Of a stretch of 64,000 bases of DNA, positions 1 to 64,000 are shown one piece after another; positions within the stretch are counted from its first letter, which is position 1; each line of letters begins with the position of its first letter. A program made the position numbers and the translations under genes. This DNA comes from Fragilaria crotonensis (lineage: Eukaryota; Bacillariophyta; Fragilariophyceae; Fragilariales; Fragilariaceae), in contig JAKSYS010000123.1 in NCBI GenBank assembly GCA_022925895.1, forward strand, positions 49,466 through 113,465, written 5' to 3'. The notes beneath the pieces were generated by a model that searched no databases, was not told the origin of the DNA, and saw only the letters and a list, made by a program, of their open reading frames with translations.

Positions 1-1230
1 AGGCGGGGATGGTGGTGCCTTCTTGAATTTTCTCATGGATCAGCATTGTTCTGTTGCATTGTCCGGCACCGCTGCATGGTAATATGGCTGCATCAAAGCA
101 AAATGCCGCATCAGAACGCATATATAGCTCCAACGACAGCAAGAATGGTTGACGAGGGGTTGATCTCATGCACCAAGCAAGATGACAACATTACACAACA
201 GCAAGGACGGCAATCCGTCCAATCTTTGTTCATAGTCCTACACAAATGCCGCAAGATGTGAGACTAACATGACCCCTACTACGTACCCACCAGATACCAG
301 CGCATGCATCTCCCCGCTCTTGTTAATGTGTTTGATGTGTTGTAGATTGGTGTTGGTTACTAGCGATGGTTTAACCAATTACCAGAAACAATCATTTTTG
401 ATGGCGACTCACTACGTGACGCTACACTTATCACATGTACTACAGTACTATTCAATGCTAGAGGTTTTGTGTTATTTTTCTGAGTAGAACACGCCAGTCA
501 GCAATACTTCACAGATTGGAGGTCTCATTTATTGTGGAATCCCCAACAAAAGGATGATGCGTATTGAGTCAATTACTATCACAAACGATGTCCGTCCATG
601 GCAGCAAAACGAATGAGCATGAGAGGTTTGACAAAATGGTCTGAGTTCCTTTGTCAATCATCCGTGCAATTAACCTCACTCAGACATTTCAATTCTAAAG
701 GGTATTTAGAATGTAACTGTCAGGGTCAGGTTAATTGTAAAGAGTGCAACTGTTGTGTTAAACGGTCTGCAATCTCATTGTGAAACGCTTGCTTCCAACA
801 CGAGAAAACATTATTTTGGTGACGTCACAAGAGGTGTTTCCCCCACCTATCGTAGAGTATATATCACGTTCTGCGCCAGGATTCTGGGACGTGAAACCTG
901 CCATACGCTTGGTAGGACAACTCACCGGTGGGGCCGGTTCCAGCCGTGTCCGTCAACCACTGTAATGAGTATGTGACAAAGATAAAACAGCGTGCTAATA
1001 CTATGAATATCATACTTGCTGGTAGACTGCAACACCTGGTACTCTGTGAGTACTTCACACCGTGAACTATTCGGCAGGTCTCGTACAGGACGTGAAAAAA
1101 GTAGCAAGAATGGACCGTTCTTGATACCAAGTTGTACTGCATGCACTGAAGTTGAGAAGTAAGAACACCACAAGAAGGGTTCATCAAAGACACCAGGGAA
1201 GCGAATAAGTGCATTTGGAATTGAAAGATG
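1..1230. other. Left flank with no supported gene
   Basis: I see no coding sequence that I can support here. The open frames are short, overlap one another and resemble no family I know. The right end (from 1231) runs into the decayed metalloprotease tail. Confidence 0.5.
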
Positions 1231-2084
1231 CTAAAAGGCTTGGTAATAAATGATGCCGTTCCAGGCACGGAAAGCGATATCTGAACCGAACGGATAGAAC
1301 TTCGCGTACCCGTTATAAACTCTCAAATCAGAATCAAATGCTTGCAAGCTGCCAAACGTTGATCCTTCTGAAAACCGATTGAGGTTGGTGTCTTGAGTGA
1401 ATGTGATGTAGTAAGCCTGGGTTACGCCAGCCTTGATGGTTACGGGAAAGAAAGTACCCTCAGGCAAGATGCTGGGGCTGCCTGCCGAGTTTGTTTGGAA
1501 TGTTGCTGTTCCGATCTTTCTCCAGTGAAAAGGATTTGACTGGGTGCCAAGAATGGTTCCAGTAGTGATCTTCATGTAAACTTGACCGTCCCAAAGGAGG
1601 CAGCATTCGCATGAAGAACGGCGAAGTTGGTAACATTCAAGTTCTTCGTTGCCATGATATCGAACATGTGCCCTTCAGCACCAACATAGCCACCGACAAA
1701 CGTTGTCGTCAATGACCGGGAGGTCGCCGTGGCAGGCACAGCAGTCGGGGCCTTAGTGGGCGCGACATTTGGGTCCATGGTAGGCACAGCAATTGTGGCC
1801 GTAATAGTGTCGGCATACGTGGCAGCCGTGATGGGGGAGGCCGTGATGGGGGCGGCCATGGTGGGGGCGGCCGTGGTGGGGACGGCCGTGATGGGGGCGG
1901 CCGTGATCGGGGCCACTGCGATGGGGACCGACGTGATAGGGGCCCCCTCCGTGATGGGTGCAGCGGTGGGTGCAGCGGTGGGTGCAGCGGTGGGTGCTGC
2001 AGTTGGTGCCGCAGTTGGTGCCGCAGTTGGTGCCGCAGTTGGTGCCGCAGTTGGTGCCGCAGTTGGTGCCGCACCACGGTGTCA
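1231..2084 (-). pseudogene. Decayed copy of metalloprotease C-terminal region
   Basis: The minus strand encodes a Thr/Pro/Ala-rich linker followed by a C-terminal domain that matches the end of the metalloprotease-like frame at 6854-8340 almost residue for residue (shared stretches include AGSPSILPEGTF, VKAGVTQA and YPFGSD). The domain is split between two frames that meet at about 1572-1578, just before the VYMKITTG-like stretch, so there is a frameshift. No catalytic domain is present. The upstream linker has become a simple 12-bp repeat and then joins Clp-derived sequence directly. It is a truncated duplicate and probably not functional. Confidence 0.8.
1960..2070. repeat. 12-bp minisatellite (linker-derived)
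   Basis: Three copies of GCAGCGGTGGGT (1960-1995) are followed by six copies of GCAGTTGGTGCC (1999-2070). Looser versions reach back to about 1730. On the minus strand this was the Thr/Pro/Ala linker of the metalloprotease copy. The expansion gives long open frames in several phases, which are artefacts. Confidence 0.9.
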
Positions 2085-2520
2085 GCCAAGCTGAGCGAGC
2101 GATACATCGTGTGTGTATTGAAGTATACTTGCAATGTTCTTGGGTGTTTGGAAGGAAAGCAATTACGATTTTTTTCGGGTATTTCAGGAAGAAAGGCAAC
2201 CAATTGACAGTAGCTGTAAGATGATCACCTCACTCAGACGTATTGCTCGATGAGTTGGAAAAGGCGCATCCAGAAGTCGCGTCAATTCTTTTGGGCATCC
2301 TGACGGATGGAAAGGGACGATTTGCGTCGTTTAAGAATACAGTTCTTGTAATGACGTCCAATGCTGGCCCCAGTCGTATTCTCAAAGAAACCGGTGAAAC
2401 ACCAAGGAGTTGACGAAGATTTGTGTTCGAAACTGCTACTAATTGCCAAAGAGGAGCTCGAAGCTGGATTGAAACCCGAGTTTCTCAAGCGTTTGGATGT
2501 AATGGTTGAACTAGCTAGTA
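2085..2520 (+). pseudogene. Decayed unprocessed fragment of the ClpC-like gene
   Basis: Stretches of the ClpC-like gene at 3557-6663 appear here in order with large internal deletions. 2085-2107 matches 5108-5130 at 22 of 23 bases, about 2110-2135 resembles intron 2, and about 2185-2515 follows the start of exon 4 ([10 protein letters not shown] region) with substitutions, small deletions and a stop at about 2411. Intron sequence and the intron 3 acceptor region are retained, so this is a DNA-level duplicate, not a retrocopy. Confidence 0.85.
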
Positions 2521-3556
2521 GCTAGTCAATACAATATATTGGTAACAAGAATAGCATGCTGTTGCAATATGTTGCAATATATTGTCCTTTTTACCTCGGA
2601 TTTCTTCCCCACTCAGTCGGATTTCATGCATCAGACCGTAGCTACAGTGCAGAATAGTTCCTGTTGGATTGGACGTGATTCATGGGAGCAAATTGCTGAT
2701 ACTACGAAGGTTGAGGTTGTTGGTATCAGGTTGGAAAGCAGACTGGGACAACTGTAGTTTTCGTACAGGAGTTTTAACGTACTTTTACAGTGCACAGCAC
2801 ATATAATAGAGGAATTTGCGCCGCCACAAAGCCAGCCAGGGACTCAGCTTCTGGCGAAGACGAGATTCCTACGCAAATAACGGTACGTACAACAACGACC
2901 GTTACTGTTGTTGCTCGACCTCAACTGTACTCCGAGTAGATGAACTCTAAAGAAATGGCAGCAACTAAAGTACCAGTAGCACTAGGTGCTAGTACCGGTA
3001 GCGTACCCCCCTGTGTCTCCATTCTCCATGGTACATATGTACACATACTTGTTTCATAGGTATATCATAATACTACAAGTACTAGCTTTGGATGGGGCAC
3101 AAGACCTACGGTTTGATGGACAGTAACAAAAAAGTACCAGTAAAGTAGAATAGTGGTGGACTTCATGAATTCTTTATCCACAAATGGACGTGGCGACAAA
3201 AAGATCCTGTGTGTTGCGTGACGCGGCGAGGTCCGACTCATTCCCAAGAATTCTTCATGATTTCCGGATGTACACTTTGTTCACACGTATCATTGCCTTT
3301 TGTTATCATCTTGAATGAAGGGACGAAGCAAGGGGCAAAAACAACAAGCTGCGAAAACCTTTGTGCAGTGCTATTGCAGGAACAAACCCTGATACCACGA
3401 ACTTTTCTTATCCCCTCCTGTCTGACTGATTCGGTTGTTGATTTTGTTTATCAGGAAGGAATCCCAGAGGCATCCCAGTGACAGACTCCGAGTAACAAGG
3501 CCAAAGAAGAACAAATCGTTGACAGTTATCATCGCTTTCATTTGTATTCCACAACC
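2521..3556. other. Intergenic region upstream of the ClpC-like gene
   Basis: No supported gene. The stretch is rich in GTAC-containing short palindromes (for example around 2975-3005). It must hold the promoter of the gene starting at 3557, but I recognise no specific element. Confidence 0.4.
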
Positions 3557-6500
3557 ATGTCTGCGTCGGTGTTACAGTCACTGCAACATGTGAATTTCAT
3601 ATCTTTGATCTGTTTGGTTTCCATGATTCTGATTCAACCATGCACTTCTTGGACAAGTGGTCTTGCACCACATTGTTTGTCGACGGCAACCACATCATCT
3701 GCAAGTGGTTGCTTTGTGGGGAGATCAATATCGACAGCAAGAACAAGGTCTCGATCGAAAACAACAACAACCGCGACATCGCTGTCCATGGTCTTTGAAC
3801 GAATGTCAGAAGATTGTATTGTATCACTCGTGACTGCACAAAAGGAGGCACGGAAATTAGGATTAAAGGAAGTTACGAATGAAGTCATGTTGGCAGGAAT
3901 TGTGGATCGACCAGAAAAAGCCAAGACCACATTGACACAATATGGTATTACATGGCGTCGAGTCTTGGTCACACTCAAGGAAATGTATTCCAATGGCAAT
4001 AATGATTCTTCCTCGTTTTCATTTTTTAAAACCCAAACGACAGCAGCCGAAGATTTACCATTTTCACGTTCTCTCAAAACCAGCACGGTGGCAGCCTCGA
4101 AACTGGCCGATCAAATGGCAAGCAAGACAGTCCATTCTCATCATGTTCTGCTTGCATTATTGGAATTTGATGGAACGACGGCTGCCAAGCCGGAACATGA
4201 AAGGATATCGTGTGGTGCCTTGGCCGTCATTATCAATTCGGATGGTGTCAATGAGAACTTTGATGCACTTGATTTCTGTAGCACACTCGTGGCATATTTG
4301 GAACAGGATGCCAAGGAAGAACAACAACTCGTCATGGCAGGTTCTGCATCATCATCAGGCAAGACACCGACACTGTCGGAATGTGGAGTGGACTTGACAC
4401 AACAAGCAAGAGCAGGACAATTGGATCCAGTGTATGGACGAGATGATGAAATTCGAAGTTGTTTGAGAACCTTGGTCCGTCGGCGAAAGAATAATCCATG
4501 CTTGATTGGAGGTACGTTGCTGTGCCTCTTGTTTGTATGTACATGGCAGCAATGACAGGACGATACCATGTCTAATTGTCGCTTGTTCATTACAGAACCC
4601 GGCGTGGGTAAGACCGCCATTGCCGAAGGATTGGCACAGATACTGATTGACCCTACCAAGTGTCCACCTCGTCTTCAGGGATATCGCATCGTGTCTTTGG
4701 AAATGGCAAGCCTCGTGGCGGGAACCAAGTATCGAGGTGAATTCGAAGAACGTCTCCAGGCAATTTTAAAGGAAGTGATGGATGAAAAGTCACCACCCAC
4801 CATTTTGTTTATTGACGAAGTACACAATCTTGTGGGTGCAGGTGCTGCCGGCGATGGTGAATCCATGGATGCTGCCAATTTGTTGAAACCTGCTCTCAGT
4901 CGAGGCCAATTGCAGCTCATTGGTGCCACGACCATTAGTGAATATCGCAAGTATATTGAAAAGGATGGTGCACTCGAGAGACGACTACAACCCATTCTGG
5001 TCAAGGAACCAACCGTCCTTCAGACTCTGTCGATTCTTCAAGCCATTGCTCCCAAGTACGAGAAACATCATGGTGTCAAGTATACAGCGGGAGCACTTGA
5101 AGCTGCTGCCAAGTTGAGCGAGCGATACATTAATGATCGATTCTTGCCAGACAAGGCAATTGATTTATTGGACGAAGCGGGGGCCTTGGTGCACATGGAT
5201 CAAGTCATGACGACACTCGGCAATGATAACGACGACGACGATGACGACGATGATGATGATAACGAGGATGTTGAGAAACTTACTCCATTCGTCACCGAAC
5301 AGTCTGTTGCAGAAATTTTATCCGAATGGACATCAATTCCATTGGGCAAGTTGGAACAGGATGAATTGAATCGACTTGGGAGTCTCGAAGAAGAAATGAC
5401 AGTGCGTGTCAAGGGGCAGGCCAAGGCAGTCAGTTCCGTGGCCCGAGCGATTCGACGAGCACGTAGTGGGTTGCGCGATCCGAAACGACCCATTGCCAGC
5501 TTTCTGTTTTGTGGAACGACCGGGACAGGTACGTTTTTTTGTATTTTGTGTGTTTAAGCATACTTGCAAGGAATGTCCACGATATTTGCGCCCGAATCAT
5601 TAGAATTGTGATTTCCTCGATGCTCTGCTCCGTCCTAACTTCTTACCAAATTTGACCCATAACTTTGCTGCAGGAAAAACGGAGCTGTGCAAGACGCTGG
5701 CTGCCACGTACTTTAGTTCGGAACGAGACATGGTACGCATTGATATGAGTGAATACATGGAGAAGCATACTGTGGCTCGTTTGACAGGACCACCACCAGG
5801 TTACGTCGGATATGTAAGTTGACAAGTAATCTTCTTGAGCGTTTGGAACAAGAACATTTTCCCTAACCTGTTGCATTTGGAACGTATTTTCAGGAAGAAG
5901 GCGGCCAATTGACAGAAGCTGTGAGACGATCACCTCACTCAGTCATATTGCTCGATGAGTTGGAAAAGGCGCATCCAGACGTCACGTCGATTCTTTTGCA
6001 GGTTTTGGAAGACGGAATTCTGACGGATGGAAAGGGACGAACTGTATCGTTCAAGAACACCATTCTTGTGATGACGTCTAATGTTGGCTCGAGCCGTATT
6101 CTCAAAGAAACCAGCGAACACCAAGGAGCCGGCGAAGATTTGTATTCTAAACTGCTACTAATTGTCAAAGAGGAGCTCGAAGCTGGATTGAAGCCCGAGT
6201 TTCTCAATCGTTTGGATGAGATTGTCGTCTTCTCTCCCTTGCGAATGACGACTTGACGGATATAGCCAAGAAACTGTTGAATGAAACGGTGCAGCGGGCC
6301 CGAGAAGAACGCAATTTGGATTTGACATTGACAGATCAACTCATTGAACGAGTGCGCCTCGAGGGTGCATCCCAAGCGGCTCAATTTGGTGCCCGCCCGT
6401 TGCGACGTGCGGCTCAACGCTTCTTGGAGGACAGCATTAGCGATGCTCTTGTCAAAGGATTTCTGAAATCTGGTGATGCGGCAACGATTGATTTAGGACA

Positions 6501-6663
6501 GGTTGATGGCGATCAATGCACAGTGATTATTCGAAAAGGAAGTGCAACCATCGAGGTCGACATTGAAGATGCCAGTGGTGGTGTTGGATCTGCAACGACG
6601 TCGATGCCTTGGAACGATATCAACGGGCAGACTCTTGAAACCGAGACAACTCCATTTCCATAA
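3557..6663 (+). CDS. ClpC-like HSP100 AAA+ chaperone, four exons, one frameshift
   Basis: Double-ring AAA+ unfoldase. Exons are 3557-4511, 4596-5528, 5674-5813 and 5894-6663, with GT-AG introns of 84, 145 and 80 nt whose phases match. I chose the ATG at 3557 because the open frame further upstream has no ATG. The first 50 residues look like a signal peptide followed by a transit peptide (PCTSW, with W as a possible +1 residue), suggesting plastid import. A Clp N-repeat region follows at about residues 75-240, then Walker A GEPGVGKT (about 318) and Walker B FIDEVHN. The second ring has GTTGTGKT (about 624), [10 protein letters not shown] and a C-terminal FGARPLRRA. The middle domain is very short with a poly-Asp run (about 530), so it is ClpC-like and not ClpB. 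At 6242-6244 the frame shifts by one missing base (PLR, then [10 protein letters not shown]), so the copy is mutated or the base is a sequencing error. Confidence 0.85.
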
Positions 6664-6853
6664 GCCTACAAGCGCATTCTACTGCGAATGCCTAATAGGA
6701 TTTGGAGCAATCTTAAACTCTGAACTCCTCCACAAGAAAAGCTTGACATCATATTGTGTTGTACTCCCGTATTCCTAAGACTTTTAAGTCAGACAATCCT
6801 TCACCTGGTTGCATCAAAGGAGGAATCTGGGAAAGAAGAAGTGCATTAAGAAC

Positions 6854-8884
6854 CTAAATCGCTAAATAGTTCGGTAATGAAAGAATACCATTCCATGCAC
6901 GGAGAGTGACGTCTGAGCCAAAAGGATAGTACTTCGCATATCCATGATAAATTGTCAAATCAGAATTGAAAACTTGCACTTTCCCAAGCCTTAATCCTAC
7001 CGAATACCGATTGATGTTGGTGGCTTGAGTAAATGTGATGTAGAAAGCCTGAGTCACGCCAGCTTTGACGGTTACGGGAGCGAAAGTCCCCTCAGGCAGG
7101 ATGCTGGGGCTGCCTGCCGCATTCGTTCGAAACGTGGCTGTTCCGATCTTTCGCCATTTGGCAGGACTTGACTGGGAACCAGAGAACGCTCCCGTAGTTA
7201 TCTTCATGTAAACTTCGACCATCGCAAGGGAGGCAGAGCTTGCGTGGACGGCGAAGTTGGTGACATTCAACTTCTTCGCGGCTTTGATATCGAACATGTG
7301 CCCAGCAGCACCAACGTAGCCACCCGCAAAGGTTGTTGTCAATGACCGGTCATTTGCCGTGGTAGGAGCAGCAGTAGGGGCCTTTGTTGGCAAGGCGGTA
7401 GGCACAGCAGTCGGGGCCGCCGTCGTAGGCTGAACGGTCGGGGAGGCCGTTGTAGGCATGGCAGTCGGGGCAGCCGTGGGGCGCGCAGATGTTGGGGCAG
7501 CCGTGGTAGGCATGGTAGTTGGGGCAGCCGTGGTTGGCACCGCAGTTGGGGCAGCCGTTGGGCGCGCAGAAGTTGGAGCTGCAGTGGTAGGCACGGCAGT
7601 CGGGGCCGCGGTGGTTGGCACCGCAGTTGGGGCTGCCGTAGGAGCAGAAGTAAGAGGTGGAGGATTGATAGATTGACGAAAATTCGCATAGGCAGCAAGG
7701 TTTTCGCGGATCACTAACGCATTGTTGGCTGACGCGGTTCCTAGGGGACTTCCAAGATAGCTCAGGTTTGGACTTGAAAAGTATTGAATACGAGGACAAC
7801 TTTGGCTGCTGCATTGATAGGCCAAAATGGAACGAAATCGCGCCGAGGGATCTTGGTACCCATAGTTATATCCTCCAGAATAACCGCCGGCGTTCAGGGC
7901 ATCGTGGTTGCAACCCATGTTCTGGCCGATCTCGTGACCAAAGGAATAGTATCCCGTCGCACAGTCCCTGTGAACAAGTGTGAAGGCATCGGCAGCACTA
8001 GGGCTTGATGGCATATAGCCGATGCCATAATATTCGCTTGTATCCACAAGCATGCTGACGAAATCCGCGCCGTATTGGTCTCGCATGGCATGCACATAGT
8101 CAAGCCAGCCATCGCCATTGTTGCGAAGGTAACCAAGCGTGGATTCCCACGTGTTTGCATAGTCGTTATAGGAATCCTCGTAGTGGGTCTTAACCAATCG
8201 AAATGAAGTAGTAATACCGGAGAGTTCATACGCTTTGTTCGTTTCGGTAACTGCCAAGGCGATGATACCTTCAATTTTAGCTAGGTTCTGGGCAGTTGCG
8301 GTACACGTCCCTCCCGGACTAAAGCCGGCCGATAACCAATTTACGCAACCTTGTGACAACTTGTCCCTCAGCCACTCCTCGCTAACTTCGTGAGCCGAAT
8401 TCAGATTATATGCCTCAGCCGCATGCAAATTAATGACATTCCACCCAAGGTGTTGCAACAGTAGACGCTTCGCCTTGGTTGGTCCATCTTCTCGGCGCTG
8501 TCCATCACCAACGTTTAACAGATAATGGTTTGGGCCGTCGCATTCAATGACAACCATTTGATCTGGACAGGCAATTTCGATTGAAACGCCGGGGACAGAT
8601 TCTAATGAAAAAAGATTGCGTTCGTGGTCAAATCCGATATCAAGAAGCGCATTCGACACATGAATTGCAAACGAGGAGGATAGAGTAAAACATGCGAATT
8701 CTTCGAGCTGCGTTTGAAGACCTGCTGGCGGACTTCCCAGATGAATACCGTACGCCGACGAAAACTTCTGAGCGTATATTATATGTGTCCATGCTTCATC
8801 CGGCAAATCGTTTATCTTTCGGTCTAGAAGACTCGTCCGCAGCACGGGTAACAGGTCGAGGACAGCGATGGCATAACATACCAT
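6854..8884 (-). CDS. Chimeric frame: RAP domain joined to metalloprotease-like protein
   Basis: One uninterrupted frame reads, N to C: the pre-RAP segment and RAP domain of the adjacent repeat gene (about 8900-8335; IECDGPNHY, GPTKAKRLLLQHLGWNV); a reprolysin-like (M12B) domain; a Thr/Pro/Ala linker (about 7350-7660); and a C-terminal domain shared with 1231-1720. The zinc motif reads HEIGQNMGCNHD, so the second His of HExxH is Gln (codon at 7922-7924) and hydrolytic activity is doubtful. The metalloprotease lacks signal peptide and prodomain, and the frame extends to 8977 without an ATG; the first ATG is at 8884. The most economical reading is a 5'-truncated metalloprotease that landed downstream of a dying RAP gene. 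A functional fusion cannot be excluded. Confidence 0.6.
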   Translation of the reverse strand: MVCYAIAVLDLLPVLRTSLLDRKINDLPDEAWTHIIYAQKFSSAYGIHLGSPPAGLQTQLEEFACFTLSSSFAIHVSNALLDIGFDHERNLFSLESVPGVSIEIACPDQMVVIECDGPNHYLLNVGDGQRREDGPTKAKRLLLQHLGWNVINLHAAEAYNLNSAHEVSEEWLRDKLSQGCVNWLSAGFSPGGTCTATAQNLAKIEGIIALAVTETNKAYELSGITTSFRLVKTHYEDSYNDYANTWESTLGYLRNNGDGWLDYVHAMRDQYGADFVSMLVDTSEYYGIGYMPSSPSAADAFTLVHRDCATGYYSFGHEIGQNMGCNHDALNAGGYSGGYNYGYQDPSARFRSILAYQCSSQSCPRIQYFSSPNLSYLGSPLGTASANNALVIRENLAAYANFRQSINPPPLTSAPTAAPTAVPTTAAPTAVPTTAAPTSARPTAAPTAVPTTAAPTTMPTTAAPTSARPTAAPTAMPTTASPTVQPTTAAPTAVPTALPTKAPTAAPTTANDRSLTTTFAGGYVGAAGHMFDIKAAKKLNVTNFAVHASSASLAMVEVYMKITTGAFSGSQSSPAKWRKIGTATFRTNAAGSPSILPEGTFAPVTVKAGVTQAFYITFTQATNINRYSVGLRLGKVQVFNSDLTIYHGYAKYYPFGSDVTLRAWNGILSLPNYLAI

Positions 8885-10794
8885 GAACAAATCACATGCC
8901 TTTGAATTAATCAAAACCCTATAGAGGCAGCGTTCCAATGCCGAGAAAACCCGGCGAAGACGCTCCCAACACGGCAAGAGCCCACGCGCAGCTTGCGATT
9001 CCCTGTGCAGTTCCGTGTTTCATCAACCATTCAGCACGTTCGTCTAATAACTTAACCAGTGCCGGAACCTCGATTCCTACTGCACCACATGCACCACATG
9101 CACATGAACAGTTTGCAATATCTTGCAGATTTCCTTGTTCAAACAACAATTCAGCATGCTTATCGAGCAACTGAAATAGCTTCGGAGACTCGATGTAATG
9201 CTTTCCGCATGCCCATGCACAGTTGACTAAATTCTGCGGATTTCCATTGTCGATCAACCATTCAGCGCGTTTTGTCAAGCAGTCGAAACAGCGTTGGAAC
9301 CTCGATTCCAAGGGTACCACACGCCCATGCACAGTTTTATAGTCATTCGTGAACTTCCACTTTCAAACAACCATTCAGCACGTTGGTCGAGAAAATGGAA
9401 GAGCTTTAGGGCCTTGATTTCTACAGTACCACATGCCCATATGCAGTTTGACATCTCCTGTGGTGTCATATTGTCCATCAACAATTTAGCTCTTCGATCG
9501 AGTAGTTTGAAGAGCTCCGGAGCGTTGATTCCTAGTTCACCTCACATGGAATCTGCAATGTTATTTGAATTTCCATGTTCTAACATGTTCGGTGGATGTC
9601 CATTTTCCATTAGCCATTCAGCGCGTTCGTCAAGCGCGCAGAAACAGCTTTGGAAGCTCGATTCCAAGCTTACCACCACAAGCCCACGCGCAGTTTGCAA
9701 TATACAATGCGGACTTGCATTGTCAAACAACCATTCAGGACGTTGGTCGAGCATAGAGCAATTGGAGGAGCTTTGGGGCTTCGATTCCTAGAGTACCGCA
9801 TGCCCATACACAGTTTGAAACGTCATGTGGCCTTCCATTGTCCATCAGCCATTCAGCTCGTTGGTCAAGTAGTTTAAACAGTTTCGGAGCCTTGATGCCA
9901 AGTTTACCACAGGCCCAAATACAGTTTGCAATATCCTGTGACGTTCCATTTTCGAACAACCATTCAGAGCTATAATCAAGCAGTTTGAATAGCTTCGGAG
10001 CCTCGATTCCAAGTGAACCACATGCCCATGCGCAGTTGGCAATGCCCTGAGGGGTCCCATTTGTAAACAACCATTCCGCGCGTTGGTCAAGCAACGTAAA
10101 CAAATTCGTAGCCTGGATGCCAAGTGTACCACACGCCCAAATACTGTTTGCAATATCTTTTGCAGTTCCATTCCGGAACAACCAGTCAGCATGTTGGTCC
10201 AGCAATTGAAACAACTTTGGTGCCTGAACTCCGATTTTAGCACACGCCCAAACACAGTTGCCTACACCTCGGGGTTCCTTGTTTTGGAACAACCATTCTG
10301 CTGTCTCGTTTTCTGACATGAAATTCATGATTCCTTTTGCATTCGAGTTGCGTTGAGGATGGAGACCCAACTTTGCGACGGCGTGAACAATGGTGGATAA
10401 GTGGCGAACCCCACCCAGCCATGGGATGCCATGCTCCCGAAGCCTTGTGTTCAAATCAGATAGAAACGCTTCGACCAATCGATCATTCCGTCGCACCTGT
10501 TGATTGTGTGCCAGATGAGACATGACAGTTGAATAATTGGAGGCATTGAAGTTCTGCTTCTGGTCCTGATACATTTTCAATATTTCTCTCCACTGACCAT
10601 CTTTTCCGAGTGCAAGGATCTGATTGTTGATTGATTGTTCCACCTCTATCGGATCTGGCTCTGGCTGTCTCAATTTCGATTCCTCTTCTTCTGCCAGTGC
10701 TCTTGCTCTCTGCTGTTTACGTCGTTCCGAGTTAGCTTTATACCTGCCGAGCATCGAAGTAGCATGAAACTGGCGAGATTGTGCAAACACCATA

Positions 10795-10836
<42 letters not shown>

Positions 10837-11069
10837 TACAAACACAAACGAGTCGTCCTTTCTCGTGACAACGATTCAGATGTTGCCAGTAAGATAGAAG
10901 GAGAGCCTTGTACCCATCGTCCATATCCATGAAAACAGCGCCAATGCTGAGAATGATGAGAAACAAGAGTTCGAAACCAAGGAATGTGGCGAACCGAATG
11001 GAATGATGATATCGCTGGTCCTGTTCGTGTCCTTGGAGCGAAGCTCCTGATGATCATCGCCGTCCTCAT
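8335..11069 (-). pseudogene. Broken 37-residue-repeat (HPR/OPR-like) RAP-domain protein
   Basis: Paralogue of 12344-15748. The intact 5' part (11069-9735) has a basic Ser-rich N-terminus typical of organelle import, a poly-Ser run, a conserved region (GQWREILKMYQDQKQ) and repeats of the LDQRAEWLF...ANCVWACG type. It then fails repeatedly. A 7-nt insertion lies near 9755 (TATGCTC between TTGCTC and GAC), an in-frame stop at 9542-9544, one or two frameshifts near 9300-9345, and another near 8940 (PGF, then SALERC). The RAP domain (about 8600-8335) is readable only in another phase, within the chimeric frame. Proteins of this class bind organellar RNA. This copy is very probably dead. Confidence 0.8.
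10796..10833. repeat. (CTG)n microsatellite in coding sequence
   Basis: About twelve CTG/GCT triplets in a row. On the minus strand they encode a poly-Ser run at about residues 79-91 of the broken repeat protein. The paralogue at 12344-15748 lacks the run, so it is a recent expansion. Confidence 0.9.
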
Positions 11070-11446
11070 CGTAGTAGATATGTCCTACCGGTAATGTTGA
11101 AATCTTGGAGTACTAGAGTACCCAATATCACTTGCCATTGGCCTTCCCTGTCTGGATTGTATAATGTATCTCGAGGGTTTCGAGATGTTCGTGATGTTGT
11201 TGTTGGCATGGATTTGGCAATGGCGAATGGCTGGTGTTACCGGCATGACAAGTACCAGTATCGTTTTGTGCAGATTGTAGGTACGTCTTTCTACGTACAT
11301 ACAAGTCGTTAGGTTGTAGTAGTCTACTTGGACTGGTGTAATGTATTGTACGGCGAGTACTGGAGTATCCTCCAGTACTATAGTGACTGTAACTTCGATT
11401 GCATGGTACTGTACAAGTGCAAGTGGGGCTTTGTACTCGTGGAGTC

Positions 11447-11620
11447 GGGTCCGAGTAGGTTTCACCAATTTGACGTCAACGCCCACGTCACAGTACTGAT
11501 CTCTTCACGTTCAACATACTGACATACAGTACTACAGTAAGACAGTAACATACTGAGAGCATCCTGATTGGTACTGTAGTACGCGCTGACGTCAAATTGG
11601 TGAAACCTAATCGGATCTGA
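11447..11620. mobile_element. MITE-like element with long terminal inverted repeats
   Basis: The segments 11456-11478 and 11587-11609 are perfect 23-bp inverted repeats, and the similarity continues outward to about 38 bp per arm with few mismatches. The roughly 110 bp between them encode nothing. Part of the core (11525-11580: GTAAGACAGTAACAT, GAGAGCAT and CTGATTGGTAC motifs) recurs inside the small element at 36075-36213. No clear target duplication was found. Confidence 0.7.
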
Positions 11621-11858
11621 CTAGGTTTCTGTGTCGAGGGCGACAGGTTTCAGATTTCATAGTTCACATTTGTCATCATGTGCTTCTCTCTATACTTTTA
11701 ATAATTCATTTCATACCTCATATTCCACCCTAGGTTGATTCAATCGGACAAAACTTCGTCTAGGTAAATGCATTTTTCTCGGCACTCGCCATGGACCAAG
11801 AATTTACTGCTATCATGGTTTACCATTGAGCCATGGTATTAATCGTAAACCATAAGAT

Positions 11859-12343
11859 CTATGGCAGGCAAATGTCGCTAGACAGCCACCCCGGGGTAGA
11901 TTCGAAAGGAGAAACGTCATGTTGGTGGGCAATTCCAATATCAAAAGGCGCATTCGAAGCAGCAACCGTGGATGATTGAGTAGTGAATGTAGCTTGGTTC
12001 AAGCTGCCTTGGAAGATCTGAAGGCAGACTCGCCAGACCAAGGCGACATGTGCCAACACAACAGCTTCAACATGACCAATGTGTGACATCACGTCATCAA
12101 GGAATAAACAGACTTTTTCCATCAAGAAGTCAGGTGCATAGCATACGAAACAGGTCTCTCTGACAAAGACGACAATGGCCGAGGACACTTCTGTGATGTC
12201 ATGCAAAACACCAATGACGATAACTGCCTCCCGTACACAGTTTGCGATGCCCGTTGAGACCCATTTTCCATTTATGATTTAGAAACAGCTTCGGAAGCTC
12301 GAAGTAGACATACCAAAATTGTAATGCCCAATGGAGACACACA
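11859..12343 (-). pseudogene. Decayed pre-RAP tail of the intact repeat gene
   Basis: A minus-strand frame from 12206 to 11859 resembles the pre-RAP segment of the neighbouring paralogue (VCYA..., then FDIG, then FESTPG, against LDIGFDHERNLFSLESVPG). It stops exactly where the RAP domain should begin (SDICLP, then stop). Between 12206 and 12343 there are broken repeat remnants in other phases. It is the lost 3' end of the gene at 12344-15748. Confidence 0.65.
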
Positions 12344-15300
12344 TCAATCAAATATCCCATCTTGTCGATCCCAAAACCCATTATCCCTTTCGTCCACCAA
12401 TTTAAACAGATTCGGAGCATCGACTCCAAGTTTACCACAGGCACACACGCAACGAACAATATCCATTGGTTTTCCATTTTCGAATAGCCATTCAGCCCGA
12501 TCGTCAAGCAATTTGAAGAGATTCGGTGCCTCGATTCCAAGTTTACCAAACGCCCCAACACAATTCGCGATACGCCGTGGAGTCTGATCTTCAAACAACC
12601 ATTCAGCGCGTTGCTCGGCCAATTTAAACAGATTTGGAGCCTCAACTCCGAGTTTAGCACACGCCCATAGAGAGACAGCAATATCCTTTGGCTTTCCATA
12701 TTCAAATAACCATTCAGCATGATTGTCAAGCAACTTGACCAGATTCGGGGCTTCGATTCCAAGTCTACTACACGCCCATAGACTATTCGCGAAGCGCTGT
12801 GGAGTCGAACCTTCAAAAAACCAATCAGCGCGCTGTTCGAGTAATTCGAACAGCCTCGGAGCCTTGAATCGATGTCTACCACATGCCGTAACACAGCTTG
12901 CAATATCATGCGGCTTTCCATAGTCGAATAACCATTCAGCGTGTCCGTTGAGCATTTTTAACAGTGATTTAGCCACGCGTTCAACTTTAACAGAGGCCAT
13001 TAAACACTTTGCAACATTCCGCGGAGCCCCCTTATCAAACAAAACTTCACCGTATTTGTCGAGCATCCGAAACAGATGCCTTTCCCTGCTTTCTAGTAAA
13101 GCACACGCCCATACACAATTTGTTATATCCCGTGGATTCCCATTTTGGAAAAACCATTCAGCACGGTGACTGAGAGTCGAAGACAGTTGCGGAGACTGGA
13201 TTTTAAGTCTACCACACGCCCAAAAACAATTTCCGACACCATGTGGTGTCGAGTTACGTACAAACCAATCAGCACGTTCGTCGAGCAATTTGAACAGATT
13301 CGGAGACTCGATTCGAAGTTTACCGCATGCCCATACACAGTTAGATATTGCCTGTGGATTTCCATCGTCAAACATCCATTCAGCGCGGTCGTCGAGCAGT
13401 TCAAACAGCTTAGGTGCCTTAAATCTCATTTTAGCACAAGCCCATACACAGTTTGAGATCAACTGTGAACTTCCACTATCCATCAACCATTCTGCACGTT
13501 GGTCAAGCACTCTGAACAGTTTAGGAGCCTCTACTCCAAGTGTGCTGTATGCCCATACACAGTTTGCAACATCTTGTTGATTTCCACCTTCCATCAACCA
13601 TTCAGCATTTTTATTAAGCAATCCAAACAGCTTCGGAGCCTTGAGTCCAAGTGAACCGCAGGCCCATATACAGTTTGCAATATCCTGCGGATTTCCATTT
13701 GTGATTAACCATTCAGCTCGCGAACCAAGCATTTTAACCAGTTTCCGAGCCTTTATTCCGAGTTTACCACAGGCCCATACACAATTTGCAACATTCTGTG
13801 AAGTCCCATTTTCAAACAACCATTCCGCACGTTCGTCGAGCATCAGAAACAGATTCGGAGCATCGACTCCAAGTTTACCGCATGCCCATACACAGTTTGC
13901 GATTCCTAGTGGAGTCAAATTTTCAAACAACCATTCAGCACGTTGATCGAGCAATTGAAACAACTTCGGTGCCTTGATTCCAAGTGCGCCACATGCCCAT
14001 ACACAGTTTGGAATCGCCTGTGGATTTTCATTGTCCATCAACTCCTCCGCATGTTTGTCAAGCAACTTGAACAGCTTTGGAGATGCGATTCCAAGGGTAC
14101 CACACGCCCATACGCAGTTTGAAATATTCTGCGAATTTCCATTTTTAAACAACCACGCAGCGCGTTTGTCGAGCAACTCAAACAACTTAGGGACGACGTG
14201 ACCAAGTTTACCACATGACCAAACGCAGTTTGCGATTCCAAGTGGAGACCCATTCTCAAACAGCCATTCGGCGCGTTGGTCGAGCAATTCAAGCAACTTT
14301 GGAGCTTTGATCCCAAGTGTAGCACACGCCCATACACAATTTGCGATTACCTGTGGAGACCCGGCTTCAAACAACCATTCAGCGCGCCTATCAAGCAATT
14401 CAAACAACGTCGGAGCCTCGAAACCCAGAGTAGCGCATGCCCAGACACAGTTTGAAATCTCCTGTGGCTTTCCATTATTCATCAACCATTCAGCGCGTTG
14501 ATCCAGCAATCGAAAAAGATTCGGGGCATTGATTCCAAGTGAACCGCAAGCCCATAAACAGTTCCCGATGGCCTGTGGAGTCCCATTTTCGAGTAACCAC
14601 TCAGCACGTTCGTCGAGCAATTTGAACAGCTTCGGAGCCTGTATTCCAAGTTTACCACATGCCCATACACAGTTTGCAATTCCCTGCGGATTTCTACTGT
14701 CCACCAACGATTCAGCGCGTTCGTCGAGCAATGTAAACAACTTCGTAGCCTTCATGCCAACTGTACCGCACGCCCATACACAGTTAGAGAAACCCTGTGG
14801 AGTCCCATTTTGAAACAACCATTCAGCACGTTCGTCGAGCAATTCGAATAGTGCCGGAGCCTCGATTCCAAGTGTAGCACAAGCCCATACGCAGTTTGCA
14901 ATTTCTTGCGGATTTCCATTGTTCATGAGCCATCCTGCACGTTCGTCGAGATACTGAAAGAGATTCGGAGCATCGAATCCGAGTTTAGCAGACGCCCAAA
15001 CGCAATTTGCCATAGCTTGAGGATCACTGCTTTTCGACAGCCATTCGGCTGTCTCGTGTAATGCCATAAATGTCATTATTTGCTTGGCGCTCGAGTTGTG
15101 GCGAGGGTTCAGACCCATCATCGCAACAGCGTGGACAATGGTTGACAACTGCCGAGTCCCTCCAAGCCATTTTGTGCCATGCTGATGAAGCTGTGTACTT
15201 AAATCAGCTAGAAAGACTTCGAACAATGGATCATCCTTTCGCATGTGTCGCATGCGAGCGAGCTGAGACATGACAGTTGTATAATTGACGGCATTGAAAT

Positions 15301-15748
15301 GTTGCTTCTGGTCCTGGTACAGATTTAATATCTCTCTCCACTGGCCATCTCTTCCGAGTGAAACGATCTGCTTGTTGTTTGATATTGCCAAACCTTTTGC
15401 ATTCTGCTCTGGTCTTTTCGTATCTGTCGTTGCTTGTTTCAATGTAGGTTGCTGTTCTTCGAGGATCGATGTCCTTGTGGCAAAAGAGTGGCGAGATCCC
15501 GTCAACGGTGTGCGGCTGCACAAACGAGCTGTTCTTTCTCGTGAATATGATCCAGATGTTTCAAGTAAGATAGAAGGAGAGCGTTCCGCCCGTCCATATC
15601 CATGAAAACAGCGCCAATGCTGAGAATGCTGAGAAACAAGGGTTCCGTATGAAGGAGGGTGAAGGGAGTAGACAGAAATCGCTGGTCCTGCACGTATCCG
15701 TGGAGCGACCCTCCTGATGTTCGTCGTTGACCTCACCTTACCATACAT
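12344..15748 (-). CDS. Protein of 24 tandem 37-residue repeats, RAP domain lost
   Basis: An intact frame of 1134 residues. The N-terminal 229 residues are basic and Ser-rich, as in organelle transit peptides, and contain GRDGQWREILNLYQDQKQ. Twenty-four tandem repeats of exactly 37 residues follow, with the consensus LDERAEWLFENG.PQ.IANCVWACGKLGI.AP.LF.L split over two helices. This is the periodicity of heptatricopeptide-type (HPR) repeats, related to OPR/PPR solenoids that bind organellar RNA one base per repeat. After repeat 24 the frame diverges and ends, and the RAP domain is absent: only a decayed pre-RAP tail remains downstream. Repeats 17-19 are the most degenerate. I infer an organellar RNA-binding protein, possibly recently truncated. 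The long open frame argues for recent selection. Confidence 0.75.
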   Translation of the reverse strand: MYGKVRSTTNIRRVAPRIRAGPAISVYSLHPPSYGTLVSQHSQHWRCFHGYGRAERSPSILLETSGSYSRERTARLCSRTPLTGSRHSFATRTSILEEQQPTLKQATTDTKRPEQNAKGLAISNNKQIVSLGRDGQWREILNLYQDQKQHFNAVNYTTVMSQLARMRHMRKDDPLFEVFLADLSTQLHQHGTKWLGGTRQLSTIVHAVAMMGLNPRHNSSAKQIMTFMALHETAEWLSKSSDPQAMANCVWASAKLGFDAPNLFQYLDERAGWLMNNGNPQEIANCVWACATLGIEAPALFELLDERAEWLFQNGTPQGFSNCVWACGTVGMKATKLFTLLDERAESLVDSRNPQGIANCVWACGKLGIQAPKLFKLLDERAEWLLENGTPQAIGNCLWACGSLGINAPNLFRLLDQRAEWLMNNGKPQEISNCVWACATLGFEAPTLFELLDRRAEWLFEAGSPQVIANCVWACATLGIKAPKLLELLDQRAEWLFENGSPLGIANCVWSCGKLGHVVPKLFELLDKRAAWLFKNGNSQNISNCVWACGTLGIASPKLFKLLDKHAEELMDNENPQAIPNCVWACGALGIKAPKLFQLLDQRAEWLFENLTPLGIANCVWACGKLGVDAPNLFLMLDERAEWLFENGTSQNVANCVWACGKLGIKARKLVKMLGSRAEWLITNGNPQDIANCIWACGSLGLKAPKLFGLLNKNAEWLMEGGNQQDVANCVWAYSTLGVEAPKLFRVLDQRAEWLMDSGSSQLISNCVWACAKMRFKAPKLFELLDDRAEWMFDDGNPQAISNCVWACGKLRIESPNLFKLLDERADWFVRNSTPHGVGNCFWACGRLKIQSPQLSSTLSHRAEWFFQNGNPRDITNCVWACALLESRERHLFRMLDKYGEVLFDKGAPRNVAKCLMASVKVERVAKSLLKMLNGHAEWLFDYGKPHDIASCVTACGRHRFKAPRLFELLEQRADWFFEGSTPQRFANSLWACSRLGIEAPNLVKLLDNHAEWLFEYGKPKDIAVSLWACAKLGVEAPNLFKLAEQRAEWLFEDQTPRRIANCVGAFGKLGIEAPNLFKLLDDRAEWLFENGKPMDIVRCVCACGKLGVDAPNLFKLVDERDNGFWDRQDGIFD

Positions 15749-15779
15749 CCTACCGATAATGTTGATATCTTTGCGTACC

Positions 15780-16490
15780 CAGTATCATATCCAGCCAGTG
15801 CGTGCGTCGGCATGGAGGTTATGACAGCGATGGAACGATGATGGGAAAAAATGAACAGTTCGTATTGCGTACTGCTGGGGACCCTACAGATACGTGCGTA
15901 CAATCGTCGTTTGTCCTTGTTCACAGATCCTGATGCCGATTTGGGCCTACAGATGTTGTACATAGAACTGTAGTACAATTGTACTTGTACCACGTGTGCA
16001 AATGTTCTCCGAATACGAGCGAGGTGGTACCAAGGAAGGTCCGGTAAATAACGGTTTCCGACAAAATCGAAGACAGCTAAATTTATCATTTCCTTTTGGT
16101 TCGCAATACAGTACTAGCACTGGAGTACTCTGTAAGCACTACTGTATCGGTGTACCAGTCCATGAGATACATGTCCGTCCACCACCCGAGTCATTTGAAC
16201 AGCTGAGCGCCTTGCACACTGGTACAGTAGCAAACAAACATCATACGCCTGGTAGTTGTACCTGTACAGTAGTTCTGTAATCCGAGGTCTACTGTAGTAG
16301 AAATGAACCTTTGTCCTTCGGCCTTCGCCGGTGACTTTTCTTCCCAATTCACTCCCGGACCCTGTGCCCTGTGCCTGTCTTGGTTCCGTGCACCTACCGG
16401 TACCAGGTAGTCACGTGTGACGTCGTCCTCACGACTCCACCGAAGGATGAAGAAGTTGGGAAATTCTAGGTAGATTCAATAGCCCTTCGA
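15780..16490. other. Intergenic region with many GTAC palindromes
   Basis: No supported gene. The stretch between the repeat-protein gene and the recombinase gene contains repeated short motifs such as GTACTGTAG, CAGTACTAG and TTGTACTTGTAC, of a kind seen in several other spacers of this window. Confidence 0.4.
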
Positions 16491-16495
16491 GGTCA

Positions 16496-16519
16496 TTTTA
16501 GGTAAATCCTTACCTAAAA
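16496..16519. repeat. Palindromic site 1 flanking the Crypton-like gene
   Basis: Perfect 9-bp inverted arms TTTTAGGTA and TACCTAAAA around a 6-bp spacer (AATCCT). The layout resembles a tyrosine-recombinase core site. A second, very similar site lies at 16604-16623 and a looser one at 19725-19747. Confidence 0.6.
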
Positions 16520-16603
16520 TTCCTGAACTTCCCAATCATTTCTTTTCATCTGCTCGCGATGTTTGTTAGTAGCGTTTTAACTTCCATTTCAGTAGCTGGA
16601 TTT

Positions 16604-16623
16604 TTAGGTAAAGATTTACCTAA
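16604..16623. repeat. Palindromic site 2 upstream of the Crypton-like gene
   Basis: Arms TTAGGTA and TACCTAA again enclose a 6-bp spacer (AAGATT). The site ends about 106 bp before the start codon of the recombinase gene. Confidence 0.6.
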
Positions 16624-16729
16624 TTATGACCCAGTACATTTCACGTAGACCCCACTACAATGTTTTTTGGGATCTGATTCCGGCAAACAACACGTGATTC
16701 TCGTCTGCTCAATTAGAAGAAGAATTGCA

Positions 16730-19237
16730 ATGGCATCACGTGATGCCACTAACCTTTTTGCTCCATGCTGCCTTGGAAACAACTGCCGACTTGTGGATCT
16801 GACAAATGGAGCGTGTCCTTTGGCGGCAACCAGCCGCCATTGTGTAGTCTGCAATGGAGTACTCCATCCCCTGTGTGGAGAGGTTGATTCACGATCGAGC
16901 CTACTAACGTGCTTCAAATGCATTGAAGCTTTTGGACAATCATTTGAAACTCAAGAACCGGCTACATTGTTTGTGCATGGATTAGCCAATGCTGGTGCTG
17001 ATGGCACATATTCTCCAGCCGGAGACGAATCACCAGCACAAGACAGTGTTGTTGCAGCAGTCATCCAAGAAAGTGAGCACGAGCGCTTAGTGAAAGAGAC
17101 AAAGAGGCGAATGATGCCTGATGAGTGTCCAAGGCTAAATCGATCGCAGTCTACAATCGACAATAATCGGAATGAATTGGTGAAGCTGATCATGTGGTTA
17201 ATGGGACATCACAATGAATGCAGCGATGAAAGTAAGGTTCGACAGGCCTTGTTGGTTGACGACGTATTGACTGCGGAGGTACAAGCAGGAAGAACAGACA
17301 GAGAGAAGCGAAGTGCAATTCGCAAATGGTTAGATTGGGAGGAAAGCCCCCCACCATTCAAGTTTGACGAGTTTACGTACCGCGACTTCACGAGCTATCT
17401 ATCATCCAATGTACGGAAGAATGGTGTTCCATTTAAAGGCAAGGTGTACATGAACAAACGATCAATATTGAACAATCTTTTCAAGAGGCATAAGTTTAAA
17501 CCCGAGGCAACATTTCTCGAAAATGTGGACAAGTATATGGAGGGAGTTGTCCGCGTTGTAGCGCAGGCAGCACAGGATGGACTCGGCTCGGTCGAAAGGG
17601 GAAAACGTGAAATTACGTACGAAGTCTACGAGAAGATGATGGTTTGGTTTCTTGAAGAAAAGTCTCATGAAGGAATTTTTGGGCGTGCCTTTTTGGCATT
17701 AACATGGAACTTGATGTGTAGAGGTGTCAATACATGCATTTGTCTGAAGCATTTGTTATGGAGAGCAGACGCTTTTGGTATTTCGTTCTCGCACGTGAAG
17801 AACGATCCCGTAGGATCTCGAAACTGGCACCCACGACATATTTACGCAAACCCAGACAATTACCACGTATGTTGCATAACTGCTGTAACTGAATACTTGT
17901 TGTGTTACCCTCAACTTTTCCAGGACGGAAATGGAAGGCTTTTCCCTGGGCCAAAACAAGAGGAGCGATTTGGCATAATTCTGCAACGAGTGCTGGCTAA
18001 ACATGCTGACGAGCTTCGTGGACTTGGATATGGTCCTAACGATATAGGTGTGCACTCAATAAGAAAGGGAGCTGGAACGTTTGCATCAAGTGGTACAACA
18101 GCTGCGCCTTCAAGTGTGTCTGTCAACAACCGAGGTGGATGGACTCTGGGAGGTGTCCGCGACGTTTACATGCTTTACGAGCGTGCCGGTGACCAGTATG
18201 TTGGACGGATTTTAAGTGGAATGAATGTTTTATCATCAAGATTTGGTGCGTCTGCTCCCGACTTTTATTACCATGGTGAAATTGGCGTTTGTGAGGCAGC
18301 AGCGCTGGTGCAGGAGAAACAGGCTGAGCTGGATTGCAAGGTTCAAAATGTGTTGAATTCGTGCTTTGGCGAGCTGGACAACTCATTGGTCTGCATCCGA
18401 AAGACGCTTCGTTTAGGAATTGCTTCGCTCCTTCATCACTTCGATACTGCAAAGCAATATCATGATGATTCACCACTTGGGATGTCACCTGTTTTCAGAG
18501 ATCGAGAGGTTTTGTCCTTGCGACGTTGTGTCCGAGTAATTTTTCCTTGGGAAACTGACCCGATTGCTCAAAGGTGCATCATGAAACTGACTGGTGTCCC
18601 ACCTCACGTTGTGGAGCTTGCAGCTTTAGAGGAGCTGAAAGTGACACTTGGAAGATTGCAGCCAGCAATTTTGGATGGCGTTGAAAAATTAATGGATGAT
18701 CGAACTATGGGTGGCACATTGTCTGAGACTCGAATGAAGAGTATGATTGACGAGAGTCGACAACAATTTCTGGCAGATCTTGACAAACGAATTCCAAATC
18801 TTGCGCAGCCTGTGGCTAGGAATGGTGATATTGAGTCTGTGGTTCACAGGAACATCGCGAGTGAGCATAAGATTTGGCATCACCACGGTAAATTCCGAAG
18901 GGTCCCTCCCAGTTGGACATTCCCAAAGTGTGGCCTTCTCGTAGCTTATAAGCTATGGCACACCAAGGACACAGTGTCGGGGCAGTGTGCACTGAAATTT
19001 TTGTCATTCCAGGATGTCAATTTTTTGAAAGATGGAACTCGGCGGTTGGAGGAATTCAAGTTCCTAATGACACGGTTAGATTTGTCTGCAAAGGATCGAG
19101 GCTTGCTTTGCAACACTATGACAGCTTTGCATTGCAGGAATGTCTTTGATGCTGTGGTAGACACGTTGGGCGTGCCGAGTAACTCCAAAGGGCCGCCGTC
19201 GACACTTAGAAAGAACAAAGTGGCCGACCTATCTTAG
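16730..19237 (+). mobile_element. Crypton-like element: tyrosine recombinase gene
   Basis: An intact frame of 835 residues from the first ATG (16730). The N-terminus has a Cys-rich segment (CCLGNNCR, CVVCNGVLHPLC, CFKC) that looks like a zinc-binding module. The core carries the tyrosine-recombinase residues: Arg in NLMCRGVNT, HxxR in VHSIRKGAGT, Trp in RGGWTLGG and a Tyr nucleophile candidate in RDVYMLYERAGDQY. The C-terminal 130 residues (VPPSWTFPKCGL) form a domain that I believe recurs in oomycete and diatom Cryptons. No reverse transcriptase is nearby, so this fits a Crypton, which moves as a circular DNA. Element ends are not certain. The frame has no stops or shifts, so the copy may be active or domesticated. 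Confidence 0.75.
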
Positions 19238-19724
19238 AAACATGGCGAACAAGGGTCGTCCAACGCGACGGCGCCATTTGTTGTACCAGCAGTCACCAGC
19301 AGGATCCAATCTGGTGACCAATGTATCAGTAATTGTGGCAGGTGGTATAGATGTTTAGTGCCTCATTATTGTTTGTCTTTCTTTGTTTCTCGAGGGTTAG
19401 TAGAGTACGAACTGACATCCGGGTTCGAGCCTGCAAGTCCATAGACCCTCCAAACCGAAAATTTGGGAAAGGGTCGGGGAAAAATTCCGAGGAGATGAAA
19501 AGAAGCGACCGAGTGAGACGGTTCCAAATCATGTTCGATCAACACAATTGGACCGAAAGTGATTGAGCTATTGGCAATATAGTGGGCCTCGATTGTGTTC
19601 GTATCTGCTAGATGTGCACTGTGTCGTCCTCGTACTAGACCAATTAACTCGAGTAAAACATACTGTTTTCGGTGTTGTGCACAGTTTGGGTGTGACATTT
19701 CCCGATGCAAACCGCAATTCATTA

Positions 19725-19747
19725 TTTAGGTGTCTGATCTACCTAAA
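19725..19747. repeat. Palindromic site 3 downstream of the Crypton-like gene
   Basis: Arms TTTAGGT and ACCTAAA enclose a 9-bp spacer. It is the only such motif I noticed downstream of the gene, about 490 bp beyond the stop. The spacer length differs from the two upstream sites. Confidence 0.45.
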
Positions 19748-20215
19748 ATTTTGGCTGTGAAGAAGAAGTCGTCTCCTTTCGTCCAGACACTCGGAACGAT
19801 GACGTATCATGTGTGTTTTGCAAAAGTGCACTACAATATCGCTGGTACTTGATTCACGTAGAGTCTACGATGAGGAAGAGACATGCCAAGAAATGGTGCT
19901 TGTGCTTTTGGACGCGCGCAGTGTTGCCAAGTATGAAAACGGCATGCCGTGCTGGCAAGACCTGCAGTTCCCTTTCGTGACACATGGACTGTCTTGGGTG
20001 CTGGAACAAACGGCTGACAGGACGTTTTTGCGAACGTTCGTAGACCACGAACGGAGTTTAGGAGAAAATATTCACAAGTTCAGTCACTTCTTTACGTGTG
20101 TATAACGAGAGAGACCCGAGTGTGACCAACCCTACGACTAAATTTTGCTTGGTCCATAAAATTCTGCGCCATTACATCTCGGTACCAGCACTGCTACTTC
20201 ACAAACCAAGCAACC

Positions 20216-20860
20216 ATGACTGTCTTGACCATGATCCCCGCACGCCTTGAGCTCCGTCGTGATCCTGAAGTGCCATGCACTCCATCCGATGATGAGATCA
20301 TCCATGGGGATGGGTCGTGTACGCCTCAACTGGAATTAGAACTTGAAATGGAACAGCACGACGATCCCTCGCATGTCATTTACATCCAACCGTTACTACA
20401 AGAACAATCGTCATCGTCATCATCATCCTGTGATTCCAGTCGATCGTTGGCCTACAAGACAGTGCGTTTCAGCATTCAACCGACCAAAGTCCATGATCAC
20501 ATTCATCGTCGTGACATTACACCCGAAGAAAAGAGTTTAGTTTGGACATCATCGGCCGAGATGCGTTACATTCGATTGGATGTGCAAAAAACGCGAGAAA
20601 TGATGTCGAGCGGATCCCTGGTCAGCGATACGTTGACTTTGTCAACGCGGACTGGCGTTGCGAAAACGAGCTCTTGTCTTGTCGACACGAGCGATTGTTT
20701 TGGAAGAACAAGAGAGACAACGAGCCATGGGAATTGACAATCCAATGTTGATTTCGTCCAAGTACACATTGGCCTGTCAGGAAGCCATTCTTGCTTCTCA
20801 ACAACGCGGAGCATCTGATTATGAAGAGCTCTCGCGTGTGGACGCATGTATATAGCTGGC
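20216..20860 (+). pseudogene. Diatom-type hypothetical protein, frameshifted
   Basis: The ATG at 20216 opens a 173-residue frame with a conserved-looking core (KTVRFSIQPTKV, RRDITPEEKSLVW, AEMRYIRLDVQKTRE). I recall similar V-F-S...R-R-D...E-E-K/R-W segments in diatom proteins of unknown function but cannot name the family. The natural continuation (ALVLSTRAIVLEEQERQRAM, then QEAILASQQRGASDYEEL) lies in another phase from about 20660 to 20855, so a frameshift or unrecognised intron sits near 20640-20665. The last part is repeated at 35650-35750 and 52545-52620 in the duplicated segments. Only this copy retains the 5' part. Confidence 0.5.
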
Positions 20861-23620
20861 GAACATGATGAGTCAAGAAATGAAACAGTTCCGCCATTTT
20901 CCGTCGTTCCACACACATGTCTGTTTTCTCCTGCACATGCAAATATACAGTCCATGTCTACAGTACCTGGTGCAGGACAACTCGATGTTCGATGTTGGAG
21001 CATTCGAGTGTTGGCCATTACAACTAGAAGTAAAGTGTGCTATTTGTAATAGACTACGCAAATAGAAGTTGAAGACTTCAAAGTATTCGCATTCTTTTGT
21101 TGTGTTACGCCACCTTCATGATGATGCCATGCAAAGACTGCAAACATGTGTATTGTTTCCATCCGATGCGAACAAGGGGCTTCGTGCAGCACACGATCAT
21201 TGAGACTCGTGACTCGTGACTCATGAATCACACACAGACGTGGGTGGCGCAATTGCGAAAATGGGAATTCCCGGGCTCTCAACGCTCGGTTGGCCGTCCC
21301 AATCGCCAAAACGGTTCCCGCCAACCATGAACTGGTGTTGTGTTTTGTGTGTGCTTAATCCGTCTGGCCGTCAGCAACGATTATGAAAAAAAAATATCGC
21401 CTGAGCCAATCAGAATCCACTGAAACGTCAAGATCTTGGAGCGTTGGACAGCAAGGAGACAAATTCTGATCACATTCGTCGATTGGCACGCAAGTTCAAG
21501 TGCGTTTTCTTAGATGGGCATTTTAGTACACAAGTACTGTACATAGTATGACATACTCGAGTAGTCTAAAGTCTAAAGTGCCATTTGGGGGAATCTTCTT
21601 TTCTGGCAGGATGCATCCACTCGCCATCGTTGCTGATGATGAGGATACATGTGATGAAGACGAAGGGGGGCACCATCGTTGACTACGTGAATTGATATGA
21701 TGCCACCAGTCGATCCCAAAACTGCTCCCAATCAACTCCATATAAACATGAACGACCTGTCAACGTCGGAGCTTGTCGATGGCTAGTTACGCTACGCTAC
21801 CAATTTGGCTGCTGCCATGTATTGCCTGACAAACGCCATGGACCAGCAATGTCATCTACTGTCTGACCAGCAGCTGCGTCATAGTGTAAGGGGCACGGCT
21901 TCAAGTCCAAGATCAACTTTTTTCCAAAACGTCGTCGCAGGACGCGATGTCAGAAAAACTCCATCTTCGAACCAGCGGGATAGCATGAATGCAGCCTGCT
22001 CTTGTGACAGGAGCGTGCATCATTTGAATTCGAGGTCGAGTTGTTGGAGGTACTTGTACCAGGTACCATCGAGTATCGCGGCTGCACAAGAAACATGGAT
22101 TACTCTAGTTTTTAAAAATCACTACACATCACGCCCCGAATATCGGAGAACGTGCTAGTCGTCACGAGTATGATATAAGTAGCTGTCGTCACGAGTATGA
22201 GTATACGTATACTCGAGATTCTCGCCTTCTCACAAGCAAAAATGGAACACCGAGACGTTGGAGACTCGCTCGGTAAACGTTTGTGGCACCGATTGTATGC
22301 CGTTGGAGAGGTGCGTGCGTGCGGACTTAGCACAATGTACCAAGCGGCAAACGTTATGGTCTCAAGGTGAAATGTCCAGCGTGATGTTCCACCACAGCTT
22401 CGCAATCCTCCGTATCGAGGTACACATTCTTCTCCACATCCTGCCTTGAGGATGATGGAAGATGATCTTCGTCAACACCGTCGGCGTCGCTTTCACTTCG
22501 GGTATCAAAGTTGTCACTGTCGGGGTCGGCGAGCTCTGGAGCATAGTCATCAGCACCTTGATCTTCATCTGCCTCGAGAGGTCGAGATTTTACTCCTACA
22601 ACAATTTCCGACATTAACGAAAGGAAGGAGAGACTGTCTCCCCTTTGACGTCGCAATGCGATGTATCGGGGCCGGATGTAAATGATAAGGTTGAACAGCC
22701 CTTGAACAGGTAGTATCAGCTTAACCAAGAACGCAAAAACAAATCTGACGGTATGTTGATGAGTTGGGAACACGTAGTTGAACGAATGGTTCAAGACGAG
22801 AATAGCATTCGGCAAAAGACTTGCCGCGATGTAGAGCAACGATTGGACGACAGTGTGTCGTGCTGTTTGATCCAGTCGTGGCCGTGCTCTGTATCGCACG
22901 ACAGCGGCAATTCGACCGCGAACGTGACAAATGATCATGACCATGATGATTGCAATCCCAAAAAAAGAAGGAAGCAGCACACCACCAAACATGACGAATG
23001 AGATGGTCTTATCCATAAAACCTCGAGAGCATTCGCCCGCGTCAGGGTCGCATAAAGGTGGATACTTTGCAGTTGCGCACCATCCACCTAGAAAGGGCAA
23101 GGGGTTCAACGTTTCGGTGAAGAGTGCCCAGAACATGATTCCCATTGGCATGCTGAGTGAAAGAAAGTGTATGTAGGGTTCAACGTTGCGCGCAACAAAC
23201 TCCTGTGACTTCCTATATCGAATGATCAGGAGATAGTAAATTGCCAAACCGAAATTGTAGGGAATTTGAGACACGAAGAAGGTATTCAAGAACCCACTCG
23301 TCTCGCATGAAGCGGTATTGCCCTGGGCGCCCCAGAAGTTGCCTGTAGGAACAAGAAGGAAGCCAAAGGCAAAGTTCAATGATGCGACGCAGTCAACAAG
23401 GGACAAGGCAAACAAAATGCGATGATAGACACATTTGAGTTTCTTTTGGCGATCTCTCCATATAATGTAGATGATAATGAGCGACCCGACAAGAGACGCC
23501 AATCCTGAAAGCAGCGAGGTGAATACCAACGTGATTTGTTGAGGTATGGTGTAGAAGTCGACGGCCATGGTGAGCTTTTACTCAATTTACGACTTCACCA
23601 GGTACCAGGGACATCTGGAA
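20745..23620. repeat. Segmental duplication, copy alpha
   Basis: This block and 35500-38440 share, in order: the QEAILAS fragment; a short stretch with repeated GACTCGTGACTCGTGA motifs; the CGCCAAAACGGTTCCC stretch; the GCCATGGATTGCCTGACAAACG-like stretch near 21810; and a complete 7TM gene on the minus strand. A third shortened copy lies at 52400-52960. Alpha lacks the small element seen in beta at 36075-36213. Confidence 0.8.
22354..23568 (-). CDS. Seven-transmembrane receptor-like protein (copy alpha)
   Basis: 404 residues from the ATG at 23568. Hydrophobic segments lie at about residues 11-36, 49-73, 91-116, 132-152, 188-213, 239-262 and 275-298, giving seven helices. The last ends NLIIYIRPRY, reminiscent of the NPxxY region of G-protein-coupled receptors. 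IIWRDR...LKCVYHR is a likely first intracellular loop. Cysteines in the extracellular loops (near 88, 164, 173 and 180) could form disulfides. The C-terminal tail (about 315-404) is acidic and Ser-rich. It resembles cAMP-receptor/secretin-like 7TM proteins of protists. Ligand and signalling are unknown. The copy at 37271-38371 is about 80% similar and has a shorter tail. Confidence 0.8.
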   Translation of the reverse strand: MAVDFYTIPQQITLVFTSLLSGLASLVGSLIIIYIIWRDRQKKLKCVYHRILFALSLVDCVASLNFAFGFLLVPTGNFWGAQGNTASCETSGFLNTFFVSQIPYNFGLAIYYLLIIRYRKSQEFVARNVEPYIHFLSLSMPMGIMFWALFTETLNPLPFLGGWCATAKYPPLCDPDAGECSRGFMDKTISFVMFGGVLLPSFFGIAIIMVMIICHVRGRIAAVVRYRARPRLDQTARHTVVQSLLYIAASLLPNAILVLNHSFNYVFPTHQHTVRFVFAFLVKLILPVQGLFNLIIYIRPRYIALRRQRGDSLSFLSLMSEIVVGVKSRPLEADEDQGADDYAPELADPDSDNFDTRSESDADGVDEDHLPSSSRQDVEKNVYLDTEDCEAVVEHHAGHFTLRP

Positions 23621-23757
23621 TTCCTTCTTATTCTGTTAGTGGGTGACAGATATACGTAGATTAAAAACTGAAATTTCATCAATATTCAAAACTGAATATG
23701 TTCATTTTGATGTCAGACGGGTATTGGCTAGCGTGCGAGCCAGCGTGGCATCGTGGC

Positions 23758-24075
23758 GAACTTATTTACGAGAAGAAATCTAATCGTGAACTTATTTACG
23801 AGAAGAAATCTTCTCGTGAACTTATTTACGAGAAGAATTCTTCTCATGAACTTATTCATAAGAAGAATTCTTCTTATGAACTTATTTAAGAGAAGATTTC
23901 ATCCTATCCAATACACTTTCTCGTAGAAGTCTAACTTAAAAACGAGAAGGTATCTAATCGTGAACTTATTTACGAGAAGAAATCTTCTCATCAACTTATT
24001 TACGAGAAGAAATCTTCTCATCAACTTATACATGAGAAGGTTTCTAATCGTGGACTTATTTACGAGAAGAAATAA
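23758..24075. repeat. 30-bp minisatellite with palindromic units
   Basis: About 30-bp units of the type CTTATTTACGAGAAGAAATC followed by TTCTCGTGAA are repeated in two blocks, about 23758-23890 and 23945-24075. Each unit is partly self-complementary (GAGAAGAATTCTTCTC in one unit). Read on the plus strand the first block encodes ELIYEKKSS-type repeats, but there is no other sign of a gene. Confidence 0.85.
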
Positions 24076-24660
24076 CCTCCGAGCCTGCCAAGCCCCCATT
24101 TGCATTCATGACGCAAGCCAGTATCCATTGACGTTATTTATTAAGCGGTCGTGTGTCACGTGACTCGATTTGACAGCCCTAAAAAACTCTCGGTAAAGTG
24201 AGGTTCAAGAAGGAATTCCGGATGTCCCAGGTACAAGTACTTCCGTTTCGGGTTGATTGGTGTGTCAATTCGTCAATCTGAGGTACTTGCACTACCAGGT
24301 ACGAGTACTAATAAAGTAGGGACTGGTGTGAATGACCATCCAAGGAAAGGATTGTGCCGATGCCTATACGGAAAATGATTTTTCGTACAATCTGGTAAGT
24401 ATTATTACGTAAACGAGAAACGGGTTTGTTAGCACTATAGACTAGGATTCCAGTAGCGAGACTTCCAGTACTCAGTACAAACACTAGACGGTGGTCTCAT
24501 GTAACTTAATAAGTTAGGACCGCCAACAGCATCTAGTACCAGGTTGCTTAATCCTGTACTAGAGTGCATTCATCATTGATATGTCTCATGAGTTGAGGCA
24601 TGTAGGTGTTATGCCTCAACTCGTGTAATGGGGGACAGTAGTGCAGAGGCACAGTAGCAC
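24076..24660. other. Spacer between minisatellite and DIRS-like element
   Basis: No supported gene. It contains several GTAC-rich short repeats and, at 24590-24622, a strong hairpin annotated separately. Confidence 0.4.
24590..24622. repeat. 12-bp-stem hairpin near the DIRS-like element
   Basis: GAGTTGAGGCAT (24590-24601) and ATGCCTCAACTC (24611-24622) are perfect inverted arms around a 9-nt loop. It lies about 450 bp beyond the 3' end of the recombinase frame of the DIRS-like element and could mark the element end or a transcript terminator. Confidence 0.6.
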
Positions 24661-25069
24661 CCTCCTACCCTATCGTTTCACCCTCCTCAGGGTCATGCGA
24701 GCCCGCATGGATTCATGTATCAAACGTTCCAAAGACTCGAAAGGGTTGTTCTCCTTGAGTCCTGGGGCCCTATCCGTGTGATGGCACAAAGTCTTCATCA
24801 CATGGATTGGACTACCGGGAGGAGATATACCTTCTTGAAGGATCGCCAACGAACACGGCGGCTCCCCAATCGATCGGTTCGGCGTTCCATTAGATACAGG
24901 TGGCTGACGCCTGGGCCTTCGGCCAGACGCGGCGACCTTAGATTCAAAACCCCCACCTCGAGAAACAACTCAGACCCCGCTCGCACGAGGGATTTCATGA
25001 CACCAAAATCGGTGAATGACTTTATCGAACCCAGCTGACTGATTCATTTGCTGGCTGGCTCCGATATGT

Positions 25070-26440
25070 TCACATTGCTTTGGTGTATCGGAGAAATGAG
25101 AGAGATACCAAGGACACGTCCACATAGTGCTGATCTATGGGGTGGTTGACTCGGCTGGCTCCTGCGATCTCTTTTCTCCTCCAACGATTAACCACATATC
25201 GATCCGCGTCACTTACTTTCATAGCGACGGCCCGGGATTCCGAACCCCTCCTGAACGAACGGAACACGTGGTACTTGTCCACCAAGTCTTCAGCTGTTTT
25301 TACGTCCGACCCAAACAACGTGGGGCTTTGTTCGAGAATGTCAGTCAGGCATTCGATCAACAAGCTGTTCATCTCGTAGGTTGACGACTGAACGCCTCGG
25401 CCATTTATGAACATTGGGCCAACAACTCGGCCCTTAGCCCGATGAACCGCCATGAGACGGCGTATCCATGTTTTGACCTGGATGCCCGACTCGGTAACGG
25501 ACACACACGGCATTAGGTGTTGACTTGAGTGGTCCTCGCCTTTGAATCTCCCGAGCAGAGGGATTATCACGTGAGGTCTCTCATCGTTGTAATGCTCAAT
25601 CATCCCTTCGAGGTCGGCTAGTAAACCTTCTGTACTTCTCAGGGACAGGACGAAGCACACACAAAAGTAGGCTCCGCCCATAACCCACTTGTGACGTGTT
25701 TCTTCTTCTGTAGCCGCAAGTGCTCTGCCTTCTGCGGATTTCAGCAACTCCTCCATGATCTCAACGCTTATGGCTCGATTTGGGCGCCAGTCTTGACCCA
25801 TCCTTTTCTTGCACCCCGCCATGAATCGTTGAAACCATAATGAGCCGCACGGGTCAGGAGCTAGTCGCTGATAACTACTCCCTTGGTTGTCCGCCAACGA
25901 CAAGGAAGAAAAGTTTGATATGGCTGCGGCTCTCACTTGATTTGAGAAAGTTGACCTGATCTTTCGAATGGTGTCCCATTGTTTGTGTCCTTCTGAGTGC
26001 CTCCCCTTTTCTAGCGACGCTACTACCATCAGCAAAGCCACCTCGTATCCACAGTGATCGAAGCTTGGTAACGGACCCGGCGGTAGAAAAGGTCCGTTAA
26101 GCCGAAGGTTCTTGCAGGACGCCAAAATTTTTCGTGCTTGGGCGGTATTCGCGTGTACGGTTGTCCTTGCTCGACTCCAAAAGGCATCCAAGTTGATTCT
26201 CCGTATGCTTGCCATGGCGAGTGTATCAACCTCCGAGTCCTCATCCGGTCTGGCCTGGTACAGTTTGCCAAAGATACATTCGTCGCACTCGAAAGACACC
26301 AGCAGATCGTCTCCGTCCCTTCCGCTGCGAAATCGTGTCGAGTCTTCTGGCCGCTTGGCCCATCCCGACAGCATTCGGTCGTCATCTCCCTCTCCAACCT
26401 CGGACGGACTGTCTCCTGCAATGTAGAATTCAGGTTTGTC
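25070..26440 (-). mobile_element. DIRS-like retroelement: tyrosine recombinase
   Basis: Translation in this phase can be followed from about 26440 (KPEFYIAGD) to the stop at 25070, with the first ATG at 26374. CDECIFGKLYQ near the start is a possible metal-binding stretch. The catalytic set of tyrosine recombinases is present: Arg in LSLRSTEGLL, HxxR in YHVFRSFRRG, Trp in VNRWRRKEI and Tyr in DQHYVDVSL. It lies directly 3' of the reverse transcriptase frame, as in DIRS-type elements that integrate with a tyrosine recombinase instead of a DDE integrase. The frame is open and looks intact. Confidence 0.75.
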
Positions 26441-28760
26441 TGCTGAAGTATAACACTTTCCGCACCATAGTTTCCGGCATGTCCCTAAACCGGTGACATT
26501 GGCTCCAAAATTTGCGCAGAAAATCGCGTGCGTCCACGCCCTCTCCTTCGAGCAACGCGCGCAGTTGCCGACCCACTGCGTGCATCTTTGGAGTGTTTCG
26601 CAGCTGCCACGGTGGGTGCCTGAGAAAGGGGAATATCAAACCGATTAGTACAGGTTCATGCATATGTTCAGGCCAGTGCAAAGAGCCAGGGCGAAATTCG
26701 AGAACGACATCGGACGCCTTGTATAGTTGCTTCAACCACAAGGGACAGCACAAACGAGGGCAAACGAACACATGGGACGAAGTCTGTCTCTTGATCCTTG
26801 CTTTCCTCAGCTCAGCTAGAGCGACGTCCGCCGCGTAAGGAGGGGGTGACCAGATGTAGGTCCTGCCTTCTTTTAGCTCGGGGCGCTCAAATCCGTCCAC
26901 TCCCATAGCCCAACCGTCTGTATCGTGACCCGCTTCAAACCAATCCATAGGATTGAGAATCAGGCTCCCTTCTCCTGACCACGATTTTATCCACTTGATG
27001 AAATCCGGGGATCGATCCCGAGCTGATTTATGAATTGGTATGAACGCACTCATGGCTTCCCCAGCCATTACTCCCAGAGCAAGAAAACCGCGCGAAACTC
27101 CATCGGTCCCTTGAGCTATCATGCGAGTCCCTGCAACGTGAAAAATATGGAGCTTGATCCCGCAGCGAATGGACAGCGCTCTCAAACGAATGATCAGCTC
27201 CAACAGTTTCGGAGACGATGACGAACCCCGAGTTGCGCAGGCTTCCACAGTGGAGTTGTCCGTGAACATGAACACTTCAGTATCGTCCAGGTTGCCGTTG
27301 ATCGCTTCATCTTCCAAGGCCTCAACAACGTTTGAAAACTCCTTCCAATTCGAGGACTCCTCCTGCTCCGAGGCACCCCAGACTCCAATTCTGAAATTGA
27401 ACCCAGACCCACACGTGAATGTTGCTCCGAGGCCAGTTCCGGAAGCGTCTCCGAAACCGTAAACCACAGTCACCAACTTTTTCGAACGTAAGCTCACTCG
27501 AGGTACTACCTCTGGGGAAAAGATGGCAGCCAAGGCTGCCACGTCAGAACCCAGTCGAGTGCTTCCTAGAACTTCCGCTGGTACGTTCGCATCCTGAGAG
27601 ATCTCCACTTCTTGGGCCCCATCCCCTTCTGCTTCCCATCGCTTGTCCGACATTTTCCAGTCGTCTTGGTCCCGTTGAGGTCGCCAAGAGTTCAAAGTAA
27701 GATAAAATCCTTTCAGGAAAGGAGTGACTTCTTCGAACGTCATGGAAAGATGATTCAAGAACCCTGTTGTTCGTTCCAGGTCCTTGTGATTTAGGAGTGG
27801 TCGTCCCGCGACTGCGTCATCGCATAATTTCTTCATATTTGATATTATCCCGCGGCCCTTATCCCATTTCTCCTGAGTAACCGATTTGGATATGGCCAAG
27901 TCATCAATTCGGAAAATGGTTCCGGTCCAAGCTCCCGCCTGAGTCTGAGACGGTGGCCGGAACTTTCTGGGTGCGTCCTGCATACCTAGGAACTGCACCC
28001 GACTCGCGAACTGGTGGTGAACGTCGTGACAGCTTTCCTTTGACCACCCAGTAATCCGGCAGTCGTCAACAAATGTCACAAAGTCACCAGCAACCGCACC
28101 CTTGTTGTTGTTGGCAGAGTCAGACCATTTCATCACCTTGGGTTGTCGCGGGTCGTATGTTTCCATGCACGGCAAGTTTAGGATGACGCGGTCGTAGCGA
28201 GTCGCATTGTCAGGAGAGCTGGGGTTCCCACGGATAAATTCTTCTCCCCAATAGTAGAAACGCACTGCGTTGTAGGGACTCGGTCTCATTCCCATGAATA
28301 GCCTTGACCACCGCAGGAGACACAGACCATGCTTCCCCACCGCCACCGGGGAGGTCATAAAAGGGACCATTTGCGTTGTATCGACCCCCGAAGATTTCCT
28401 GATACGTTCTGGCATCGGGAAGTTGTGGAACATTTCGCCGAAGTCTGCGTCCGCCATCCAAGTTGAAAACGTGAGCATGGTAGACGCTGCTCGCGAGGTA
28501 GGCAGATAAAAGTTTGGGGCCCATAGACACTCATTTAGACCACTGGACGTGCCATCGAAGACGACCCGGATGTCGTCTTCGCCTTTCGGGACGCCGAAGA
28601 AATGAACCTTGCTTTCCACATACCCTTCCTCTAAGTAGGAACGGAGGAACATAGTGTCCAGTTTTGAGGCTACCATCTTGCGAACGTCAGGTGGCAATCG
28701 CATTTTGTTTTTGGATCCGCGCCCTCGGTAACGGAGCGGCCACAAAGATTTCCATTCCAT
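26430..28760 (-). mobile_element. DIRS-like retroelement: reverse transcriptase and RNase H
   Basis: The frame has RT motifs in order (VPKGEDDIRVVFDGTSSGLN; WMADADFGEMF with the motif A Asp; the catalytic pair in TFVDDCRITG), followed by RNase H (VYGFGDASGTGLGATF, FMFTDNSTVEA, HVAGTRMIAQGTDGVSRG) and a C-terminal extension of about 190 residues leading to the recombinase. The open frame continues from 28687-29958 in another phase and the two overlap by about 100 nt, so a frameshift between about 28690 and 28790 separates the N-terminal part of the polymerase. The reverse transcriptase core itself is uninterrupted. Confidence 0.8.
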
Positions 28761-29958
28761 CCCTTGCTGCTCGCACCTGCTCCAATCCATTCCACCGCCA
28801 GAAGCACAACGCAGAACCGCTAGACCATTCCCACCAGGAACTTGCTAAAATTTGCGCCAGTACAGCACATCCTTTGGTCACGTCGGCAAACAGTTCGCTG
28901 CCCGTATCATTGTCGAAAGTGTCGAACGCGGGAGGCCTTTCCGTGTTCCTATTGTTGTCGAGACCGGCAGCCCGTTCCGTGACCGACGGACCAACCCCCC
29001 TATTGACAGAGTCCCCACATGTTTTCCTTCGCTTGAGGGCAATGTTGGACCTCATTCCCAGATCTCGCTTCTTCCCAAGCCGAGCCTGGCGAATCTGGGC
29101 TAACCTTGCAGGCCACTGGTCGCCGTAAGTCGTTGACAGGTAGTCCCGAAAGGAACGCGTGATGTTGCGTTTCCATCGCCGCAACCCAAGATCCTCGAAT
29201 AATCGTATCAAACGTGTGCGACACCATGGTAAAACCAGTTGAATCCGAGAGTGCCAGGGAGACACGTTGACCGTAGCATCGTCAGACTTGACCGCTTGCT
29301 CTGAAATTGGAAACTCGGACCATGACCCAGGGAGCCACTTGCGTAAGGCTGGGATCCAGTGCCGATCCGCCTCTGAACAGATAGAGGATGCTGGTGTGTG
29401 GGAGATTTTCAAGCGTTTCGAAGCCTCTCCCGGAGGCGTCAATTGAGAGATTATCTCATCCATCACCGCCCGCATCATTTGCAACGGAACAATTTCCGTA
29501 ACGAATTTGATATCCCATGTCACGAAGTCAGGCAACTCGAAAGCCAGAGCCAGTTCACAGTCGTCTAGACTCCTCTTCCCCAACCGGTTCGGGAAAATGC
29601 GTTTCGTAAACAATTGGAAGCTCGTCCTCCCCAAACTCAGGCGATCGTGGACTGTGTAGTGGTCCTCTGCAAGCGTACGTTCACACGGAGTAGCTCTCAG
29701 CGAGTACTTTAGCACATGACCCAACGTTCGAGGCAGATCAGGATCTAGAGTGAGTCGATCCATCCCCATTACCCCAAACGATCCTCTTGCATTGGTGACT
29801 CCTCCTACGTTTTGATGCGACACTCTGTACCATTTCCACGTACCGATGGATTTAGGAGTGCGTCGACCGCCATCTGCTATCCAAGTCACTCTCCGGTCTG
29901 ATGCGGGTACTAGTCCAACGTTTTCGCAAAATGCGCCAGACCCGCTTATCCACCACAC
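28687..29958 (-). mobile_element. DIRS-like retroelement: N-terminal part of polyprotein
   Basis: 423 residues without a known domain. The last part (SSWWEWSSGSALCFWRW, then AARDGMEIFVAAPLP) is, to my recollection, the stretch that precedes the reverse transcriptase in related algal elements. It should continue into the frame at 28760, which implies a one-base shift. It probably represents the linker between Gag and RT. Confidence 0.55.
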
Positions 29959-30052
29959 ATCAACAGCCTCGGTAACCCTTCGCCGTTGCTAACGTCAAGT
30001 GCAGGCTTGATGCTTCGTTTGAACCTCTCCCAGGTAGTTGGGTAGCTGTCCT

Positions 30053-30304
30053 TTAACGTTTTTCATCCGTCCCAGTCATGACGATGGTGTGCCATTCAGC
30101 AGGTCGGAGGGTCCAAAGCCACACTGGGCACCTCTCGAATAATACGCCGCACGATTTGGGAGTCACACCTGCCCTGAAGCCACGCCTTACTTCTTTCAAC
30201 CTTGGCACTACAGGGGTATCATTTAAAAGAGGAGGGAGGGGGTTCCGTTGGTTTCTGGTGACGATGTTTTTATTAGTTGTAGGTTCAAATATCTGGACCA
30301 CCAA
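30053..30304 (-). mobile_element. DIRS-like retroelement: internal segment of unknown function
   Basis: A short open frame of 83 residues between the Gag-like frames and the polymerase. I recognise no domain. It could be a spacer or the decayed end of the Gag region, and is listed because otherwise this part of the element (29960-30370) would be unexplained. Confidence 0.3.
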
Positions 30305-30367
30305 ACTACTAACATTCGTTCGGCAGTCTTCCGACGCCGTCCTTTCCCCCTTTCCTCCTCGACCCTG

Positions 30368-32744
30368 TCATCCTCTTGTCCGATCCTCCAATGTCTTAAT
30401 TCTGCGAATGGCTGCGGTCAACTCTGTTGCTAAGGACGCAGTCTTCGTTGACGCCGTGTCGGACTTGGTGCCTGCCGCTCTTGCCTCTGTTGAAGCCTTT
30501 GTCGCCAATTCTTTCACCGTCTTCATTGATTCCGCCAGCTGTTCAACCTTTTCGGATCCCGAATTCGTAGCCAAGAAACGAATGAACTCGGTTGACACCG
30601 ATGGATGGTTTTCGAATTGGTGCTCCACGTATCCTGCCATAATATCCTGAGATCTAAAGCTTGAGTACAACACGTGAGCGCAGATGGATTCTGGGTCTCC
30701 AAGAGTCATAGCCTGCATAACCCCATCCTTCGGAACAAAGAGCTCCTCGCAGACTTTGTCGAGGATTTGCATGGTCAAGCACCACGCGGCCTCAGACGAG
30801 AACTTGATTGTACGTGTAGTTTTTCATATATGGTGTCCACAGCCCCCATGAGTTGCGTTATGGACGTGATCGTTGCTGTCAGACTTTGAGAAGCGATCAG
30901 ATGCGCTTGGGCAAGATGGGCTCGCCCCCCGAACGCATGATTTATGTCCTGAGTCACGGAGGCGTGGAGGATGTTCATTTGCTTGAGGATGTGTTCTCTA
31001 ACCCCGCCTCCTCCAGACTTCCAATCCGTTTGTTTGAGCAGTTTGCTCAGACGCGAAGTGTTTCGTAAATACATCATGGCTGGCCGACCAACGTGAAAGA
31101 TCCTTGGTCTCAAATTGTTTAACGCTTCCAACGCAGCTGCCTCCGCACCGGTGGTGATTTTGAGTTTGATGCGTGATTCCATTGTCTTCCAAGTGTTACC
31201 TGCCGATGAATGGATGTCATCAACCCCGCATATCCTGTCCAACATGAGTAATGGGTCCATGATGAGACCATAGCGATTTCCAGGAAAATGCTTGGCAGCC
31301 CACACATGACAGTCGTTCACACTTCGGAATCCGAGACCGCCAAACTTAACCGCCAGGTCGTCACCTGAGGCTTTCAGCCCCTTGAGATCCTCCTCGCACA
31401 GTCCGAGCCTTCTTTCCAGTTCCTGGCTTATCCACCCTCCGTTTGCTCCGCTGGCATTCTGAGCGAACTCGTCACCTCCACTCTCGTTTTGCTTTGGATC
31501 AGAACTCATCGTGTTGTCGTTAAGCATTTTCATCAAGTCGTCTACCGGGTCGCCGTCGTCTTTGTTGAATCTAGTTTTCTTCGCTTTGTTCAAGGTCAAT
31601 CCTGCCTCGAGCTGATCCAACCTCTCCTCCCACGTGCGTTTTCCTTTACCAAATTTGCAACCGACAACTTGACCGCTTCGAACTCCGGGGACAGCTGCTT
31701 CATCCTCGTCATAACCATCGTGAGAACTTCAAGAAACTTATCCGCTTTTGCCTTCGCTTCTTCCGGATCATGGGCCTGAAGTAACTCGGTAACAGATGCT
31801 TTAAAGGGTATCATCTCGGCTTCAAGGTTTTCAATAGACTCGCCCATTTTGTTCACCTCATCCACAATGATGGCCGTCGTTCCCCACAGCGTAGGAGAGC
31901 CAAACTTGTCATCTATCACAGTGGGAGCACCCAGGTTTCCTTTCAACGACTGAATTGCTCCAGCCATGAGCATCGAGTCCTTTTCGTTTGACACAAACCT
32001 TTCTAACGTAACTTTGGCGACCTCTTCCAGAGCACTTCCTGCTTCTACAATACTTGTCTCCACGGTGGCCAGCGTTTTAGTCAAAAATTCCTTGGTCACC
32101 CCGGTTTTGATGGTTTGGTCCAGATCATAAGCATCAGTCGGGAGCATTCGCTCGTGGTGGATGAACTCCCAATCCTCTCCAAACGGGCCAGCATCCTTTG
32201 GATCCATCTTTCGCTTTGATGGTGTCCTGAACAAGTCAGCTTTATCGATGAACTCTGTCGCTTCCTTCACATCTTCGAAAGAGGCCATGCCGTCCACCGC
32301 ACAGTCGACAGCCTGAAATTCCTTCGACCAATCTAGCAATCCCATTGTTTTCTTCTCCCAATCTCTCCACACACCGTCCGATAGTCGGCCCGCCGCTATG
32401 ATGGGTTCTCGAAAAGCCGTAAATGGTGACGGTCTTTGAATAACAACCACCTCAGACTCCTGTGCCGTCAAAGCAATTTTGTGCTCCATATGGGATTTCA
32501 CCTTGCAGTCAATTTTAAAACAAAACGCGCTTCCCACACCTATCATACCGAAACACAAACCCGGAGTCGAACGATCGAGTTTAACAACCGAGAACATCTT
32601 AGACGGGGGCGTACCTGAAGAAGTTACCGAACCAACCCCCCTATCCCGAAGGATCGGAGGAGCACCCGAGGAGTCGGTGGAGGAACCCACCGGAAACAAC
32701 GCGGACGCATCGCCGAGAAGCGCGGTCAACGGATCAAATGACAT
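30368..32744 (-). mobile_element. DIRS-like retroelement: Gag-like protein, frame broken twice
   Basis: The first ATG of the leading frame is at 32744 (MSFDPLTALLGD). The protein contains Lys/Glu-rich helical stretches (about 31700-32100 and 30400-30560) but no zinc knuckle. The frame changes phase near 31655-31670 (expected FGKGKRTWEERLDQLEAG) and near 30800 (expected SSEAAWCLTMQIL), giving three consecutive frames at 32744-31596, 31620-30775 and 30778-30368. By position and composition it is the ORF1/Gag of the element. The two shifts suggest that this copy is no longer autonomous, unless they are programmed. Confidence 0.6.
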
Positions 32745-32994
32745 GAGCAACGGAGACGAGAACAAAGAAAAAGAAGAATCAAATGAAAGGAAATAAAGAC
32801 GAAACAACCTTGGATGTACGGTCCGAGGGCGAAGGTCAAAATCCAAACAAGTGAGGATAATACCGAAGTACACCCAACCAGGAACTTGTTGCTTGATCTT
32901 GAGTAACCGGACTTGAGGTAATCCCAAGATCCTGAGTAACCAGGTAACAAGTAGCCTTTGTTGTTCTTGTACCAGATGGTCGGTCCTTCATGAA

Positions 32995-33014
32995 CTCAGC
33001 GTAGAAACGCTGAG
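32995..33014. repeat. 8-bp-stem hairpin at the 5' side of the DIRS-like element
   Basis: CTCAGCGT and ACGCTGAG enclose a 4-nt loop (AGAA). It lies about 250 bp before the Gag-like start and may belong to the 5' end of the element. Confidence 0.5.
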
Positions 33015-34762
33015 CAGTAAACTATTCTTCATCGTTGATCGTCATCGCCTCGTATTCTTGGCCGGATGGTGACACATTCCCGACCCGAAACGCCGATGAC
33101 ATCTGCCGATGATAGGTAGTGACCCCCGACTCTTGTTAGTACTGGGTACTGTCCGTCTAACCACTGGCATCCCACTTAACCTGTAGGTACGCGGAGACTA
33201 TAGCAAGAGTAGACACACGAGAAAGAGGACATTTGCCGAAAAGATCTCATGGGTTCCTTTTTGGGACAAGCATTCAATGCAAAATATTGTCGACTTGAGG
33301 GTTTAACTTTCGACTACCTGGTACATCTGGTACAAGTACCAACCAGAGAAGGACGTGTTCCATTTCAAACGCATGTGCAAGGTATCCGTGTGTCCGTGTA
33401 CCTATCGACAATTGCTCGCTGTGTGTATCCTTGCACTTAGTGTTTTCTAACGACATCCGTTCTGAAATGTCATTTTCTATATGGGATAGGCATTGGGTTT
33501 GCTACTGTACATATATGATGATGTCAATGATTTCGGGGAAACATCCATGACATTTTCGATAGCCTCGCGAAGAATATTCTTAGATCTTCGAGCGTATTTC
33601 TATTCGCTGTGTATGACCTCCCACGCACTGTGACCCTGATCTGAAGAGTTCGAAGTCATTGATATCATACTACTCTACTGTACAAGGTACTCTACGTGGA
33701 AGTAGTACTCAGATTACTTCGGACGCACGGCGACGAGCGACGAGGGCTTGGGGTCATTCCCTCAATCGCGTTTCAAAATCTAACCCCAATTTAGGGTTTT
33801 TTATTGAGTTATGTGTTATTTGTTACGTACTGTATCATGCGATCATGCGTGCTTGCTCGTCATGTGTGATGTGTAATGCACAGGATTCGATGTTTCCCAA
33901 TGAACCCACATATTAAAATAACTTGAGTGCATGGTCACAGTAGAGACACTATGGCATAAAAGAGAGGGATAGTCAAGTCATTTCAGAGTGCATTGTTGGA
34001 GAAGTAGTATTCATTGAGAATCACAGCAGCAAGATGTTCCTACTAGGCTACTGAAGTGGTGTCTGCTGCGTGCCAATTTTGTCAATCATACTAGTAGTAC
34101 TGCACAGACAATGACATTAACTCCAATTGCAATTGAAAACGCACATCTAGCGCATGCTTTTTCAAGAAACAATTGAGAAGTGATGAAGAACCACTGCAGC
34201 AAGGCATTCCACACCCGAATTTCAACATGCAGAATAAGAAGATTGACAACTGATGCGTTAAGAAGTCATTTTTCAGGCCAGGCACAAGCATTATATGCAC
34301 ATATTGAAATGAATGGTTCTGCATCACTGTTGGTGAGGAAGGTAGACTCTATTGTGTGTACAGTTTTCTGGTTAAGGCAGAAACTATTCTTGTTGGCATG
34401 ATTGGACTCCCAATTATTGATGCAATTGTGGCGGCGATTGTGGCGGCACACCAATATCTATTGGAGCCATCGATGGAGGAAGAGAGGAAATAAGGAGAGA
34501 GAAAGTAATTTTGAAGTGAAGGCCTTGTTCATCTTCCATTCATGAAGTGATTGTATGGATACTATTTTTCCATGGAGATTAGTACAAATAAACTTCTCTC
34601 CCGATGGATTGTGTTGTGTGTTGTGTGGAATTTTATATTGAAAATGTGTTCAGCCAGATTGTCTCAAAGAGAAGAGAAACCAGTGGGATTGAATGTGCCA
34701 GCATCAACACCAAGGTCAGCAAAGGAAAGGCTATTAAACATGTCTGGTGTTTTTAGTATGCA
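33015..34762. other. Intergenic region without a supported gene
   Basis: Only short, unsupported open frames. The stretch 33250-33440 shares phrases with 38575-38740 (for example GGGACAAG.ATTCAATGCAA and GTCGAC), so part of it is repetitive. Otherwise I see nothing specific. Confidence 0.4.
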
Positions 34763-35330
34763 ATGAAATACAGTGGTGGTGAGCACACTGCTGACAGATC
34801 TCAAGGACCTTTGTTTGGATGTCGACAAGGTAAACATTCAATCAACACCAGCGGCATCATCGACGTTACTCGCGTGACACTCGAATCCCCACTGCTCAAC
34901 AACTCAATCAATTATCGATCCGTCATGATAGGGAAATTGAATTACATAGGACTAGAAAGCGCAATGAGATGTATGCTGGCTGCCCACCAATGTGCACGCT
35001 TTGTATTGGATCCAAAGATTGAGCACGGTGAAGCCGTGAGATGGTGGGGACAGTACTACCTGAAAGGGACATGCAGCATGGGGACCATAATGAAAACGAT
35101 GGCAAACAAGGAGCTCATAGTGTACAGTTTCTGCGGTGATTGGGATCTGGTTGAGGCAACTCGAGATTGCGATACAGCGAGGTCGCGTCACGGCTACATC
35201 ATTAAGTATGCGGGCTGTCCTCTCCTATGGAAATCACAATGGCAGACGGAAGTTGCGCTTTCTTCCACCGAGATTGAGTAGTACTACACGCCGGGTCTAA
35301 AAGGAGAAGCAAACCTCGTAATGGCACCAT
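34763..35330 (+). pseudogene. Copia retrotransposon scrap (3' RT-RNase H)
   Basis: The frame contains the conserved end of Ty1/Copia polymerases: NYRSVMIGKLNYI, HQCARFVLDPK.EHGEAVRWWGQYYL, then FCGDWD..., DTARSRHGYIIKYAGCPLLW and TEVALSSTEIE. The family normally continues with EYVALS-type sequence, but here a stop follows at 35279-35281 and no long terminal repeat or upstream domains are found. It is an isolated, decayed fragment. Confidence 0.85.
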
Positions 35331-35482
35331 TGTACTGTACGACTTGCTTGGTGACCTCCCCCACCCCGCCAGGTGTGAGAGGGAGTGTAACATAATCAAG
35401 ACTGTGCAGGGTCATAGCAGTAACCCATTGGGAGTCAGTCGTTGGTCACGGCATTCGCATCATTTGCTGCTGTGAGCGTGCG

Positions 35483-35542
35483 TATCGTACCGGATACGAA
35501 TAGGTCACTGCATATCGTACCGGATACGAATAGGTCACTGCA
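35483..35542. repeat. Tandem duplication of a 30-bp unit
   Basis: Two adjacent copies of a 30-bp unit (core ACCGGATACGAATAGGTCAC). The same phrase occurs once at 52410-52440, so the doubling is specific to this copy of the duplicated segment. Confidence 0.85.
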
Positions 35543-36074
35543 GGAGAAAAGGATTGCGACCGGCCGGTTATCGGATTTGGGAATGGAGAAATTAGATCAT
35601 CTTTATAATGATATTCGTTTTGCTATCGAAGTGAATTGACTTTAATTTCACACATTGGCTGGCCTATCAGGAAGCCCTTCTTGCGTCTCAACGACAGGGA
35701 ACATCATCTGATTAGCTATGAAGAAGAGCTCTCGCGTGGACGCATGTATGTACTAGCTGGCGAAATGATCCAACTGTGCTACAGCTTGCCGAGTCCGCCG
35801 TTCCAGATATATGGCTGTCTGTTCTCCAGCAAATGCAAATATGCTGACTACTATGCCTACAGAAGCTGGTGCAGTACTCGATGCATGTTGAAGCATTCTT
35901 TGCGTTGGCCATTACACCTACTACTAGAAGTAAAGTGTGCAATTTGTAATAGACCACGCAAATAGAAGTTGATGCAAACCATGTCTACATATGCGATTAA
36001 GCGACTTTGCGCGTTCACACAATCGTTGGGACTCGTGACTCGTGAATCACAGACAAACGGTGTTTCGATTAGAA

Positions 36075-36213
36075 TGCAAGGAAATGACGACGTCAAGGAT
36101 GACGTCACAGTTCTAATCCTTCCACGTACTACCTACGGTGATACAGTACTCCAGTAAGACAGTAACATAGGGAGAGCATGCTGATTGGTACGGCTTGTCG
36201 TCATTTCCTTGCA
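36075..36213. mobile_element. Small MITE-like element inside copy beta
   Basis: Perfect 17-bp inverted repeats (TGCAAGGAAATGACGAC at 36075-36091 and its complement at 36197-36213) bound about 105 bp. The core shares GTAAGACAGTAACAT, GAGAGCAT and CTGATTGGTAC with the element at 11447-11620, but the terminal repeats differ. The corresponding place in copy alpha (around 21240) has no insertion, which supports mobility. Confidence 0.7.
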
Positions 36214-37270
36214 ACTAAAATTGGATCCATCCCACGTTCAACGCTCAGTTGGCAGTGCCAGTCGCCAAAACGGTTCCCAGACCAAACATAAACTGGTGCA
36301 GTGTTTTGTGTGCTCAACCCGTCTTGCCGTCTATCAAGCAAACTGAGAAGTTGCCCGACTACAGATACATACGCCTGTGGGCCGAACTTGCCCCTATGAA
36401 TGTCCACCGGGGGACGCGGGGGTTGGCAGATTGGCGCAAGTGGCGCGTTTCATGCGTACAGTACCAGGTACGGCTGTGACAGTACGGCATCCCATTTTGC
36501 AGACATCGATTGGTTGGTATCAAAAACTCCCATCATCTTGACGACGATGACGGCGACGAGGAGGATAAAGATGATGAAGACGAAGGCACCTTCTTTGACT
36601 ATTTGATTTCGTATGATACCACCAGCAGTCAATTCCAAAACTGCCACTCAACTCCATATAATAAACATTTACGACCTGTCAACGTAGGGGCTTGTAGATA
36701 CCAACTAACACTACCAATTCGGCTGCCATGGATTGCCTGACAAACGCCATGGACCAGAAAAACAGTCTACTCTCTCTTTCCAGCAGTTACTGCAAAAAGG
36801 CACATACAAGTCCGAGGTCAACTTTTTCCAAAACGTTTCTGGAACGCAATTTTGCGCCAGAAACTCTTCATCTTCGAACCAGCAGGGTAGAGTATGTTGT
36901 AGTACTTTACCAGGTACTATCGAGGACAGCACCGCGGCAGCACAATGAATATGGATTACTAGAGTCTTTTAAAATCACTGCACATTGCACCACGATTATC
37001 GGAGAAACGTGCTAGTCGTATAGCTGTCGTCACGAGTAATAGTATACTCGAGATTCTCTCCGTCTAAAACAAAAGGAAGAGTATCGAAACGTAGGAGATT
37101 TCGCTTGGTCAACCATTTGTGGCACCGATTGTAGTATGCGGTTGGAGAGGTGCGTGTGTAAAGGTGAAACGTCCAGGGTGATGTTCCACCACAGCGTTGC
37201 CATTCTCCGTATATTGAGATGCACACTCTTCTCCACATCCTGCATTGATGATGATTGGCAATAATCTTTG

Positions 37271-38371
37271 TCAACTCAGGTCAGCACTGACGGTGTCGCT
37301 TTCGCTTCGGGTAGCATAATTGTCACGGTCGGGGTCGGCGAGTTCTGGCGCATAGTCATCGGCACCTAGATCGTCATCTGAATCGATAGGTTGAGATTTT
37401 ACTCCGACCACGATTTCGGATACTAACGCAACGAAGGAGAGGCTGTCTCCCCTTTGACGTCGCAACTTGACGTATCGGGGCCGGATGTAGATGATTAAAT
37501 TGAAGAGCCCTTGGAGTGGCACAATCAGCTTGGCCAAGAACGAAACAACAAATCGGACGGTCACGGTTGGGAACAAGTAAATGATGGAATGATTCATGAG
37601 GAAAAGAACATTCGGCAATAGACTTGCCACGATGTAGAGCAGCGATTGGACGACAGTTTGTCGTGCTGTTTCATCCAATCGAGGCCGCGTTCTGTATCGC
37701 ACGACAGCGGCAATTCGACCGCGAACGTGACAAATGATCATGACCATGATGATTACAGTTCCAATAAACAAAGAATTCAGTAGAGCACCAAATAGTACGT
37801 ATGAGATGGTCTTACTCGTAACACCTCGAGAGCATTCGCCCGCTGCAATGTCGCAGGAGGGTGGATACTTGGCAACAAAGCACCATCCACCTAAAAAGGG
37901 CAAAGGGTTCAACGCAGTTGTGAAGAGTGCCCAGTACATGATTCCCATTGGCACGGTGAGAGAAAAAAAGTGTATGTATGGTTCGACGTTGCGTGCAACA
38001 AACTCCTGTGTCGTCCCATATCGAATGATCAGGAGGTAGTAAAGTGCCAGACCAAAATTGTACGGAAATTGAGACGCGAAGAAAGTGTTCAAGAACCCAC
38101 TCGCCTCGCAGGATGCCGTATTGCCCTGAGCACCCCAGAAGTCGCCTTTCGGGACAAGAAGGAAGCCAAAGGCAAAATTCAATGATGCGATGCAGTCAAT
38201 AAGGGAGACGGCAAACAAAATGCGATGATAGACACATTTGAGTTTCTTGTTGCGATCTCTCCATATAATGTAGATGATTGTAAGCGATCCAAGAAGAGAC
38301 ACCAATCCTGAAAGCAGCGAGGCGAAGACCAAGATAATTTGTTTTGGTATTGTGTAATAGTCGACTGCCAT
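37271..38371 (-). CDS. Seven-transmembrane receptor-like protein (copy beta)
   Basis: 366 residues from the ATG at 38371, chosen because MAVDYYTIP aligns with the start of copy alpha; the frame continues 21 residues upstream with another ATG at 38434. It has the same seven hydrophobic segments, the WGAQGNTASC loop, the ECSRG loop and the NLIIYIRPRY motif. The acidic tail stops early (SESDTVSADLS), so about 40 residues of the alpha tail are missing. Differences from alpha are mostly conservative and spread evenly, suggesting both copies have been under selection. It is probably a membrane receptor of unknown ligand. Confidence 0.8.
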   Translation of the reverse strand: MAVDYYTIPKQIILVFASLLSGLVSLLGSLTIIYIIWRDRNKKLKCVYHRILFAVSLIDCIASLNFAFGFLLVPKGDFWGAQGNTASCEASGFLNTFFASQFPYNFGLALYYLLIIRYGTTQEFVARNVEPYIHFFSLTVPMGIMYWALFTTALNPLPFLGGWCFVAKYPPSCDIAAGECSRGVTSKTISYVLFGALLNSLFIGTVIIMVMIICHVRGRIAAVVRYRTRPRLDETARQTVVQSLLYIVASLLPNVLFLMNHSIIYLFPTVTVRFVVSFLAKLIVPLQGLFNLIIYIRPRYVKLRRQRGDSLSFVALVSEIVVGVKSQPIDSDDDLGADDYAPELADPDRDNYATRSESDTVSADLS

Positions 38372-38440
38372 GGTGAGCTTATTCAATTTACGACTGTACC
38401 AGGCACTTCCGTTTCGGGTTGATTGGTGTAGCAAGTGGTA

Positions 38441-38484
38441 AGTCAGAAGTCAGAGGTCAGAAGTCAGAGGTCAGAGGTCAGAGG
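38441..38484. repeat. 7-bp tandem repeat (GTCAGAG/GTCAGAA)
   Basis: Six units of GTCAGAG or GTCAGAA in a row, just upstream of the beta receptor gene. It is a short microsatellite. Confidence 0.9.
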
Positions 38485-38499
38485 TATAGCGACTGATGT

Positions 38500-39478
38500 A
38501 GATAACAACTGAATCGATTGTGTCAATGTCCATTTATTGTACAATTTTGGTAGTAATGCCGGAACGAACGAAGGGGTTTTCTATTAGGGACAAGAATTCA
38601 ATGCAATTCATTGTCGACAAGGGCAGTAGCTTCTCATTATTACCAGAGTGTGACGTAGTACAAAGTTCGCGATGTTCTTGAATCACATCTTCGAGGTATC
38701 CATGTCCCTGTTGACACGGATGCGATGACACAGCAAGAGTAATGACGTCGACATTTAAGTCATAGTAATGAAGCGGCTTGGGACCATCACGTAGAGCACC
38801 TACGGCACTTGTAGGCCGCGAACGGCACGTGGTAATGTAGCACTGAACTCCGTACCATTATTATCCGCAAATGCCTCCGTGCGAAAAATTGGCGGCATTT
38901 GTGGTAAATATTACATACGCAAATGCCCCCCTTGCGTAAAATTGACGGCATTTGTGGTACAAGTACCATATCATCTGCATATTCTACCATCACTGAGCTC
39001 GTCGAAACATATATATTTATCTATGAATATATATATATGCTACTGCTGATACCTCACGTACTATTGAATTATGCCACAAAGCCACGTCACCCTTATTAGT
39101 AGCCAAGCTCGATCATTCATACCATTCAAGACTTCTCGTTGACTTAAAGGCAACACTGCAATACTGATCCTAAACGAAAACAATGAATCAAATCAGACTA
39201 TTTCCCACGCTGAACTGGATCACTCTATTGGGCTTCTATACTCTCTACAGCACCAGCCATTCTCCCCTTTTCTTCAAAGCTACTAGACTACTCCACCACT
39301 GACTGCTGATTTCCTTAGTAAACAACCACTTTGACACCAACAAAGATGGCTTTGTCTTGCAACCATAGCAACTTTGCATGTGCCCTATCACTGATAATGA
39401 CACCAACTACTCTCTCCGTATTTTCTGAACGGTAATGCACCGGTGGCCCGACTATTGCAGCATTGTCTCCTTTGGATC
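38500..39478. other. Spacer between copy beta and element 0
   Basis: No supported gene. It includes two similar short blocks with CGCAAATGCC and GGCGGCATTTGTGGTA / GACGGCATTTGTGGTA (about 38865-38960) and an AT-rich stretch at 39005-39045. Confidence 0.4.
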
Positions 39479-39798
39479 ATCAGGGAGTGCAAATCTCTGA
39501 TTTGTACATCTTAATTTACATGACTTTGTAAATATTTCTGTAATGTTTCACCGAATGTTTCTTATATTCATATTTACAAGTTTCTACGTTTTTATTTACA
39601 ATTCAAAATAAATATGTACAAAATGTAGAGAACTATTTGTTATGTCGTACTCAGTTTTATTCATAGCTGATTGAGAAATATTCACAACTTCTTCTTCGGT
39701 TTCAGTGCTGCTACGACCAATTCTGGGGGGTTGCAATCTGTTTCAGTACTGTACTGTGCGTTATTGTTTCTAAAGTTCTACTTCCAGGTATCACGAAC

Positions 39799-40192
39799 CT
39801 ACACGGCTTCTTGAACTCTGTTGACATCATCTTCTTCAGGAGCTGGTGGTTGCAGTTGTTGGTGCTGTGCATGGGCGATCAGGAGCTGCATATTGAATTC
39901 ATTATACACAATTGTCGGTGCTGCGTTGACAACTTCTGCCTCGATGTTTTCCCTTCCTGCATCTCGATTACGATCACCGTATGATTGTATCATTTCCCGA
40001 AGGAACCACTGATCGAACTCTTCGCCCCTTTCCCTTCTGTCGTTATAGACCAATACAGCCAGGTTATTGAAACGCTCCATTCCTTCCCTTGACCAACTTC
40101 GCTTGGTGCCCCTTGTTTTGCCCGTGTACCGTGGGTTAATGACTTCAGGTGCAGGTTCGTCGGCGGGCGGTCCATTTCTGTTAACCATCCAT
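39799..40192 (-). pseudogene. Element 0 fused B-A gene, 3' part
   Basis: Encodes the C-terminal part of protein A (PRYTGKTRGTKRSWSREGMERFN, ..., VYNEFNMQLLIAHA), closely similar to 63310-63600 in element 2. It is separated from its 5' part (50073-51383) by element 1. Joining across the AT duplication reads E-W-T-W-M-V-N-R in frame, so the gene was intact before the insertion. The stop at 39799 lies 318 bp from the terminal repeat, as in the other elements. Confidence 0.85.
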
Positions 40193-40749
40193 CAGAAGGT
40201 GCGTTATGGTCATATGGTCATAATTTGTTATTAATTTTGTTATGAAGTAAACATATTTGTTTTAAAAACATGTACAAATAGTACATATTGAACGTAACTT
40301 TGTGATTACTTCAACAAATATTGCTTCATGCTACAATTGTTGTTTAGTGCAATTTATAATTTGGTTACTGGAAGAAACATTACGTTTTTACTATAACTAT
40401 CTGTCAACAAATTATGTTATTTGCATACCAACCACAATTTTTTACTTGTTTCTACGTAACAATTGTAGCTTTTTTCAGTTGATTAGAAACATATTTTGTC
40501 ATTTGTTCCCCAATTTACGATGTTTTTGTAATATTGTTTGTCACTTTAAACGCAAAAGTACAGAACGTTTTGTTTTTTCCTCGCCCGTTAGTATACTAAT
40601 CTGTGTTTGTTCTTCAACATTGTTTTGTGTATTTGGCCAACATCATCGTCGTTAAAAGACATCTGTTCTTTTTTCGTGAATATTCTTTGGCACTTTTCAC
40701 ACAACTGTGTTGTTTTGTTGTCACTCTTATTCTTGTTGCTAACGACAAG

Positions 40750-43700
40750 ATGTCGTCGTTTGTGCGTTGTGTTGGTTGCACAAAATCTTTCAAGCGGCTT
40801 TCCACTCACCTTGCTCAGAATGCAGTTTGTGCAGCTCATTATTATGGTAGTCATATAAGCACAGCATGTGACAAAGCCGCAACAATTCCAACCATCGCAA
40901 ATGATGGAAGTAGTTTTCAGCAAGAGGTTGCTAACACTCGGTTGAATTCAAGATCATCATCGCGCCGACCTGCTTTGCTTCCAATCAGGGGGAGTGTGAT
41001 TGAAGGACAAGACAACGAGCTTCATATCGGAAATGTGAACGAAGTCGATGACAATTTTGTGGTAGATGATGACGATGACTTTGTCCATTCATTTGAAGAT
41101 AATCATCCCGATGTTCCTAGTGAAGAAGAGGATGGCCAAGCTGATCACAGTGTTTTTGATTTGTATGAGAAACTTTTTAAGCTGCGATCAAACCCCCTTG
41201 GTCTCGAGCGTTTTTCTTTGGAGGAGAAGGTCCAAATTGAACTATTGCAACTCCTAAGGGATCTGAAAGCTCCTCTCAAAGCGTTCACCTTAGTTCTTAA
41301 CTGGGCCGCAAAATCAAACGCGAGTGGTCATGTCTTCAAGGAGGGTTGTCAACCATCTCGTGAGAAGGTGATGAGAAATTTATATGAAAGGTACAACATG
41401 AATGGATTGATCCCGAAAGAGAAACAATTGTACCTTCCTTACTCACAGAGGACGGTGTCAGTTGTGTACTTCGATGCCAGTGAAGTTTTTGCTTCACTAC
41501 TCTCATGTCCCACTCTAAATCAAGATGAAAATTTTTTATTTGATAGTGCAAAGGATCCATTTGTCGCGCCATCGGGAAAAGCATCCCATGTTGGTGACAT
41601 CAACACAGGTCGTGGTTACAGAAAGACATACAAGGCCTTGGTAAAGGATATCGGTGTCGACATACTTCTACCTTGCATTATGGCTATGGATAAGACCCAC
41701 ATTGATATGGCAGGTCGGCTCCAGATGGAGCCAATAACACTCTCCCACGGTCTTTTGAAGCATACTGTGCGTCGCCTTCCAATTGCCATGCGCATCCTTG
41801 GGTACATAAATCATAGCGCACCCGCCCACCTCCCCACCATATCCGAATTGGATATCAACTTCAATGCACCTTCAGGCCTACCACATGGAACTGTGGTTTG
41901 TGACGCCCCACTCAGGCGCATCAAAGATGTGACTTGGCCGACGTATCTCCTGAATGAGCTCCACATACAGATCCAGTTTATTCTTGAGGAATCTGGCTTT
42001 TTGCGATTACAGAGGAAGGGATTCCGATGGAATCTCCACTACAATAGAACAATTCATCCCGTTGTGTTCCGTCTGTACGTGCCCTTCATCATAGGGGACA
42101 CAGAGGGTCATGACCGTCTTTGTGGGCACTACACTGCACGCTTCTCAAAGATACAACAACTTTGTCGCATCTGTGAATGTCCAACATACTTGACTGGTTA
42201 CTCGAAGTCAAAGTTTCCCCATCGTATGCCAAAAGGTATCAATAAACTTGTCAGGAATGGCAACACCATGCAGCTCAAGATGCTCTCGCAGAACTATCTC
42301 AAGAACGGTTTTGATGAAGTCCGGTTTGGTCAACACAATCAGCGAGGTATTTTTGGTGCCTGTCCGGGTGAAATGCTGCACCTGATTTCACTCGGCTGGT
42401 TCAAGTACTGCATCGAGGCCTTCTCGTCCCAAGCCGGTGGTACCAATTCTGTGGCGTTGAAACAGTACGATCGACTCTGTGCAACGTTGGGCAGTAGATT
42501 GTCAAGACAGAGTGACCGCGACATCCCACGCACGAACTTCCCGAAGGGATTCTCCTCCGGATCAAATCTTATGGGACATGAGATGGCGGGGTGTCTCCTG
42601 GTTAAGTTATTTGCACTACATACCACTTATTTCCACAGTATCTTCTCTGTTGGGAACACCAAACGTAAAGCGGCTGCGCCTCCCGAAGAGCAAAGGCTGA
42701 GGAATGAAGCCCATGTTTCAGATTGGATTCTGGTCATCTCGTCCCTCTTAACATGGCACCAATGGATGAAGCAACCGTCCATCGCAAAGAAGCAGGTGAA
42801 GGCTTCACATGTTGCTGTGCAGTGGCTGATGCGCCTAGTGGCCACAGTTGCACCTCGCACCACTGGAATGACAAACAACACGATCAAAAAGCACTTGGTC
42901 TTGCATCTTTGCGAAGACATCCTTGACCATGGTGTTCCCGACAACGTGAACAGTGCATTTGCCGAGTCGGCCCACATTCCCCTCGCAAAGATGACATCAC
43001 GTAACACACAGAAACGTGCCGTTTCCTTCACAAAACAAGCGGCTCATCGTTACGTTGAGAACATTGTTGTATCACTTGCATCTGCAGACGTGGTGAATGA
43101 TCACAAACTGAAGGGCCACAGGTCCACAAGAACCCAATCCATGCCAATGGCAGCACCCAACATCTCAGAAGCGGGTGCGACCGGCAGGATGTCCGGCCGT
43201 AAATTCACCCTTTCATGGTTCAATGGTGATGAATGCGCCACATTTGAGTGGTACCGAAAGGGGCCTCTGATGATCCAGAGAAGTCCCATTTGTCACATGT
43301 AGTCACAGAGTACCTGGCTAATTTCTGCCTGCCGCACATTCCCGACAGCCGGCTTCCATGCTTCACTGAGTTTGTTACCATCAACAATGATCTGTTTCGT
43401 GCCCATCCCTGTTATGACGGCAGACCGTGGAATGATCATGCGATGGTGAAGTGGTTCAAGCTTGATGCTCATCTTCCCGCTCATCCACACATTTGTCGAT
43501 CTGCGTGGCCTTCCAAAAGGAAAATCAATAAGTATTCGTTCAACCGGGCAGAAGGAAATCAGGGCGGGGTTGTATGCGCTTGTCCATTCCTTCGATGCTG
43601 TCGATGAAAAGGAAATGGACAGCGAGAACACCCTGATAGGGCGTTATACTCTGCATCGCCCGTCACCAAGTGAAAGGCCAACATTGTACCTGGTGGACGT

Positions 43701-44010
43701 CGAATCACTCAGGTCGCCAACAGTTGGCATTCCAGATGTCGGATGCGCTTTAGAGAACATACCGAAACACAAACGTCATCATCTCTTCCTGATCCGTCGC
43801 AAAGTTGCTTGGCCCCAGGTCTGGGATTCCATTATCAATAGTTCCTATGATACAGACGACATAGCCTTGGAGAAAGAGTATGAGAACGTAGCCACGATGG
43901 CTAATGGCACAGAAGTCCTAACGGTCAAGACTGCCGAAGAGGTAGCCGCCGACACTGCTGCACGAGATGCTGTTCTTGATACCACAGGTAGAAAGAAAAG
44001 GAAGAAGTAG
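40750..44010 (+). CDS. Transposase-like protein B1 of element 1, two frameshifts
   Basis: The ATG at 40750 was chosen because the frame extends upstream without an ATG. The N-terminus has a zinc-finger-like module (CVGCTKSF..LSTHL...CAAH). The core resembles Plavaka/CACTA-type (Tnp2-like) DDE transposases: IMAMDKTHID (about residue 313), then IGDTEGHDRLCGHY with RICECP (about 449), then CPGEMLHLISLGWFKY (about 540) as candidate D, D and E. After 43265 the frame shifts (expected EKSHLSHVVTEYL) and shifts again near 43480 (expected HTFVDLRGLPKGKS), so the C-terminal 240 residues, with CYDGRPWNDHAMVKW and a Lys-rich end, are read in two further phases. The family assignment is from memory of motif layout. 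Confidence 0.7.
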
Positions 44011-44044
44011 AGACAGCGATCATTTTGACAAGGAAGTACTCGTA

Positions 44045-46524
44045 TTAGTAGTTACTTGTCCCACTGGCACTTCTCCTTTTCTTTGGTATCTTGTACACAC
44101 CGCCGACATCCAAGTCTCCCGCCTGCACCCGGCAAATTACAGGACAATCGGGGTGCACAGCTCTGCGTTTTCGTTCGTCATTGTCAGGTTGAGCACGTCC
44201 ACCCGCTCGTGTTCTCCCATCAGTCGTCAACTGAACATCGACCCCCGACATCACACGATGGTGACAGAGAACAACCGACGACTCGACATCGTCCCCGCTC
44301 GTGACACTCACGTTTGGCTCCGCAGCATCAACTTTATCAACTTGCCGCCCCCGTCCGCTTCTCTTGCGTCCGCTTTTCTTCTTCTTCTTCTTCTTCTTCT
44401 TTCCCTGAGGCAGCACGTCGGAGTCGTCCTTTTCCGAGGGAGGAGTCGGCACACAGTACTTGGCAGCAGACAGCACCCTTCCCGCCTGCACAATTCGTTC
44501 CTTTGCAGCAGTAAACGTTCCGTAGAGATGGTTACGGAAATGCGAATCAACCGCACCACCAACCCTCCCGTTCTCCATCCCATCCGGATGGGAAACAGAT
44601 GTACAATGACGGATCACGCGGCCATCCCAGCTGATGGCCACGCCATGGCCAAGCCTCACCGCCATGCCACGGAACGTGCTCCGCCCATCAGGTTTTGTTC
44701 CATGTATATTTGGAAGGACAAAAAACCAGTTGGCACCACGGCCAGGCACCTCCTCAGTCCACACACTGTAGCCCGGGGACGCGTCATGCACGTCGAAATG
44801 CGACGCGTTCCCGAGGTTGATACTCATGTCGATGGTGTACCCGACCCTTCGGCAACGCTCAACTTTTGATCGAGCCTTCTCATGGACGATTGATTCCTCG
44901 TCATCGAGCTCCACATCGTGCCCATCCATCGCCTCGTCAGCATCCTCGTTATCAGTGAGAGCCTCACCGCCCATTGGCTCAACTGGGAGCATGCCGGAGT
45001 CCCCCTCCACGTCCCTAACAACGGAGTACACCTGTGGGAAGCAGCGACTCCCAAGGCTTGCCAAGTTGACAACTAAATCACGAAGGGCACCCACCGGAAC
45101 CTTCCCGTTTGCAGAGTACGGAGCCGGCGTGCCCACCCCTCCAAGTGGTATTCTTGTTCCGATGGCATGCATCGTCCCAAGATCCTCACATTTATTGCGC
45201 GCATGTCCCTTACCCTCCACCTTCCGAAGCTCCGTGTTGTGTGACGTGATACGCTCAAGCAATCCGATGTGGTCATCGTCAGTGTCGATCTTAGTGACGT
45301 TCCGGATCATAACAACAGACTGGCGACTCCGCATCCCATCACCAACCGTGTCGACGTCAACCATCACATCAACAAAGTGGTTGTCCATGGGATCGATGAT
45401 CCAACAAGAATCAGGCAGCTGGTAGTGAAGATACCCGGCAACATAGTGCCGGCCATCTTTCCTTGCGCTGGAAGAAGAAGCAAGCCGCTGTTGGTACTCG
45501 GCAGCCAGATAGTCACGAGGGCAGGTGCCAAAGTTGCAGCCCTGTAATAAATCAGGCGCCAACTTGGGACCATCTGCATCGTGGCATTGAACAGCCCTGT
45601 AGATGACTCGGTTCTGTTGGGAATGGTGTGTTCTCCCAGTGGAAATCCTCCACGCTGACACGCGGTGATTCTCATCAAGGAAGTGCCAACCAGAACTGAT
45701 ATCATGCTCATCACGATAGACACAATGGCCCGTATGCTCAGTATAAAATCGCTTCACAAAGCTGTCGCTGCCAAACTTGTATGACACCTCACGACCACCA
45801 CACGTCACCTCACGTTGCAGGCGTAGCCAGCTCATGTCATGGGCTATGAATGAGCCCGGCACACCAACATCTCCCCTACGACGCTCCCTATGACAGTAGA
45901 ACACGCCGCACTGGGGTAAGAAAAGGATAGCAGCCCTATAACAATAATCCTTCTCAGGTAGAGCATCATCCGGCTGGTACAATCGAAACGGTCGGACCAC
46001 GTCCGATCAACAACAGGTTGTTTCTTGTGATCAGATGGAGCCCCTGTCACTGCTGCTGATGAAGGCGCCCGGTTCAGAATGACATCCATAATGTAAAATT
46101 CATTAAGGAACTCCGATTCAATCCGCGCCTCGGGGAACATGTCGCCCGCCCGTCGTAGCTGGAACGGCTCGCATTGAAAAGCTTTGGCGATCCAACTCAT
46201 CGGAACGTGGCACAGATTGCTTTGTTCTGATTTTGCATGCTTCCTTTCATCCCTGCTTGCCCGCCGGAACCGTCGCCTGAAAGCACTCCTCTCCTCAGGA
46301 ATAACCGCCATCGACAACAGCCTCATAATCCTCCTATTTGTCGGGAGACTCTCCCTCTCGTTGCGCTTTGCTGGGAGTTGTTTCTTTGCATCCTTCTTCT
46401 CGTCCACAACATGCGATCCTGGCACTCGCGGTGTCTTCCCCAAATTTAGCACCGACGTCTTGCACGGAGAAGTCTTATTGCCCATGCCCGCGACCCTATC
46501 ACCACCGCGTCGATTATGCGACAT
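44045..46524 (-). CDS. Dioxygenase-like protein C1 of element 1, one frameshift
   Basis: Read from the ATG at 46524, with a phase change near 46000 (RTWSDRF against VVRPFRLYQPDDALPEKDYCYRAAIL). About 825 residues. Shared with C2: FYCHRERR, MSWLRLQ, GRHYVAGYLH, LGTMHAIGTRI, then the block SINLGNASHFDVHDAS...NWFFVLPN...AISWDGRVIRHCTS. The HFD triad and a His about 62 residues later fit the HxD...H iron ligands of double-stranded beta-helix 2-oxoglutarate dioxygenases. The C-terminus has a poly-Lys stretch that could act as a nuclear signal. The gene is convergent with B1. The assignment as a dioxygenase is an inference from the motif; substrate unknown. Confidence 0.55.
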
Positions 46525-46559
46525 CGGGCCCTCTTGCTTTCTGGCAAGTAAAGGCCGCA

Positions 46560-47085
46560 CGATGTCAGTTCAGTTCCTCGCAACGACCACCACTGGTGGC
46601 AATGCGAGCGCGTCTTCGACAACTCAATGGCAACTCTCCCTGCTTTCTGGCGGGAATGAGCCTCTGATCGTCGAATTGGCGAGAACGATCCGACAGCAAC
46701 GGTGACAATCGCGATGCAAATGAATGCACGATGTCAGTTCTGTTCCTCGCAACGACCACCACTGGTGGGAATGCGAGCGCGTCTTCGACAACTCAATGGC
46801 AACTCTCCCTGCTTTCTGGCGGGGAATGAGCCTCTGATCGTCGAATTGGCGAGGAGAACGAGGATCCGACAGCAATGGTGACAATCGCGAAGCAAACGAA
46901 TGCACGATGTCAGTTCAGTTCCTCGCAACGACCACCACTGGTGGGAATGCGAGCGCGTCTTCGACAACTCAATGGCAACTCTCCCTGCTTTCTGGCGGGG
47001 AATGAGCCTCTGATCGTCGAATTGGCGAGGAGAACGATGATCCGACAGCAATGGTGACAATCGCGAAGCAAACGAATGCACAATT
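46560..47085. repeat. Triplicated 169-177 bp repeat between C1 and A1
   Basis: Three adjacent near-identical units beginning GATGTCAGTTC at 46561, 46730 and 46906. They lie upstream of C1 and of A1, which are divergent, so they may be the shared regulatory region or binding sites for an element protein. Element 2 has a triplicate at the same place with a different sequence. Confidence 0.9.
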
Positions 47086-47940
47086 GCTTCTGAGAAGCAA
47101 TTGTGCAATTGCTTGTGGTGTCAAGTATTGACAACAGGAACACATAACGCACGAAAAGGGATCAGTTTACTATGCAAAAAAGAGGCGATTCTGCACCTGG
47201 GACTTGAGTACAGGAACTCAAACTACTTAGGAAATGCTTGTATATGTTGTGTATAACCACATGACGTATATAAGTATACAAATATGTAATTTATACTAAA
47301 CTAATTAACTATGTACATGTATGCCATATTGCTGTCATGGGAAATGACTAAAAAATTGTACGCACAGTTTCTACTACATGGTACGTAGCAGTTAGAAATC
47401 AATTTTTTATGATTCTTATATAACTACAATAACTCTCTATGTAAATCTGATTTTTGTCGATACAAACTCTGAAGTAGTATGAACTACTATTAATAGTTGT
47501 GTATACTGAACATAATAATGTATCTAAGTAAAACAAATAGTGGTAAAAATAGACTCTTATATATATATATGCAATGCTACGTGGTTGCGGTACAAACAAT
47601 GAAACGAATGCAGGAATGCGGGAATGTCAACAACAGATACGACTAAACTCAACGTATGACTTACGCAGTAACGGAAAACTCAGCTGTTGAGTACTGACCA
47701 TCAACCTGCATTCAAACACAACACATGATACATCTTACGCATGTATGTTGATTTTGTACTATAAAAAAATATGTTTTAATCATGTGACGGTATATATTAA
47801 ACAAACATGGCGAACTGCTTCGCATTCAAAAATCCCTATCTGATTCAAAACGCATGGTGTAGTATACATGAATCCTACGAATTGTTGCCTTTCTCACACT
47901 TCCTTTTTCACACTTGCTTGTAGTTAAAGATACATGCATC
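47086..47940. other. AT-rich spacer upstream of gene A1
   Basis: No supported gene. The stretch is AT-rich with a short palindrome (GAAGCAATTGTGCAATTGCTT-like arms near 47081-47114) next to the last repeat unit. Promoter elements for A1 should lie here, but I do not recognise any. Confidence 0.4.
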
Positions 47941-49656
47941 ATGGCCAGAGGAGCAGCCAAAGCAGCTTCTTGGACATCACCACGCAAGAAGCAGGCACGC
48001 ACCCGTAAAGGCGGAGCTGCACAACTACAGCAGCATGTAACGAAAGGCGGAGGATCAAAGACTACGAAAACAACAAATAACAAACGAAAGAAGGTAAATG
48101 AAAGTGCTGCTGCTGCAAATCATAAGCGTACAAAAACAACGAATGATCCGGCGGATGGTGACAAGGGCAAACCTGATGGTGACGAATCCGATGCTGTCGA
48201 AAGTGTGACCACCAAGAACAAAAAGAAACGTGTTGCTGGTGCTGGTAAGAAGAGAAAGTCAATTAAACCAAGAAAATCGGTGGTACAGAAGTTGATACTC
48301 GATGACATTGAAAGCACATCCGAATCAGAGGAGTATGTTGACGAGGAGAACGATGACAAGGAGGATGATGAAGAGGAGGTGTATGAGGATGCTGTGCAGG
48401 ACGAATCAAGTGATGACGACGGGGGACAGAAGGAACCCGCCAACAACAACGACGCTGAAAATAAGGAAAAGCATGGCTGGTCGTCAACTTCATCAGATGA
48501 GGATGACAGCAGGGGACGTCGACAGAGATACAATGGGTATCGAAGGGAAATGGAGGACGAGGCAGAAGCCGCAGCAATGAGGGCTGAGGCTCGTCGCAAG
48601 GAGTTGAACCGCAGTACCCAACAAGGTGCAGTGGATCCTCCAAACAATTCAAATCCTAATGTCATGTTGCCGTCACGTCAGATTATTGATGTTGGCATTT
48701 CGGTTCGTGGCTTGTCAAAGGCTGAATCTATTCAGAAGCAAGAGAAGCATGTGGCAGATCGTGTTACTCAATTTGTTAAATCAGATGTATTCCGCCGAAT
48801 CAAGTTCATTAATAACGACGCAATGTTCCAAAGAGCATTCCAGTTGGTGATGAATCATGAAAAAGTGGAGCCTAACAAGCGTGTAAGTTTTCAAATGCTG
48901 TACGAAAGTTGTTTTAATCATGCATTGAATACGAAGAGGAGTTCGTGCGAACAAACAGGTGGGGCACTTGCAAGGAAAGCAATCGCCGAGTTCAAACAAC
49001 GTGGAGAAGAGTTTTACAGTTTTGACGAATTCTGTAAGCTCAGGAGAGCAACAACAGAAAGAGAGAAGAATGCATTCTTCTGGTTCTTTGACACGTTCTT
49101 GGAATGTGTATGCGGGGCAAGGCAGTGGAGAAATGCAAAGAAGACCACGTTGGTGTCAAAAGCCGCAGATGGGCGTGGTGGAAAACTTGTAACTAAAAGT
49201 GATGAAGCGTTTGGTTTGTTGCTCATCGATAATTATATGGAAAAGTGGGTTACCGTTCTGGCAGAGGAGGAAAAGGCACGCGCTAATGAAGTTGCTAACA
49301 ATCATGACGTCGACAATACAGCGAGACAGGTGGGAACCAACGGCAACAGGCAAAAGAAGAAGGCGGCGGCAAAAATCCCAGGAAGGTATACAGCAAAAAA
49401 AAATGGGCACTGCAAGTATGGTGGGTGGAGCCGTGATGGAACTGCACGTTTCAATGAACTATACAATCTTGTTCAAGACGACCGAGCAAGCGCGCAATCG
49501 GAACAAATGGAAAGGGAGTTGATGGCATTTTGCAGGGCTCAGGCGGGAATAGATGACAACAATGCACAACACGAACAGGAGGGTCATGGTAACAACAATG
49601 CGGCGGAAGGAACTGAAGCACTGCCGGTCGAGGCAGCATGGGACTTGGACGACTAA
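47941..49656 (+). CDS. Protein A1 of element 1, unknown function
   Basis: 571 residues from the ATG at 47941 (MARGAAKAAS); the open frame continues upstream without an ATG. The N-terminus is rich in Lys and Arg (likely nuclear), an acidic tract follows (about residues 100-190), then a helical region (ADRVTQFVKSDVFRRIKFIN) and a C-terminal segment (KYGGWSRDGTARFNELYNLVQDDR). That segment is shared with A2 and the element 0 fragment (KRSWS.EG.ERFN). In CACTA elements a second protein (TnpA) binds subterminal repeats. A1 may play that role, but I recognise no domain and this is only inference from position. The frame is intact. Confidence 0.6.
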   Translation: MARGAAKAASWTSPRKKQARTRKGGAAQLQQHVTKGGGSKTTKTTNNKRKKVNESAAAANHKRTKTTNDPADGDKGKPDGDESDAVESVTTKNKKKRVAGAGKKRKSIKPRKSVVQKLILDDIESTSESEEYVDEENDDKEDDEEEVYEDAVQDESSDDDGGQKEPANNNDAENKEKHGWSSTSSDEDDSRGRRQRYNGYRREMEDEAEAAAMRAEARRKELNRSTQQGAVDPPNNSNPNVMLPSRQIIDVGISVRGLSKAESIQKQEKHVADRVTQFVKSDVFRRIKFINNDAMFQRAFQLVMNHEKVEPNKRVSFQMLYESCFNHALNTKRSSCEQTGGALARKAIAEFKQRGEEFYSFDEFCKLRRATTEREKNAFFWFFDTFLECVCGARQWRNAKKTTLVSKAADGRGGKLVTKSDEAFGLLLIDNYMEKWVTVLAEEEKARANEVANNHDVDNTARQVGTNGNRQKKKAAAKIPGRYTAKKNGHCKYGGWSRDGTARFNELYNLVQDDRASAQSEQMERELMAFCRAQAGIDDNNAQHEQEGHGNNNAAEGTEALPVEAAWDLDD

Positions 49657-50072
49657 GCAAATGGACTTGAGAGACTAGTTTAAACATTTCTTCTAGCACT
49701 ACGATGAGCCAATATGCAAAGAAAATAGCTGTATAATATTTGTAGAATGAAATGCTTACAGGATACAACGTCTGGTGAAAAAGCAACATCTGTTTGGTTA
49801 CTGAACAACAAATTAATGAACAAAACTTGCAAGGAGCAACCATAAAACAGTGATCAAGATAAACAAATATAGTTGCTCAAAAGGTCATATCTAGCAAAAT
49901 ATGTTGATTTGTAACATTAGATTGTGATTAAATTGGTGAAAGACAACATTTTATGGTTTTATCAACAAAATTGGTCATAGTAACCATTTATAGTTGAGAT
50001 GTTACAGATCGGAGGTCATTACTCGGTAACTCTTACCAAGTAAAAATAAAGTAAACATTTTGCACCTTCTGA

Positions 50073-51383
50073 TGTCCATTCGTAATGCCATTGTTGCCAG
50101 TAATTTTCAAGACACAAGAGGAGGAATGCCTCATCTGTGACAGTGAACCACTCACTTAGATGTTTCTCGCACCTATTCTCCTTGAATTTGGTTGCTCCAA
50201 CCACAGTCTTCAGCAAGTCGTCCAATAAGTTCATGTAGATTTCACCCTCCAAAGCGTCATTTCTCAATGCTATGATCACTTTGTGAAAATTACGAGTTGT
50301 TCTACCTTTTCCTTCCTCGGAAGTGCTGTTTGCAAATTGATTCATGGCACCTGATCGTCCGCGGTTTAGGTCGGGGACGTAACCCAGGACACGCCATGCA
50401 CCGCTGTCTCTGCGGACTTTCTCCGTGAACAAAGAAGTTGTGAACGACACCGGACATATTTCGATGTGACCTTTGCTGTCAATGGCGGTTCCATCAAGGT
50501 AAAGAATGATCGGAACTAGGAGCTGATTTCTTCCTGGAGTGATCAATTGATTGTATAGGTCACGATAGCGCTGACCGCTGTTTGCCTCACCAAGTTTGCC
50601 ATCCTTTGGATGATACATTGAAGTTGGATCGTCCCGATTGATCACAAGGTTTTGCGGCAACATAAGTTCATCATCTTGCAGCATTGACAAAAGAGAAACA
50701 CCGAAGTCAAAACACACGATGTCTTGAGCTGCCTCTTGGTCCTCAAGAGTTGTCGAGATCACATGAGGCAATCGTTGATGTGACTGTTCCAGACACCGGT
50801 ACATCCACCCAATATTTGCCTTCCTTGTTGTAGCTTTGGGGTTGAAGTCAAAGCCATCTAATTTTGCAGTGTACGCCCATTGCAAAATTTTCTGCAACAT
50901 GTAGTCGGGACATTGGGCATCCTCCAGAATCTTTAGTAGTTCAACAATATTTCTGTGTTCGACATCATGTTGCAAATTCAGGATGCTTTGGCGATCGCTG
51001 GCTTTCATGCGTTCCATGATTCCATGTAAAACAGATGGAGAGACATTTTCTAGACCAGAAATTGATGAGGCAAAGCCATCTAACTGGCCGTACATGTCAT
51101 CAAGTGCCGATGTGTCGTCACCATCAAAGTCATCGGCTGCACCATACTGAAATTCTTCATACGGAGCATACGATGGAAATTCGGCATTCATTTCATGGTT
51201 CAGGCGTGTGCATTGAACTCCATATGCTTGACGCCGTGTACTATTGATGGTCTCGATGCCAGCATCAGTATGCCTTTGTTCCAACATGTAGTCCTTGCAG
51301 GCAGAACTGTGCCACAAATGCTGTTGTAAACCGCGTTCGGTTCGGAACTGCGAGTAGCAGTTCATGTTGTAGCAAACAAACAT
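50073..51383 (-). pseudogene. Element 0 fused B-A gene, 5' part
   Basis: Starts at the ATG at 51383 with the zinc-finger-like module (CYNMNCYSQFRTERGLQQHLW), follows transposase B2 closely through the first catalytic motif (ILYLDGTAIDSKGHI) and the GYVPDLNRGRSGAMNQFA stretch, and then switches at about KGRTTRNFHKV to protein A sequence (LLDDLLKTVVGATKF, LSEWFTVTDEAFLLLCLENY). The second and third catalytic residues are missing, so it could not cut DNA. It could have acted as a repressor by retaining the DNA-binding end. The remaining part is at 39799-40192. Confidence 0.85.
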
Positions 51384-51879
51384 TCTCTTAACGAGGAAAT
51401 GCAGCAGGGATGCTTCTTTGTTGGAATCAATGAATATAAAGCATACAACAGACGACAAAGTGCAGAAAAAAATGAGGAAGAATGATGCCTCCTGGTAGTC
51501 GTAATACTAGGAGGCGACGCTCATCACACAAAGGAAAAATTGGCGCGTGAGTAATGAGGAGACGGTGAGTATGTAGTACTATACGACTCAGTGCACAAGT
51601 CACGATTATGGAAGGAAGACACCGATGGAGAAGAAGAGGAATGGAACTGAAACTGCCAAAGTAATATTTGCAACAGACAGTATTTAGGGATAAAATGATG
51701 TGTAATCTAAATATTTATGTATAAAAGAATGTCCAAGAATTTGGATCTTCAACGTACGATAAGCACTTGCATAATGACGTGAAATATACATATGTTTTAA
51801 AAAAAACTCTGGTCAACCCATTATTATGTGGTAGAATATTACATTAAAATGGATAAACCAGAGATTTGCGTTCCCTGAT

Positions 51880-52399
51880 GATGTCCTGGTGACCATCCCA
51901 CCATTCTACAACAACTACCTTTTCCTATCCAAGAACCGTATGTTTGATTGAACTCTGTTTTTGCCATCAAAACACCAGAATTACGATGGTACTTCTATAG
52001 TAGTAATGTTGTCAGCAATACACTAGTGGCAAATTTCACTTAGCTACTGTTCACATTCATTTTCTTTTGAATCTACCCACTCTTCTGGATCCTAGAGGTA
52101 TGACAATGAATTGAGAGAGTGTGTCAGCATCACAGACTAGAATACTAGAGCAACAGGGAGCAAGCAACTGAAGCAACAAGAACAAACACAACATGGCATT
52201 GACCATAAACAGGGTTCAATGTGTATTGGGGCAGAAGTTGTGACTCATGGGAGGCTTGTCGCTGCATGATATCATCTCACAATGAAACAAAACGCTTCAG
52301 AGGAAACTCATCGCTGTCACAGGAAAGGGTTCTTTCTCCATACGTTAGACACATCGCAAACACGCTAGAAAGCGTGCTATAAAATCTTCCATGCAATTT
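51880..52399. other. Spacer right of element 0
   Basis: No supported gene and no recognised repeat in this stretch between element 0 and copy gamma of the duplicated segment. Confidence 0.4.
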
Positions 52400-52960
52400 C
52401 TATTGCACCAATCATACCAGATACGAATAGGTCACAGCGGGAGAAACAGTATTGCGACCGGTAATCGGATTTGGGAACGGAGAAATTAGATCAGCTTTAT
52501 TATATTTGTTTTACTTCCAAAGCAAGTCGACTTTGATTTCTTACATTGGCCTGTCAGGAAGCCATTCTTGCTTCGCAACGACGGGGAGCATCATCTGATT
52601 ATGAAGAGCTCTCGCGTGGACGCATGTGTATACTAGCTGGCGAAATGAGTCAAGTGTGCAACAGCTCCGCCGAGTCCGCCATTCCACACTTAGCTATGTC
52701 TGTTCTCCTGCAAATGCAAATACAAGCAAGTCTATGTCTACAGCACCTGGTGCAGTACTCGAGTGCTCGATGTGGAAGGATTCGCGTTGGCCATTACACC
52801 TCCTGTAGTAGTAAAGTGTGCAAGTGCGTTTCATCAGCATGATTACTGTACTGTTACTGAATACAGTACGGCTGTACGGACTCCCATTTTGCAGACACCT
52901 TTTTGTTGATCAAACTCCCATCATGTTGACGACAATGACGGCGACGAGGAGGATAAAGTG
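52400..52960. repeat. Segmental duplication, copy gamma (shortened)
   Basis: Matches copy beta from about 35500 (ACCAGATACGAATAGGTCAC) through the QEAILAS fragment, then skips about 500 bp, and resumes with the TTGACGACAATGACGGCGAC stretch that corresponds to 36537. It ends at the Copia fragment. No receptor gene is present inside the window. Confidence 0.85.
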
Positions 52961-53081
52961 TTGAAGAAGAGCAACCGAATACGCGCGACACCGCACCTCC
53001 GGGTGCAAACGAAACGAAGGAAGGCCAAGTAAAAGGTAAGAATGCAGCACGTGAACACACGTGGGCAGACGTAGTTAGAGG

Positions 53082-53114
53082 ATAGCGTGTCGGCCAAGTT
53101 GGCCGACACGCTAT
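53082..53114. repeat. 33-bp perfect palindrome at the Copia breakpoint
   Basis: Arms of 16 bp (ATAGCGTGTCGGCCAA and its complement) around a single G. The Copia coding similarity ends in this palindrome (FHSVSA, then its inverted copy), so it marks the broken 3' end of the fragment. Confidence 0.85.
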
Positions 53115-54346
53115 GGAAAACCTCGGCGTCCCTCTTGTCGAGGGCTCGCGCTGCAACGTCGGTCTCGAACAGGTCCCTCTTCGCCGGTGTTGCGGCGACC
53201 CTGTCGATCGCCAGCCCTGAGTCCACAATGGCCTCCTCCAAATAATCACGCATCGTGATCTCCGCGGTCCCATTTTCCTTGTATGAAATCTTCATCCCGA
53301 GGAAAATGTGTTCCTTACCTCTCGTAACCGTCATTTTTCCGAATCGACTTTCAATCTGCTCGATCACTTCGGTGACGACGTTCGGGTCAACGTGGGAAAT
53401 CTTCATGTCATCTACATACCATGCGATGGTACACTGTTTTCCGTTTATGATCTTGTTTGCGACGCACGGGTCATATGGATTCAGTTCGAATCCAATTTCC
53501 TCGAGGTAGGAGTGGAACATTTGATACCATAACAGAGCCGATTGCACGCATCCGTACAGAGCCTTGATCAATCGTACGTATATGACCTTCGTGCCGTTTT
53601 CAATGGTAACGAAGGCGGTGTATTTGGGGTTCATCTCGCATAAGATATCAACCGAGGCGCCTGTGAACTTCATGATGACGAAGTCCTTCATGTAAGCCTT
53701 GAGGTAGGCGCCGGCGATGTCGGCGGTGCCAACATCGCGACGCTCGTGAGCGTCACAAGCGACCGATATCATGAGGGAGTCTGTGGCAACAGTTGGCGAC
53801 GCGGTCTCTGACTTATCATACAGCGTCCTCTGTCCCCTTCCGTCGGCAACGGTGCGTCCTTTTAACTTTCCGCACCTTTTCTCCTTAATCAAGTTTATGG
53901 CCCTGAGGGCGGCCTTCTTTTGGGCCCTCGTCAACTTGGTGGGGTCCAAAGGCTCGTAGGCGCTAAGGTCCTCGAGTTGGGCGAATTCGGCCATTAAAGC
54001 CTCCATTGCCTTCCTTCCATGTTTTTTGATCCCGGCGTTCGCAGACATTTGCGTCATCGTGTAGGCAAACTCGGTGTCGGTGGCACACTTGTCCATAATG
54101 TAGCGGAAAATGTCAGCGTAAAAAAGCTGGGTGGGTGGAAAATAGGACTTGCTGTTAAACGGCTCGTCCATGGCAGTCCTGAAACGTAGGGCGGCAGTGT
54201 TCACTCGATCTCGCAGACTGTATCGTGCCTGTGGAACCGCTCCTTGGTTCATGCGCGCTCCTTGGTTCGTACGCGCTCCTTGATTCACATCCGCTCCTTG
54301 GTGATGTACGTCAGTGGTATCGGCTTCTATCACGTCTAGTTCGTCC
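53098..54346 (-). pseudogene. Copia reverse transcriptase fragment interrupted by element 2
   Basis: Minus-strand frame with a linker of NQGA repeats, SLRDRVNTAALRFRTAMDEP and the Copia RT core (GTADIAGAYLKAYM, LIKALYGCVQSALLWYQ, AWYVDDMKISH with the catalytic YVDD, GMKISYKENGT). It is truncated at both ends. Its 5' side is cut by the terminal repeat of element 2 (MDELDVIEAD continues beyond 63996 outside the window), and its 3' side breaks in the palindrome at 53082-53114, before the RNase H. The retained core has no stop, so the break is recent. Confidence 0.85.
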
Positions 54347-54865
54347 ATCAGGAAGCCCATATCTGTGGTTTGAACATAAATCTGTGGTCATGCACCAAGA
54401 AAATATGTATTGACCGCATATATCTAACAAAATTTATTCGATTTGAAAATCACTTAGGTTTGTTTAGGTATGTTAACATGATATCTTTGTTTTGTACATG
54501 GTTATATTTACAAAGGTCTTTTTATACTTATTTGTATCTATGATAGAAATATTTTTACAACAATATCCTATTACTGTATGATTCCTCGGAAAGTTTACAT
54601 ACTATCCACTCTTTTGGTCAGATGTTATGTATCTTCTACATCCTTTCCGCACGTTCGTAAGCTTGACGGACGTGCTTCCCTTTTTTCATCGGTTGTTGTT
54701 CATGCTTTTCGTGTATCTCCTACTAGTATGATACAATCTTCGCGCCATATTTTCCAACAGAAAACTTAACTTCATTTTTGGTGTAAACCATCTTACTGAC
54801 TTGGCATCATCACCAGCCACCACTGCCATTAGTAAGCAAGACGTGGAAGTTGATCAGTTTTCATA

Positions 54866-57835
54866 ATGGCACCAAGCAGCACATCATCAGCATCTCAAAG
54901 TGGAGCCTTCACATGTTTCAATGTCAACTGCTATGCTACGTTCAAAACCGAACGAGGTCTTCGTCAACATTTATGGCGAAGTGCTCCATGTCGCGATTAT
55001 ATGTCGGAACCAAGGCCTCTTGCCGCTAGCCTTGACGTAGTTCATGAGAGTACATGGTCCCGGCGCTTGGGATACGGCGTTGAATCTTCACGTCTAAATC
55101 CTTTTATGAGTGCAGATCCTCCATCGTATGAGCCTTACGAAGTTTTTGACTACTCGGCTACTACTTGTAATTTTGACGCAGATGATGGCATTCATGAACA
55201 GGAGGTTGAAATGAACCAGAACTTGTCTACAAGAACAGGCATCGGTGACATTGCTATATCTTGCCCAGTTTTTCATGCCATGATGGAACGCCTTCAAGCG
55301 GGTGATCGCCATGCAATCATGGTATTGCATCATGATGTTGAACATCGAAATATTGTGAATCTCCTCAAGCTTTTGGAGGATGCCCAATGTCCTGACTACA
55401 TGTTGCAGAAGGTACTGCAATGGGCATACAATGCTAAGTTAGAGGGCTTTGATTTCAACCCAAAAGCTACAACACGGAAAGCCAACATCCAGTGGATGTA
55501 CAAAGCTTTGGAACACTCACACAGAGGACTTCCTAAGGTGCTGACAGCGAATCTTGAAGATCACGACAAGGCTCAAGATATTATTTGCTTTGACTTTGTA
55601 CCTGCATTATTGTCAATGCTGCAAGACGAGTCATTGATGGTGATGGAAAATCTTGTCATCAATAAGGAGTATCCAATGTCAATGTACATACCAACTGACA
55701 GCAAAGTTGGCGAGGCAAACAGTGGTTCACGTTATCGAGAATTGTACCAACAACTTGCACAAGGGAAGGATCAGCTGCTTGTACCAATTATAATGTACCT
55801 TGATGGCACCGTCATTGACAGCAAGGGGCATATTGATATCTGTCCTGTGTCATTCACAACATCTCTTTTCACTGAGAAAGTTCGTCGTGATGTAAAAGCA
55901 TGGCGTCTGCTGGGCTATGTTCCAGACCTGAACCGTGGGCGCTCTGCAGCAATGAATAGCTTTGCAAATGCATGTGCTGAAGAGAAAGGTCGCACTACTC
56001 GTAATTTCCATAAGGTCATGGATGTGATGATGGCAGGTTGGGTGAAGTGTCAAGCTGGTTTAGATGATCGTTTAAAACACGTACCACTGAAACTTGGTGA
56101 CAGGTGGTTTGTTGTCGAACTTGTTTGCCCCCTGTTATTTGTCATCAACGATGGCAAACAAGGTGACCAACTTTGTTGCCGAATCAATGGCCATCACAGC
56201 AGTACATTGCGTCACCATCGTTCATGTGATTGCTTGTATGAAGATCTAGATAATCCTGATGTTGAGTGCACATTCCTATCGACTGAGACAATCAACTACG
56301 CATCTCAACATGGCTCACAAGAGGAGCTCCGCCAGCTTTCAATTTACAGATGTGACAATGCCTTCAATCGTGTTCAGATGGGGCAAAACCCCCACGGCAT
56401 CTTCATGTGTGCAGTTATTGATGTGATGCATACAATTCAACATGGCATCATCATGTATGTTCTCGATTGCTTCAAAAAAAGCCTCAGTGTTCAGTCACTG
56501 GCGACGCTTGACAAAATGGCTTTTATATTTGACACAACGTGCTGTCAGAGTATTCGCACCTCTTTCCCCAGAACTGATTTTTCCAGAGGAATAACAAACC
56601 TCACCATGGTGGAATGCTCTGAACAGTCGGGGGCGTTGTTCCTCATTTCTTTCTTCATTATGCAAGCGGAAGGTTGGGAAGTCTTCGATGAGCATTTTCT
56701 TCAATTGGATGCCGTGTTGGGGACTATGGAAAGCCTTTTATGCTTTGAGGCCTGGCTTGATCAGTACACCTTTTGGGATATTGGAGATCCAGACGGAGAG
56801 GCATCACAAGCTGAAGCAGCAATTGCTTCTCTGATGAATCTCATCACCACACATCTTCCGAGACACGCTGGCAATGGATGGAAACTGTCAAAATTTCACG
56901 AGATCAAGCACATCGTACGATTTATTGCTGCGTTTGGAGCACCGCGTGGTTACAATGCCTCCCGTCCTGAGGAACATCACAAGGCACACGCCAAACGTCC
57001 TGGTAGACGTGCACAGAAGAATGTGGACACCATTGACCAGCAGTGTGGCCAAAGAATTGCGGACGCACTCGTGATTGATACTATGCACGCGATGTTCCAA
57101 GAACGACCTGTTTTGAAGACATCATCACAGCATACTAACCGTAGTCAATTACTGGCTGCTGACGATGTCCAAGATCCTCTGACGAGTGAGTCAGGGTCTG
57201 GAACGTCATATTACGTAAGGTCATACATTGACCCTATGGATGATAATCGATTGTGTCGTGATGTAATCTTTGACACTCAGACCAGGGGAGACATCGAACT
57301 GGAAGATAATCTTGCACTGTTCATTTTGCAGACTTACAGTGACTCCGATCTCGACGACAATGGGGTGGGCGGTATCTGGTGCCGCACAGAGTACCATAAG
57401 TACAACATTGAAACAAAGGAGGAGATGGTTTCTGTTCGCTGTCATCCCAACTTCAGGGGAAAGGGGTATTCCTGGTATGATTGGGCTCTCATCCGCTATG
57501 AAGATGATGAGGGAAATGAGATGGAGTACCCATCTCGCATTGTGAGTTGCATACCACGCCACAGTTGCTTTGGTGGAATTGAAACCACCACGTTTGACCT
57601 CATTATTCAATGTTGTGGCAAACCAACTGGGCGTGAGTCCTTCCTGTTCACTGAGTGGACATTCGAGAAGGAGTTTCATGTTGTCTCCTCAGAAGCCATT
57701 GTTGGCTTGTGTTTTGTCCTAAGCAACCCTGACCTCGCTGACTCTGATGTCCTTGTTGTAACAGATAGGGACAAATGGGCATCAATGTTCTACGATTCAG
57801 CAATGGTTGATTACACCATCAATGGTCAAAATTAA
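54866..57835 (+). CDS. Transposase-like protein B2 of element 2, intact
   Basis: 989 residues from the ATG at 54866. The N-terminal zinc-finger-like module is CFNVNCYATFKTERGLRQHLW followed by PC. A conserved helical region follows (VLHHDVEHRNIVNLLKLLED, QCPDYMLQKVLQWAY). The core carries a candidate catalytic set: IIMYLDGTVIDSKGHI (about residue 313), FVINDGKQGDQLCC (about 429) and AVIDVMHTIQHGIIMY (about 519). The motif layout fits Plavaka/CACTA-like DDE transposases and shows about the same spacing as B1, though the sequences are quite diverged. The C-terminal part (GYSWYDWALIRY) matches the WNDHAMVKW segment of B1. With no stops or shifts, this is the best candidate for an active transposase in the window. 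Confidence 0.75.
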   Translation: MAPSSTSSASQSGAFTCFNVNCYATFKTERGLRQHLWRSAPCRDYMSEPRPLAASLDVVHESTWSRRLGYGVESSRLNPFMSADPPSYEPYEVFDYSATTCNFDADDGIHEQEVEMNQNLSTRTGIGDIAISCPVFHAMMERLQAGDRHAIMVLHHDVEHRNIVNLLKLLEDAQCPDYMLQKVLQWAYNAKLEGFDFNPKATTRKANIQWMYKALEHSHRGLPKVLTANLEDHDKAQDIICFDFVPALLSMLQDESLMVMENLVINKEYPMSMYIPTDSKVGEANSGSRYRELYQQLAQGKDQLLVPIIMYLDGTVIDSKGHIDICPVSFTTSLFTEKVRRDVKAWRLLGYVPDLNRGRSAAMNSFANACAEEKGRTTRNFHKVMDVMMAGWVKCQAGLDDRLKHVPLKLGDRWFVVELVCPLLFVINDGKQGDQLCCRINGHHSSTLRHHRSCDCLYEDLDNPDVECTFLSTETINYASQHGSQEELRQLSIYRCDNAFNRVQMGQNPHGIFMCAVIDVMHTIQHGIIMYVLDCFKKSLSVQSLATLDKMAFIFDTTCCQSIRTSFPRTDFSRGITNLTMVECSEQSGALFLISFFIMQAEGWEVFDEHFLQLDAVLGTMESLLCFEAWLDQYTFWDIGDPDGEASQAEAAIASLMNLITTHLPRHAGNGWKLSKFHEIKHIVRFIAAFGAPRGYNASRPEEHHKAHAKRPGRRAQKNVDTIDQQCGQRIADALVIDTMHAMFQERPVLKTSSQHTNRSQLLAADDVQDPLTSESGSGTSYYVRSYIDPMDDNRLCRDVIFDTQTRGDIELEDNLALFILQTYSDSDLDDNGVGGIWCRTEYHKYNIETKEEMVSVRCHPNFRGKGYSWYDWALIRYEDDEGNEMEYPSRIVSCIPRHSCFGGIETTTFDLIIQCCGKPTGRESFLFTEWTFEKEFHVVSSEAIVGLCFVLSNPDLADSDVLVVTDRDKWASMFYDSAMVDYTINGQN

Positions 57836-57847
57836 GTAGAAACAATA

Positions 57848-59698
57848 TTAAACCATCGGTAACTGGGACATTCCATACATGATGATCCGTGTCTTTGGGG
57901 CAAAGAACGTACCATAGATATTTCCACTCCGCGAACCTGTCATGGATGTACCATGCCTGATCAGGCGGCCATCCCATCCAATCAGGACACCATCAGACAA
58001 TTTGATGGCAATTCCGTTGTAGTCCCGATCCGATCCTGGGAATTTCCCCTTCATGTTCGGAAGGACAAAGTACCAATCCTCAGTTGTCCCAGGGTGATCT
58101 TCAGTCCAGATCGTAAACCCCTGACTGGCATCGTTCACATCGTAATGTGTTGAATTTGCCAAATTAATTGACAAGTCCATGCTGTGCGTAACGCGGCACA
58201 TGCCTCCGTCCATGCCACCAACATGCTTCATTTCAGAATCATTTTCCAAGTCCTGCATCACTCTGAGGGCAGCCGGGATAGTCACTGATGCAAGCTTTGC
58301 CGCAGCTTGCACAGCCTTCAACAATACCGGGGCAGCATCCACAGTTGATGATGTCACATATGGCACCTTGTTCCAGCATTTTGTGATGCGGCTTCCAATT
58401 GGATGCATTGATCCGAGGTCTCCATTGCCAGCCCTTGCTCCCGTGCTGCTCTTCTGTTTTCTCACCAAGTTGCAATGCCTGTTGATGTCGGTCAGAAGGT
58501 CCTCACAACCTGATCCAACAACGTTTGGGAGGTACCGGATTTGAACCACAGAACACCGATGGAAAGCAACTTCGCCCGCATTTGCGGGTACAGTGACATC
58601 AACGTGCAAGTCAAGCTCACCATATTTGATTGGATTGATAACAAATGTCGTTAACGGGTCAATGGTCTTGTGCAGAAATCCCGGTGCATAATGGCGACCT
58701 CCACGTTTGGCTGACCTTGATCGCGAGAACGCATCTTGGAATGTCTCAGCTCGAAACTTATGATCAGCACTCAACAACTCATCCTTCTCACCCACAACAT
58801 AGTCAGGAGGAAGTCCAGGTCCTTCCTCATCCATCAGTTGCTTCGTGCAGTGAATAGATCTCACAAGTGATCTTGGCATCACCCCCATGATCGCATTGGG
58901 AATTGGCAAGAGGTTTGTGGCGGAGCGCCGAATAGTCCACTTCCAAATGGAACACTTATCAGCATTCGCAAGGTGTGAAACATAAGATCCATCACCGAAG
59001 AAGTTACCATGAGAATCATGCTGAAGTCGTAACCAGTTTATGTCCATTGGGACATGCGAATTAAGGACCCCAGTCGATCGTGAGCGCCTCTCCCTGTGGC
59101 AATAGAATATGCCAGCTTGGGGAAGGAGGACAATGCATGCACGGTAGAAGTTATCGCTGTTATTCTTCCCTGAAGGGCGAGAAGAAAAAGCATTTTCATC
59201 TCTAACAGCGATTGCCAAATTGACAGCATCAACATCATCAAATAGACAGACATGCACGGGACTGTCACAGGCATGGGCGTCATCTTTCCTTTTCCTTTTC
59301 AAATCCATAGGACCACTTCTCGAGAGAACACAATCCATGACGATCAGGTCGAGATCGGAATGACTTTCCCCATGACTATACATTTCATCAGGATGTTTGC
59401 AGCGCTTGAGCATGACATACTCAGTACCAAACACATGTTTCAGGGACGAGTCAACCCAATTGATGGGAGTCTTGCAAATCTTCTCGTCACAAAATGCCGA
59501 TGGACCTAGAGCTGACGCCGCCGCCACAACTGCAGGTGGTATTGGAACAGACGCGGCGTTGCCCTTCTTCCGCTTTTGCTTCTTCCGTTTTCGGAGAGGA
59601 GGTGGTCGAAAATTGTTGAACATGACCATGAAAGGAGCAACAGACTGCAAAGGCAGACACTTGGCTATTACATTTGCAACTTGAGTGTGACTTGCCAT
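57848..59698 (-). CDS. Dioxygenase-like protein C2 of element 2
   Basis: 616 residues from the ATG at 59698. Lys/Arg-rich stretch near residue 40 (RKRKKQKRKK, nuclear signal). It shares with C1: FYCHRERR, MDINWLRLQHD, GRHYAPGFLH, LGSMHPIGSRI and the block SINLANSTHYDVNDAS...WYFVLPN...IGWDGRLIRHGTS. HYD and the downstream His are conserved where 2-oxoglutarate/Fe(II) enzymes have HxD...H. No other family signature was recognised, and the C-terminus is shorter than that of C1, lacking the poly-Lys end. A possible longer N-terminus lies further upstream in other phases (59800-60245, including a basic frame at 59994-60245), so the real gene may begin there with an intron or a frameshift. The gene is 12 bp from B2, convergent. 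Confidence 0.6.
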   Translation of the reverse strand: MASHTQVANVIAKCLPLQSVAPFMVMFNNFRPPPLRKRKKQKRKKGNAASVPIPPAVVAAASALGPSAFCDEKICKTPINWVDSSLKHVFGTEYVMLKRCKHPDEMYSHGESHSDLDLIVMDCVLSRSGPMDLKRKRKDDAHACDSPVHVCLFDDVDAVNLAIAVRDENAFSSRPSGKNNSDNFYRACIVLLPQAGIFYCHRERRSRSTGVLNSHVPMDINWLRLQHDSHGNFFGDGSYVSHLANADKCSIWKWTIRRSATNLLPIPNAIMGVMPRSLVRSIHCTKQLMDEEGPGLPPDYVVGEKDELLSADHKFRAETFQDAFSRSRSAKRGGRHYAPGFLHKTIDPLTTFVINPIKYGELDLHVDVTVPANAGEVAFHRCSVVQIRYLPNVVGSGCEDLLTDINRHCNLVRKQKSSTGARAGNGDLGSMHPIGSRITKCWNKVPYVTSSTVDAAPVLLKAVQAAAKLASVTIPAALRVMQDLENDSEMKHVGGMDGGMCRVTHSMDLSINLANSTHYDVNDASQGFTIWTEDHPGTTEDWYFVLPNMKGKFPGSDRDYNGIAIKLSDGVLIGWDGRLIRHGTSMTGSRSGNIYGTFFAPKTRIIMYGMSQLPMV

Positions 59699-60474
59699 AG
59701 AAAGTGATGGATGCTCTCAAGCAATCCAATCTCCAAACCTTCGTTTCCTTGATTATCTTCCTCGCAGCCTTGACTTCTTTCCTCGTTCTCCTGTCCCCTG
59801 ATCAGGAAAATTGCTGCCGACAGCAGCATCAGCTTCCATGGTACCGCCAAGTGTGGTAATAGGCACAGACATGGTGTTTTCCGTCAACGGAATGGTCTGT
59901 CGATTGTTCACTCTTGCCAAAATAATGGCACGGGAGAGCTCACCTGGCAGAGTGCGTTGAAATGGTCCATGAGGGCGAGCACGAATTGGGCGTTCACGCC
60001 AATTGTTTTCCGCCTTCCCACTCTTTTTTCTTCTGCCGTGGTTTGGTGCTTTGGGATGAAGATGGCAACGTGGTCACAGCATCATCAACAGCACTAGTCG
60101 ATGAACCAGCGTTCTTCAATCCACCACTCACATTTGCCATCAAGACAGCCTTAGTAGACACAACCTTCAACTCAATCTTCACTTTAACTTTGAGCTCAAC
60201 CATCATATCCTTGTCCTTCCTCAACGAATCAGACCTTCTTGCCAAAGTTGAGGTCTTTCCTTCTTGAATAGCCGAACATGGTAGCAGTTTTGAGAAAACT
60301 CCGCCTCGTCTTCCGACGATGAATCCTCAAACCATTCCTTTGTCAACGTCGAACATGAAGTCGTTGAGCACAAAGTCTCTGCCATCATAGACAACTGGAG
60401 CCAATCAAAGTGAATGGGCCTCACAAAATTTGTCGTCAACGGTGGAGCAAGGAAGCCAACAGCGAGCAACACGC

Positions 60475-61065
60475 GAACACGACCGGTCGTTGTCGTAACC
60501 AACAGCCAGCCAGGAACAACCAAATCGACGTCAGCTGAGCTTTATAGATGTAAACGCAAAGCTGAACGCGAAATTGGAAGCCAGCAATTGGCGTGGATCC
60601 AGACAATGACAGTCTCGCAATATCTGTTATCAGTGGCGGAGCGACGAGAATTCTGCAACGTGACAGCCAACGAAGAACAAATATGCAACGACCTGTCGTC
60701 GTCGTTGTCACCAACAGCCAGCCGTGAACAACCAAATTGACGTCAGCTGAGCTTTATAGATGTAAACGCAAAGCTGAACGCGAAATTGAAGCCAGCAATC
60801 GGCGTGGATCAAGACAATGACAGTCTCGCAATATCTGTTATCAGTGGCGGAGCGATGAGAAACCTGCAACGTCGTGACAGCCAACAATGAACAAATATGC
60901 AACGACCTGTCGTCGTCGTTGTCACCAACAGCCAGCCGTGAACAACCAAATCGACGTCAGCTGAGCTTTATAGATGTAAACGCAAAGCTGAACGCAAAAT
61001 TGGAAGCCAGTGACCGGTGTGGATCAAGACAACGACAGTGTTGCAAAATCTGTTGCTCGTTGATG
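60475..61065. repeat. Triplicated 211-215 bp repeat between C2 and A2
   Basis: Three adjacent units containing CAGCTGAGCTTTATAGATG at 60532, 60743 and 60958. They are partly degenerate. They lie in the interval between the divergent genes C2 and A2, the same place as the triplicate of element 1, but with no obvious sequence similarity to it. Confidence 0.88.
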
Positions 61066-61069
61066 GTGG

Positions 61070-62118
61070 AGCTTCCAAAACATCAATGCGATACGAAAGG
61101 CAATGAGTGTGACAAGGTTGTCGGGGGTCAGGAGTGCCTAACAGTGAGTGTGTTGTAGTTGAGAAAATTTGACAAAAAGAGACAACCGAATCGCCCAATA
61201 CATTCGTTGTAGAAAACATACCAAAAACTTGTGCATCACGTTGCGAGCAGGAATGCATACAAAGCTTCACTATGCTAAGCATAATTGCAAATTGAACATA
61301 TAAGTACACTAATATTTACTGATATGATTCACATGTAGAATGTGACAGTACTTTCGGTGCTTGTTTTTATTGAGAAAAATTTGTCCATCCTGCGAAGTAT
61401 TCAGTACTACTAGGATGTCGTCTTATACCATTGAATCGCCAGTATAGACACTATGAATGTTCATAGCGATACTGCGAGCGGTAAATTGACTCGCTACTTC
61501 GCGTAAACGGCTACTTTGTCTAAGAAAGTACATGTTGGTGAGTGTATGCTACATTAACACCTGTTTAATATACCAAGAATTACATACAATGTATAATGAA
61601 CATTATTAATTCCAAACAACCACATTTTTATTAAATGCATATGATTATATATGCGCATATCAATTCATTTAGCAAGAAATGTATGTTATATATATGAATA
61701 TAAGCATAACATGCAACCACATTTTAATTCAACGCATATGATTATGTATGCGCATATCGATTCATTTAGCGAGAAATGTATGTTATACATACGGATATAT
61801 GTATAATATGCATATTCAAATGACAAAAAACGAAAATTCAAAACATCTACATATTCATGCATATTTAAACTGATCATTTGAAGAAGTATATTGAATGTGA
61901 ATACTTATGTGTAACGTTCAGTGTAAATCATCTTCCCCTAAGGATATGCAGATTTTTGAAACGCATGTGAATAACTTTGTCAAGACTTCGAAATATTGAA
62001 CAAGTCTTGTGCTCGCACGAAAACAAAACAGAACACATGTCAGCCGAGTGATCTTGCCATATGCTGGCTTTTTGTTCTCGCGTTTAAAGAACACACCCAA
62101 AGATCAGGGGTAGTCTCT
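61070..62118. other. AT-rich spacer upstream of gene A2
   Basis: No supported gene. Two related stretches at about 61610-61700 and 61710-61800 (AACCACATTTT..., ATATGATTAT.TATGCGCATAT, GAGAAATGTATGTTAT) form a diverged direct repeat of about 90 bp. Confidence 0.5.
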
Positions 62119-63714
62119 ATGGCAGGAGGTCGTGGTCGAGCAGGACGACGACAACGTGGTGGAGGTGCTGGGAGAAGTGGTCGAGGAGCTAGAGGTGGTC
62201 CTCCTCCGTCCTCCGCCTCCTCCTCCGCCTCCTCCACCTCCTCCACCTGCTCCACCGGATCATGCGGCTGCTGCGGGCAACAGTGTTGAAGATTCTCCAG
62301 CTACACGAACACGACGACAACTGATGCTTGCGCTTCAAGCAGGTTCTAATTCTGCTGATTGTCATGATGGTGGTCGTGAGGGTCGCGGTCGTGCTGCTGA
62401 TGTCACAGAAGATTCTTCAACTAGAAGAAGGACGCGTCAACGACTTGCTGCAGCTTCTCATGTAAGTGCTCCCACTAATGCTCATATGATGCGAAGATTG
62501 TTTGCCGACACAGACGGAAGTGAGGAGGAGGATGATGATGGAGAAGACGACCCTGCTTATGATGAACCTGCTGTTGCAGCTCCCATTCATGCTCCAGCAA
62601 CAGACGGGCGACAAGTTGGTCACGAAGGGGTCATGCAATATGGGAACAGACTGACAAATGTGGGAAAAGATTGGTTGCTTGAGAAGTGTGTGAAAGAGGA
62701 TGTGTTTCCCAAGCAGAAGTTTGCAAATTTGAATGGTGATCTTGACTTCAGCAACAACCGTAATTCCATCTGCAGATTCATGGCGGAAAAATGAAAGTTC
62801 AGGAAGCGGATGTGGAAGGTTGGTGGGAGAGTTCAAGAAAGCTGTCCATAAGAAACTGAAAAACCATAGGAACAATGTGATCAAAACAATAAAAACAAAA
62901 TTCAACGGTGAGATGGTGGCGACTGATTTCTGTGACATCATGCTGGCAATGCACTATTTCTTCTAACACCCTACTCTTCTCTGGCTGATATTACCACAGA
63001 TAATATACTAGCTGTAACAAACCGGGAATTCCGCTTGGAGCATCATGGGAATGAGAAGTCTCCCATCAAGGCCAGCATATGTAGAGTTGTTGGATTGTCT
63101 TGAGGGCAGTGGTTGGACGTAAAGTGTACGTTGATAACAGGATGACTAAACCATTGAGTGAATGGTTTACACTGACAGACGAGGCATTTCTACTGTTGTG
63201 CCTAGAGTCGTATGTACCGAAGTGGAATCGGGAATGGGCTCAAAGTTCTCGTGCTCCGACAGCAGCAGCAGCAGAACGGCAACAAGAAGGAGAGCAAAAA
63301 GAAGGCGACGGTGAAGACGCATTGTACACAGGGAGAAGCCGAGGAACAAAGCGCAGCTGGTCAAAGGATGGATTAGAGCGATTCAATGGGCTTATGGTTG
63401 ATGTTTATCGGGACCGACAGGCAAATGGGGCCAACTTTGACAACATTTTCAGAGAGGAGATGATCAAAAGGTATGGCAAACAAAATGACAGCGCAAATCC
63501 AGCACGAGGGGGAGAAGATGATCAAGCAAATCCTGAAAATCGTGTTGTTGTAGTGTACAGTGACTTCAACATGGAACAGCTTATGGCTCATGCCACAGCT
63601 GCCAGTGCTGTTGGCGCCGGTAGAGAAGCAACAAGAGGAGGGCAGCAAGAACAAGGTAATGATGATGATGATGATGATAGTCATACAGAAGAAGTGAGCA
63701 GAGTAATGGTATGA
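62119..63714 (+). pseudogene. Protein A2 of element 2, several frame changes
   Basis: The ATG at 62119 opens a Gly/Arg-rich start (MAGGRGRAGRRQRGGG). The phase changes at about 62200 in a Pro/Ser codon run, leading to PPPPAPPDHAAAAGNSVEDS and an acidic middle part that ends with RFMAEK at 62794. A helical stretch (FKKAVHKKLKNHRNNVIKTI) follows in another phase, then 63100-63714 carries the conserved C-terminal half (KPLSEWFTLTDEAFLLLCLESY, TGRSRGTKRSWSKDGLERFN, YSDFNMEQLMAHA). By position and sequence it is the homologue of A1 and of the element 0 fragment. It is either intron-containing or broken. Function unknown. Confidence 0.6.
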
Positions 63715-64000
63715 AAATCAACCGTACAATAAATATACCAAACCGTTTCTACACACCTCCCTAAAACTCGCGGAATAAATTTCGCGGAATAAATTGAAAA
63801 TATTAGCTGCGACCAATTTGTCCAAAGTATTTGTACATAAATATCCACAACATTTCTATATAAAGATGTCAATTTTGTAAATTAATACTTATAACTTTCT
63901 AAGTAAAGAGAACAGAATCTGTCTCAAAAACCAAAGAAATAATTAGAATGAAATATAAATAAATATTTAGAAATCACAGAAATGGGCTTCCTGATGTGCC

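Follow-up and report, generated by a model that had tools for sequence, protein, structure and literature searches.

A window of 64,000 nucleotides from the freshwater diatom Fragilaria crotonensis, the whole stretch of DNA analysed here, carries three DNA transposons whose inverted ends appeared to begin with CAG, between AT dinucleotides that looked like a target duplication, around a transposase of Plavaka or CACTA appearance. The initial annotation could match this combination to no described group. This raises the question of which transposons these are and what the two genes carried beside the transposase might do for them. To place the elements among their relatives, the window (positions 49466-113465 of contig C30) was compared with the 62.1-Mb assembly of 881 contigs. 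The window encodes protein P0030 (MHU86_12951 of F. crotonensis), with 100% identity over residues 232-731 and 99% over 1-234, which identifies the host as this diatom.

Three elements, one nested, with a common gene plan

The three elements with terminal inverted repeats, one nested in another, are indeed present in the window. Element E2 (40190..50074, + strand) is complete, with a length of 9885 bp, ends CATCAGAAGGTGC and the dinucleotide TC duplicated at positions 40188-40189 and 50075-50076. It is inserted within E1 (39478..51880, - strand; ends CATCAGGGA.., duplication AT/AT), a deletion derivative whose B side is the right end. Without E2, E1 measures 2516 bp, compared with ~8.8 kb for full members of its family as judged from end-to-end distances. 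Open reading frames and profile matches show what is left of its genes: the N-terminus of B, joined in frame to a fragment of A and running into E2 (50019..51458, - strand; E 1.6e-216 for the B part and 3.3e-6 for the A piece in a profile search of six short pieces), and, beyond E2, the remainder of the A gene (39481..40189, - strand), a 129-residue open piece that matched the A profile with E 6.9e-10 among six short pieces. E1 is presumably non-autonomous. The third element, E3 (54346..63996, + strand; 9651 bp; ends CATCAGGAAGCCCAT), lies between TC and TG, and no duplication was seen; its right flank comprises only four bases because the contig ends there.

The gene plan proposed for the two complete elements holds for both E2 and E3: B on the plus strand, a convergent C on the minus strand, and A again on the plus strand. 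Likewise, the coding start of B, expected about 500-560 bp from the left end, lies 557 bp (E2, ATG at 40750) and 517 bp (E3, ATG at 54866) from the CAG, taking the first ATG of B as the start.

Other features of the window were also noted. The frame 52921-54360 encodes a Copia-type reverse transcriptase (RVT_2, E 5.5e-21). The left end of E3 falls within the beginning of that frame, which makes insertion of E3 into a Copia element, or at the border of one, probable. Two long frames lie outside the elements (6854-8977 and 12344-15748). For one of them, hits were to both reprolysin-like metallopeptidase models and to a RAP domain; the other gave mTERF, FAST_1 and TFB6, no stretch reaching the threshold by itself, and is probably repetitive.

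The ends are CATCAG...CTGATG and the duplication is a variable dinucleotide

Searching the genome for further copies and aligning their ends, as the initial annotation had proposed, did recover such copies, and these showed that both the ends and the AT duplication had been misplaced. A terminal-repeat pattern search found 50 ends for E1-like families (backward control pattern, 0) and 60 for the E2 family (control, 1). Only ends with an opposite-strand partner no more than ~27 kb away on their contig were used, which excluded 12 of the 50 and 38 of the 60. The pairs analysed comprise 28 fetched from the genome, E1, E2 and E3 themselves, and three additional copies of E3. Separate scans of left-end and right-end loci took the loci as stored, so that minus-strand rows were meaningless or absent and were left unused.

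The three bases outside CAG belong to the element. The ends read CAT|CAG at 6 of 9 left-end loci and CTG|ATG at 7 of 13 right-end loci, the others being stored on the opposite strand or diverged, so the real termini are found 3 bp beyond those first marked, on either side, and have the form CATCAG...CTGATG, as in the coordinates given above. Because AT is its own reverse complement, the AT of the inverted repeat had mimicked a duplication. The duplication itself is the dinucleotide outside: of the 33 pairs offering two or more bases on each side, 30 carry the same 2 bp on both, whereas shuffled pairing averaged 3.3 and never exceeded 10 of 34. Agreement over 3 bp was seen in none of the 33 pairs, and agreement over 8 bp in one of 30, itself within an ATC simple repeat. 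The duplicated bases vary among copies (TT, TA, TC, AC, TG, CT, CA, AA, CG, GA, AT). Pairs lacking a duplication are those on C526 (AA/TG) and C295 (GG/GC) and the window's E3, while C650 has a single base. The flanks of two E2-family copies, on C474 and C487, are mirror images and apparently represent one locus on two contigs; counted once, they reduce the independent sites from 30 of 33 to 29 of 32.

If the elements formed a new superfamily of DNA transposons, defined by CAG ends and by a 2-bp duplication specific for AT, this would account for the AT that adjoins CAG or CTG at every end recovered, including the 28 fetched pairs. However, this AT is as invariant as the terminal repeat, and it is the next two bases that differ between copies and agree within 30 of the 33 pairs. 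The exact empty site of E2 decides the matter. It was found in all five E1-family copies examined (~8.8 kb; C17, C405, C170, C526 and C230), and in each of them the site predicted by a TC duplication around an element at 40190-50074 matches 140 of 140 bases, whereas the AT model scores 257 against 280. The empty sites in these sister copies refute the AT duplication, and we consider a new superfamily of this kind extremely improbable.

The positions next to the duplication are biased, with C at -3 in 17 of 34 cases and G at +3 in 16 of 33, suggesting a weak CNNG target preference. Six contigs begin or stop 0-5 bases from a CATCAG/CTGATG element end (the ends of C30, C594, C43 and C650 and the starts of C110 and C741). 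It is as though the assembler had broken at element borders, which may explain the mismatched flank of E3.

B is a Plavaka-family transposase and the elements resemble PlavakaB

The reading of B as a DDE protein of the Plavaka/CACTA kind was borne out and can be narrowed to Plavaka. B of E2 (40750..43302, + strand) matches Pfam PF18759 with 30.4 bits (cut-off 26.3; frame taken from 40693), and many of its 119 homologues carry a precomputed PF18759 assignment, some being named Plavaka transposase by JGI. Alignment places its catalytic residues at D314, D450 and E739, with C472xxC475 and H715xxxH719 as additional motifs. B of E3 (54866..57835, + strand) gave no Pfam match of its own and is linked to the E2-type B by comparison of family profiles, whose match spans 700 columns (probability 100, E 2.4e-49), making it a related DDE transposase. 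In E2 B numbering, D314, D450, E739, H715 and H719 are kept in both types; the first cysteine of C(2)C (C472) is replaced by histidine in E3-type B, giving HxxC for CxxC, while H(3)H is kept. Judged by these sequence matches, B is a Plavaka-family DDE transposase.

According to the text of Kojima 2025 (PMC12730594), PlavakaB elements have CATCA..TGATG ends and duplications of 2 or 3 bp, and some carry a TET/JBP gene; the CMCT group, which includes Plavaka, is marked by a C(2)C and an H(3-4)H located after the second D and before the E. The diatom elements likewise show CATCA..TGATG termini, a 2-bp duplication, the Plavaka domain (in E2 B), the C(2)C/H(3)H motifs (in full in E2-type B, by half in E3-type B) and, aboard, a gene with a predicted TET/JBP fold. 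By ends, duplication and domain they fit PlavakaB as described. With the ends and the duplication corrected, the apparent mismatch with known groups vanishes.

The differences concern the host and the cargo. In the account of Kojima 2025 (PMC12730594), the TET/JBP-bearing PlavakaB elements come from Agaricus bisporus and Gymnopus confluens, and the fungal TET is of the HxE (PE) type; the diatom C is of the HxD type, and the diatom elements have a third gene, A, and a tandem array between C and A. The initial annotation had asked whether B would fall into a described family already equipped with A and C. This is so for the Plavaka match and for the TET gene present in some fungi. The words 'diatom', 'stramenopile' and 'algae' are absent from the main text of that paper, and set against its description the novelties are a diatom host, a C of the HxD type, gene A, and a C shared with MULE-like elements (see below). 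The open-access literature searched yielded no earlier account of diatom transposons that carry TET genes. Plavaka outside fungi is already known from the giant repeats of Amoebidium, where, as here, a Plavaka transposase occurs in a non-fungal protist; in the account given there it borders clusters that include tyrosine recombinase genes, and no link to TET is told (PMC11244446).

Two other groups were considered. CACTA/EnSpm elements share the CA..TG ends and the CMCT-type order of motifs, but EnSpm has a 3-bp duplication and CAC..GTG ends; the 2-bp duplication and the CATCAG ends rule out membership. Zisupton and Dileera (KDZ) resemble the diatom elements in that some carry TET/JBP genes, and are excluded by their ends and by duplications of 8 bp instead of 2.

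C is predicted to be a TET/JBP-type dioxygenase

C of E3 (57848..59698, - strand) yielded a predicted model that folds like TET2, CMD1, CcTET and NgTET, with the putative iron ligands H518, D520 and H582. C of E2 (44045..46000, - strand) was placed by alignment to it (36% identity) and is likewise predicted to be an Fe(II)/2OG dioxygenase of the TET/JBP fold, with the motif HFD...RH. A probable N-terminal part of E2 C lies in another frame (45844..46560, - strand), as its likeness by eye to the N-termini of the proteins P0040 and P0042 suggests. Among 26 aligned C proteins, the histidine at H518 of the HxD...H motif is invariant, and D520 and H582 are kept in at least 90%. The motif reads HYD or HFD in E3 C, in E2 C and in those aligned homologues that span it; the HxE of the PE type was found in none of them.

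By sequence, C gave no usable match to PDB chains (best E 0.39), to the TET/JBP families of Pfam (26 proteins) or, for E3 C and E2 C, to NCBIfam, so that its family placement comes from fold comparison only. In Foldseek, the E3 C model compared with CcTET gave modest TM-scores of 0.28 by query and 0.45 by target, with an rmsd of 7.9. The same model also matched FTO, ALKBH3 and AlkB, and FTO ranked ahead of NgTET. These matches would suit a repair dioxygenase or RNA demethylase of the AlkB/FTO type in place of a TET/JBP enzyme, a reading that we hold to be improbable. The predicted fold of E3 C points to a TET/JBP-type dioxygenase.

Analysis of dN/dS indicates that C is under purifying selection, with 6 of 10 C pairs saturated; between two recent copies dN/dS was 0.62.

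Gene A and the tandem arrays

A of E2 (47941..49656, + strand) encodes a conserved protein with a disordered N-terminus followed by a helical domain (model residues 269-535). In E3 the gene (62132..63714, + strand) is split into two open pieces in two frames, 62132-62794 and 63100-63714, the second of which matches the A profile with E 1e-13 and the first weakly (E 0.0027, 5 bits). At least 75 homologues were found among the 7993 best-sharing candidates scored, none of which contains a Pfam domain or is annotated as more than 'hypothetical protein', and an alignment of 24 sequences contains 62 invariant columns. The A model is weak (mean pLDDT 58) and found no PDB match in Foldseek at E 0.001 or better. 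The probable function of A is that of a helper, either DNA-binding or regulatory. TnpA of Spm has a regulatory or end-binding role, and by analogy we would guess at something similar for A.

The triplicated repeat noted between C and A consists of about three tandem units in both elements, of 176 bp in E2 (46518..47084) and ~214 bp in E3 (60486..61054). Each of the three E3 units contains a TATA-like motif, CTATAAAG, oriented as C is; the E2 array showed no such motif. Altogether, seven of the eight C-A stretches examined hold a tandem array (E2, E3, C529, C121, C466, C122 and C285); the eighth, C405, has none save a 66-bp repeat at its edge. On C466 and C122 the array may extend into the beginning of A. 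The stretches from C466, C122 and C285 are from the A side of C, not the B side, and were used for A and the repeat arrays only. The repeat consensus of the C121 element contains ACATATAAAGCTCAGC, which is similar to the E3 motif and lies on the strand of its C. Possibly such an array with TATA-like units acts as a promoter array.

C also travels with MULE-like transposases

To survey where C occurs, hits were merged so that several pieces of one gene count as one place: 84 rows became 63 places, to which E2 gene C was added, giving 64. The two B lists were merged likewise from 67 and 68 rows and are lower bounds. A listed piece of B lies within 6 kb of C at 25 of the 64 places, convergent in 24 of the 25, leaving 39 places with no B listed within that distance in these lower-bound lists. 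At a 26th place, C124, an E2-type B was present when the flank was read. Six other places have a different protein convergent to C within 1.4 kb, where 0.36 would be expected by chance. Two of these proteins were scanned (C63 and C873) and showed weak Pfam matches to MULE (E 6e-4 and 4.5e-3) plus SWIM, both below the cut-offs; for the MULE domain, the scores were 17.8 and 20.6 bits against a curated cut-off of 27.6. This leaves 32 of the 64 C places without an assigned transposase, the lists being lower bounds.

The structure of the C63 and C873 loci (C873:51912-60789 and C63:94247-102276) also differs from that of E2 and E3. Inverted repeats of 64-80 bp (GGG(G)AATGC..) delimit both loci, with (C)CATTTTC and (C)GATGGAAT as direct repeats at their ends; depending on where the ends are placed, the duplication is 7-8 bp at C63 and 8-9 bp at C873, and 8 bp fits both. 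Long terminal inverted repeats and duplications of 8-11 bp are features of MULEs. These MULE/MuDR-like elements bear the same C family convergent to a transposase of another kind.

A tree built from 13 C proteins places the MULE-borne C's with E3 C (support 98/97). C's accompanying E2-type B are found on both sides of a split supported by 100/100, and so are those accompanying E3-type B, with two changes each being forced by supported branches. Taken as it stands, the tree would ask either for exchange of C between transposon lineages or for the sorting of two old paralogues; for the MULE-borne C, transfer would be the simpler reading than old paralogy.

A possible role for C in escaping DNA methylation

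Together, the ends, the duplication with its empty site, the transposase family and the predicted fold of C very probably describe cut-and-paste elements of the PlavakaB type, in which a TET/JBP-type DNA dioxygenase most likely counters silencing by methylation and A is probably a helper. In such a scheme, B would recognise the CATCAG...CTGATG ends, excise the element and insert it at staggered cuts, thereby duplicating 2 bp of the target. C would most likely oxidise a methylated base of the element's DNA, 5-methylcytosine or some other one, and would thereby counter silencing by the host's DNA methylation, while A would probably act as a DNA-binding or regulatory helper. Potential host enzymes exist in the assembly: C5-DNA methylase (PF00145) scored above the cut-off in 13 pieces on 9 contigs, some of which could be foreign.

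C could instead make or maintain a modified base on the element's DNA, as JBP does for base J and CMD1 for 5gmC, serving as a self-mark or a guide for the transposase and not as relief from silencing. CMD1 is among the closest folds to the C model, and the reaction cannot be read from the fold; however, no glycosyltransferase or other partner appeared among the E2 and E3 open reading frames scanned against Pfam. We regard such a role as unlikely and favour a demethylating activity of C that would relieve silencing.

That an element brings its own demethylating enzyme has been proposed for fungi in Kojima 2025 (PMC12730594). In diatoms, an HxD-type TET/JBP dioxygenase may, independently of fungi, have become a mobile anti-silencing cassette. 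Positioned tail to tail with the transposase, it would have passed between at least two superfamilies (Plavaka and MULE-like) as well as among the deep B lineages of Plavaka; we give this scenario about an even chance. If true, transposons outside fungi would share a common counter-defence against cytosine methylation. As diatoms can be cultured, the anti-silencing idea is testable. The same alliance between transposon and TET, found in a diatom with another type of TET and two kinds of transposase, suggests that the capture of a demethylating enzyme is a repeated answer to methylation-based silencing.
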